Positions 1 through 64,000 of a stretch of 64,000 nucleotides of DNA are shown piece after piece. Below the pieces are notes generated by a model. That model did not search any database. It was not told the DNA's origin and saw only the letters and a program-made list of their open reading frames with translations. The position numbers and the translations under genes are program-made. Every line of letters starts with the position of its first letter. Position 1 is the first letter of the stretch. The stretch is from Nymphaea colorata. Taxonomy: Eukaryota > Streptophyta > Magnoliopsida > Nymphaeales > Nymphaeaceae. Where the stretch lies: positions 8,770,334-8,834,333 of the forward strand of contig NC_045147.1 in assembly GCF_008831285.2 (NCBI RefSeq). The letters are read 5' to 3'.

Positions 1-1380
1 ATAGAGGTCCAATTCACCTGCAAATCACAGTCACGATAGCCATGCCTCCAACCTCCCACTTACATATATCCAGAGCACATTCACATACCCTATTAAGGCT
101 ATTATAACATGAGGCTATAAACAGTACGAAACAAGAGTCACAACGAATCACGCAATATATATAATCCCAATTTCTGCCCTCTTTAAAAAGGATTAATATG
201 ACAGTTCTTAGTGATATACTTTAGTGGCTAAGCGACACCCATTCATGTGTGTGAGGCCTACAAAGAGTTGCCTGTTCTACCAATCCTGCAACCATGCAGG
301 CGATGTCAAAATCGACAAAATCATTCTGGCACACTGCTACGTACACAAGAAACCCCAAACAAGACAAGGTACGCGGGTGCACATCAAGAAGTAGAAAGCA
401 AAAAAAAAAAAAACATGTCGAGCTTATAGCCAATGGTGATGCTGGCCACACATTGGTTGTGGCCTAGCCGGGTAGGCAAATGGGTCTCGTCATGACCGGC
501 CAATGTCAATCGACCGTGGGCAGCCCGCCAATTATTAGGGAAATGGCTCGAGCACTTCAAAAACTGCATGGGCTATCTACCGTCTTTCGACGGGCACAAT
601 ACGTTGGTGAGGTTAATTTCTCGAAAAGCAAGCCCTAAAGGGGAATTTACAAACTAGATGGTTGAGGGTTTTTTAAATTGCCACAACCGACTGCTTATCA
701 CAAACAAATGATATCAATATGTAAAGTGTTAGAAAAAAGTATGATTCATACAATATGGTACAAAGTGATATATCCAAGAGGTTTAAATATCTCAAAAGCA
801 AAAAAAATGAAAACCCCATGGATGTCATACCTGAAATAAGTGATGATTTTGCCTGATTGAAGCGGCCAGCCCCATCGCCATGCAAACCCCTCCCGGTCGG
901 CTTGAATTTCCTCCCTTTTATCTTCTCTCTTTTTCTCACCATGCTTCTATGTTGGTCGAGTTACGTTCAACCCGCCCATTGAACTTACTACTAAATTTCC
1001 AAAATTATTCCATCTATTTTAAGAAAATTTCAATTTAGTCTCATAGCAATTAGTACTATAATTAATGGTTAATATCCTTGATTAATTAACACTAATCCAT
1101 GATTAAACCATCATTAAAGGTGTTCTAATCCTGCTTATGATAATGATCAACCAACTTACTAATTCACTTGCTAGCTTGTAGTTAAGAGTATTTGCATAGA
1201 AGTAGCTCATCAGTTTTTAAAAACTTCATTTAATTTTTCAGAATTCTAAAAAGTCTCAAATTTCTAGAGGCCGATCCTTCAGCACACATAGTTCAAATTT
1301 CAGCATAGTTAGTGTTGTAGAAAATTGATCGTGAGCTGCGTCCAAAAGACTCCTATCCATGAGAAAGTCGGTCATCACAA
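1..1380. other. No gene recognised
   Basis: Moderately AT-rich DNA with no reading frame I can relate to a protein family. It lies downstream (in element orientation) of the minus-strand gypsy remnant at 1381-2410, so part of it may be the decayed 3' end or LTR of that element. I could not find LTR ends or a polypurine tract to prove this. Confidence 0.4.
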
Positions 1381-2410
1381 TTAGCAAGTTACAATAGGCA
1401 ACTCAAAAATATGATATAGGGTCAAAAAGTACCTGTAGTCTGGGGTATTTATTATATTTACCCTCCTTAAGAAAATTTCGTCCTTGAAATTTCTTAAGGC
1501 ATGGGTAAACAACTGTGGATATCGTGATTGCATCTTGGCTTTCAGCTCCCACATGCACTCCGTCGCTCCATGACGTTGTCGTTTGACTTTAACGATTGGG
1601 ATTGTCTTCGTCCTAAACACCTGCTCCTACTCATCCACTATCTTTAACGGATTTTCCTCATAGAAGAGGTAATCCTGCACCTTGAGCTCCTTGTAACTGA
1701 TCACATGGCAAGGGTCGTGTATATATATATCATTGGAGTATCGACACATAAAAAATAATATATATATCTGGGAGTACCGTAGATGCAATGTCAATCGGTA
1801 GGCAATTTTGCCTATCTTCTTTAGGAGCTCAAACGAGCTTATATACCATGGCCTGAGCTTCCCATTCTTCCCAAATCTAAAAACACTCTTGATCGAGGAG
1901 GCTCAAGATAACATGATCACTTACCTCATTGGCCAAAGGTTTGTGTTGGTGATCTACGTACTGCTTCTGACTACTCCAGGCTGCAATCAGCTACTCTCTT
2001 GTCATATGTATGTACTAAAAATAATGTTGGGGATCCACTAGCCCTTCGTCTCTAACATCATTGCAGTATGGCAAAGAACAAACATGATCGACTATATAAT
2101 GCCTTATAGAGTGCAATCCAAATGTTAGAATAATAATGGTTATTGTACGCAAACTCTGCCAGCTTAACATGTCGAGCTCAATTTCATATTTATACCAAGG
2201 AACAAGCTCGAAGCATGTCCTCAACGGTCAAAATTGTTCTCTCTATCTGCCCATCGGTATGAGGATGAAAGTTGGACTTATGTACCTGGTTTCCTAGAGC
2301 TCATTATATGGATCTCCAAAATCGTGAAGTAAATTGTGGATCTAGGCATGATACAATGGTATTGATGCTCCATGCAATCTGATGAATTTATCAATATATA
2401 GATCACCCAA
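1381..2410 (-). pseudogene. Ty3-gypsy pol remnant (integrase C-terminal part)
   Basis: Read on the minus strand from about 2400 downwards, broken frames give HTDGQIERTI, TVEDMLRAC and AEFAYNNHY, the conserved tail of the gypsy integrase core (usually P-Q-T-D-G-Q-x-E-R and L-P-L-x-E-F-x-Y-N-N). Lower down, QDYLFYEENPLKIVDEQEQ, RTKTIPIVKV, ATECMWELKA and RYPQLF match the region after the integrase, where W-E-x-E-x-x-M-x-x-x-Y-P-x-L-F is typical. Several stops and frameshifts separate the pieces, and insertions of TA-rich DNA interrupt them, so no product is expected. Protease, reverse transcriptase, RNase H and both LTRs are not visible. The family assignment rests on motif order recalled from the family; confidence is good for Ty3-gypsy, low for the lineage. 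Confidence 0.75.
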
Positions 2411-2429
2411 TGAAGCAACAGCCTAAATG

Positions 2430-2880
2430 CATACAGTTACTGTAATGCCGAAATCTATAGTTAGGTATATTGTAATAAAAAGGGATTTCAACAATATACA
2501 TCCTTTCTTCTTCCATTACGAAACTTTTGGACTCTTTTTCCTTCCCTTTTTCTTAGTTGCTTCTCCTCCGTCTCCCTCTTAGATGCTCTCTCCCCCCACC
2601 CCGGGCGCCTCTTCATCCTTTCACTCCTCATCCTTGTAATCCTCCTCCTCTTCAAAGTAGACCTTCAATTTCTTTTGTGTCGAGCATCTCCTCTTCTCCT
2701 TCTTCCTATGAATGCTTCACTTGCTTTCATGTTTTCTAGTTGATTCTTCCTCTTTTTTAATATCTTTTTTTTTTTTTCTCTTTGATTTTCCTTTTCTCTT
2801 CAGTGGTCTTCTTTATTTCCTTTTCAAGTTTCATTTTTCCTTGTTCAGTTTTCTCCTATTTTCATTTTTCAAACTAAAAT
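2430..2880. other. Pyrimidine-rich intergenic stretch
   Basis: C and T dominate the plus strand from about 2500 to 2870, with runs of T and CTCC. No gene is visible. A short open frame at 2557-2739 is Pro/Ser/Leu-rich only because of the pyrimidine bias. Confidence 0.4.
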
Positions 2881-3536
2881 AAATACTAGAAGCCGGCGCA
2901 TGTTCCATTGCTCTCTCTCCCATTTTCCACAACACCGTTGCAGCAATTATGGCATCAGCCGCTTCCACATCTTCACCATACATAAATAGAGATTCAGTGA
3001 ACGATGTGTCTGATGGTCTTGGTATGATTACTCTATCATCTGATGTGTTACTCATTGGTCTGTATATGAATAGTCTATCAAACAGTGTGTTACTCACATG
3101 TCGTGAGCCTGATGGCACAAGTGTGACTGCTCTATCAACTGGTGTGTTGATATCATGTAGTTCTGATGGTATCGGTTTGATTTCTCTATCAACCGAATTG
3201 ATTTTCACCAATGGCTTTATGTTACTGTAGTTACTAGTAGGTGTTCTTGGTGTGCTTTGTCCGAGTGCATTTTGTTATGCTTTCAGTCCGTGTTGTCATC
3301 GCTACTAGGTGGGAACTCTCCATACGGTTTCCTTCTGCTGAAGTTTTCTCTATTTCTACTACACTCACTTGCTGCTCTGAAACCTCACTGAACACACACA
3401 ATTTCCTTGTATTACTGCAGACCAAAGGGGACAATTGCTGCTTCCACATGGCCAGAGGGATAAGCAGTAGCTCCTTAATGATGACACATTGTTGTTCATT
3501 CATATCCTCCTTATCTAAATAAGGACCCTGCATCAC
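2831..3536 (-). repeat. Degenerate tandem repeat (about 54-57 bp) in open minus-strand frames
   Basis: Between about 3020 and 3210 the plus strand repeats a CTCTATCA core followed by GTGTTactc-like sequence at spacings of roughly 54-57 bases. On the minus strand this gives an open frame of 126 codons (3211-2831) with recurring V-D-R or D-D-R followed some residues later by P-S or R-P. A second open frame, 3536-3234, lies just upstream. I do not recognise either protein. They could be two pieces of one decayed gene or chance frames over a repeat. The repeat is directly visible; coding potential is uncertain. Confidence 0.35.
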
Positions 3537-3539
3537 ATC

Positions 3540-5190
3540 TCCTATCCTTCAACCCTCCAATATAACAGCAATTCAGTTTACAATTCTCTTTTCTTTTCTT
3601 TTCCTTTCCTTTGTAATTGTCTTTGTTGTTTGTGTCTTTGCCTCTTTTCTTCCTATCAACCCCTTCTTTATTCCACATAGCCTTAATCTATCCACCTTGT
3701 TTCCCCTTTAATTGAATGACCTTTGTTTCCTTTCTTCCCATTATTGCATTAATTAATCTACTTGTTCTAATATCAACATGCTAAGAAACAAGTAGAACAA
3801 GAAGATGTAGCAGACTACTTCACCAAGTTTCCCTTACACTCAAGTTTTCAAGTAGATTGTTATGCTCTCTCCAAGTGTAACTGGAGGGAAAGAAGAGAAT
3901 AGTATTCTTCTACAGAACCTTCCGAACTTTTCAGACATCCTCTCACTTCTAAAGCATTATGCTTTTTCAAAAGGTGTAGGGGATACTTGTCCAATGAATA
4001 AAATATAAGCGTCAAAGTCTATGTCTCATAGGTGGGGGTGTGATACAGTTTCGGGTGTGGTGAATGGGTTCGAATACAACATTTTTTAAATTTGTGGGTA
4101 TATGGTACGACAAATTTTTCATTTTCCAAAAAAGAAAAAAGAAAAAAAAAACATTAATAATTCATACTTGTAATCCCATAAAAAAAAATCTACAAACAAA
4201 ATATTGTTTATCATAAACAAAACTTTGTTTATCATAAGAATACTATGATTATCATCATTCTAACTACTCCAAGTCAATGCTCAATTAGGTTCAAAGTTGC
4301 AAGATTAATAATAACAATTGCTAAACATCAACAAGACAAAAACACGATTATTCTTGTGCCTATGCTTGGCTAATTAGCAGCATCAGCTATTTTAGTAAAC
4401 TGGTCACAGACTCACAGTCTGTCAATTCTCATAACTACATGTGGATGAAGATAATTGGAAGAAATAAAAAAAATGGCAGCCAAAATAGCCGATAGATCAA
4501 ACCAACGAGGATGAAATGAAAACAAACAAAAGTGGCAGCACCAATGGATGAACACATATAGATCAAACAAAAGGTCAAAACACATATATGCCTTCATATT
4601 TATAGTTCAATTTTCAAACAAAAACATCGCCAAAATAGAAAAACAAAAAACACCAACTCAAGAAAATGAAACCCTAGTATCTAATAATGAAAAGAAAAAG
4701 GACACCCGGCAGTTGCCAGCTGCCACCATGCATCGCCGAACATGGGTGTGCATCTCCAGACATCATCACCACTGCCAGTCGTTGCAGGGAGGAAGATTGA
4801 AGAAGGAAAGGTTCTACTAATTGCTAAGATAAAAATATTTTTATGGTTTGGATAGGTCTGACTTGATACAGATCATAACTAACTGCATCATCGTACCCGT
4901 TTTGGCACATCGTTATACCAGAGTGGGCCACGTGGCTGGGTCACATGACCAGACCCAACAAAATCTATAATTTAAATGCATAGAAGTCATAAACAAAAAT
5001 TCTATGTATTGATGCAAAAAGCTAGGTAGCAATTACTTTTGTATTATTCTTAGATATTATGACAAGATTATATGCGATTTTAGTTTCCTTGAATATTTAG
5101 TTGGTACTTCATACTTGCAACATAAGGAAGTCGTTTTCTAGGAAAATGATGGCCACATGGAAAAAGAAACTTGTTTCCTTCCAAAAGAAA
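3540..5190. other. No gene recognised
   Basis: AT-rich sequence with A- and T-runs (for example 4130-4200). Short open frames such as 4548-4820 show no recognisable motif. No repeat boundaries or RNA genes seen. Confidence 0.4.
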
Positions 5191-5231
5191 ACTAAATTCT
5201 AGAACATGAGAGGAACCAAGTACATGAAAAG

Positions 5232-6780
5232 ATGGCAAGCGCTAGGGTTCCGCTCACCCCGTTTTCACGGACGATAGAACGTACCCAATGGGAAGCTGCC
5301 TTAAATGGCAATACTCGGACAGCCAATCCTACTAGCAACAGAAAGACTATAGCCATCAAGGCAGACGAACGAAATCTCCCAAGTAAACCCCCACCCCCCC
5401 TCCCCGCTGAAAACTTGGGCTTCCATTTCCAGTGAGGACGCCATGGAAACAAACAAGGAAGATGAGGAACTTGAAGTCAAGAAATTTAATGGAGTTCCTA
5501 GAGTTGTTATTCCAGTGATTGATCTTGAAATCATGAAGAAAACTTTCAGATGGACTGTTATATGTTACGAACTGGGCGAGGTTTGATGGAACGAGGATTC
5601 ATTATTTTTGACCTATAATAAGGGCATTATGGAGTGAAATCCCCAATCCATGATTTTCCTTTATGGGCAAGGGTTATTTCTTTATCAAAGTTAACTCACT
5701 CCCCAAAAGAACCAAACATCATCTTAAGGAGGCTTCCATAGAAACTTGGAGGGAGATACTTGCTCGCAAGCAGGTGGAAACCAGAAAACAAACTGTGTGT
5801 GGATGATTCTCTGCGGGTACCCACCTGGATTCGCCTCCCAAGGCTTTCCTCGCTCATCTAGAATCGACACGTCTTCTCTAGGGTGGCTTAGACCTAGTCA
5901 CCAACTGAATGCTTAGAACTAATTTTTCCCGCATATGCATTGAAGTTTTATGCATTGTGGGCGATAGTGAAGATTGAATTTGGTGAATGAGACATCAGAC
6001 CTGAACAGATTGAATATGAATTCCCCATCAAATTTTGCCAAAAATGCACATCCACCTCTCATTTCACTGAGGACTACAAAGTTGCTCTTGCGCCTCCGCA
6101 AACCCCTGCACCATTACCTGTGGCCGAGGGTTGAAAATAAGTCCTTATCACCAAACGGCATAACAAATCCAGACGACACCCTTTTGCCCCCTCAATGCAG
6201 GTCAAGGAGGATCAGCACCTGTCAAAAAATCTATTCAATGCTTTAGAGGTTGAGGACTTGAGAAACCAAGAGAGGGCAAATATATTTGATCATCAGGTCC
6301 TGCAGGAAGACATGATCAGCCCTTGGGACAGACCTCACCTTCTTCAAACGGGGGACAAGGCAGGGTTACAATTACCCCTTTCCAACAAGAGTAGTTCATA
6401 ATAGAAGAAAACAATCAAGAGACTCCTATAGCCAAGACGCATCCCGTTCACAATGTTAGGAATAATGGGGAGGCAGGTTCACAACAACTAGTGATGGCCA
6501 ACATCACACTGCCGCCGGGCTTCAACCGTTGTTTTGGTGAAAGCATGTGGATTCACAAGGAGGTGTCGACCACTAAACATGTTATGCCCAGAGACTCAGG
6601 TTCGTCTCTCTCCCAAATTCATCGCACTTATAAATCTAGAGGCCCCATCTTTAAGCACGGCAGAACTAAGACAGCTAAGGCTTTAGGTCTCTACCTGAAA
6701 AATCATAGGAAGCATAACATGCGACCTTCTAAGGACCCGACAGAAGGCTCGTTTGATGACAAACTTATATCATAGAACAG
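5232..6780 (+). pseudogene. LINE ORF1 (DUF4283-type nucleic-acid-binding protein), broken
   Basis: The frame opening at 5232 contains a GNTRTANP stretch, RKTIAIKADERNLPSKPPPP and, after a frame change, EDEELEVKKFNGVPRVVIP with DLEIMKKTFRWTVI (about 5455-5570). This resembles the proline-rich start and DUF4283 entry of plant LINE ORF1 proteins, where a conserved W follows the basic KKPFRW-like element. Later pieces (5974-6400 and 6491-6776) are open but not diagnostic. In known LINEs ORF1 binds the element RNA in the ribonucleoprotein. Frameshifts and stops, starting soon after the DUF4283 motif, make it nonfunctional. Position immediately upstream of a clear LINE endonuclease supports the call. 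Confidence 0.6.
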
Positions 6781-6988
6781 TGGTGCAGAAGTGGAGTTGC
6801 AGGGCAGTGAGGGCCCCTGCTGACCCAAACTCAGATCGAAGATAGTTCTACCAACCCTTCCTTGAATGTTCCTTCTTTTGAGGCATATGTGGAAGCGGAA
6901 CCAAGGAAGATGCATATTTGTGTTGAGATTGTTTCCATATAGGAGGACAGTCTTTCATAGGTGTTTTGCATTGCCCATATACTTTGCT

Positions 6989-7975
6989 ATGAAGATTCTA
7001 GCATGGAATATTAGAGGGCTAATTCGCCAATCAGCCCAAAAAGATCTATTTATTATTGTTCATGACGTAAATCCTGATATTATATTTATCAGACTCTATG
7101 CTTACCTTAGATAGTTTGTATATTCTGAGCAATAAGTTCACTGCTTTTAAGTTTTTGGTTAATAGTTCAGCCTCTAGTGCTCGAGTATGGGATGGAATCC
7201 CACTGCTACCACAATTATCTACACGGTTGTCGATGAGTATTGGCTGAAGACCAATTGCCTAATCAAGGATTCCGGTTTCACATTTGATATTTTTTGGGTT
7301 TACTTGCATAACCATCCATTAATCCATAGGAAATATTTGAGACAGATTTCTACCAGCAACCTCCCAGTTTGGCCATCGAGGACTTCAATGCCATCTGTGG
7401 GCCGCAGGATAAGTCAAGCACCCACCAAGTGAGGGTTCCTGCAATGACTTCAACTCTTTCTTTCATAACATTGATCTATCTATTGTAGATGATCCCAATT
7501 GTTTTTTTTTTTCTTGGTTTAATAACCGCATGGAGAATGTCACGCATTTTCTACTGCATTGATTGGGCAATGGTGAGTAATTCTTGGTGCCTCCAAGCAT
7601 CTCACCTTTTTTTTATCTCCGATGATTAGATCTATTTCGAACGACAGCCCGATCATGCTAAGCTTCATGGAGAATAGTACTAGTAGTTTTGGCAAAGGGC
7701 TCTTTCGTTTTTTCAGCTGCTGGTTGTTATGCCCTGATTGTGAACAAATCATGCTTGAGGCTTGGAACCACCCTACACAAGGCTGTCATATAATTCAGGT
7801 CATCCATAATGTTGAACGAACCAGATCCAAACTTGTAGGATGGAACAAGAGATGCTATGGTAATATCTCTATGAAGGTAAAGGGGTTAAGAACACAGCTG
7901 GAGGCTCTACAAGATAGACAGCAGATTTGGAATCATGCAGAGTTTGGATATGAGTGGATTCTTCAAAAAGAATTA
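6989..7975 (+). pseudogene. LINE ORF2 5' part: endonuclease and linker, broken
   Basis: ORF2 begins at the ATG at 6989 with MKILAWNIRGL, the hallmark start of plant LINE apurinic-like endonucleases; the N in W-N-I-R-G belongs to the catalytic centre. It continues VHDVNPDIIFI as expected, then frameshifts. The region 7622-7975 (SNDSPIMLSF, PFRFF-like FRFFSCWLLCPDCE, AWNHPTQGCH, KLVGWNKRCYGNIS, LEALQD) is the end of the endonuclease and the linker before the reverse transcriptase. The frame runs straight into the copia insertion at 7976 after LQKEL and resumes at 13710. In intact elements this domain nicks target DNA to prime reverse transcription. It is degenerate here. Confidence 0.8.
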
Positions 7976-8257
7976 TGAAAGAAAAATAGGCAAGTGAGTC
8001 CATCTCTTGCTATGTAGTTTGCAAGAGTATTCATTTGTATTTTATAATGTTACACGGCTGGTACAAGTATGGTAACTATATACAATGTTACAAGGCAGCT
8101 ATACATATGGTAAGGAGTTGCAACATTTGGAAATCTTTCATTGCTAGGGCAATCCTTGATTGCCAATCTACACCTCTTTCCTTATTTCTCCACACAGTAA
8201 TCCTTGATTGCCTCTTTCCTTAATGCTTCACACGGTTTGACATCTCTTTCCTTAACA
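7976..8257 (-). repeat. 3' LTR of copia element 1
   Basis: A 282-bp repeat matching 13435-13704. Shared landmarks are CTTGCTATGTAGTTTGCAAG, TTACACGGCTGGTACAA and CTCTTTCCTTAACA. It lies next to the end of the RNase H coding region and is flanked on the left by AATTA. Confidence 0.9.
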
Positions 8258-8291
8258 TGCTCCCTCAAGCTGAACGTTGGATCAATCACGT

Positions 8292-11200
8292 TTAGCTTGT
8301 CTCGAAGCGATTGGAACAACCAGTGTTGAGAGCTTTCGTCATTCCGTCAGCCACTTGCTCAGCAGATCGTATGAATGTAACTTGGATATTTCCTTGATTG
8401 ACATGATCCTGAACGAAATGAAAATCCACTTCCACATGTTTAGTTCGAGCATGAAAAACAGGATTAGCTGCAAGGTATAATGCTCCAATGTTGTTACACC
8501 AGAGAACAGGTGAAGGTGAGGAATTTATTCCTAATTCTTTGAGAAGAGTTTTTAACCAAAGCAATTTAGTAGCTGCACATGCCAGGGATTTGTCTTCCGC
8601 TTCAGTGTTGGATCGGGCTACTGTTCGTTGTTTTCTAGAGGCCCAAGATATGATATTCTCTCCTAGGAATACAACAAATCCACCTGTAGATTTTCGGTCT
8701 TCTGGACTTCCTACCCAATTGGCATCTGCAAAGGCATAGAGTTGTAATGTTGATGATGTTTTGAGGTGCAAAGCATAGTGGCTGGTTCCACTCAAGTATC
8801 ACAGGATTCTCTTCACCATGATCCAATGATTCATTGTAGGAGAATGCATGAATTGACATGCTCAATTGACATCAAATGCTATATCAGGTCTAGTGAGGGT
8901 TGCATAGTGTAATGCCCCTACCACACTTCAATATAATGAATGATCATCAAAAGACGTCGAAGATGACTCTTTGTTTTTACTAGTGCTCATCGGTGAAACA
9001 ATAGGCTTAGCCCTAGCCATATTGGTACGTAATATTGGTGATATAAGAATGTTGGCATAGGTATAATGAGTGTGTTGTCCTTTTGACTTTAATCCCAAGA
9101 AAATACGATAAGGGTCCAAGATCTTTTACTGAAAATGTATCCTGGAGTTGTCGAATAACCCAATCAATAAGAGACGGGGACGAGCCATTAATAATTATGT
9201 CATCAACATAAACAAGCATGTAAAGGTTGTCATTGTCTTTGTAATAGACAAACAGTGACGCATCAGATTGTGAGATAAAGAAACCAAGCTTTTGAAGATG
9301 ACAACTGAGTCGATGATACCACGCTCGGGGTGCTTGTTTGAGGCCATAGATAGTTTTTTTCAGTTTGCATACATAAGTAGAATGTTCTTGATCTTCAAAT
9401 CCTTCAGGTTGAGTCATATAGACATCTTCATCAAGGTAGTCATTAAGAAAAGCATTGTCAAAATCAAGTTGAGGAAGAGGCCACCCATATTGTGTGACTA
9501 GGGAAAGTAAAACCCTAATAGTAGTGGGTTTTATTGTTGGATTGAATGTTTTCGAGTAGTCGATGTCTTCTTCTTAAAGAAAACCATGAGCGACAAGTCG
9601 TGCTTTATGTATAGCTATGGTCCCGTTAACATTCTATTTAATCTTGTACACTCATTTTGAACTAATGACATGAAGACTAGGATGTGTGGGAATGAGCCAC
9701 CATGTTTTATTATGTTTGAGTGTCTCGATCTCATGTTTCATTGCTTGCTGCCAATCACTATGCTTAATTGCTTCTCTAAAGGAGGACAGTTCCTTTTGAT
9801 CTAACATAGCACAAAATGTTTTTGGTATCAAGGAACCGGTCATTGACCCGATTACCATGGGATGAGTATGCTGAGCTGGTCGAGTGATAGATGAGTTTTC
9901 AGCAGGTTCCTGCATTGTTTCAGCCTCATGTGTGTGTGGAAGATTATCAACCACTGACAAAGGGCTTGGTTGCCATGGAATGGATGTAGTTTCAGCAAGA
10001 TCTCGTAAAGGAGAGATGGACATATCTGGATGAGAGTCTGAGAGTTCAACAACGTGTGGCAAAAAAGAACTTTGGTCATGAGATGGTGATGATGCAGGAT
10101 TGACTAATGAAAGCAGATGATCTTGATATGTTGCTGGCTCAACTAGTGAAGGGCCCATGTTGTGAGAGTTGCTATGTTCAAGATCGAGCATACTTTGATC
10201 AATTTGAGCCTTGGGCATCCATAGAGAAAGAATCAAAAGCTGTTGGTGACTGCCCAATATGCAAACTTTCATAAAAAATTACATGTCGAGAAATAAGAGT
10301 CCTTTGAAGTGTAGTATCATAACAGATATACCCTTCATGTCTACTTACACAGCCAAGAAAAATGCACCAAGTGGTCTTTGGTTGGAATTTGGTGTTGTTT
10401 GATAGAAAAATAAGTGGATAACATATGAATCCAAATACTTGTAGATGAGTATAATCGGGCACCTTGTCAAATGCCAATTGAAAATGAGTCTTTCGTTTAA
10501 GCTTGAGAGTCGGGAGCCAATTAATAATATATACTGCAGTCCTAAAAGATTCGACCCAAAACTTGTAGTCGAGGCCAGAGTCATGTATCATACTCAAACC
10601 AGTTTCAACAATGTGTCTATTTTTCCTTTCAACTATGCATTTTGCTCATACGTATAAGGACATGAAAACTGATGAAGTTTCCATTTTCTTCACAGAATGA
10701 CTCCAATGCCTTGTTGCAGAATTCTCCTCCATTGTCTGATTGAATGGTGACAATTTTAGAATTTAATTGATTTTCCACCAACACTTTAAAGTTGAGAACA
10801 TAGTCAGCCACTTCAGATTTTGTCTTTAAAGGAAATAACTATGAGTAGCAAGAGAAATTATAAACTATTAGAAGAAAATATTAGAAACCATCCTTGGAGT
10901 GCATTGGAGCCGGTCCCCAAACGTCCATGTGCAAAACTTCAAGAACTCGAGAAGCATGAAAATCAGAGGAAGGAAATGGTTGTTTATGCATTTTGCCAAC
11001 AAGTCATGATTCACAGATCTCTTTTCGAGATGAAGAATTTATTGAAATCAAGCAACTAGTATTCAAAAGATTCACAATCCTTTTATTCGCATGTCATAAC
11101 CGATGATGCCATAGTTCATATGAGGCTGCATTATTGTGACGTGAAAACCAACTGCTGAAGATGACACTTTCTTGATTCTCGCTAGCTCACTTAAGCGCAA

Positions 11201-12492
11201 TGGGATAGAATCCATTTCGCTTTTTTGGTTCCCGAAGGAGAATCTTGTTTGTTTGCTAATCCCTGATCACAAATTCATATGGTGAGAACTCAAAAATGCA
11301 GTCATTATCAGTATTAAATTTTTCAACTGATAACAAATTGTGAGCGATAGTGAGCACATGGAAAGTATTCTTCAGTTTAAAGGAATTCCCATCAACATCA
11401 ACTAATAGATCACCAGTATCTTTAATGGAATGGCAAGAGCCATTACCAATCATGATGTTTTCTTGTCCACTCAGGAGCTTTGTTGTGCATCATATCATCA
11501 CTTGCTACAATATGGTTTGTAGCGCCTGTATCGGGGTACCAATACTTGTTTAATGAGTCTTGCAGACTCATGGCAGAGTAGGCCTGAGGAATGTCGTAGC
11601 ACGTGCGAGTTAAGTGCCCTTTCCGTCCACAATATTGGCAAACAATTGGAGGGTGTTGGTATTGTGAATTGGCCGTACCAGGTTGCAATTGTGGTTGAGG
11701 CTGATTTCCACGTCCCTGAAATTGATTTCTACGGCCACCTTGACTTCTTCCTCCTCGACCATAGAAAAACCCTCTGCCTCGGCATTGCCTGGAAAAACAT
11801 TGAACGCAGTTTGGTTGACAACCTGTGATGCTGGCTGAACAAGACCAGTCAAGTTCATTGAAGTTGACTTAAGTAGGGCAAGCCTTTTTTCTTAATTGAG
11901 CAAAAGCTCAAAGAGTTCAGAAAATGAAAGATGTGATGAAGATGGGCCTGTAAGCATGGCTATAAAACTTTCATATTCGGACGACAATCCATTAAGTGTG
12001 ACTTGTACTAGATTTTGATCAAAAATTTCTTGACCACCAATAGATAAAATATCCGAAAGAAATCTAATTTTATCTAAATAAGATTGAATAGACATACTCT
12101 CCTTCTTGATAAGAAACAACTTCTTACGCAGCAACATGATTCTCAAAGGAAACTGTGAACCATATGATTTCTCAAGGGTCAACCAAGCATATAGGTAGTT
12201 TTGGCTCGCATGATCTGCCCCAAGACAGCTTCAGTGACCGTTGCCTTATCCAGCTTAATGCAAGTCGATCCATCTTTCTCCATGCAACAAATTCTGGATT
12301 CACTTCAGTGTTACCATCCTTTGTTTTCTCCTTCGGTGGTTCGACTTGAATCCCATTAACGAACTATAGAAGGTCTTGAGAGTCCATTACGTACTCTAGT
12401 TGACTTTGCCATAACAAGTAGTTATCTCCATTGAGTTTGACCGAAACCAACGCCGCAGCAGCATTTCATTGTATAGGTGTTGGGGCAGCCAT
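8292..12492 (-). pseudogene. Copia element 1 gag-pol, broken
   Basis: The likely start is 12492 (MAAPTPIQ, then an in-frame stop). Gag reads VKLNGDNYLLWQSQLEYVM (UBN2-type), followed by a frameshifted middle. The zinc knuckle CQYCGRKGHLTRTC (near 11620-11660) has CCHC spacing. Protease follows with WYPDTGATNHI (DTG). Integrase shows IQSDNGGEFC, a second catalytic-Asp context, and YKFWVESFRTAVYIINWLPT. Reverse transcriptase shows LKKTIYGLKQAPRAWY and MLVYVDDIII (catalytic YVDD at about 9199-9210). RNase H shows YAFADANWVGSPEDRKSTGG and TKHVEVDFHFV. The domain order gag-PR-IN-RT-RH is that of Ty1-copia. Stops and frameshifts break it into at least seven frames. Confidence 0.88.
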
Positions 12493-12872
12493 AGTATTCA
12501 AACACCAAAAAAAAAAATTAGAATGTCACGGAGTGCCACAACCAAAGGGAAGCAAAGTACCCACAAGAACAGCAGCGTCATTTTTGGGAAGAGGAAGTAA
12601 TGCCCCAAAGTTCAGGTCCAACCGAGATCTCCAGAGAAAGTGCATGAAGGTTAAAGAAGGTTGGCAGACAGATGCTAGAACGTGGTGCTCCTCTGGTTCG
12701 TGCTCTATCAGAATGGCTTGAACTCCGCAAATTTTTAAAAATCAGGGGAAGCTCCAATGAAGCTGAGATTTGAACCACAGCTTGAGCACGAGATGGGGGT
12801 TGGACGCGCCAATTTGTAGCTGAATCCGATCAGCCAAGAGGAAACACGCCAAGATTGAAGGTTGTTTTCGCC

Positions 12873-13320
12873 TTCCCCTATTTCACACACTGAAGAAGAA
12901 GAACAGCAAAAGAGGCGACCAGAAATAAAAAGATTTTGACTGACTCAGTTGACGGTTTCGGGCAAGGATGAGCTCCTTGGAGTCATGACGAGTAGGGGAT
13001 GTCTCCTGAGCAGTACGAGGACCAACGGAGGAAGGCACTGATGACGGGATGTAGATTAACAGAGACTTTGTGTTCCCCTATTTCACACGCTGAAGAAGAA
13101 GAACAGCAAAAGAGGCGGCCATAAATCAGAAGTTTCTGACCGACTCAGGCGACGGTTTCGGGCAAGAATGGGCTCCTTGGAATCATGACGAGTAGGGGAT
13201 GTCTCCTTAGCAGTACAAGGACCAACGGAGGAAGGCACCGGCGACAGGGTGCAGATTAACAGGTACACTGTGTTTCCATGTTTCAAGTACTGAAGAAAAC
13301 CAGTATGAGGACCAACGAAG
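12873..13320. repeat. Two full and one partial 200-bp tandem repeats in the leader of copia element 1
   Basis: Each unit begins TTCCCCTATTTCACAC (12873 and 13073) and contains GAAGAAGAAGAACAGCAAAA, TTTCGGGCAAG, ATGACGAGTAGGGGATGTCT and ACCAACGGAGGAAGGCA. A third, partial and more diverged copy starts near 13271. The repeats lie between the primer-binding site and gag, that is, in the untranslated leader of the element's RNA. Confidence 0.85.
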
Positions 13321-13434
13321 TCGGTTAAGACGTTGGTATTACTGAAGGAAAACAATGGCTGAACAGAGGGGCAGCTTGTACTTGCATAAGAGGGACCTAT
13401 GCATCGATGATACAGAGGAATCACTCTGATACCA

Positions 13435-13704
13435 TGAAAGAAAAATAGAAAGACAATGCAGGCAAGTGAGACAATCTCTTGCTATGTAGTTTGCAAGAGT
13501 ATTCGTTTGTATTTATAATGTTACACGGCTGGTACAAATATGGTAAAAGGCAGCTATACATATGGTAAGGTAAGGTAAGGAGTTACAACGTTTGAAAATC
13601 TTCCATCGCTGGGGCAATCTTTGATCGCCAATCTACACAATCCTCGATTGCCTCTTTCCTTAATGCTTCATGCTTCACACGGTTTGACGTCTCTTTCCTT
13701 AACA
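13435..13704 (-). repeat. 5' LTR of copia element 1
   Basis: A 270-bp partner of 7976-8257, with indels including a triplicated GGTAA block near 13566-13581. It is flanked on the right by AATTA and on the inside by the primer-binding site. Confidence 0.9.
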
Positions 13705-14450
13705 AATTAGACCTAATCCTTAAAAGAGAAAGAGGTCTTGTGGAAAAAAAAAACCAGACTAAATGGCTAAACCTTGGTGCTTGCAATACTACCTACTTCC
13801 CTACTCAGGTGAACCGGCGAAACCAGAAGAAGAATATCAAAGACATTTGAGTCAACAATGGTATCACGGTGGACAACCTGGAGTTCATCCAAAATCTTTG
13901 TAGGGACTTCTTTGCACAATTTTATGGGTATTACATTGATGCAAACTTTACTTTTCAGCCTATTTCAAATGGTCCTATGGTCACAGCCTTGGAGAATAAT
14001 CTCCTCTGTAGGCCGGTTTCCAATGAGAAGATTGGCAAAGCTGCGTTCAATTTGAGGAAAAGCAACGCCCCTGGTCCGGATGAATTTGGTGTTGAATTCT
14101 TTTCTCACTTCTAGCATATTGTAGGTAATGATGTTTGCTTGCCTGTGAAAGATTTTTTCAAAACAGGTCACCTGGCTAAATCGATAAACAGGATTCACAC
14201 TGCCCTTATTCCGAAAAACGAGAAGTGGTTGACATAACTAAATTTAGGTCTATTGCTTTGTATAACAACTTATATAATGTGATCTCTCGTATTATGGTGC
14301 ACCGAATGAAGCCTATCTTGGGAAATATTATTAGCAAGGAACAGTGGACCTTCATCTCGAGCCGAACAATCCAATATCACATAATTTATGGTCATGAGCT
14401 ATTTAACAACTTACAAAATCATTCAACTAGTTATGTCCTAGAGGCCAATG
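13705..14450 (+). pseudogene. LINE ORF2 3' part: start of reverse transcriptase, truncated
   Basis: The first bases (AATTA) are the second target-duplication copy. The frame then reads DLILKRERGLVEKKNQ and TKWLNLGACNTTYFPTQ, the usual W-L-x-x-G-D-x-N-T-x-Y-F-H linker, with several key residues changed. Next come LRKSNAPGPDEFGVEFF (RT block with S-K-A-P-G-P-D-G), FRSIALYNNLYNVISRIMVHRMKP and ISKEQWTFISSRTIQYH (usually EQxAFIPGRxIxDN). Similarity stops near 14440 before the YADD catalytic box, and the sequence turns into AT-rich DNA. The protein is therefore inactive. The reading frame also carries stops at about 13850 and 14112. Confidence 0.8.
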
Positions 14451-15200
14451 AATTAAAAATAAAAAACACTTTAAACAAAAAACGTTAAAAATTAAATAAA
14501 CACGTTTTTTCACTACTTTTCACTTTTTTCATTTTTTTCAGTTTTTTTAATGCCAAACAGTTTTTTTTTTTATTTCTATTTTTTATTTGTTGCAAATCTA
14601 CTTATCTTTTGATGTTTGTGTTATTAGTTTTTCACTTATATTACTTTCCCCCAATTTTTAGTTTTTCAAAATTTTCAAAAAAATTTAGAGTATTTTTTTT
14701 CATTTTTTCCCAGTTTTTTCAAGCTTGAGGTATTATAACCGAGAAAAAATCTCACCGTTTAAAACTCCGATGTTATTTGTAACTATGTTTGAAACCAAGT
14801 AACTAACAAAGGAGAAATTAACAAATAATATATGGTATTTCATCTATTTAAGACAAAAATCAGAACATTTATTCTTCCTTGTACGAGACAAAGTCCATAA
14901 GAAACATGACATACCATCACTTTGCAAAAGGAAAGGATTGCTGGAACCAAACAACAAATTCAAAACACTTTTAGGAGATGCATACAACATTTTCTGCATA
15001 GAAACCATCAATTGTTATGCATCTCAAGTATAAAAAGATAGTACAAAACAAAACTATGGATCTAAACAAAGAAATATTCTTAGTGCCTAACGTGCACATG
15101 TTAGTCACATGATTTGATCTTGCAAAGATCGGTATATTACTTTTAGCCTGCAGATAACAATGGAGATTAAATCACACACTCCACGTTGTGAAAGCTCAAA
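14450..15200. other. Low-complexity T- and A-rich DNA, no gene recognised
   Basis: Long T-runs alternate with A-runs (14500-14750), followed by ordinary AT-rich sequence without open frames of interest. It begins exactly where LINE similarity stops. Confidence 0.5.
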
Positions 15201-15923
15201 TTCCAGCTTAAATAGTATGTTATATGATGTATATGTTATATAGTATATTATTATAACGCATATGTTACAACATATACGTTATAACATATATGTTATATGC
15301 TATAACATATGGCGTACAATTATATACACTTATAAGTACGTTCTATTATATTCTTGGGCGTTGTACATATGCATATATTATATGTTATACTCTATACATA
15401 ACATATAATATTACATATAATTAGATGTCATAACGTATAATACGTGTACATATAATACACTATATACTATAATATTTATATAGTATATGTAATATAATTG
15501 CTATATACTATAAGTGTACATGTAACATTTGTATATGTAGAGTTATAATATATAACATATTTTATATGTTATATATATAATATATGTGCATATATATTAT
15601 CAATTATATATATAGTGTATATATACATATGTACACTATATATATAACATGTGTGCGCATATATTATACATGTAGTGTATATATAATACATATATTATAC
15701 ACATATAATATATGCACACATATATTATATATGTACATATACGTATATGTATCAACATATTATATGTGCAGTATAATGTATGCGTACAATCTTACTATGT
15801 ATATATTATATGTATATAATACATTGCATGTTATATATATAATATATTGAACTTCTATACACATATATATGTGCACTCCACGTATATCATTATACATAAA
15901 CACTATATATAATTCATATAATG

Positions 15924-15994
<71 letters not shown>

Positions 15995-16460
15995 ACATAT
16001 TATGCATTATATATGTAACACTACAACGTATTATACATACATACATTTAAATGTATTATATATATCGTGTAAAAAACATATGTACATGTTATACTTAATA
16101 TGTATATATACACATACGTTAATATATACACATATATCATATGTATGTACATATATTTGTAAATGTATATAATTATCATATAACACGTTATATCCATTAC
16201 ATATAATAGATATATTATATGTACATGTGTGTATGCATACAAGTGTATAAATAATATATTGTATATATAATATAATAAATATATTATATGTACATGTGTG
16301 CATGTATACAAGTGTATATATAATATACATCTGTATGTAACATAATACTACGGTATGCAACTATATACATATGATATATATATATATATATATATATCAT
16401 ATGTATATGTGTGTGTAACATAACATATTACATATAATACACGTTATATAACATATTATA
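15200..16460. repeat. 1.26-kb AT island made of short palindromes
   Basis: Almost all A and T, with repeated units such as TATAACATATATGTTATA and ACATATAATATAT that are self-complementary. It includes a perfect AT tract at 15926-15991 and a local direct repeat of about 38 bp (16212 and 16281, 69 bp apart; core ATATTATATGTACATGTGTG). Open frames rich in Tyr and Ile over this block are composition artefacts. It could form cruciforms or act as a matrix-attachment region; that is inference. Confidence 0.75.
15926..15991. repeat. (AT)n microsatellite, 66 bp
   Basis: A perfect alternating AT tract inside the AT island. Confidence 0.95.
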
Positions 16461-17796
16461 TATATAACAGCATATGTCTCCCTCTTTCTCTCTCTACAAC
16501 TACGACAACCAAAAGTACCATAAAAGAAATAGTAGTCCCAGTATTCTCTTTAGTTTGCAGATATTCATGTCTCATAATTTGCAAGATGAGCTTCCCTACA
16601 AAATTTTTGTGGCAAAAAGATAATGAATGATGCAACTCGACATCCTTGTAAGGTTATTACAAACATATTATAGTAGCGAGTATCACAGTCGTGGATACAC
16701 GATTTCTGCCCAAACTACTCTTTTTCAGCTAATGATAGATTTATATATGTTCTATGTAGCATACATGTGACAACACACGATGTACCACAAATTTTGTGTA
16801 CACTGAACACTCGAAGATACGCACAAATAGACAAATAGGATATAGAAACATGAACAAGCAGATTTTAATTTCACAAAAATTGCGTATGAATACGGTGAGA
16901 CGTTCATGCAAGCCCTTAAAAAGAAGGGTAAAGGGGGCCGTAATTCAACGGAGCCCGTCGAAGTTGCTGCTGGTCCGTCAGAAACTTAGGTGACGTGTTT
17001 GTAAAGCCAAATGTCGAAAATAACCTTTTCCCAGATGGAAACTTTGATGAACTAGTTCAATCTTAGCAGATCCTACCACTCAAGTTGTACTAAAATAGCA
17101 AATCGGATTAAGTTATATATTTTTCAATCAAACGTTAAAAAATAAAAATAAAAATGCTGTATTCTTTGAACATGTGTTTGAAGAACACAATGTTTTACTT
17201 ATCAAGTATGGGTTTTTGTTGGCTCACCAAGTTAGTTTACAATAATGTATGTTCTAATAAATTTTGAGATTTACATTATCATGTCCATTGCATCTAACAA
17301 ACTCAACCCAACTTAGTGGCGAGTAGAGCAATAAATATTTGGTTAAAAGACATTAATATTTAGATTGAAGTTTTTAAGAAGAAACAAGTGTGTAAATAAG
17401 TAAATGTTTGCAAGATATGAATAGATAACCGCCCACTATTGACAAGTAAGCTTACATTAAGATATTTAAAGTGAAGCTGGTTATATATATTCCTCCGTGC
17501 ACAAAAAAATTATACATCTAGATGTAAAGACCAGAATACCTTCGATTAATAAAAATGAGATATAAAGGCAGAAGAAAATATAGTGAAAAAGATAAATGTC
17601 CAAAAAAAATTCAAAAATCCCCATAAAGTGATAATTAGAAAGTCAAGGGCAAGGGCGTGATCACCCGACAATGGAAAGACGTTAAACCTTTTGATGGCGT
17701 GATCAGCTATAAGGCCGAGAAGGAAAGGAGGATTGATTGATCTTGGGTTATGGCCGTGCTTCGTTCTTTCACGAGCACTAGAGGGTTCGGGAGGAG
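16460..17796. other. No gene recognised
   Basis: AT-rich DNA. A short piece near 16910-17010 (AAGAAGGGTAAAGGGGGCCG) is more GC-rich and could be another gene scrap, but I cannot identify it. Confidence 0.4.
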
Positions 17797-18057
17797 ATGG
17801 CGAAGGAGGAAGGGAAGACGGTAACGGAGGCGGTGGCGAAGGAATCTCAGATGATCAGACAAAGAGGATGGTTGTGCTGATTCCGGCATCCCCTTGCCCA
17901 ACGTTGCCAACATGATCCTGGCGAAGGTAATCGAGTACTGCAAAAAGCACGTCGACGCCCAGAAGACCGGCGACGACAAGATCCAAGAAGAAGAGCTAAG
18001 GCGTGGGATGCCGAGTTTGTTAAGGTGGACCAAGCGATGCTCTTCAATCTCATTCTG
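17797..18057 (+). pseudogene. SKP1-like first exon, frameshifted
   Basis: SKP1 is the adaptor that joins F-box proteins to CUL1 in SCF ubiquitin ligases. From the ATG at 17797 the frame reads [12 protein letters not shown]. After a frame change it reads [33 protein letters not shown] and, after a second frame change, [19 protein letters not shown]. These match the BTB/POZ-like N-terminal half of plant SKP1/ASK proteins, where DCADNGIPLPNV and [10 protein letters not shown] are conserved. The match ends at LIL followed by GTATTC, close to the position of the usual SKP1 intron. The downstream exon (ANYLNIKGLLDL and the F-box-binding C-terminus) is absent. Two frameshifts and the missing second half make it a fragment, the first of a series of plus-strand fragments. 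Confidence 0.82.
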
Positions 18058-18260
18058 GTATTCTCCTCGGCCATCTCCCTCTTCTTTATTCGGTCCTCTA
18101 TCTTGGGTTTAGGGTTAGGGATTGTGATTCTTGCGATCTAACCATTCCGACAAGATTTTGCTGTCTGCATGACCCAATGGTTGCATTAATCGTAGTCATA
18201 AAAGGACATAACTGTCGCTTCTGGAATTTCGTGTTAGAACTGAACATACACTGCATGCAG

Positions 18261-18434
18261 GTCTTAAATGAGGATCTATGGCTTGTGGAAGGTCAGCAAG
18301 AGCGGATGATCAATGGGCCAAATGTTTGGAACTGGCCTGTGGCATATGATAAGCTTGGAGCAAGGTACAGAATATGGAGAGATGCACTTGAAAGAGGCAA
18401 CAAGAAGCTTCCATTCGAGAGGTCCACAGAGTGA
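18261..18434 (+). pseudogene. Chlorophyllide a oxygenase (CAO) last-exon fragment
   Basis: CAO is the chloroplast Rieske-type monooxygenase that makes chlorophyll b. An acceptor (TGCATGCAG) ends at 18260. It is followed by 58 codons with an open frame ending in TGA at 18432: VLNEDLWLVEGQQERMING, NVWNWPVAYDKLGARYRIW, and GNKKLPF. The motifs NEDL-x-LV-x-GQQERM and P-V-x-YDKLG-x-RYR-x-WR are those of the CAO C-terminus as I recall it. A few extra residues follow the usual end. The Rieske and iron-binding exons are not present upstream, where the SKP1 piece lies instead. The frame itself is intact, so the capture may be fairly recent. Identification is from memory of the family. Confidence 0.72.
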
Positions 18435-18941
18435 AAACTTCCAAAGAGTAGCTCAAATTCCCACTTATTTGGAAGGGATGGTGAGATTCATTCTTCATGA
18501 AGCTCTAGATAGTATGGATTTTCCTGCCTTTGAAGTTTGATTCACAGGAGTCCATAATTCAATTCCTGGAAGGGCAGAATCAAAATTTCTTTACGTCAAA
18601 GGAAATTGTATATGGGTTAAGGCTTGCAAGCAATTTGCGTCTTAATCGTCTAGAGTATTTTCATGTACAGTGCCTACGCTGATTTTTCTTCTTTTTCACC
18701 CTTTTATGACCCCATCTGAAGGTTCAACGAGGCATATTCCCTTTTTTATGTGAACTGGAAAAATATTTGGCATTATCATGTCGATGGTTAAATTTGATAG
18801 TACAAAGGAAAATTATTTTTGATTCACCTCCTTATACTCAATTGTTGCCATTGAAACTGATTAAATTCGGTATTTTTTCTTCTCTTTCCTTTTCTATTCA
18901 TTTTCCTTTATTTGTGGCTTTGAAATCAAGGACAATTGCAG

Positions 18942-19015
18942 TGCAAAGCATCTCTTCCCAGGAAGGCAACCTTAACTTGAAGATATCTGTCCCACAAGGT
19001 TATCATTTCTCGAAG
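18942..19015 (+). pseudogene. Single captured exon, SOQ1-like
   Basis: The exon is bounded by CAATTGCAG and GTTTG. In frame it reads QSISSQEGNLNLKISVPQGY then HFSK. This resembles the C-terminal segment of plant SOQ1 (the chloroplast HAD/NHL/thioredoxin protein), where a phrase like EGNLNLKI-x-P-x-GYHFSKEA occurs. Only 24 codons are available and the match is from memory, so the name is tentative. Its neighbours are a CAO fragment and PRP4-kinase exons on the same strand. Confidence 0.4.
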
Positions 19016-19084
19016 GTTTGATACCGAAAGGACTTCTCCTATGGCTTGATTATTTTTTGCCTGTTCCTTTTTAACCTATATTCA

Positions 19085-19240
19085 GGGATCATATAGTTAT
19101 AATGTAATAATATATACGAGATTATATATTATTATGTATATACTGCATATATACTAGTTCAAAATATACATACATATTGTAATTATATATGTAACAAATA
19201 TATAATACATATATGTACCATATATATACATACGTATAAC
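19085..19240. repeat. AT-rich palindromic island
   Basis: A short stretch of TATATATTATTATGTATATA-type sequence, similar in composition to the islands at 15200-16460, 24010-24250 and 29764-30035. It lies just upstream of the PRP4-kinase exons. Confidence 0.6.
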
Positions 19241-19526
19241 ATTATTTTGCTTTCTTTGCTTAATCTTTACTCTTTTTAATTTGTTAAAATAAGAGTTTGA
19301 TAGCCTGGAATCTGGATTTATAAAAAATTGCTTGTTGCAGTTCTTCATGAGAATTCTTAGCTACGTGATGCATTGTCTTCCTTAAGTCTAAGAAAAAAGG
19401 AAAATTAACTATATATTTTCTGTCCTCAATTGTTCAGTGCTTCTGTTTCTTTTTTCAGGTGAATGAGGCCAAAAATGTGCTGAAACTTTGCGATTTTGGT
19501 TATGCTATGTTTGCTGGGAAGAATGA

Positions 19527-20024
<498 letters not shown>

Positions 20025-20138
20025 TGAATTTCCATGCCACTGAAGAAGATCCTGTTACAAAGAAGGTGATCATCTTTTCATTATCATGTACTTCAGGTTA
20101 ATTTATCTATAGCATGGTGAAAGTACATCTTGTTTGTG

Positions 20139-20190
<52 letters not shown>

Positions 20191-20299
20191 TTGTTCAGTA
20201 ACAAGTGGCTGGGTAGGGCCATTATGTCCTTTATACCTGCATCTTAATTGACTCCACAAGGACGATGCAGGGAGTTCTTTCCTTGGTCAGCAATACCAT

Positions 20300-22166
20300 A
20301 ATTAGGCAAGCCAAGTAGAGATGTGCACGGAAAGGATGTAAGTGAACAATGCTAATCAGCTAGTTTATAACAAATGTACCTAAATAATCTTCATAAAGTA
20401 AGTAATTAGCTAATGACAAAGTGACTATTGTTGTTGAAAGGGCACTCTTATGTGTTTAAGATAGAAACATCGATTTCAAGATCTGAGTGTGGGAGATTGA
20501 TTTGCGGTTGAAGAAAGAGATTCCTGATTTCTTTCACAAAATGTATAAAACCTATCACTTTTACTGTAGATTTCTGTTGTTCTGTAAAGATTACTGTAGA
20601 TTTAGTGTTTTGTGAAGACATGGCATCAAATTCCAAACAATCCTGCATGACAATGGTCACAAAGGCGAGGAAAATGATTGGTAGAAAGTCATGTGCAAGT
20701 GTTATAATTAGATGATGAACAATAAATAGATGATATTTGATTGTTTTCATTTTTTATTTGCTTAAATAATTTCATCTTGTGTTGCATAAAACTTTGAAGT
20801 TATTTCTTAATGTGTTATTACTTGTAACATTATGAGTATGTTATGTTAATGGATGTTTATTCCCATAAGTCTATATTTATGTGGAACATGTTTATAATGG
20901 AAAACATTTTTTTCTTTATCTTTTCTGTTTTTTTTAATTTATTTTGAACTTTTAACATTAAATTGAATTTGCGGTACATTTATGAAACTGTTGTAATACG
21001 TTATGGTATGGCGTATTTGTTGGTCCCACCAATATGGGTACATTGGTTTTAGTCATTCAACTTGAATTCACTTGGACCAGCTAGTCGTTTTGTGGTCTTA
21101 AACAACACGTACTTGACTTCTCAATTGACAAATAAAGACCGAAAAAATGGTTAATTGGTGTGATTGGTGAGGACTGCTCAACTTAGTCGGTCAAGTGGTC
21201 CATTGATTATGCTCCAGCCAACTTGATAATCATGGACCTGTCAACTGATCATTGGCCAGAATGATAAGCATCTATTTGTCCAATTAGTTGCTAGGTTCCC
21301 GATGACCCAACAATTTATAAGTGCTATGAGGTGTAGTTATGTTATGGAAATGTGGTGTCCTATGATGTGAGAGTTTCTCAAATTTTTTCTTAAGAAATTG
21401 CTCCCAACAATATTAAAATGTGTCTTATCTCTAAAACAAAATGTTGCATCTGCATGAGGTAAAGAAAGTGCTGAGTGTTATCCATATCGGACAATACGTA
21501 TCGTATAGGTTTGAGAAACCTATGCGATACGCATACAACACACGATATGCCTGTGGATCATAGGTGTATCGTCCGCATCATGCGATACAAAGGCTGTACT
21601 GTACGATGTGGCTGATACACCCCCGTATCTTATGATACGGGGACAAAACGGAAAAAACATTGTTTTTTTTGTGCTTCTTTTTCAAATCGCTCCTCCCTTC
21701 CACTTTCTAAACATCTCTAAGAGCTGTGGGAGGTGAGGTTTTACTAGTTTTCTAAAAAAATGAACATATGTTGGTGAACAAATTCCATTTGAAGGCATTG
21801 AAAATTAAAATTTAAAAAAAATAACAAAGAAATGAGGATGAATACGAAGATTATGATGATCATCATTGATGGATGATAATCATGATATTTGCTGCCATCA
21901 ATGTTAAGTATATCTCAATGTTTCATTAGCATAAGGTTGTTATTAAATTTTTTCCTTTAGTTCTATTCATATTTTTTTAATCCTCAACGTATTCTGAGGT
22001 GTTGATACTTGGAAAATCAACTTTTTTTGTCTTCCCTTAAAAATTCTCGTTGGGTATTGCGATAATCATGAAATATGATATGGATTTATTTATCTACATC
22101 CATGCAACATATTTGCATGCCCACACTAGGAAAGCAAAAGTGCTTACAATTTCATTGTTAGTGCAG
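20300..22166. other. Intron-like or intergenic DNA between kinase exons
   Basis: No coding sequence is recognised. The open minus-strand frame at 20750-20448 (100 codons) has no familiar motif. This stretch separates exon c of the unit-0 kinase fragment from its last exon and is far longer than a neighbouring intron, so insertions are likely. Confidence 0.4.
21480..21650. repeat. GATACG-rich repeat element
   Basis: Many direct and inverted copies of GATACG, CGTATC and ACGATA (ATACGTATCGTATAGG, GCGATACGCATAC, CGTATCTTATGATACGGG). Sequences of this style recur in many plant genomes as small nonautonomous repeats. Its ends could not be fixed by eye. Confidence 0.4.
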
Positions 22167-22355
22167 GCCGTTAAGCGACTGCTTGTGAATATTAAGGCAA
22201 ATGATTTTAGTAGTCTTATTTCAAGCTATACTGGTGAGGATCCCAAGATGCTGGCCAATTTCATAGATCTGCTTGATAGAATTTTTGTGCTCGATCCAGA
22301 GAAAAGATTGACAGTATCTCAAGCACTGAGTCATCCATTCATTACGGGCAAGTGA

Positions 22356-23570
22356 ATAAAGAAGCTGATATTTCTAATCCAGAACTGCTGTTGAGTTAGC
22401 TATGCATTTGAATCTTTTATTCAGCCATCTGATCATTGGGCATTTGCTTGTCTCTATCTTTGTCACTTGGACCAAGTGCAAGCAATGCAGACTTCTTGCT
22501 GATCGTGAGCTTAACACAGCCACTCTGGAGAGCTCTCTTACTTGGCGAGTCTTTTCAGTCGAGGTTTGACTGCGCCGGATTTCCTTGAATAGACTCTCTT
22601 GTAAGTTTGGCTGTTGTATAAATTACCGTACAATCCCAAGTGGATATGGAATGAGTTATCATCTTATACTGGTGTTCTACTGTATGAAGAGGCTTCTGTT
22701 TTAACTTTTATATAGGTTTACTTTTCCACTAGCATAGGGTCAATTTTATATCTCTGCAGCACCCTTTCTCTTCCTTTTTTGCTTAATTATATAGTTGCCT
22801 AGACAACCTAGGCGCACCATGTGCACTTCATTGCCTAGGCCCTGAGGGTTTATAGGTGACCAATATATAATATCTCAACGTGCACAATCCTATGGCTATG
22901 CATATAACATTCTTTCATCTCTTGAGAAGGTCCTTCTCAATGACCAAGAGGGTAGGGAAAATAAATTAGATAATTGACACAATGTCGCTATCCTTATCTT
23001 GGAGCACTATAACATTGGGGGCACATTTAAAATCACATTTGGAGTCAAGCCTTAACATTGTCTTTGATGGCTGCAATTTCATTTTGGTGATCAGCCATTG
23101 GTGTTGGATGAAAAAATGTAAATGGGATGCTGTAGAAGGTAGGAGACAGGTTTGAAGAACTACACGAAACAAAATACTAAGGAAATTGAGAGCGGTTAAG
23201 TGGTAAGCAGGAAATTAATAATGGCTAAGTAGGTTCCATGGCAGGAGGCATGTGATCTTTTGCTTGTTGATTTAGCAATGGGATGGATGCAGGGAATAAG
23301 GGCCCTTGTTGGACGAGTGAGAGATGTGAGACCTCTCAGTGAATAGATAGTTAATGTCATAATGTGTATAACCGAAAGGGGTTTCCGTATACATGTTTCT
23401 GACTTTCTTTTGAATAAGTTCCCAACAACTGTTTCATTGTATGGTAGGGTAACTTTTGCCGAACATGATCAATGTTCACAAATAAGTGTCGTTGTTCTTC
23501 GTGTATATATTTTTGTGGAATTGGTGAATTTCAGGTGGTCACTTACTTTTGTTCCCTCAAAATGATGCAG
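22356..23570. other. No gene recognised
   Basis: Follows the kinase last exon; the first few hundred bases may be its 3' UTR. A CCTAGGCGCACC-containing block near 22800-22860 looks repetitive. No protein motif found. Confidence 0.35.
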
Positions 23571-23728
23571 GCGTACGGGAGGAACTTAAAGATGGTTCAG
23601 TTCAGGTGTATAGTGTGCAAGCTTTCATCCCAAAAGATCTTGCAGCACTTGTAAGTGCCGAATTTGTACAAGCAGAAGAGTTTTTTTGGTCAATATTTGA
23701 CGAATGAGAATTGTTTATGGGACAACAG
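23571..23728 (+). pseudogene. Unidentified captured exon
   Basis: A 158-bp stretch bounded by an acceptor (AATGATGCAG) and a donor (CAGGTATGG) translates, in the second frame, as VREELKDGSVQVYSVQAFIP, then KDLAALVSAEFVQAEEFFWS, then IFDE, one TGA at 23705, and ELFMGQQ. The composition and good splice sites suggest a real exon with one nonsense mutation. I do not recognise the protein. Orientation (plus) agrees with the neighbouring captured fragments. Confidence 0.4.
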
Positions 23729-24009
23729 GTATGGCAGAATGGTTCCAGTCTTACTCATGATAAGTTTCGGTAGGTTTCAACAAGGAAACCCTTTCATGTT
23801 TCAATGCTCTTCACCTCTTTGCCCACATTGTTTGTTTTTGCATGTGTGCCTTAGCATTGTCAAATTACACGGTCCAAAATTTATCAAACTAAGTGATTTG
23901 ATATAGGGATCATCTTGCACGTATGTTGCAGTTTCAAATTTTTTTGTTAAGCTTAATGCTTATGTGAAGCATCTGAACATTGCTTGAGTGGAGCCAAAGA
24001 CTGCATTTG

Positions 24010-24012
24010 TGA

Positions 24013-24055
<43 letters not shown>

Positions 24056-24250
24056 ATACCTATATGTATATATATAATATTTTAAAATATAACATATACA
24101 AACATGACATATATATATGTACTATATAACAAATATGTAATATCAGACGTACACATATATATTATCATACAATATGTAATATATATGTACATACATGTGT
24201 GGTATAATATTTCATGTATAATACATGTATATTATATAATATATTATTAG
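24010..24250. repeat. AT island, left half, split by copia element 2
   Basis: AT microsatellite and palindromic AT sequence ending ATTAG (24246-24250), where copia element 2 begins. The right half resumes at 29764 with the same ATTAG. Confidence 0.8.
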
Positions 24251-24501
24251 TGTTGATAGATTGTGGGTTTCGGGTCCGGATCCATACCCGACCCGACTTG
24301 TGGCCCGTTTTGGGCTCTACTTAAGTCATGTAACCCTAATCCTTAAGAGTTAATGATAATCTTAAGAGAGAGAGAGAGTCTGGCTGCTAGTGGGCACCAA
24401 CTGCTCCTCATTCGTGGTTTTTTCTCCCTCGTGTTGAGGGTTTTCCACGTTACATCGTGATCATTGTTTCTCTTCGTCTTCTTCTTGTTCGTATTTCTAC
24501 A
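24251..24501 (+). repeat. 5' LTR of copia element 2
   Basis: A 251-bp LTR starting TGTTGATAG and ending TTCTACA, containing a GC-rich block (GGGTCCGGATCC), CTTAAGAGTTAATGATAATC and an AG run. Paired with 29515-29763. Confidence 0.95.
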
Positions 24502-24513
24502 TGGTATCAGAGC
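24502..24513 (+). promoter_or_regulatory. Primer-binding site of copia element 2
   Basis: TGGTATCAGAGC directly abuts the 5' LTR and is complementary to the 3' end of plant initiator methionine tRNA, the usual primer for this superfamily. Confidence 0.92.
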
Positions 24514-25198
24514 CGTGAAGTTCCGACGTTTCTGGTTTGTCTTTTGCCCGTGTTGGAGGAGGATTCGCCCGGCACTGTTCATTGACTCGCCCGGCACTGT
24601 TCATCGTCTCGCCCGGCACTGTTCATCGCCCGTGCCCGACGCTCGTGCCCGAGCTTCGCCCGACGCCCCTGCCCGACGCTCGTGCCCGAGCTTCGCCCGA
24701 CGCCCCTGCCCGACGCCTGAGCTTCGTCTGTCGCCCCGCCGCCGTCTCCGCCCAGCGCCGCCCTGATCAGCGCCGCTCAGGATTCCGCCGTCTCCGCCTA
24801 GCGACGACCGGCCCAGCGACGCCCTGATCAGCGTCGTTCCTGTTCAGTCGCTTCCGCCCAGCGTCGGCCTGCCCAGCGACGCTCTGTCCAGCGGCGTTCC
24901 TCTCTGTCATCCGATGCATTGCCCACCGCCGTGTCTTTTTCCGGCGGTCTGCTTCCGCCGGTGCGCCGCTCTGCCTGGTTCCGGCGGTCTGTTTCCGCCC
25001 AGCGCCGCGCCGTTCTGCTTCGTTTTTTTTTCTCCGGCGCTGCCTCTCTGTTGCTGTCTCTTCTGTCGGTGAGGTTTAGGCGTTCTCCTTTTTGTCCGTT
25101 GCCTGCTCTCTGCCTTTTTTGGTGTTGTATTGTGCTGTTGCTCCCCGCTGCCCTTGCTGCCTACTGGGCTTCACCTGTAGCTAGACTGGTCTGTGATT
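24514..25198 (+). other. Untranslated leader of copia element 2
   Basis: A GC-rich leader (unlike the AT-rich surroundings) with short tandem repeats such as TCGCCCGGCACTGTTCATCG (about 24570-24630) and CGACGCCCCTGCCCGA-type units (24640-24720), followed by CAGCGCCG- and CAGCGACG-type units. Open frames here are repeat-driven and not supported as genes. Confidence 0.7.
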
Positions 25199-28100
25199 AT
25201 GGCAGCCTCTTCCTCGTCAACCGTCAACACCAATCCCACTAAAATAGGGGCTTTTAGAACTGAGAATGTTCCCATGCAGGTCATCACTCTTCGCCTCACC
25301 AAGGATAATTATTTCTCGTGGTCGCCTGCTATGACCATGGGGATTGCTGGCCGTGGTCGCATGGCCTATATTGATGGGAGCAACCCCGAACCAGCAAGAA
25401 CAAGTGATGTGTGGCATACTTGGTTTCTTGAGGATAATCAAGTGAAAACTTGGATTGTCAATTCCGTTTCCGCCGATATTCAGCCCCTTATCCTTCGGAA
25501 GAAGACTGCTAGAGACATGTGGGTGGTCCTCGAGCAAATGTATGGCCAAAAGAAGACCGCAATTCGTACTTACCAAGTAATGAAGACAGTCTATGGCATT
25601 CGACAAGGGACCTCGTCTGTTGCAGAGTACTATGGGGCTTTGAAAGCCAAGTGGGAAGAGCTTGACTATCATTCTGATATTCCTTGGCATTGTCCCCATG
25701 ATCAGGCGCTCTATGTTGCTCATGAATGGGAAAACATGGTGTTCCTATTTTTAGCAGGTTTAAATGATGAGTTTGAAGGTGTTCGAAGCCAGATTTTGAA
25801 TTCAGGGGAGGTGTCCAGTATTGAAGATGTGTACTCCTGTGTTGAAGCGGAAGAACAGAGAAGGCTTGTTACAAAAGAAGGGAAGAGGGAACTTGTGCCC
25901 TATAACGAGAGATCTGCTCTCGTGAGTCGTGGTCCTGGCGGCCCATCTAGGTCTCTTCGCCGGTGCACTCACTGCAAGAAGACAGGTCACACTGTGGATT
26001 ATTGCTGGGATCTTCATCCAGAAAAGAAGGGGAACAGAGGGAGATCTTTGACTGGGAGAATGCCTGTGTCTGAGGTGCAAGCCCCTAGTGGAGAAAAAGT
26101 CTCCATTTCTGCTGACCAGCTTCGTGAACTAAGGGCTTATTTGGGCAGACTCGATGTCAACAAGACTGAGACCTCAGAGGGAACTACAGCTAATCATGCT
26201 CTTGCAGTTATTGGCAATCAAGGTAACTCTTCTGTGGGGGAATGGATTGTCGATAGTGGTGCTACTCATCACATGACAGGTAATCCAAAATTGTTTCATG
26301 AGTATAAGTTGTCCTCGGGAAGGGAACGTGTTTCTCTTGCAGATGGTTCCTCTACCTGTGTGGCAGGCGAAGGCACTCTGTCCTTGTTGGACAAATTTCA
26401 TGTGCAGGGCGCTTTACATGTTCCCCAGTTTCCTTTAAATCTCTTATCCGTCAGTAGACTTACTAAAGAATTGAATTGTGAACTTATATTCTCTGCCGAT
26501 CGTTGTGTTTTGCAGGACTTGGTGACAGGGAAGAGGATTGGGATTGGTTTAGCTTCTGATGGATTATATCGTCTTCCCATACGTGTGGCTACTGCTCTGT
26601 TGACAGCGATCCGCAAGACAGATAAGAGAAGAGAAGATTGTCTTCAGTCTTTTATGTACTGGCATGAACGTTTTGGGTATTTACCTTTTGGGATTTTGAA
26701 ACATTTGTTTCCAGACTTGTGTTCCTCCTTTGATGTGTCTTCCATTTCTTGTGATGTTTGTCAGTTTGCCAAACATGTGAGGGCTTCGTACCCTCTTTCT
26801 TCTAGTTGTGCTAATGAAGCTTTTTCCCTGATTCACTCTGATGTATGGGGACCTTCGGGCATTCATACCCGTCAAGGTTTCCAGTATTTTATCACTTTCA
26901 TTGATGATTTCTCTCGTGCTACATTTATATACTTGTTAAAAGACCGCAGCGAGGTTCCTCGAATCATCGAGACATTTATTCTTCTTGTGCATACCCAGTA
27001 TGGTGCGAATGTTAAAACTTTCAGGTCCGATAATGCCCGTGAGTACATGTGTCGGCCTGTTGAGGAGTTTCTTAGACAACGGGGGATTGTTCACGAGACA
27101 TCCTGTAGTTACACCCCCCCCTCAAAATGGGGTAGCTGAAAGGAAAAATCGTCAACTTCTTAATGTCACTAGGGCTCTTTTGTTTCAGAGAAATCTTCCT
27201 AAACACTATTGGGGTGATGCAGTTCTTACTAGTGCCTATCTTATTAACCGCATGCCCAGTCGTGTTTTGAATGGTAGGACTCCCCACTCGTTGCTTCCTG
27301 GCAGTCGTCCACCATTTCCTCTTCCTCCTCGTGTTTTTGGTTGTGTATGTTTTATCCATGATCACAGTCCAAATGTTAAGAAACTTGATCCTAGGTCTAT
27401 CAAAGGTGTCTTTGTTGGATACTCCCCTACGCAAAAAAGATACAAATGTATTGATCCTATTACTGGTCGAGCTTATGTTACGAGGGATGTTACCTTCTTG
27501 GAACATGCCTCTTACTTTGGTGCGAATCCTCTTCAGGGGGGAGCAGTCTGTGGGCAGGGAAGAGTATTCTCAGAGACAGGAACTTCAGTTTATAGATTTC
27601 TTGGACTACAAGAAAGCAGAAGTGACTGTTGATGTGCCTGAGAAGGAGGAACGGGGTGACAATAGCATTGAGAAAGAAGGCCCTCAGTTGTTTGGACAGT
27701 TCTACTCTAGACGAGGTACTCAGACAGAGGTGATGACTTGTGATGCTAGATCTACTTCCAATCCCAATGCCACTCCTTCCCTGGATGAACCAAGTCCTAC
27801 CAAGGAGACCGTGGAGACTCATGATGAGGTTGAAGAGAAGAATGACGATCTTCCCATTGCCCTGAGAAAGGGTGTCAGGTCATGTACTCAACACCCCATT
27901 GGTAATTTTGTTTCTTATTCCAGACTTGGGAAAGATTACAAGTGCTTTGTTTCTACTCTCTCTTTGGCTGTGATTCCCAGGACTATCGCTGAAGCTCAAA
28001 GTGACTCCAAGTGGGCTGATGCAATGAAAGAAGAAATAGATGCCCTAAGAAGAAACTTGACATGGGAAGTGGTGAAGATTCCTGAAGCCGCTCACCTAGT

Positions 28101-29520
28101 TGGATCCAAATGGGTGTATACCATCAAGTACAAACCCGATGGGAGTGTTGAAAGATATAAAGCTCGACTTGTGGCCAAGGGGTTTAGCCAGAAATATGGA
28201 ATTGATTACTTGGAAACCTTTGCTCCTGTTGCGAAAATGAAGACTGTGAGGGTGGTTATATCCCTAGCTGTGATGAAGGAGTGGAAGATGTCTCAACTGG
28301 ATGTTAAGAATGCATTCCTCAATGGTGACCTCGAAGAAGAAGTATATATGCATATGCCTCCAGGATATGAAGAACCAGAAATGTGTTGTAAGCTGAAAAA
28401 GGCATTGTATGGCCTTAAACAATCGCCCAGAGCGTGGTTTGAACGACTGAGAAGAGTGATGATACGTCATGGATACAAACAAGGAAATGGAGATCACACT
28501 CTGTTTGTGAAGAAGAAGGAGAGCAAGGTTACTCTCCTGTTCGTCTACGTAGATGACATGATTGTTACTGGAGATGATGAGGAGGAGATTATCAAGCTAA
28601 AAGGGTTACTGGCTACAGAATTCGACCTCAAAGATCTTGGCAAACTAAGGTATTTTCTTGGTATGGAGGTTGCTAGGTCTAGTACTGGTCTTGTACTAAA
28701 CCAAAGGAAATATACATTAGATCTGCTGGAAGAAACTGGTAAATTGGGATGTAGACCTACTCCTACCCCTTTTGACATTGGGCACAAGTTGAGTCTTAGA
28801 GATGGAGAGCCTCTCTATGAAGAAGACAAGGGAAGATATCAACGTTTGGTTGGGAAGCTAATTTATCTTACCCTCACGAGACCTGATATCACCTTTGCGG
28901 TGAATGTTTTGAGCCAATTCATGCATGCGCCAACCGATGCACATCTGAAGGCTGTGGACAGAGTGCTATGCTACCTGAAGAAAAATCCTGGTAAGGGACT
29001 CCTGTATGTGAAACAAGAGACTGTGGAAATCGAGGGCTATTCTGATGCGGATTGGGCAGGTTGTGGTGATACCAGACGATCCACTACAGGGTACTGTGTC
29101 TACTTGGGAGGAAACCTTGTTGTATGGAGGAGCAAGAGACAGGATGTTTGCTCTAGATCCAGTGCAGAGGCAGAATATAGGGCAGTTGCTATGGGAGTGT
29201 CAGAGCTATTATGGTTGAAGATATTGTTGACTGACATTGGAATAGAGATTGAAGGACCTATGAAGATGTATTGTGATAACAAGTCTGCAATCAACTTAGC
29301 CAACAATCCTGTTCTTCACGACAGAACAAAACATGTTGAAATTGATCGTCACTTCATTCGGGAAATGATTGATGCGAAAGAGTTGATCTTACCTTACATG
29401 AAGTCTGAAGACCAAACTGCTGATGTTCTGACGAAAGCTCTTCCTTCAGCTTCATTTGAGAGGAATGTATCCAAGTTGGGCATGTTTGATATGTATGCCC
29501 AACTTGAGGGGGAGTGTTGA
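25199..29520 (+). CDS. Gag-pol polyprotein of copia element 2, interrupted by two 1-base frameshifts
   Basis: Start: ATG at 25199, with an in-frame ATG at 25193. Domain order: gag (25199 to about 26050) with zinc knuckle CTHCKKTGHTVDYC; protease with VDSGATHHM (about 26250); integrase with an HHCC region ending CDVCQFAKHVRASYP, HSDVWGP and FRSDNAREY; reverse transcriptase with QLDVKNAFLNGDLEEEVYM, LKQSPRAWF and VYVDDMIVTG (about 28543-28572); RNase H with YSDADWAGCGDTRRSTTGY and TKHVEIDRHFIRE; stop at 29518. The frame changes by one base at a run of eight C (27114-27121) and again at a run of six G (27536-27541). Both are consistent with one extra base, after which about 1440 codons would be in register. 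No other disabling change was noticed. Either the element is very recently dead or the runs are sequence errors. Confidence 0.9.
29501..29514 (+). promoter_or_regulatory. Polypurine tract of copia element 2
   Basis: AACTTGAGGGGGAG lies immediately upstream of the 3' LTR and overlaps the final codons of the polyprotein, the expected site for plus-strand DNA priming. Confidence 0.88.
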
Positions 29521-29763
29521 TAGATTGTGGGTTTCGGGTCCGGATCCATACCCGACCCGCCTTGTAGCCCGTTTTGGGCTCTACTTAAGTCATGTAACCC
29601 TAATCCTTAAGAGTTAATGATAATCTTAAGAGAGAGAGAGTCTGGCTGCTAGTGGGCACCAACTCCTCCTCATTCGTGGTTTTTTCTCCCTCGTGTTGAG
29701 GGTTTTCCACGTTACATCGTGATCATTGTTTCTCTTCGTCTTCTTCTTGTTCGTATTTCTACA
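29515..29763 (+). repeat. 3' LTR of copia element 2
   Basis: A 249-bp partner of the 5' LTR, followed by the target duplication ATTAG. The polyprotein stop codon overlaps its first six bases. Confidence 0.95.
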
Positions 29764-30040
29764 ATTAGTATATATGTTATAGTATTATATATATATACAA
29801 TAACGCGTATCATATATATTATACGTTTAACATATAATACATAATATAATATATTATATATTATCCGTATACATTATTGTTCTAGTAATATATCATTAAT
29901 AGACATTACTATAATTATATACATTATGCATTATAATACGTGTATAAAGTATGTTATACGTAATAACTTCTAATGTATATATAATGTTATATGTTTATTG
30001 TATTTGATATACAATATAACATATAAATGTAGTATTTATT
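29764..30040. repeat. AT island, right half
   Basis: Continues the AT-rich palindromic sequence interrupted at 24250 (ACATATAATACATAATATAA and similar). It lies directly upstream of the callose synthase exons. Confidence 0.75.
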
Positions 30041-30127
30041 TCTTCTGCGATCCTCATTCATGATTTAAATTACTATGAGCTTGTTATCTATTTGATGCTT
30101 AAGGTCAATTTCATATTATGCGTGCAG

Positions 30128-30941
30128 GGGCTGACTATCCTTGCTTTCAACAAAGGGAAGTTCAATTCAAAGACCTTAAATGAGCGACTAAGTTTAGGTC
30201 CTACTTTTGTAATAATGAAGTTTTTTGAGAGTAAGTTTACCAGTACTGCTTGCAATTCTCTTGCGTTGTTTCGTGATGTCATTTAGGAGGCAAGGAGTAG
30301 GCCATGATTTTACATCATTTGTTTCCTTTAATCATGTAGGTGTACTGGACATTGTCATGATGTATGGGGCATATTCAACAACTCGTCGTTTAGCTGTGAT
30401 GAGAATTGTTCTCCGTTTTCTTTGGTTTGGTGTTGCTTCAGCATTTGTATCGTCTCTTTATGTGTGAGTTTTTTGTGTTGCTGTTTCTTTTTTAATCTGA
30501 AAGACTTCACTTTGATGTCGCTGCACCTACTGTTTTATGTTTATTTGTCCTATGTTGAATCATGTAGTCATAGATTGTCAAATCTAAACTATGATAGTGA
30601 TAACCATGCAGGAAGGGACTTCAAAATCCAAAGTTTGTTTTCTACAAGACCTACATCTTTGTTCTAATTGGATATGCAAGTGTCCAGTTGGCCATTAGCC
30701 TACTCATGCGCATTCCAGCTTGTCATAGGCTGACAAACCGATGTGATCAATGGCTTGTTATGAGATTTATCAAGTGGATGCATCAGGTTTGGTTTCTCCA
30801 TTGTTCTTCCCATTGTATCTTCTGTTTATGTTTCATCTTTCTGACTGTTTCCTTTCCAACATATGCAGATAAGGCCATTGGTCAATCCTACAAAAGGTAT
30901 TAATGGGCTAGAGTATTCGTGGCATGATCTTGTATCAAAAC
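30128..30941 (+). pseudogene. Callose synthase (GSL) gene fragment, four clean exons
   Basis: Callose synthases are large plasma-membrane 1,3-beta-glucan synthases. Four exons with GT-AG borders keep one open frame. 30128-30230: LTILAFNKGKFNSKTLNERL and LGPTFVIMKFFE. 30340-30463: VLDIVMMYGAYSTTRRLAV and a hydrophobic FLWFGVASAFVSSLYV. 30612-30786: KFVFYKTYIFVLIGYASVQL, LMRIPACHRLTNRCDQW and IKWMHQ. 30869-30941: IRPLVNPTKGINGLEYSWHD. The order is that of the C-terminal membrane region of plant callose synthases (nearest, from memory, the GSL8/GSL10 type). Between the third and fourth exon the family normally has an RYYVGRGMYER...FSFAYFLQ segment, which is missing although both splice borders are good. 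Upstream catalytic and downstream exons are absent, so it is a captured fragment. Confidence 0.82.
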
Positions 30942-33102
30942 GTGAGTTTTTGCTGCCTTTGTCTAGTCATAAAATACTTTCGAGGGATTAAACTAGGAAG
31001 GTAAAATGTTCTTGTGGCCTGCATAAGCTCACATGCCTAACAACAATGGAAACAATGCATCTGTCATGCCAATGTTGAAGATTGCTGCTCTTTTCCTGAA
31101 TCCTTTCCTGCAGGCCTCATGATATGATAGTTCATCACTGATGCTGTTTCTGTTGTTTTCTGCTGCTAAGCAGGCTGCAGGCCAATTTCTCTCTGATTAA
31201 TTTGTTATTGTATAAGTATTTTGTTCCACATACAGGATCACTCTAAGTGCTTCTGAATTTGGCTATTTTTGAATAATTTTGAATTTGGCTATTTCTGAAT
31301 AATTTTGGGAGACAGTTCACACTAAATTCATACTTTGATTTCGTTTTTCTTTTCTGTTGGTTACATTTCATGACGATTTTTTGTCAAGTATTGGAGTTTC
31401 TTGATTATTATAAACCTGAGCATTTTGTACTTTGGTATTCTTTTGCCTTTAAGAAACTTTTTGTTATTTTTTTTTTGACAATGGACTTCAATTAGATTGT
31501 GAAATTAAAGTTTATAATCATGTAACCAGGGCACAAGACTGATCAAACTTTGCTGGATAGTCGTACATTTAGAGTCTAAAAGAGTCCAATCCCGTAGTTG
31601 TCATTATCATGCACTTGATGATTTTACAAAACCCACCACATAGGATTGGTTTATCCTGGGATTCCTTTGGGGAAAGATAAGAGCTTAACCTAAACAATTT
31701 GTAGCACTTTCAATTAGTTGAGGACTCAAACATTTATGGAAAATCGTCCCTATTAAACCAACCTTTCGTATAGAAGTCCCTAGGAGAGTTGGTGAAGTTC
31801 ATTTTTCTACCCAACCAACCTATGCTATTTTGCATTCACCCTCTTCTTTAGGGTAGAATTCCTTCATCTTGGTGATATACCATTTGATGTTAAGAATTTT
31901 TGTAAAAGTGATAATTTTGAGTTTTGCTTAAAAACATTTTAAAAGTGTCTTCTCACACAATGATGTGGCTTTTCTTTATTCTTAGTACCTCCTTGAGCAG
32001 AAGGATAAAATTTCAAATTTTTGTTGCCAAACAATAAAAGAGGAAAATTGAAAAGATTCTGAATATGAGCAGTAAGGAAAGGTCCTGTGAAGTGAGAAAG
32101 TCGAGACTAGGAAATGCTATTGACTCTGGTAATCAAGCATTTGCAAGGATTTAGCAGGAAGTTATCTTGGGAGAGAAGCCAAAATCCTTTGTAAGATCTT
32201 GGTAGGTAGCAAAATGAGAGTTGAGAGATTGGCTCGGGGGCTTGTGTAGTCGTTCCTCTGGGTCGGTAATCAAGAGTACCGGGTAGGCATATAGGTGATT
32301 TATGTCTATACCGCGAAGATAACGACTTATGAACCTTTGGTTCATCGAAAACCCACAAGGTGAAGTAGGTTGGATATGCTACAAAGCTACACATAACCAC
32401 CAAAGCGGTGGAGCTTCGTAGTAGCCTTTGGGGTGGTGAGGTATTCCCTCAAAGGTGAAGGTCGGCCTAAAAAAAAAAAAAAAATCAAGGAAAAAAATAT
32501 TTTAAGGCAAAAGCAGAATGCTAAAGAAAGAAAGAAAAAAAAGAGGAAAAAAAAAACAAAAGGTGTCTGCCAAGAGATGAAAGGCATGAAGGCTGAACTC
32601 ACAGGAATTGAATGTGAAAATCTTTGGTAGATGTGCGGTCTTAGGGTCAATATCTTCTCCTATTTTTGATTACCTAAGATGCCGAGGACGATTCCTTTAT
32701 GTTCATATTTTGGAAATTGAAAGGCATCCCTTCTAGAGATTTGACGACATTGACGCGAAATGAATCCTAATGCTTGTACGGTAGGTGCTATGTGTAAATG
32801 AAGGCCATCTTATTTTCACAACACGAGCACTCATGCTTATTAGTTAAATTGATGGTTTTTGAACTATTTCAAACTAAAAACTTGACATCTCTAGTCATAG
32901 GAGGAACTAACCAATCTCCTTTAGTCTTGAAATATGTTTGTCATTTCATTCCCATTCCCCTTTGGCCTTGAAAGATGTTGGCCATTCCATTACCAAACCA
33001 TTAGTCCATTCATGGAATAGATGGAACTCCTCGAACCTAGTCAACTCATGTTGAGCGTGACAAATTTCATTTTCTTTGTCTCAAGAAATGCATATCATTT
33101 GG
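30942..33102. other. No gene recognised
   Basis: The first part may be intron of the callose synthase fragment. An A-rich block (32470-32565) and a minus-strand open frame over it are compositional. Sequence from 31500 on is ordinary AT-rich DNA without a familiar protein match. Confidence 0.4.
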
Positions 33103-33176
33103 GACAAGTGATTAAGCCTGGCCCATCATTCCATCTTAAGACAAGTGATTAAGCCTGGCCCATCATTCCATCTTAA
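33103..33176. repeat. Perfect tandem duplication of 37 bp
   Basis: Two adjacent copies (33103-33139 and 33140-33176) starting GACAAGTGATTAAGCCTGG and ending CATCTTAA. No flanking element recognised. Confidence 0.9.
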
Positions 33177-33606
33177 CCTAGTGTCTTCAACATAACCCAG
33201 ACTTAGGGTTGAGTCTGTCATGGAACACCTCTTATCTCTTTTCAAAAGGACCAATCAATTTTGTAGCCCATTTTGAACTGTGACATTTTTGAAAGGTTCT
33301 ATTCATCGAAGTTGCATGGGTTTTGGGTTTTATGTCCTCGGGTCCATCATGGTTTTAGACGAGGATAATGCTTAGTTTCTCTTGTATCACGTTAGTGTCT
33401 GGTTAGTTGAATAGATCCTTTAGTCAGCTATTGCAATGTCCAGCGGTTAAGGTCATTGGTTTGATTTGTATTTTGTAGGATTCTATTTTGATTTAGTTTG
33501 ATTATTTAGTTTTGTTGAGTTGGGCAATTGTTTTATGCTTTAATGGTTTCCTGCATAGTGTCATGTTTAGTTTTCACTTTCATTGTGACATGGGTTGTTT
33601 AGGTGC
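33177..33606. other. No gene recognised; left border of the tandem array
   Basis: Ordinary non-coding sequence. Similarity to the array units begins abruptly near 33607 at CTTTCTATAATGGGC, in the middle of the TIC110-like exon. Confidence 0.4.
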
Positions 33607-34408
33607 CTTTCTATAATGGGCATATTGAAGAAAAAAAAACGTGAGTTTACATTATGCAGTTTCGGGATTCATCTAAAATTGCTTGTTGCAGTTCTTCATG
33701 AGAATTCTTAGCTACGTGATGCATTGTCTTCCTTAAGTCTAAGAAAAAAGGAAAATTAACTATATATTTTCTGTCCTCAATTGTTCAGTGCTTCTGTTTC
33801 TTTTTCAGGTGAATGAGGCCAAAAATGTGCTGAAACTTTGCAATTTTGGTAATGCTATGTTTGCTGGGAAGAATGACACCATAGTTGTTTCTCTGTTCAG
33901 TAAGTCCTCCATTTGGTTCTATTGAAGTATAGTTGTATCTCTATTCATTAGTTGTTTTTACTGCAACTTTGAAAATCTGTTGCGTGTGCAAATTAAGGTA
34001 CTTCTTTGTGTGATGTGTATGCTTCTGAATCGTGATGTGAGGGTTATTATTGACTGGTTTCTTGAAACTGCAGTTCTTGGCTTGCCGTATGACCATGCTT
34101 TGGACATATGGTCGGCTTCATATGGAGTTAAAAGGTCCATTTCATAAAAAGATGCTCAGGAAGGTATGCGATTTTTTGGCATGGAAAGTATACTTACTTT
34201 GGTCGACTGATTTTGTTTATCTTGTGATTGATATCTTTTTTTACTCTGTCTTCTATTTTTGCAATCCTTTACAGATCATCATTTTGATCAGGATCTGAAT
34301 TTCCATGCCACTAAAGAAGAGCCTGTTACAAAGAAGGTGATCATCTTTTCATTATCATGTACTTCAGGTTAATTTATCTATAGCATGGTGAAAGTGCATC
34401 TTGTTTGT
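33607..34408 (+). pseudogene. Array unit 1: truncated TIC110-like/PRP4-kinase cassette
   Basis: Starts inside the TIC110-like exon. Kinase exon a reads LKLCNFGNAMFAGKND, so the D of DFG is changed to N. Exon b has lost about 73 bp: ATATGGTC joins directly to GGCTTCATATGG, deleting the [11 protein letters not shown] region. The acceptor of exon c is lost (TTTTTGCAATCC). The AT tract and following 3' segment are missing. It is the most decayed unit and lies at the left edge of the array. Confidence 0.85.
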
Positions 34409-39125
<4,717 letters not shown>

Positions 39126-40912
39126 GGGAGTTCTTTCCCTGGTCAGTAATCTGGAGAAGTGCAGAACTTACTAGTTTCCTGTACTTCTGATTTGAAGCAC
39201 ATGATGGCCCCTCAACCAGAGATTTGAGGTGCTTCGGAGAGGAGGACTCAACTGGAGATCACCATCTTGCTGTGCGCAAGATCTGAGCCTGTGGAGAAGT
39301 GCTGAATACCAACGATTGTATTGGCCTTCTTCCTTGGTGAGTGCTGGACTAGCTCCAGCAAGGTACATCCGAACCCCCCTATTGTTGCGTGGGAGGGTGC
39401 ATTCTATTTCCAGCCAACCTTCGTGTTTGCAGTTGTAGGGAATCCTCTAAAGCTCGTTTAGCCGAGGACACATTCCCAACCTTTTGGACTTACCTAGGGC
39501 GAAGGGTGTGGATTGCTCGTTCTAGGGATTCCATGAATGGTTTGGCATGGATGAATTATTGTTGAGTGAGGGAGAGTTCAAAATTGTATCGAGAATGCTT
39601 GTAAAGCCTCACATCCCACTCTTGATTGTAGTAGGTTGAAAATTTGGGAGGGACATTCCACTTGTATTTCGGTCCTAAGGGATATATTCAGTCGGGGTTG
39701 TGTCCGACTTGGGATCGAATTTTGTATTCCATATTCTTTTAACCTCCTTCGGGCGTGTTAGTCCCCAATAGATCTTGGGAAGCGACTGCATCTTGGTGAG
39801 ATTTCAGCAGCTACAAGGGCAGGGCGCATCAGTCACTTCTGTCAGAAATAAGTCAGTGCCATAATTCTCATTAAAATATGTTCAGCTAACAGAAAATATG
39901 TTGAAATGCAGTACATATGGATGTGTGGATCTGGATGGCATGTGGCTATGAATTTAGACTGGATCCAGTTAGATCAAAGTCAATGGCATCTGCTTAACAC
40001 TGGCACTTCTGATTGACATTAAAGAACTGTATAAAAGAAATAATGCTGATAGGGTCTACTTTTTATCTCGAAAATCTAAATGCTGCTTTCTATTTTGCAT
40101 CTCATGTTTGATACAACAAAACGGATCTCATTTTTTTTTTCTTCCTGAGAACAGTAGGAAAGCTGACCTTTCTCAACTCTGATTTCTTCCTGTATGAAGT
40201 TAAAAAATCAAGAGCATTTATGACAAAGGAATAAACAGTATGATACCTATAGCCTGCTTATCAAGGATTCATGTCGTCTCATTAAAATTCATCCAGATTG
40301 TCTAGCCACTTATTGATGTTCTGGGATGGTGGTCAATGTCTAATTCTGGTTGCATTGTGTATCTTATTGTTCAACATGTAATTGTGTGCATTTAAGCAAA
40401 TTCCAAGAAGGATTATCTTTTTTTCTTCGTACTTGCAAGACTGATTTGTGATATTTTGCGTTCTGACCTGAGCTCAATCACTAACTTGTATTATTATGTG
40501 TTATTGAAATTTATTTAGTTTCTTAAACTTTCAACTTTCAAGCCTCTTAAGTGCTTATATGTCTGTCATTCACTGTTTAATAATGAGAAATTCACTGCAT
40601 GTATTCAATAATTATTATGATGTTATATGAAGGTTTTGTGTACACATATGTACATTTTATAGTATATATGCATGTTAGCTAATTTGTATCTATAGGTATA
40701 CCATTGTTTTTCTTTGTTGATTCCTTTTTCTGTACTGTTTCTTTATTTTTTGCTTTTTCTGTTTTCCATGTCAGCCATTAAATGGTGTCTGGAGCTATTA
40801 ATTGGCTAGCCGCACAGCTTGAAGTCCTGTGGTTGGGACTAGCTCAACAATTATGTCACATGTGTGCAGGGTCTGAGTGTGTCGATGGGGGTATGTGTGT
40901 GTGTGTGTATAT
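39126..40912. other. No gene recognised
   Basis: The first 40 bases continue array sequence, then unrelated DNA begins. The region 39160-39850 is more GC-rich, with no clear protein match; it could be a decayed LTR retrotransposon leader. 39850-40912 is ordinary AT-rich sequence ending in a (GT)n tract next to the LTR at 40913. Confidence 0.4.
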
Positions 40913-41198
40913 TGTAGAAACACGCAGCGGAAGAAGAGAAGAAAAAACAAACACAGGATTTACGTGGAAAACCTCGAAACGAGGTGAAAAACCACGGGGA
41001 AGCTCTAACCTAGGGGCAAAACCGCAACCCTAGGAGAGAGAAACTTAATTCACTTAATTAACAAATACAATAAGTGATTCGAATAAAAGAGGGAGGAAGA
41101 GAGACCCGCCTAGGGAACCGAGCCCATCCTCGGTTCCCGTGCCCATGGGTATCGGGTCCATATCCGGACCCGGTTCCCTATTACAAGGTATTCTAACA
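40913..41198 (-). repeat. 3' LTR of copia element 3
   Basis: A 286-bp segment from TGTAGAAACACGC to ATTCTAACA. The inner edge abuts CTCCCCCTCAAG, which on the minus strand is the polypurine tract CTTGAGGGGGAG, nearly the same as in element 2. No second copy is in the window. Confidence 0.8.
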
Positions 41199-44012
41199 CT
41201 CCCCCTCAAGCTTAGCATACATGTCAAACATGCCAAGCTTGCTAACATTCTTTTCAAATTGAGATGTACATAAGGCTTTGGTTAGAGCATCTGCAATTTG
41301 ATCTTCAGACTTCATATAAGGAAGGATCAACTCCTTTGAATCTATGCGCTCCCGTATGAAGTGGCGATCTATCTCCACATGTTTGGTTCTGTCATGCAGG
41401 ACGGGATTATTTGCCAGGTTAATCGCAAACTTATTGTCACAATACATTTTCATCTTCTCTTCAATTTCAATTCCAATATCTGTTAGAAGAATCTTTAGCC
41501 ATAACATCTCTGTAACCCCCATAGCAACAGCCTTGTATTCAGCCTCAGCACTGGATCTAGAACAGACCTCCTGCCTTTTGCTCCTCCATACCACCAGGTT
41601 TCCCCCTAGAAAGATGTAGTACCCTGTGGTAGACCTTCTGGTATCCGTGCAACCAGCCCAATCGGTGTCAGAGTATCCTTCAATATTTAGCTTGTCCTGC
41701 CATGTATACAGTAACCCCTGGGTTATTATTCAGGTATCCCAACACTCTTTCTGCACTCTTCCAATGACAATCAGTAGGAGCATGCATAAACTGACTCAAC
41801 ACATTTACAGCATAAGTAATATCAGGGCGAGTAAGAGTAAGATAAATAAGCTTACCAACCAGCCTCTGATACCGTCCTTTTCTTTGCTCATCCAGGATGT
41901 TACCAGTTTTGATACTTATCTTTGTACCTGACTCCATTAGAGTTAGAGAGGGCCTGCATCCCAGTTTACCTGTCTCTTTCAGGAGGTCCAGAGTGTACTT
42001 CCTTTGACTCATAACAAGCCCTGTCTCTGATCGAACAATCTCTATTCCCAGAAAGTATCTTAATTTTCCCAGATCTTTAAGGTCAAATTCAGCAGTTAAC
42101 CTCTCCTTCATCTTCCTTTTCTCTTCTTCATCATCTCCTGTGACAATCATATCATCAACATACACAAGAAGAATGCTCACCAGGCCACTTCTCTACTTAA
42201 TGAACATGGTATGATCACCATTTCCTTGTTTGTACCCATTTGTCTTCAGTACCACCCTCGGTCTTTCAAACCATGCTCTAGGGGACTGCTTCAGGCCGTA
42301 CATAGCCTTCTTGAGATGACAACATTTTTCACTTTGAGCAAATCCGGGGGGCATGCTCATATAGACCTTCTCCTCTAGATGGCCGTTCAAGAAGGCGTTC
42401 TTGACATCAAGCTGGTCTATGCCCCACTTCTTTTGCACTGCAAGTGCCAAGATGACCCTCACAGTCTTCAGTTTTGCAACAACAGCAAATGTTTCAAGAT
42501 AGTCAATTCCGTATTTTTGGCTGAACCCCTTTGCAACCAGACGAGCTTTATACTGTTCCACAGTGCCATTAGGTTTATACTTCACACTAAACACCCACTT
42601 GGAACCAACTAAGTGAGTCCCCTTGGGAATATCGACCACTTCTCAAGTGTTGTTCTTTGCCAAGGCAACCATCTCCTCTGTCATAGCCTGTAGCCATTTT
42701 GTAGCCATTTAGGATCCTATCTAGCATCTTCCACACACTTGGGAATCACAGACATAGACAGAGTGGTAATAAAGCATTTGTATTCTTTACTGAGTTTTGA
42801 ATATGAGACAAATCTTTGAATAGGGTGAGAAGTACATGACCTGGTCCTCTTGCGTAGGGCTATGGGAAGCTCTTCATTCATTGGACTTGGTTCATTCGGG
42901 GAACTCACAGGATTGGGATTGGTCACATCAACAGTCTCAACCACATCTTTCTCCTTTCTGGTGTAAACCTGCCCAAACAAATGATCACGGGATGTGGGTT
43001 GATCATCCACAGGGCCCCCTTCTACATGACTGTCTTTATCATCTCTGACTGTATCTTCCACACTGTGACTAAGTTTGTAGTCCAAGAAGTCAGTAAACTG
43101 AATAAGCTGATTTTGAGAATACTCTTCGACACTGTCCCCTATACACTCCCCCTAAAGAGGATTCACAAGGAAATACGCCTCATGTTCATGAAAGGTAAAC
43201 ATCCCGGGAGACATAGATTTTGGAGGTAGTAGGATCAAGACATTTATATCCCTTCTGAGTGGAGGAATACCTCAAGAAAACAGCTTTGACAGACCGAGGG
43301 TCAAGTTTCTTGATGGTGGGACTATGGTTATGAACAAAGCAAACACACCCGAACACCCGAGGAGTAAGAGGCCAGGGGTTATGAGTGGGACTAAGCACAG
43401 AGTAAGGAGTACGGCCATTCAACACGCGAGTGGGCATACGGTTGATGAGGTGGGCACTAGTGAGGAGAGCATCACCCCAGTAGCACTTAGGAACATGCCT
43501 GTGGAACATAATAGCTCGGGTGACATCTAATAAATGACGATTTTTACGTTCGGCCACGCCATTTTGAGGAGGAGTATAACTACAGGACGTCTCATGAACA
43601 ATACCCTTGCCCCGTAGGAAGTCCTCCAGGGATTGAGAGACATACTCTCTGGCATTATCAGTACGAAAAATCTGAACAAAGGACTGAAATTGATTTTCGA
43701 CAAAGGCAACAAAATTTTTGACAACGACAGGAACTTCACTGCGTACTTTCAACAAGTACACAAACGTACAACGGGAGTAGTCATAAAGTAATGGAAACCA
43801 CGACAAGTGGGTACTCCCGAAGGACCCCAAACATCAGAGTGAACCAAAGCAAAAGGACGAGTGGTTTTATTGATAGACACAGGGTACGAAGCCCTAACAT
43901 TAGCAAACTGACACACTTCACATGTGAAGGAGTCTATGGAAACAGAAGTAAACAACCTAAGAAACAACTTCTTAATCAACTGGAATGGGAGATGTCCAAG
44001 GCGCTCGTGCAT
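41193..44012 (-). pseudogene. Copia element 3 pol fragment
   Basis: Minus-strand order: integrase zinc end HERLGHLPFQLIKKL and CEVCQFANVRASYPV (from 44012), HSDVWGPSG, FRTDNAREYVSQ and TPPQNGVAERKNRHLLDVTR (43830-43186); linker; RT with KARLVAKGFSQKYGIDYLET, QLDVKNAFLNGHLEEKVYM, LKQSPRAWF and VYVDDMIVTGDDEEE (42639-41680); RNase H with VVWRSKRQEVCSRSSAEAEY and TKHVEIDRHFIRER (41594-41193). Stops or frameshifts occur at about 42190, 41690, 42650 and in the integrase. It cannot make a functional polyprotein, but individual domains are well preserved, so it is younger than element 1. Confidence 0.88.
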
Positions 44013-44013
44013 C

Positions 44014-44415
44014 TACTTGGTTTTGTTATCATCAGTTCAAATTTCCCAATACTCACTCACGCACACACACACACACAGAAAGGTACGTTTTTGATGAATT
44101 ATAATATTTTGCCTTATATTACTTTTGGCACACCAAATATTGTGTTTCTACACCTTATTGATTTTATTTTAGTAAACCAACTAATCCTGATTAGTCATGA
44201 CTAGTGTTTTTTAGCCCCTTGACTGACTGTGTCTGACTCACGAATTTTGACATCTTAGTTTTTAATAACTTCAACAAAATGTGGTCATACTTTGTTACAC
44301 TGATTCTGGTTGTGAGTGCATCTTCAAGGATACATCAAGACTTTAATTATCTTCTTAACACAGTTTTTTGTATTTATGTTTCTTTGCTGTCTTACATTTA
44401 CTTGGTCTCTATTAG
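44014..44415. other. No gene recognised
   Basis: AT-rich sequence with a short (CA)n tract near 44056-44078. It lies between the truncated end of copia element 3 and the Dicer-like exon and may be intron of the latter's source gene. Confidence 0.35.
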
Positions 44416-44576
44416 GTTAATCTGTTGTTTGCAATCAACGTTGCTGAAGAAGGCCTTGATATTCAAACATGCTGTCTCATTATCTGCTTTGACTTGCCAT
44501 CAACAGTGGCCAGCTATATACAATCCAAAGGTCGTGCTCACATGTAGGAGTCTGAATACCTTCTTCTAGTAGATAG
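44416..44576 (+). pseudogene. Dicer-like (DCL4-type) helicase exon fragment
   Basis: Plant Dicer-like proteins cut double-stranded RNA into small RNAs. An acceptor (CTCTATTAG) and a donor (GATAG/GTAAAT) bound 161 bp in one frame: [43 protein letters not shown], a TAG at 44545, then ESEYLLLVD. This is the end of the helicase C domain, where EEGLDIQTC, FDLPxTV and the motif-VI QSRGRARM are conserved. QSKGRAHM here departs from motif VI. The phrase [14 protein letters not shown] fits DCL4 best from memory. With one nonsense codon, altered arginines and no other exon, it is a fragment. Confidence 0.75.
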
Positions 44577-44599
44577 GTAAATCTCCATTTGTTTTCTTC

Positions 44600-44836
44600 C
44601 TGTGGGATCCAAGTGTTCTTACATGGAACTCAGAATAAATGGTATTCTGAATGGTCTGAGACAAATACAAATAAATGTTCTAGTAGTGGACTATTCTTGT
44701 AATTTGTTATTTTACCCCAATTCTCATTTAACGTGAGAATAGGGCATACTAATGGAATACGTTTTTCAGTTTTCTCTCTCCCTTTCTCAACCTCTTCTCT
44801 TCTCCCATCTCACTTCATGTAACATGGTATCAGAGC
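44600..44836 (+). repeat. Probable 5' LTR end and primer-binding site of copia element 4
   Basis: The primer-binding site TGGTATCAGAGC is at 44825-44836, immediately preceded by an LTR-type end (CATGTAACA). The LTR start is not certain; TGTGGGATCC near 44601 is a candidate. A matching 3' LTR was not found downstream. Confidence 0.6.
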
Positions 44837-45023
44837 CCATCCCTTCTTGGGACTGACACCTATTTCTATTTCTCTCCATCTCATCCTGCCCATCATCTGC
44901 GTCTGTTCTTACTGTGGGTTTTGTGGATACAACTGTTGGGTCATGCATATTGGGCTCAATCTAGGGTTTTCTCAACAAAAGATTAAAACCCTAGATCGGT
45001 GCCTTGTTAAAGTGGACGTGGTT

Positions 45024-45564
45024 GCAGGCTTCATGCTGGATGGATGTAAAAATATATTAGTCGAGCAGCGTGGTTCAGAGTTCAAGTCAAACGTTGCAGG
45101 TGTCTTCTTCCATGTCGCTGGTTACTCTGTGCTAAAGTCTGGCGTCTCTCTTGCCTTTCAACATTTGGTCAAATATATAGTGGCTCCCTGCTACGCGTGG
45201 AACAACAGTAAGTGTTAGAAACATCTGATCATGTCTGTGGAATGTGTGATCGGCCCTCAAGTAGTGGCTTGACGTGGATGTTAAGTCTGATATATGCAGG
45301 CTTCATGCTGGATGGATGTAAAAATATATTAGTCGAGCAGCGTGGTTCAGAGTTCAAGTCAAACGCAGGTGTCTTCTTCCATGTCGCTGGTTACTCTGTG
45401 CTAAAGTCTGGCGTCTCTCTTGCCTTTCAACATTTGGTCAAATATATAGTGGCTCCCTGCTACGCGTGGAACAACAGTAAGTGTTAGAAACATCTGATCA
45501 TGTCTGTGGAATGTGTGATCGGCCCTCAAGTAGTGGCTTGACGTGGATGTTAAGTCTGATATAT
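45024..45564 (+). repeat. Tandem duplication of about 270 bp in the leader of copia element 4
   Basis: Unit 1 is 45024-45295, unit 2 is 45296-45564. They are almost identical; unit 2 lacks 3 bases (AACGTTGCAGG becomes AACGCAGG). Both units have an open frame of about 63 codons (GFMLDGCKNILVEQRGSEFK, then FFHVAGYSVLKSGVSLAFQH, ending NNSKC and a stop). The 3-base indel keeps that frame. I do not recognise the peptide. Confidence 0.9.
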
Positions 45565-45609
45565 GGTACCAACCAGTCATGATTTACATGTGCAGTTAAA
45601 TGGAGCAAT

Positions 45610-45815
45610 AGTTGTTGTTTCCTGTCTACCGTGAATCAGCCTTCCATGTTATGAAGTGATATTTTATTTTTCCAGCAGAAGAGTTCTTTATTATCTGCTG
45701 CAGCATATTTGTTATGACCAGTTTCTTGTCTGCCGTGAATCAGCCCTCTACATTATGAAGTATATTTTTATTACAGCAGAAAGTTCTTTATTATCTGTTA
45801 CTGCATAATGGTTTA
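45610..45815. repeat. Degenerate tandem duplication of about 105 bp
   Basis: Two diverged copies share TGTCTACCGTGAATCAGCC or TGTCTGCCGTGAATCAGCC, then TTATGAAGT, CAGCAGAA and GTTCTTTATTATCTG. It lies between the 270-bp repeats and the gag start. Confidence 0.75.
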
Positions 45816-45867
45816 CTGCTGCATATTCCAACCAGTTGGCATAGTTCTGTTTGTTTTGTGTTTAACG

Positions 45868-47757
45868 ATGGACCTTGGACAGCAGTCTAATATGACAGAC
45901 AGCCCTAAGGTTGAGTCTCATAATGAATACAAAATTATTACTGTGAAATTAGGAAATTAGATGGTCACAACTATGAAATTTGGTCATGTATGTTCATGGT
46001 GTCTGTAGTAGGACATCAGAAAGACCATATCATTGAAGAAGATGAACCGAGTGTTAAAACAAGAAAATATACCACATGGAAAGAAGATAACAGTATTGTT
46101 ATGTCCTGGATTATGAACAGTGTGCAATCTGATATTGCTCCGACACTTGCTTACACGACTGCGAAACACGTGGACATTCTTGAGACAGAGTTATTCTCAT
46201 GACAAGAATGTGTCAAAAATTTTACAAGTTGAGGAGTTACTCAAACTGCAGCAAGGAGACTTAGGATTATCTCAATATTTTGCTTCAGTTAAAGCAGTGT
46301 ATGAACGATTGAAAGCTCTTCGACCTCCATGTCAGGCGTGTTACAAAACTCATTTTGAGCAGATGATGGTGGCAAAGTTTTTGGCTGGTCTGTCCCCTAA
46401 ATATGAGGTAGCTAAAGTTCAGATGCTTACTGGTGCAGAAATTCCAGATCTTGCTGATGCATATAATAAACTCTGTAGATTGGTTGTATCTCTCTCTCAG
46501 CCCCAGAGTGAGTCTCCTGCTACTACCTTAGCAGTGTCTAGAGGATGTGGACATGCTACAAGGGGAAGAGGCTCAGGTCATGGTGTAGGGGGCAGAGGGA
46601 GATTTCAGTGTACATATTGTGGCAAATTAGGACATTTAGAAGATAGATGTTGGGACAAACATGATCGTCCAACTCTTAGTTTCCATGGAAGAGGATTCAG
46701 TACCTCAGGTGGCAGAGGGAGATTCACTTCTCAGATTCCTGTAGGGTCTGCCCGAGCTGCTACACCACTTGAAGAGACTCCTTCTTTGACGACTCCTGAT
46801 AGCTCCATGGTGACTATGAGCAAGGTAGAGTATGATCAGCTTATGGCTCAGCGATCTCTCCCTACCTCGACGTCTGCTACTGCATCCTCGGTTGTGGTGG
46901 ATTCTTCTTTCTCTGTTGATAGTACTTCCCATGAACCAGGTACTGTGTGGATTATTGATTCTGGGGCTTCGAAACATTTCTCCAGTTAGCCTCACTCATT
47001 TACCTTATTGCATCATTTTGCACAACCTCAGTATGTTAGACTTACCAATGGGAAACTTTCTCCTATTATGGGAGTTGGAGATGTGAAACTCTCTAGTTCT
47101 ATATCTCTTTCCAATGTTTTATATGCTCCAGAAGTTCCTCCTAACATTATGTCTGTTACTCAGTTGACAAAGGATTTGCAATGCAGAGCTATATTTGATC
47201 CTGGTTCATGTATTTTTCAAGATTTGCAAAATGGGAAGACGATTGGTGGCGGCCATGAGCACAGGGGAGTTTACCTTCTGTCGGGACCCGTGGAGGGTGT
47301 GGCATCTATGGCTCTTTCTAAGCCTACCCCATATCAGTGGCATCTCTGATTAGGCCATCCTTCATTATCCAAGCTCTGTGGTGTCCTCCCAAATATTTCT
47401 GTGTCTGAGTCATTTTAGTATGAGGCCTGTCAATTAGGCAAACACACTAGAAGTAGTTTTCCTTCCAATATTAGTCTGTCGAGTCATGCAGTTTTTTATC
47501 TCATTCATGTTGATGTTTGGGGGCCTAGCTGGGTTGTAAGTCGGGCCAAATCTCATATCTTGGAGAAGCAAGAAGCAGAATGTTATTTCTAGGTCTAGTG
47601 CGGAGTCAGAATATCGAGCTATGGGTCAAACAGCGGCTGAAATGACATGATCTAGATCCTTACTTGAGAGTCTTACTTGAGAGTCTTGGTATTTCTACTC
47701 TTATACCTATGAAGATGTTTTGTGATAACAGGGCTGCCACCTACATTGCCAATAATC
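45868..47757 (+). pseudogene. Copia element 4 gag-protease-integrase/RNase H fusion, broken
   Basis: The start at 45868 reads MDLGQQSNMTDSPK. Gag continues through frameshifts: KLDGHNYEIWSCMFMV, MSWIMNSVQSDI, LLKLQQGDLGLSQYFASVKA, then the zinc knuckle CTYCGKLGHLEDRC (46605-46650). Protease has WIIDSGASKHFSS, then a stop at 46987. Pre-integrase and integrase: LTNGKLSPIMGVGDVKLSS, LGHPSLSKL, IHVDVWGP. At about 47550 the sequence switches to ISWRSKKQNVISRSSAESEY-like RNase H, skipping roughly 2 kb of integrase and reverse transcriptase. RNase H continues AAEMT and FCDNRAATYIANN and then breaks off. Several in-frame stops show it is nonfunctional. Confidence 0.85.
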
Positions 47758-47782
47758 TTGACAGATTCAATAAGGAGATAAT

Positions 47783-48109
47783 GTGTGGCTCACTTTCATT
47801 TTTTGGCTAGATCCTTGGCCGTCTTATGAGCACACAGACCTGATGATTCAATCTATCAGTCTGGAATCCAACACCACCAAGAAGCTGGTCTTCTCCATCC
47901 GATGTGGCCAGAATGGTATGATCAAATCTGGTATTGCTCTAAACCAGCTGAGCAGGAAATGGGGAGCCAATGATTTTTTGCATTTCATCACCCCTTTGTC
48001 TGTGAATCATGAGAGGAAGCTTATTTTTGTTTGTGCGCCAAAGAAGTGGAGAAATCAAATGAGCAGAACCATAGCACAATATAACGGTGGTAGTGGTGAT
48101 TCTAATTAA
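47783..48109 (+). CDS. Unidentified open frame, possible gene fragment
   Basis: 108 codons including SISLESNTTKKLVFSIRCGQ, IALNQLSRKWGANDFLHF and HERKLIFVCAPKKWRNQM. After the stop at 48107, another frame continues CNIAVTFRFNPASDTIHL and ends near a splice-like CCTGCAGGTGG at 48220. Composition is protein-like, unlike the AT-rich surroundings, but I cannot assign a family. It directly follows the broken end of copia element 4, so it could be a captured exon or the remains of another element. Confidence 0.25.
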   Translation: MWLTFIFWLDPWPSYEHTDLMIQSISLESNTTKKLVFSIRCGQNGMIKSGIALNQLSRKWGANDFLHFITPLSVNHERKLIFVCAPKKWRNQMSRTIAQYNGGSGDSN

Positions 48110-48239
48110 CGTTTTTGCAACATAGCCGTGACTTTCCGATTCAATCCAGCTAGTGATACGATACATCTCAAGGTGGATACTAACTCTGTTTTGGTTTCGG
48201 ACTGTTCCCCTCCTGCAGGTGGTTAACCCTTCCTGTTTC

Positions 48240-48891
48240 TAAGGGTAGCAGATGATTTTGTTTCTGGTTTGTATATCTCTTTCTTGGCTCTGCACTTTCT
48301 ATTTTTGGTTCATTAAAGGGTTCAGGGTCCCTTAGCCCCCAGCAGATTGCATCAGAAGTAGCACCAAACTTTTGCATGTTAATTGCAAACTCAAGCAGCC
48401 TTTACCAAGTTTCAGAAAAATGGACATAAAGTATAAGCGACGATAAATAAAAAGGCCGCTCTATATTTTATGGTTAGCTTGTGAGGTGTTGAGAAACTGA
48501 CGAGAATGAGTGCCTAGAAAAAAAACAATGACGGCACATAGTCCCATATGTATTTGGTAGTATGGTTGAATGGTGTTGATCCTGAGGAATACAGAAAAAG
48601 AATATTTAGTTGGTGGTTGGGAGTTGGTTGGCCCACATTAGCCACTTCTAGCCAATCATGATTCGACTTTCGGTTGCATCCCAAAGCCCATTCCCCATTG
48701 GATGGGAACCCAGCGGTTGGAGGAGACTAGGGGAGGTTAGCTGACCTCTTTTCCCTTTTCCTTCTTCCATCCAACGGTAGGACTTATGGCCAATTGACTA
48801 AACGGGTTGGAGTTGTAGGTAGAGGGCTGGCTACCTTCCCTCTGACTTAAAGTGTCTAAACTAACTTCATGCAGATCAGTTATACTGACAA

Positions 48892-48925
<34 letters not shown>

Positions 48926-50926
48926 TCATTTGTAGGTTTTTGAAGAGAGTGAGTTTGGCACACCACCCTGGGTACGCAATACATATGCACTTCGTGCACG
49001 CAACAAAGAAGGTAGAAGTTAGGTATTTTGAAGATTTAAAAAAAAAAATTGTTACTTTTAGTCTTTTTACCTTTTTAATACCACTTTTTCTCATTGTAAA
49101 ATGGTTCACCAATTTCTTGACCATGGATATTTTGGTCATTACATACTTTGATACATATTCTGAAGAAAACAAACTTTGAGCGCTTCAGCGGTGTATGAAA
49201 AAAACAAACTTTCAGCGCTTCCAGCGGTGCATGAACACAATTGACGCAATAAGTATGCACCAAAAGGGGTGGAGGGTATTTTTGAATTTTTTATAATATA
49301 ATAGGTACTTTGGACTTTTGTACTTTTCACAATCACTTTTTACTCGTTTAGGAAGGTTCTTTATTTTATTTTAATGAAGGTATTTTTGATGTGCACGTGC
49401 AGAGTATGCACATAACCAGCTTCGAGTGTTCGACATGATTTTTCACATAACTTCCGGCTTCCTTCTCTTTCTCCTGATTTTTCACCTTTCCCAAAGTTGG
49501 AAATGGTTAATTTTCTTTTCTTTCTTTGTCATCTGAAGAAGGTAAGTTAATAACGTTTTAATAATACTATCAGCAACACGTTGTTGTTGCATAATAATAT
49601 TAAGTAGCTGGCAAGTGGCAACGAGTATTGTTAAAGTCAGGGTATAATTCTAATTCCATTTCATTCAGCCGATTGCCTAAATCTGTCTTAATTCATTTAA
49701 AAAAACGGTTACCAGTTCTTCCACCGATCTTTTTTCAAAGAAATTTGAAGAATGTGAGCTCAATCGAAATTGAATAAAATCAGAATTGTTTCAAATTGAT
49801 ACAATATTTTGAAAAAAATATTTTTAAACAGATGAAGCGCTCGTCAAAATATAATATCCCTTTCTTTTAGTCAACGTAGCAATGCTTTTTAATTGATTCG
49901 ATTGGCCAGAAAACAACGTTCTTGACAACGATTAACGAGAATACTACTTGCTTATATTTTTAAGCAGTGAAGTAAATCTAACAATGCAAAATGAGATAAA
50001 AATGGGCTCAAATTCCAAAAACTCAAAAGGTTAATGGTACAGACAAGGTTAGGCATATATCCGTTCAAGTACAACTTTTCTTAGAAATTTTGAGAAGCGC
50101 ATTTTAAGATTGGTCATAATCAAAATAATAAACTTTTCAGTATTCTTTCCATGTTTCAATGGTTGAACAGAACGAATTTATACTGTCAATTTTATTGATA
50201 AATTACCGTACTATATCCACCCCCACTACCTACTTACGAAATAATATGGGAAATTAATATAACTAACTAGATCTACATATTCTCTTACATAACTTTCTAA
50301 CATTAATGAAAAAATGCTCTCCTAATAATTTTTATATTATCAAGCTAAGAAGCTGACTAATTTGGATGTAATTAAAAACCTACAGACCAACAAAATTCAA
50401 TATATTGAGGAGATCAATATCAGTCAACGAATTAGAAATTTCTTTATATTGAGGGCACTTTAGTAATGTTTTATTGCCAACTTATTTAAGTAATGGAACA
50501 TGTATCTTTAACAATGTTACGGAAGTTAGATGTTTTTCAGTAATAAAAAAACATAGGGGCATATTTTGTTATTGTCAATTAATTTTAAGTATGTTTTCGA
50601 TGCACCTTTTCTCTATCTCTCTCTGTGATAAGTTCAGATTAAGCAGACTCTACGAAAGTGCTAATAGAGATTCCTTATGAAGTTGTTAAAGTACTCCTAA
50701 ACTTCCAACCTGACATATAGTGACCCTCACATTAGAGGATTACAGTTGAGAGAAATATTTTTTTTTAGTGTCAATCTCATATCAATTAATAAAGATAAGA
50801 ATCACTTTGTTCCATCTTCTTAATTGTTTTTAACCTTATAGGAATACCATTCCATTTCCGAATAATGTGTCCGAGCTCTAGCACAACGCTTGATTGAATC
50901 TCTAGACCGCAAACGTTATGAACCAA

Positions 50927-50962
<36 letters not shown>

Positions 50963-52247
50963 GTTGCATATAAACTAAAGTTTAGGCTACATCTAATACA
51001 TCCTTGATATAAATATCTCCGTTCTATAAATACAATATTCTTGTTGCATATAAGTTAAATTTTATCTTCACCCATATATTGCGTCTCCTTTTCAACTTGG
51101 TGGCACTCAAGAGCCATCTTATTAAATGCGAACCCCTTTAATGCTAATATTACAGATGCAATAAAAATTTAAAAATAAGTAATATAAAACAAAAGCGTGT
51201 GTAAGTTCTAAAGTCTAACCACCTCGACCGTTTTAGTTTATCCGTTTAATTCGCAGCATATATGATGCGAAAGCTTCTTCTTGAATATTGTGATTTAAAT
51301 AAATGAGAAAAAATAGAATAGTTGCGGAAGGGTACATTGTCCCGGGCAATGTAACCGTTGGGGGATGATGAAAGACGGGAGCCCTTGAATTGATGTTCAA
51401 CCATCAATCAAATTCCCAACCAAATTCATCCCACCAAATTAAGCAACATTCTATTAATTTCCGCTAACAACTCAGATTCCTTCTTTTTTTCTCTCAAGGT
51501 CGTTTCTCTTCCTTTGGCAAAATTTCTAATGTCACAACATTTACCAACGAAAATATATTTTCCATTTGTTTTTGTTATTATATAAGTGCTCTCTTTTACT
51601 TGTATACTACTAGTTCGCTTTCATAACAAAGTAAAATTAACTCCGCGGATTCAGATTACCATTGTAATGTAATAGACTTAATTAGGCAGACTGTTATTGG
51701 AATATAATAAAACAATTAGGCAGCTATACAAATTTGGATCACCTCTTGACATCCTTTAGCTCGAACTTCTTAACAACAAAATTGGACCATATACAACTGC
51801 GTAGATGAAAGCTTCTGTAATTATCATGCAAAGCCATAACTACGGAATTTTGGATTCTTGAATTTCCAAAATTAGTTCAGATGGGGGCTAATTAATTAAC
51901 CAAAATTACGTACGTGTACACGCGGATTCGCTTATAACACTATGATTAATGTTCTAACGACAAGGGCATTTTGGTAACTGACTGTGAATTTAAAATAAGA
52001 TTACACGTTAGACCAGACGTATGCATCAAAGGTGGAAGGTTACCGTCTCTTTCAAACTCCCGTTGTAACGGAAGGAAACGTTCCTCTCTTCTTCCGCTCT
52101 TATACATCCGTTTCTGACCATCTCCTTATAACACTCATAAAATCATCTTCTTCTTCCTCCGCCTGTTCACGTAGATGAAATTGGGTCGATCAAGGATAAG
52201 GTGAAACCTCTTCTCATCTGTGGGGAGCTCTAGTTGCCGTGGTTTAG
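48240..52247. other. Intergenic DNA upstream of the MYB gene
   Basis: AT-rich, with AT tracts near 48898-48924 and 50929-50958. A short tandem repeat at about 49164-49232 (AACAAACTTTGAGCGCTTC and AACAAACTTTCAGCGCTTC) is visible. No open frame resembles a known protein. The last few hundred bases should contain the MYB promoter; I see no unambiguous TATA box. Confidence 0.5.
52060..52071. promoter_or_regulatory. Inverted-repeat MYB-binding-like site upstream of the MYB gene
   Basis: CCGTTGTAACGG has perfect 5-bp arms (CCGTT/AACGG). Both halves fit the type-I MYB core CNGTTR when read on either strand. Another CCGTTG (TAACCGTTGG) is at about 51353-51360. The site is 177 bp upstream of the start codon. 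Autoregulation is a guess; such hexamers also occur by chance. Confidence 0.25.
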
Positions 52248-54473
<2,226 letters not shown>

Positions 54474-55329
54474 TTTTGATATGCAGACATTAACGGAACC
54501 ACTGACCTGGCCAATGTCGGTTACATAAAAGAGACATTGATGGAATTAAGCCTTTTACTTGTAAGTCTACTGAAATTTCCATGGCCAACAAGCTTGTTTG
54601 AACAACTTCAGAGAACAAGTCTGTTCCAGAGGTATATAATTGTAACTTAGGATCCAAGTTAAGGAGTCCACCCTTTTACTTTTCTTCTCAACTTGAAAAA
54701 ATGTCTCATGTCTACTTATACTATTGCAAGATTCACGTAGTTAATGTAGGGATGATGCTCTCTCTCTCTCTCTCTCTCCCATTCACGTGTAAGGCACCCT
54801 AATGAACCAGGAAAACGAAAGTTGAATTGTCGTTGAGTCTTTGCACATCCGGCTTTGACCACTTACGAAAAGTTGTCAGTAGACAATTTCTCCCTTGCTT
54901 CTTCCTTACATTCTTCATGTTACAGTGTCCCATCCATCAAACAGAGTCCCATAGATACAACCAACATCATATACAGATTTATTGAAATAAGAAAGCAAAA
55001 ACATGCACACAAGGAAATGGCAGACGCTGCTCTCCTACGGATCGAATAGAATCCGAAGGCTTTGGTGACAGCAAATTACAAAGTAACATTCCAAAGGTGC
55101 CCTTCAAAATCGTCTGACGGATTGGCTAGTGTAAAATCATTACAAGGTTCGCATCGCGTACATGCCCCTAAGGCCCTTCAACTTTTTCCAAGTGTCATTC
55201 GATGTTGCAATGTGAACTAGACATGCTAGTTCTTTGCCTTGAGTTGGTTGTAGAGCATACATGAACAGTGGAAGCCATATGCCACACATGATTGACATCA
55301 ATACAGTGGGACAAGAGGACTAACATTTT
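54474..55329. other. 3' flank of the MYB gene, no further gene
   Basis: Probably contains the MYB 3' UTR. A short (CT)n run lies near 54760-54778. An open frame at 54855-55049 has no recognisable motif. Confidence 0.45.
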
Positions 55330-55435
55330 GATATAACATAGGTCAGCATTTTGCCGGCGGAAGACCAAGAAAACATACGAAGGATTCAAGAAACTGCCTT
55401 CAACAACATGTACGTTATTGCCAAGCAGGAAAGGT
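55330..55435 (-). pseudogene. Possible HAK/KUP transporter C-terminal scrap
   Basis: The minus strand reads LLGNNVHVVEGSFLNPSYVF and LVFRRQNADLCYI. This is weakly like the C-terminal LLGN...YxFLRxxCRQN segment of plant HAK/KUP potassium transporters, and it lies in the right order downstream of the clearer fragment at 55543-55920. Tentative. Confidence 0.35.
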
Positions 55436-55542
55436 AACTAATGCGCAAAGAGTGCAATTGATACCAAATGTATAGGATCTTGCACAAAAGTTACATGTTA
55501 TCTTTTCCGTTGTAACAGTTCTAAAAAAGAAAACATCTTACC

Positions 55543-55920
55543 AAATGCATTTCCAATATCAGTACCATCACCAAAGCCAAAGGTTACTCCTACATATAGC
55601 ACAGTAAGAGTGTAATTGACTTCCTGAGAATAAACCTCGCCATCTTGGTGCTTTGAGTTATGTACCACTGTTACACGAGGAAAATAACCTAGGCCAACTG
55701 ATTGCTTTATCGCAGAAAAAGTGGCAGATATTAGTGACTAACTTGCAACTATGGCTGCTAGAGTTGCTATAACAAACATGGGCCAGTAAATAGCACTTGG
55801 AACAAACTTGTAAAACCATTCTCTGTGATCAATGGGATTCTTGATCAGGTATGCAGGTTGCCCATCATAGGTGAGAACTGAAAACGTGACTGTAATAGTC
55901 ACTAATGAAGCGTATAACAA
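55543..55920 (-). pseudogene. HAK/KUP potassium-transporter fragment with a nonsense codon
   Basis: HAK/KUP/KT proteins are plasma-membrane potassium transporters with about 12 membrane spans. The minus strand reads [32 protein letters not shown] and ATLAAIVAS, then TAG (55740-55738), then SLISATFSAIKQSVGLGYFP, RVTVVHNSK and VGVTFGFGDGTDIGNAFG. In the family, [34 protein letters not shown] and G-x-FPRVKVVHTS occur in this order, so the TAG replaces the glutamine of ASQA. A good donor (TTTG/GTAAGA) ends the exon at 55543. Upstream coding sequence is cut off where the copia element 5 LTR begins. The nonsense codon and truncation make it a pseudogene or the relic of a disrupted gene. Confidence 0.78.
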
Positions 55921-56275
55921 AAATAGACACTAAGGCCAAGTGAAAAGTATAATCCTAATTCAAATGAACATTGAATGGCTGTAAAAACACAACATGAATT
56001 TGTACAAAGAATAGTACGCCTATTTATACAAGAGGGAGGGCTGAATTAGCCATTGAGACTAGTTCCAATGGCTCATAAAAGAGTCTTTGGAACTAGCCAA
56101 CGGCTAGAACAGAAACAAAAAATAAAAAGAAAAAAGAAAATAAAAAATGTAAAACCTAACTATGATAACATCTAATTAAGACATCCTAAATACAAATATT
56201 AGCTTATATTCATATATGTAATATACATACATAAACATAGGTAATATCTATATACATATACCATATTTCTTAATA
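55906..56275 (-). repeat. Probable 3' LTR of copia element 5
   Basis: On the minus strand it follows the purine tract AAGTTAAAGAGGGG, starts about TATTAAGAAATATGG (the usual TG start appears mutated) and contains a TATA box. The far end is inferred from the break in potassium-transporter similarity; TG at 55906 is the best candidate, but the two overlap by about 15 bp, so the border is uncertain. Confidence 0.5.
56021..56030 (-). promoter_or_regulatory. TATA box in the copia element 5 LTR
   Basis: The minus strand reads CTTGTATAAATAGGCG, a strong TATA match at a sensible position in the middle of the LTR, where retroelement transcription normally starts. Confidence 0.55.
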
Positions 56276-56299
56276 CCCCTCTTTAACTTATAGTGCTAT

Positions 56300-58220
56300 C
56301 ACCGAAAGTTTATTTAAAAGAAAGTTGAATCTGGGAGAACATTGAGACTTTGTGAAGAAATCAACCAGTTGGAATTCTGAGGAGGCATATAGAAGCTTGA
56401 TGGTTTTCTTCAAAAATTCTTCACGAACTAATGACAATCCATTTTGATATGTTTGGTTCGTTCATTAAATGTTTGATTCTTAGCAATGTAGATACTTTTG
56501 TTGTCGCAACACAAATCAGTGAGTTCTTCTATTCTTGTTTTCATATCAAGAGCATTTGATAAAGCTAGACAATTTCCATAATTATGGAAGTCATACCTTG
56601 ATATTCAGCTTCGGTAGAAGAGAGAGATACTTTCTGTTGTTTTTTTCACTTCTATGAGATGAGCGATTCCTCTAAAAAAACACAGAACCCAGTAGTTGAG
56701 TGTTTATCATTTGGATCTCATCCTCAATCAGCATCAGTATAAGCAATCAAGTTTAGAGAGAAAGAAGAAGCAATAAATACTCCCTTGTTTATTGTTCTTT
56801 TGATGTATCTACTGATATGAAAAACAACTCCCATATGAATACTTGATGGAGTATGTTGAAATTGACTTACTGTATGAACCGCATGAGCAATGTCAGGGCG
56901 AGTGATAGTAAGATACATTAGGGATCCCACTAGCTGTTGGTAGGGAGTAGGATTGGTAAGAGAAACTCCTTCGTCAATCTTCATTTTGCTTTCTACTGCT
57001 TCAAGAGTTTTTGTAATCTTATCATCTGTTATGCCTAACTTAGCAATGATCTCCACAACAAAATTAGTTTATAACAAAAAATATCCTCTAGTAGAGTATG
57101 CAACCTCAATACCCAAAAAATACATTAGAGTATGCAAAATTTCATTTCAAAAGTTTTTTTGTAGTACTTTCTTACATTCTTTAATACATTCCTTATCACT
57201 ACATTAATGATCATGTCGTTAACATACAGTAAGAGGATTATGATACTGCAGTAGTATTCTTAACAAACAAGCTATCAAACATGAACAAAATCCATAATTA
57301 GAGATAATAGAATTAAAACGATCAAACCAAGCTTTAGGAGCATGTTTGAGACCACATATAGTCTTCTTAAGTCTAAGAACTTTTTCTTATGGAAGTGACA
57401 AACCTAATGGTACTTCCACATAAGCTTATTTTATAAGATCTTCGTTTAAAAAGACACTTTTAACATCAATTTGATAGATATTCAAGTTTTTAATAGAAGC
57501 TAAAGTAATAAGGGTCTTAACAATAGTCATTCTAGTTACAAGGGCAAATGTTTCGTTATAGTCAATACCATATTCTTGGGTATAACCTTTAGCAACAAGT
57601 CTGACTTTATATCTTTTTAGAGATTCATTACTTTTAGTTTTCACCTTGTATACCCATTTGCATCCAATAGTCTTTTTCCTTATAGGTAAATATTGTATTT
57701 TTCATCCAATAGTCTTTTTTCTTATAGGTAAATATTGTATTTTTCATCCAATAGTCTTTTTCCTTATAGGTAAATATTGTATTTTTCATCCAATAGTCTT
57801 TTTCCTTATAGGTAAATATTGTATTTTTCATCCAATAGTCTTTTTCCTTATAGGTAAATATTGTATTTTTCATCCAATAGTCTTTTTCCTTATAGGTAAA
57901 TATTGTATTTTCCAAGTTTGAGCTTTTTTCAAGGCATTCAATTCTTGTAACATAGCATTCCTCCACTCAATAAATTTGGAAGCTTCATTAAAAGTAGATG
58001 GTTCAAAGTGAGAGTGAATGACATTGATTCTAACTCTATGTATTGGGGTAGAAGTCTCATATGACACTAACCTATTGGGTTGTCTTATATTTCTAGTGGA
58101 TCTTATAAGGTTTTCTTCACTTAAAGTTTGTTGGAGATCAATAGTCTCATGATGTTCTTCCTCACCAATGTCTTGTTGTTGGCTTCTTCTATGATATGTG
58201 ATATGCCCTTGGCTACTCAA
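56300..58220 (-). pseudogene. Copia element 5 reverse transcriptase and RNase H, broken
   Basis: RT pieces on the minus strand: FIEWRNAMLQELNALKKAQT, then the minisatellite, then KRYKVRLVAKGYTQEYGIDY, NETFALVTRM, NIYQIDVKSVFLNEDL (usually QMDVKNAFLNG; here N is S-V), and after further breaks SLTNPTPYQQLVGSLMYLTI, TRPDIAHAVHTVSQF and AYTDAD opening RNase H. RNase H fragments continue to about 56300 (STTGFCVFL). The YVDD box region near 57200-57220 is degenerate (LYVNDMI-like). Many stops are present. Confidence 0.8.
57661..57912. repeat. Six-copy 42-bp minisatellite inside the reverse transcriptase
   Basis: Unit CATCCAATAGTCTTTTTCCT plus 22 more bases, repeated six times without spacers (57661, 57703, 57745, 57787, 57829, 57871), with one base difference in the first or second unit and a diverged end in the last. 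42 is a multiple of 3: one frame on each strand stays open through the array (repeating 14-residue peptides), but the element's own pol frame meets a TGA in every unit. Confidence 0.95.
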
Positions 58221-58399
58221 CTATCATCATTATAATTAATGTTGCTATCATCAATATCATATATTTCATCATCACATTGAGGAAGATACTTGAATAGAAA
58301 AGAATAATCATTGTTGTGTTGTGACTCTCCACAATTTTCGAATTCATTTTCTTCTTCAATAAACTTTACATTCCCTGAAACTATGATCTTGTCTTTGAT

Positions 58400-59534
58400 T
58401 GGGTTATAACATTTGTAGCCTTTTTGTGTCTCAGAATAACCAATGATTGCACATTCAATAACCTTTGAACTTAGGTTATCAGCCTTGTTATTAAGAACAA
58501 AACATTTGCATCCAAAAATACGAACCTTGTTGAGATCGGGTTCATACTTAACAATTTTTCAAAATGAGTTGTATTATTTGAACTTTTGAAGACATTCTAT
58601 GAGGTAGACAAAAGCAAGAGTTGTTTCAGCTCAAAAGTTTTTAAGTATATTTTTTTGCAATAAGTAGAGTTCTTGTTGTTTCAATTATGTGCTTATGTTT
58701 TCTTTCAAAAAGTTCATTTTGTTGAGGTGTTCTTGGACATAATTTTTGATGAACTATTCCGTAGTTTTTTAAATATCTTTTGAATTCATTTGAAACATAT
58801 TCACCTCCAGAATCAGTTCTTAGAATTTTTAATTTAGTATTAAACTGTGTTTGTACCAAGTTGAGAAATTTTTTGAACATCTTAAAAAAACTTGAGATTT
58901 GTATCTTAGGAAATATACCAACAATATCTAGTGAAATCATCAACAAATATTATGTAATATGATAGCCCTCATTTTGACATGGTAGGGGAGGGTACCCATA
59001 CATCGAAATGAACACTCAAAGGGCGTAGATGAAAAGAAGTTTTTTTGTTCAAAAGATAAAGATTTATTTTTCCATGTATTCAATCATTACATTTGAAATT
59101 CTCAATAAAATATCTTTGGTAGGAGTCATCATAGATAATTTTAAGATGTTTAGATAACATAATCTTTGATGTCAAACATTGATGTTCACATTTTTGACAT
59201 AGTAACAAAATTTTTCTTTGGAAATACATAAATTGTTCACATAGTAAACGTCTCCTTTTCTAAAACATTCCCCAATCAATCTTCTGGTTTGATGATCCTG
59301 CACCAAACATTTATTTGATGACAAAACTATATCAAAATCAAAATCTGAAATTTGGGATACATAAAGTAAATTAAGGTTACGTTTAAGGACATAACTGATT
59401 TTAATACAAAGAATTTTATTTTTCCGAATCCTTTTTCAAACTTCTCAATTCCTTTGACACTCAAAGATGTTCCATCTATGGTAACTACATTTGATTCTTT
59501 TCTTGTTTGTTCAAAATTGGTCAAGGATGATATG
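58400..59534 (-). pseudogene. Copia element 5 integrase region, broken
   Basis: The minus strand reads from the protease border ISSLTNFEQTRKESNVVTID (59534) through VLKSVMSLNV, a degenerate pre-integrase region, then integrase TKLKILRTDSGGEYVSNEFK (catalytic second Asp), YLKNYGIVHQKLCPRTPQQN and RKHKHIIETTRTLL (58946-58641). After a break, KCFVLNNKADN-like and KGYKCYNPIKDK-like pieces continue to about 58380. Stops and frameshifts throughout. Confidence 0.78.
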
Positions 59535-61180
59535 TTTGGTGTCACACCCCAACTCTTTGACCCTCAAATAATTTTTTTTTTGTTAAAACATAAACATTGA
59601 GGTGCGACGACACATCAATTTGAAAAGAAATGAGCAATGCAATTTCAAACAACGATGCAACTTCTCATTATATAATCAAGTTTATTCATACAAAAATCAC
59701 GTCAGTACATATGACAAAAATGTTCCAAATCACGACTTTGATGCATAACAAGAACAAGACATCAAAGAGACCAAGACGCGACGCGCTGACACTACAAAAG
59801 ACCCAAAACCTTCTCAGTAGGATGTGAGTGAAGCCATCTGATGAACCTGCTGCCCTGGGTCCACCAAAAACCTGAAAAAAGAAACAACTGAAGGCTTAGC
59901 CTTCACAGTATGACAACAAGTCAGTTAAATCCCTAAACCTTTTAGGTAGGACTCACATAAGAGATATAACAATTACAAGACAACTTATATCATGTTGTGG
60001 TAGGGCACACAGTCACATAATTTGCCAAAAAACCCCTCATATATACCACAATGTGCAAAGGTCACACAAGGGCCACAATATCACATTCAATGGCCACACG
60101 CAATTCAGGCATAACGCATCATTCAATCACTTCATTCACATTCCTTTCTTTTACTTTAACTTTAATGAATTGACAGTTCTTTTGGGTGCAAACACAGGCA
60201 CATGCACACTGCGGGCGGTATACAGCCAGGAGACAACCCCCGTGGTGGCCCGAAACAATATGAATTCATTCCCGCTGCAGCGGTAGAACACTCGTCCAAG
60301 GATGTGTGAATTTCAAGGAGAGATACTCAGCCTTCCCTAGGACACCCAGTTTGGGAAGGCTGGAGCCCAACGCTCCATGCACATCACACAACAATACCTT
60401 GGGGCCTTGCACCGTCTATGCTCTGAACAAGCGAAGCCAGTGGCAAAGGCGGGACAACTCCCAAACACATTGCCACAATCCACTGGCCTCTCATCTCTTA
60501 TTCATTCTTTCTTATCATTATAATTGCACATTCACAAAAAGGCTAGCTCATGAGGTTGGTTCACTCCACGAGTGCACTCATACCTTTGAATGCCTCCACA
60601 CGAGGGTTACACATAACATTAACATTCTTAGCTAGCCATCGTAATATTATGGGTACAACTGTCATTCAATTTCATTCAATTACATTATTGCCTATGGCAG
60701 TACATATGCAACAAATCACAACATTTACATTTATCAAAATTCACATTTATCAAATACCTCAATCATATCTTTCAAAACTTAGCCAAATCCCGAAGAGTAG
60801 TCTCGATTTGTGATGGCTCGTAGCTGTCCTATGCAATTATCATTCTACGATTCTCTCTAATGCACAATCAGGGCCGAGGAGATACTCGACTCGATACCCC
60901 ACCTCATCTGTCCTAAACAGTTATCAATTCTAGCATGCACATGCAAATATGTAATAGTTTTCAAAACAAGCTTCTAGTAGCTTTCCAAAACAAAACTTAT
61001 CACATAACGAATCATTCGATTGCATACTTACATTCACGTCTTGTTGCTCAAAGTCTATTGAACGTGCCCGGTGTACCTGCAAACACAATCAAACAATAAT
61101 ATTTCGACTCACTTCGCTTTACAATTTATACAAATATGTAACATAATCATTGAGGCGTGTCATCGCCTCAAGATGGTGTC

Positions 61181-61249
61181 GACCCACAAAGCCCTTCAAT
61201 AGGCGACTTCTCAACTCTAAAGCCCTTCAATAGGCGACTTCTCAACTCC
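61181..61249. repeat. Short tandem duplication inside the solo LTR
   Basis: AAAGCCCTTCAATAGGCGAC followed by TTCTCAACTC occurs twice, about 33 bp apart. Confidence 0.85.
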
Positions 61250-61909
61250 TTGAGGCTGTCACCAAATGATTTAAGCTGCGCGCTTTCGATTGAACCAATC
61301 ACTAATACACTTTTCATTTGCTTCCAAAGTTGAGGTGTCTTCCCAATAATTACACCCATCTTACCTACTCTCTCCCAACGAACAACGCAATACACCCATT
61401 GACAATCGCATGCGTCACGTGTTCACTAAAATGGTTCTAAATCTTCTCAACCCCATAAAATCTCTATCATGTTTCTAAATAGCTTTGAGAATCACTTATC
61501 ATGATAAAACAGTCATTATAAGCATGGATCGTCACCTCTCCAAAACAATCCTAGACTTTTCCCCAAATAGCAAGGTCGCTAACATACATCCTAAATCATC
61601 AATTCTTAATTCTTGCATGCTCAAACAATAATTATACGTGCTCCAACAAAAAATATACAACAATCTAGGCTCGATTAGGCCTTGCTCACCCCAATTATAA
61701 AGTCTTAGATGTTGTAGTCCTCCCGGCAACCACCTCACGAGTTTGAGTGATCCCCAAATTGCTAAAATTAATTGTTGTCGTCACTCGCCAAGTCTTCAAC
61801 TCATTGGTATGAGGGGAATGATGCATCCCCAAGCTGCAATCCAAACCAATAGCCCCCAGAATTGTTAAAAAGAATTCAAAAGAAGGGTCTTCCATTAGAA
61901 TAGGGCCTC

Positions 61910-62430
61910 CGGCAGAGAGGGAGCTGAAGAGCGTAGACAGAGAGAAAGGTCAGGCAAAGAGAGAGAGAGAGTAGACAAAAGGGGGAAAATAGGAGGCGGA
62001 TAAAGGGAGAGCTCTAGCAAGAAGAGCGTGTGTAGAGGGAGGCATTGACAGAAAGAGACGAACAAAAGAGAGAGAGCGAGAGAGATGAGAGGGCAAGAGA
62101 GAATGCAGAGGTAGAGAGCGTGCAAAGAGAGAGGGTGCAGAAAAAGAGGAACAGCACGGGAGAGAGAATGAACGGTGTGGTGAAGGGTGAGGGAGAAGAA
62201 GAAGAAAGAAAGGACAGGGAAGGACCGGTGTTTCTCACCTGTGCGACGCTGCCGCTGCCATCGTTAACCTCTGTTGCCGCTGCTCAATCCTCCACCTTCT
62301 TCTTCTCTGCGCTTTGTGCAACCCAACGGGATGAGAGAGTGAAAAAGAGGGAGACGTTGAGGCAGACGAGGGAGAAAAGGGAAAGACGAGAGAAGAGGCA
62401 TCAGGCTCCTCTTCTTGTGGAGCTCAGGTC
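61910..62430. repeat. Purine-rich (GA) block in the solo LTR
   Basis: GAGAGAGA runs and AGAGAAAGG-type sequence dominate the plus strand. Open frames over it (Arg/Glu-rich on plus, Leu/Ser-rich on minus) are composition artefacts. Confidence 0.8.
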
Positions 62431-62487
62431 CGGGTTTGGACCTTGATCTGACCCGACCTGCCCAAAAGTAAGTAACGTTACATTTGG

Positions 62488-63704
62488 TGTCATATGAAAA
62501 GATGCACCAGAATTTAGAAGCCAATGAATCATACCAGGAGTGTTGAGGTGGATGTCGTTGTTGCTAATGCTCTGGAATTTGACTCCTTGATTATGGGTTG
62601 AAGAGCCGTTATGATTTGGTTCAACGTTGTGGAGACTGACGTAAGATCACATCCTTCATTTTGAACATTTTCCACCTTCATTTGATCAAATTGTCTAGGT
62701 TTGTATTGCCCACCTTGTGGATATGAAGTTCCTCGGTTGTGTTGCCCACCTTAAGGATATGAAGCTTATCATTTTGAGAAAAATTCTTCCATAGTTTCGT
62801 GATTGTCCTTTTATTATTGTTCACCTTTGGACAACTAGGTCTTATGTGACCCAGTTCATGACAAAAGTGACAACAACCTTATATTCCTCTTTATTTTGAT
62901 TTTTAAAGTGAGGGGGTCTAAAAGATCTAATGTTGTTTCTGAGTCTAGAGGCGGCTAAAACTTTTTCTTCTTGTTTGGAAATAAGGACACTATCCATTTC
63001 TTTGGATAATTTCATTTTAGTTTCTTCTCCACTTAATTTTTTAAGAAGTTCATGAATGAGTGGAGGAGAGACTAAGGATAGTAGGGCTGACCTTATTTGT
63101 TCAAATTCAGGTTGTAGCCCTTTAAGAAATTGAAAAAATCTAAATTCATCGACTTCATCTCTTCTAATCTCATGACACTTATAATTCATTCCTAGTTTAG
63201 GACTAAGTTGATTTAACTCATTATACACAGTAGAGATTTTTATAAAATAATCTCTAACATTTTTCTCTCCTTGTTTGATATTTTGAGCTTTTTGAATCAT
63301 AGATACTTTCAGGCCATATCTTTTTGGGTAAACATTCCTTTGAGATATTCTCATACTTCACTTGTTTTTTCATAATACATAAGATTTTGGGCATTTCTAG
63401 GTTCAATACTTTCGTAAATCCATTCTTTAATCCTAGAATTCTTGGTTTTCCAATCATCTAATTTTTTGTAATATTCAATCATAGCATTTTGTCTTTCCTC
63501 CCCTTCTAATTCTTTCACAATCCCATTTTTTACTTTCGTTAACTTGAGAGAAGGAGGGATGCACTTACCTCTTATGAATCTCCAAACATATTTTCCTTTC
63601 ATATGCATCTCCAAACATTTTGCCCATAATGCATAGTTGGTTCCATCAAACTTGTATGGAACATGATAGCTTCCTCTTTCAATAGAAATTTTGGAGTCCT
63701 GCAA
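62488..63704 (-). pseudogene. Copia element 5 gag and protease start, broken
   Basis: Gag begins at 63704: SYHVPYKFDGTNYALWAKCL, HMKGKYVWRFIRGK and DWKTKNSRIKEWIYESIEP, typical UBN2-type gag with the Y-x-L-W core. A stop follows KTSEV at 63351. The next frame (63354-62842) gives AQNIKQGEKNVRDYFIKIST, FLKGLQPEFEQIRSALLS and LIHELLKKLSGEE. After a frameshift the zinc knuckle CHFCHELGHIRPSC is readable near 62830-62870. Farther down, WLLNSGASFHMTPN is the protease active-site region (D changed to N in the usual D-S-G) and is cut by the solo LTR. Confidence 0.82.
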
Positions 63705-64000
63705 GAGAGCAAGATTTTAAATAACAATATCTAAGAAAGTCAAAAAAATCCTTCTAGAAGTTTCACTAAACAGTTGGTGAACAGTGACAGTAATAGTCTC
63801 CAAGAAGCAGCAATAAAAAGGCTTTTACTTCTTCAACAAAAAGAGTTTGAAGCATGAATCTGGTGCACGCATGTACTGGGACTGCAGTGAAAACAACTGC
63901 CTATATTTTGCAAAACAGCTGATTGTATTTGCCAAGAATGTGAGCAGACAAAAAAATAGACAGTTTGTGTACTTGAAGGCTTGTATTTGATTCAATTTAA
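63705..64000. other. Leader side of copia element 5, no gene
   Basis: Upstream of gag on the minus strand. No primer-binding site (CTCTGATACCA on the plus strand) is present, so the 5' LTR lies beyond the window. Confidence 0.5.

What the first reader, a model, noticed from the sequence alone, without database searches (positions are those of the whole stretch)
17797..44576. Island of captured gene fragments, all in one orientation
Pieces of at least seven unrelated genes (SKP1, CAO, SOQ1-like, PRP4 kinase, an unidentified exon, callose synthase, TIC110-like, DCL4-like) lie in 27 kb, every one on the plus strand. Most keep intron borders, so genomic DNA was copied, not mRNA. Same-strand multi-gene capture with introns is what Helitrons and some Pack-MULEs do; repair-driven filler insertion is an alternative. 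No Helitron ends (TC start, hairpin plus CTRR end) could be placed by eye, so the mechanism is open. This may be an undescribed family of gene-capturing elements.
Basis: partly seen in the sequence, partly recalled or inferred. Interest (0 to 1): 0.8.

Follow-up and report, generated by a model that had tools for sequence, protein, structure and literature searches.

The report
Patchwork of copied plant gene pieces
A stretch of a plant chromosome (very probably a water lily) is stitched together from broken pieces of several unrelated genes, and the same patchwork recurs at about a dozen other places, mostly on one chromosome; it looks more like repair-made scrap DNA that was later duplicated than like a known jumping gene.

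Summary
The gene pieces are real and were copied from genomic DNA. Source-like loci were found for five: SKP1 (contig C11), CAO (C1), SOQ1 (C10), PRP4 kinase with introns (C8), a callose-synthase-like gene (C2). TIC110 and DCL4 pieces were not confirmed. The island runs about 14440-40912 (44025-44665 uncertain) and holds younger Copia elements. It is not a lone event: the SKP1|CAO joint recurs in 13 of 14 other loci picked for matching (9 on C4, 3 on C2, 1 unplaced). Copies differ by 1.6-2.7% on average but by 5.3-8.0% from the sources, so the chimera formed first and spread later. In six of those 13 copies block A lies about 12 kb left of SKP1; in the window it is at the right end. A second PRP4 piece was copied from the island, not the gene, and meets its neighbour at an 8-bp shared word. 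A callose|repeat chimera is spread over 8 contigs. Helitron 3' ends, inverted repeats and target duplications at borders are no commoner than chance. Best reading: repair or template-switch joining, then segmental duplication. Helitron capture with lost or hairpin-less ends is not excluded; unit ends were not reached.

The parts
14440..16873 (+). AT-rich left part of the shared block; 15939-16628 matches the region upstream of SKP1 on C11 at 77%. 14440 is the left border shared with C4 copies; the segment just right of it is itself a high-copy repeat
16922..17650 (.). Window-only patch: about 0.7 kb from C3:17.513M (93-95% identity, about 108 bp of the source missing inside) in place of roughly 0.1 kb of island sequence; limits approximate
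   Evidence: no fetched island copy that reaches this region matches 16937-17646
17686..18139 (+). SKP1 piece: exon 1 (frame-broken) and the start of an intron; source-like loci C11:13.205M and C2:32.948M
18138..18935 (+). CAO piece: last exon and 3' flank; source-like locus C1:21.755M at 94.0%
18932..19092 (+). SOQ1 piece: part of an exon and intron start; source-like locus C10:22.907M at 93%
19094..19247 (.). TA-rich repeat between the SOQ1 and PRP4 pieces; also at other loci
19248..22562 (+). PRP4 kinase 3' part with introns; source-like locus C8:20.422M (91.7-93.3%)
22563..23820 (+). Piece of an unnamed gene (weak HEAT-repeat similarity of an exon next to it on C13); also on C13, C9, C2, C4 and C11
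24251..29763 (+). Copia LTR retrotransposon inserted into the island (about 252-bp LTRs, 98.0% identical, TSD ATTAG); C14:12.138M shows the site without it
30027..31517 (+). Callose-synthase-like piece, shortened at 30818/30823 relative to other copies; source-like locus C2:18.346M (92% over 30027-30823)
31518..33610 (+). Internal piece of a dispersed repeat; its 31518 joint with callose-side DNA is spanned in 11 of 19 loci examined
33607..39150 (+). Five-unit tandem array (about 1.2-kb unit) of repeat end plus PRP4 piece; joint at the shared 8-bp word TCTGGATT
39146..40912 (+). Block A, which lies about 12 kb LEFT of SKP1 in six other copies; contains a 430-bp high-copy repeat at 39832-40261
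41195..44020 (-). Part of another Copia element next to block A; ends not defined
44025..44665 (+). Uncertain member: follows block A in seven C4/C683 places too, but at 80-81%, and is closer (90-92%) to places on C10, C1, C3 and C8; a truncated Copia-like element follows at 44666

Best explanation
The island is one copy of a mosaic duplicon. Pieces of genomic DNA from unlinked loci were joined by break repair or replication template switching at joints with little or no shared sequence. Shown: the joints, source-like loci on different contigs, retained introns. Inferred: the repair pathway. The finished chimera was then duplicated as a block, mainly on C4 and to C2, with one permuted copy on C10 (shared joints shown; the duplication pathway inferred). 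The window copy later gained a second-generation PRP4 piece copied from the island itself, a tandem array, a C3 patch and Copia insertions. The pieces are broken and probably have no coding function (inferred).
For: Joints shared: SKP1|CAO and CAO|SOQ1 in 13 of 14 other loci, SOQ1|TA and TA|PRP4 in 11 of 14 (loci picked because they match). Source-to-copy distance CAO 5.3%, PRP4 7.2%, SKP1 8.0%, SOQ1 5.8% against mean copy-to-copy 2.5, 2.7, 1.6 and 2.3%. Source-like loci on C11, C1, C10, C8 and C2. 9 of 12 placed SKP1|CAO copies on C4 (binomial 5.6e-9 by length; copies not independent). Block A about 12 kb left of SKP1 in 6 of the 13 copies (coordinates). Shared words at joints: 8 bp at repeat|PRP4, 3 bp at CAO|SOQ1, about 2 bp at SKP1|CAO. 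Array PRP4 is 2.4-2.8% from island PRP4 but 7.7-8.0% from the gene. No excess of Helitron ends, inverted repeats or target-duplication-like words at borders. The block shared by C2:23.21M and C4:9.0M shows no TIR, TSD or TC...CTRR at its limits by inspection.
Against: The callose|repeat chimera is spread over 8 contigs (11 of 19 loci), which local duplication does not explain easily. Short shared words also occur in transposon capture and by chance; their lengths were not tested against chance. The recognised pieces share one orientation. No outer end of a complete unit was seen.
Confidence: 0.52

Rival explanations
1. Stepwise Helitron capture: a rolling-circle element took up gene pieces over several transpositions, and its ends were lost, lack a hairpin, or lie outside the sequence seen.
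For: Introns kept, pieces from different contigs, same strand, partly overlapping chimeras on C7 (CAO-TA-PRP4 without SOQ1 in 3.6 kb seen) and C13 (block A, CAO and the HEAT-like piece without PRP4 in 8.5 kb seen). Maize Helitrons are reported to capture stepwise, also from different chromosomes (PMC3288121, passages and section 9). Many maize Helitrons lack a strong 3' hairpin (16 of 35; PMC2575219, passages), so my scan could miss them. The callose|repeat joint reads A|TC at 31518 in the window and in the Y and Z copies aligned, and this chimera is dispersed.
Against: Relaxed 3'-end scan 6 against 4.3 random in the window island, none at a border. In the X copies shown the base before TC at 31518 is C, and homology runs on past 31518 and 34638. 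Island copies cluster on C4, six with conserved long-range spacing.
Confidence: 0.22
2. Pack-MULE or another Pack-TIR element carrying the pieces.
For: Such elements are known to carry captured gene pieces in plants (PMC8277862, abstract start in search listings).
Against: Among 18 block borders the longest inverted match is 13 bp and AT-rich (random sets: mean 12.2, range 8-37) and the longest target-duplication-like word 8 bp (random mean 8.0, range 6-12). The island is about 21 kb without the full Copia element.
Confidence: 0.06
3. Unknown replicative element that gathers genomic pieces in one orientation and spreads them.
For: Two layers of chimeras (SKP1-CAO-SOQ1-PRP4 and callose|repeat), the second on 8 contigs; different order of block A in the window.
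Against: No coding function or shared termini seen; segmental duplication can explain the C4 copies.
Confidence: 0.14
4. Assembly artefact or normal genes split by misassembly.
For: One pair of copies (C4:9.003/9.008M) spans a 100-N gap at 99.4% identity, and unplaced contigs C683 and C638 may duplicate placed ones.
Against: Joints recur in many loci that differ by substitutions, and source-like loci exist elsewhere. No N in the window.
Confidence: 0.03

Closest known systems
Mosaic segmental duplications (duplicons)
   Same: Pieces from several loci joined, amplified as a block, clustered on one chromosome, nested generations
   Different: Described mainly in primates (recalled). Here in a probable early-diverging flowering plant; one five-term search of the held library for such plant duplicons found no paper
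Gene fragments moved as filler DNA in double-strand-break repair (Wicker and colleagues as cited in PMC3445842; PMC2686159)
   Same: Genomic pieces copied into breaks, mosaic fillers, small deletions; the C3 patch resembles this
   Different: Maize fillers cited in PMC2686159 are 1-131 bp; here pieces are 0.16-3.3 kb and the product was amplified (passages read)
Maize gene-capturing Helitrons (PMC3288121, PMC2575219)
   Same: Stepwise multi-gene capture, pieces from different chromosomes
   Different: A set of four related maize elements shares near-identical first 25 and last 30 bp, and Helitrons have TC/CTRR ends; none placed here
Pack-MULEs
   Same: Capture of genomic gene pieces
   Different: Terminal inverted repeats and target duplications not found at the borders seen

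Membership tests
Helitron | 3' hairpin followed by CTRR at the element end | tested here: not met
   6 relaxed candidates against 4.3 random in 14400-44700, none on a border; strict scan of the whole window found one, at 52939 minus, outside the island. A hairpin-less end would escape both scans
Helitron | 5' TC and insertion between A and T without target duplication | tested here: inconclusive
   A|TC at 31518 in the window and two copies shown, C|TC in X copies; unit ends not reached
Helitron | Rep/helicase partner in the genome | tested here: inconclusive
   PF14214 search found nothing, and its 14 control genomes also gave nothing
Pack-MULE / Pack-TIR | Terminal inverted repeats and target duplication | tested here: not met
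   18 borders, all pairs more than 150 bp apart, against 60 random sets; true unit ends may lie elsewhere
Mosaic segmental duplication | Same chimeric joints shared by several loci | tested here: met
   13 of 14 and 11 of 14 other loci
Mosaic segmental duplication | Long collinear duplicated blocks | tested here: met
   block A about 12 kb from SKP1 in 6 of 13 copies; not listed near the other 7 (capped list)
Mosaic segmental duplication | Chromosomal clustering | tested here: met
   9 of 12 placed copies on C4, 3 on C2
Retroposed gene copies | Introns removed | tested here: not met
   PRP4 introns retained
Break-repair or template-switch joining | Microhomology longer than chance at the joints | not tested
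   8, 3 and about 2 bp seen at three joints; no chance model was run

The most novel reading that the evidence does not exclude
An undescribed replicative element or process without recognised termini gathers genomic gene pieces in one orientation, seeds dispersed chimeras across many chromosomes, re-copies its own pieces and spreads in a probable water-lily genome.
Probability: 0.13. Interest if true: 0.75.

Novelty: new member of a known kind. Interest (0 to 1): 0.42.

Why it matters
It gives a set of chimeric joints with source-like loci and partial relatives, in what is probably an early-diverging flowering plant. That makes it possible to test whether plant gene fragments pile up mainly by repair joining and segmental duplication or by transposon capture. 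If the dispersed callose|repeat chimera proves mobile, it would be a new capture element.

Tried and rejected
Split normal genes or assembly error: rejected because joints recur in many loci. Independent insertions at each place: rejected because joints are shared. Retroposition: rejected because introns are kept. My first reading of the window-only patch as three filler pieces was wrong: the 95 bp at 16846-16940 match C4:2.20M, beside an island copy, weakly (71%), so only the C3 piece is clearly foreign. The 30818/30823 gap first looked like an insertion in other copies; comparison with C2:18.346M suggests a loss in the window. 44025-44665 first looked like a plain continuation of block A; its 80-81% identity to C4 copies against 90-92% elsewhere speaks against that. 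Rfam search of the whole window at gathering cut-offs: 0 matches. Helitron protein family search: uninformative. The C3 locus gene looked PDS5-like by eye, but Pfam gave only a sub-threshold unrelated match and PDB none.
Full report
Context. The window lies at C10:8770334-8834333 of a 407.8-Mb plant genome in 783 contigs. Size and layout resemble Nymphaea colorata (409 Mb, 804 scaffolds, 14 pseudo-chromosomes; PMC7015852, passages); this identification is an inference.

Observation. The SKP1, PRP4 and SOQ1 pieces are supported by libraries. CAO and callose synthase are my recognition, backed by source-like loci that carry further exons. All are on the plus strand. TIC110 and DCL4 were not confirmed. 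The island spans about 14440-40912 and contains a younger Copia element at 24251-29763 with a 5-bp target duplication, whose empty site is seen at C14:12.138M.

Sources. SKP1: C11:13.205M, whose upstream region also matches 15939-16628, with an equally close locus on C2. CAO: C1:21.755M over 18138-18935 at 94.0%. SOQ1: C10:22.907M. PRP4: C8:20.422M over 19248-22562 including introns. Callose-like: C2:18.346M at 92%. Genomic DNA, not mRNA, was copied.

Copies. Query 16900-19300 found the chimera at many places (40 of 99 candidates scored). For the joints I picked 15 loci that match the chimera, one of them the window itself; L023 was left out because it is the same place as L021, and L024 because it is the CAO source. 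SKP1|CAO and CAO|SOQ1 are spanned in 13 of the other 14, SOQ1|TA and TA|PRP4 in 11 of 14. Copies are 1.6-2.7% apart on average (single pairs 0 to 4.5%) and 5.3-8.0% from the sources (its CAO and SOQ1 rows count L023 as well as L021). So the chimera formed before the copies spread. Nine of 12 placed SKP1|CAO copies are on C4, three on C2. Not all are independent: C4:9.003M and 9.008M flank a 100-N gap at 99.4% identity, C683 resembles C4:4.02M, and C4:0.03M shares a truncation with C4:8.93M.

Order. In six of the 13 copies (C4:0.03, 4.02, 4.06, 8.87, 8.93M and C683) block A lies about 12 kb to the left of SKP1, in both orientations on the chromosome (coordinates). In the window block A is at the right end. 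The conserved spacing is what en bloc duplication gives; the window copy is permuted or taken across a unit border. The stretch 44025-44665 follows block A in seven C4/C683 places as well, but at 80-81%, while four places elsewhere match it at 90-92%; I count it as uncertain.

Second layer. 30818-33610 belongs to a repeat with at least 30 places (40 of 934 candidates scored). Its 31518 joint to callose-side DNA is spanned in 11 of 19 loci examined, on 8 contigs; seven others carry a different left neighbour and one starts elsewhere. The repeat continues beyond the window piece on both sides, and its ends were not reached. The callose piece alone gave 34 matches with all 29 candidates scored.

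Re-copying. The PRP4 piece in the 33.6-39.15 kb array is 2.4-2.8% from the island PRP4 and 7.7-8.0% from the gene; two of the five units are identical, the first differs from the others by 3.7-3.9%. Its joint with the repeat lies at TCTGGATT, present in both partners. C4:1.06M has the same joint without an array. The C3 patch is absent from every fetched island copy that reaches the region and replaced about 0.1 kb.

Partial relatives. C7:3.45M carries upstream CAO exons, then TA repeat and the same TA|PRP4 joint, without SOQ1 in the 3.6 kb seen. C13:2.01M carries block A, CAO exons and the HEAT-like piece without PRP4 in the 8.5 kb seen. These suggest several rounds, though deletions from a fuller ancestor could give the same pattern.

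Transposon tests. Relaxed Helitron 3'-end scan: window island 6 against random mean 4.3 (range 1-8); C2 copy 6 against 3.3 (0-6); C4 copy 5 against 2.9 (0-6) (10 first-order Markov simulations each). All three are slightly above the random mean and none is outside the random range. No border pair exceeds random inverted or direct repeats. The block shared by C2:23.21M and C4:9.0M starts at GGGTGTC and ends at TTTCCAA without a target duplication, by inspection. These are negatives for the borders seen, not for lost or unseen ends, and a hairpin-less Helitron, as reported in maize (PMC2575219, passages), would escape the scan.

Verdict. A mosaic duplicon made by joining and duplication is the best reading (0.52). 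On checking I lowered it from 0.55 and raised Helitron capture from 0.20 to 0.22, because block A was located near SKP1 in only 6 of 13 copies, 44025-44665 became uncertain, and hairpin-less Helitrons are on record. Papers: passages of PMC7015852, PMC3288121 (plus its section 9), PMC2686159, PMC2575219, PMC13317346 and PMC3445842 were read; others were seen in listings only. I saw no report of this island in three searches of the held library: 12 papers listed, none held, 8 listed of 864.

Noticed in passing
window 52938-52972, minus strand: Strong Helitron-like 3' end: 8-bp perfect hairpin (CTCTGCCC/GGGCAGAG), 11 bases, CTAAT. Outside the island; copy number not checked.
   Followed up: no
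window 53685-54473 +: MYB transcription-factor exon (Pfam Myb_DNA-binding 2.8e-19) beside the repeat-rich region.
   Followed up: no
window 55501-55929 -: By eye, pieces of a potassium transporter (HAK/KUP-like) on the minus strand; not tested.
   Followed up: no
window 39832-40261: 430-bp high-copy repeat; most copies listed share the same limits at 95-97% identity on many contigs.
   Followed up: partly
window 57657-57911: 42-bp unit repeated about six times within a stretch that looks Copia-like by eye.
   Followed up: no
C4 about 9008006-9008105, between L012 and L014: 100-N assembly gap between two 5.6-kb copies at 99.4% identity; the tandem may be an assembly duplicate.
   Followed up: partly
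C2:23213612-23214998: About 1.4-kb insert in this island copy between positions matching 16873 and 17686, with a GC-rich palindrome near its left end.
   Followed up: no
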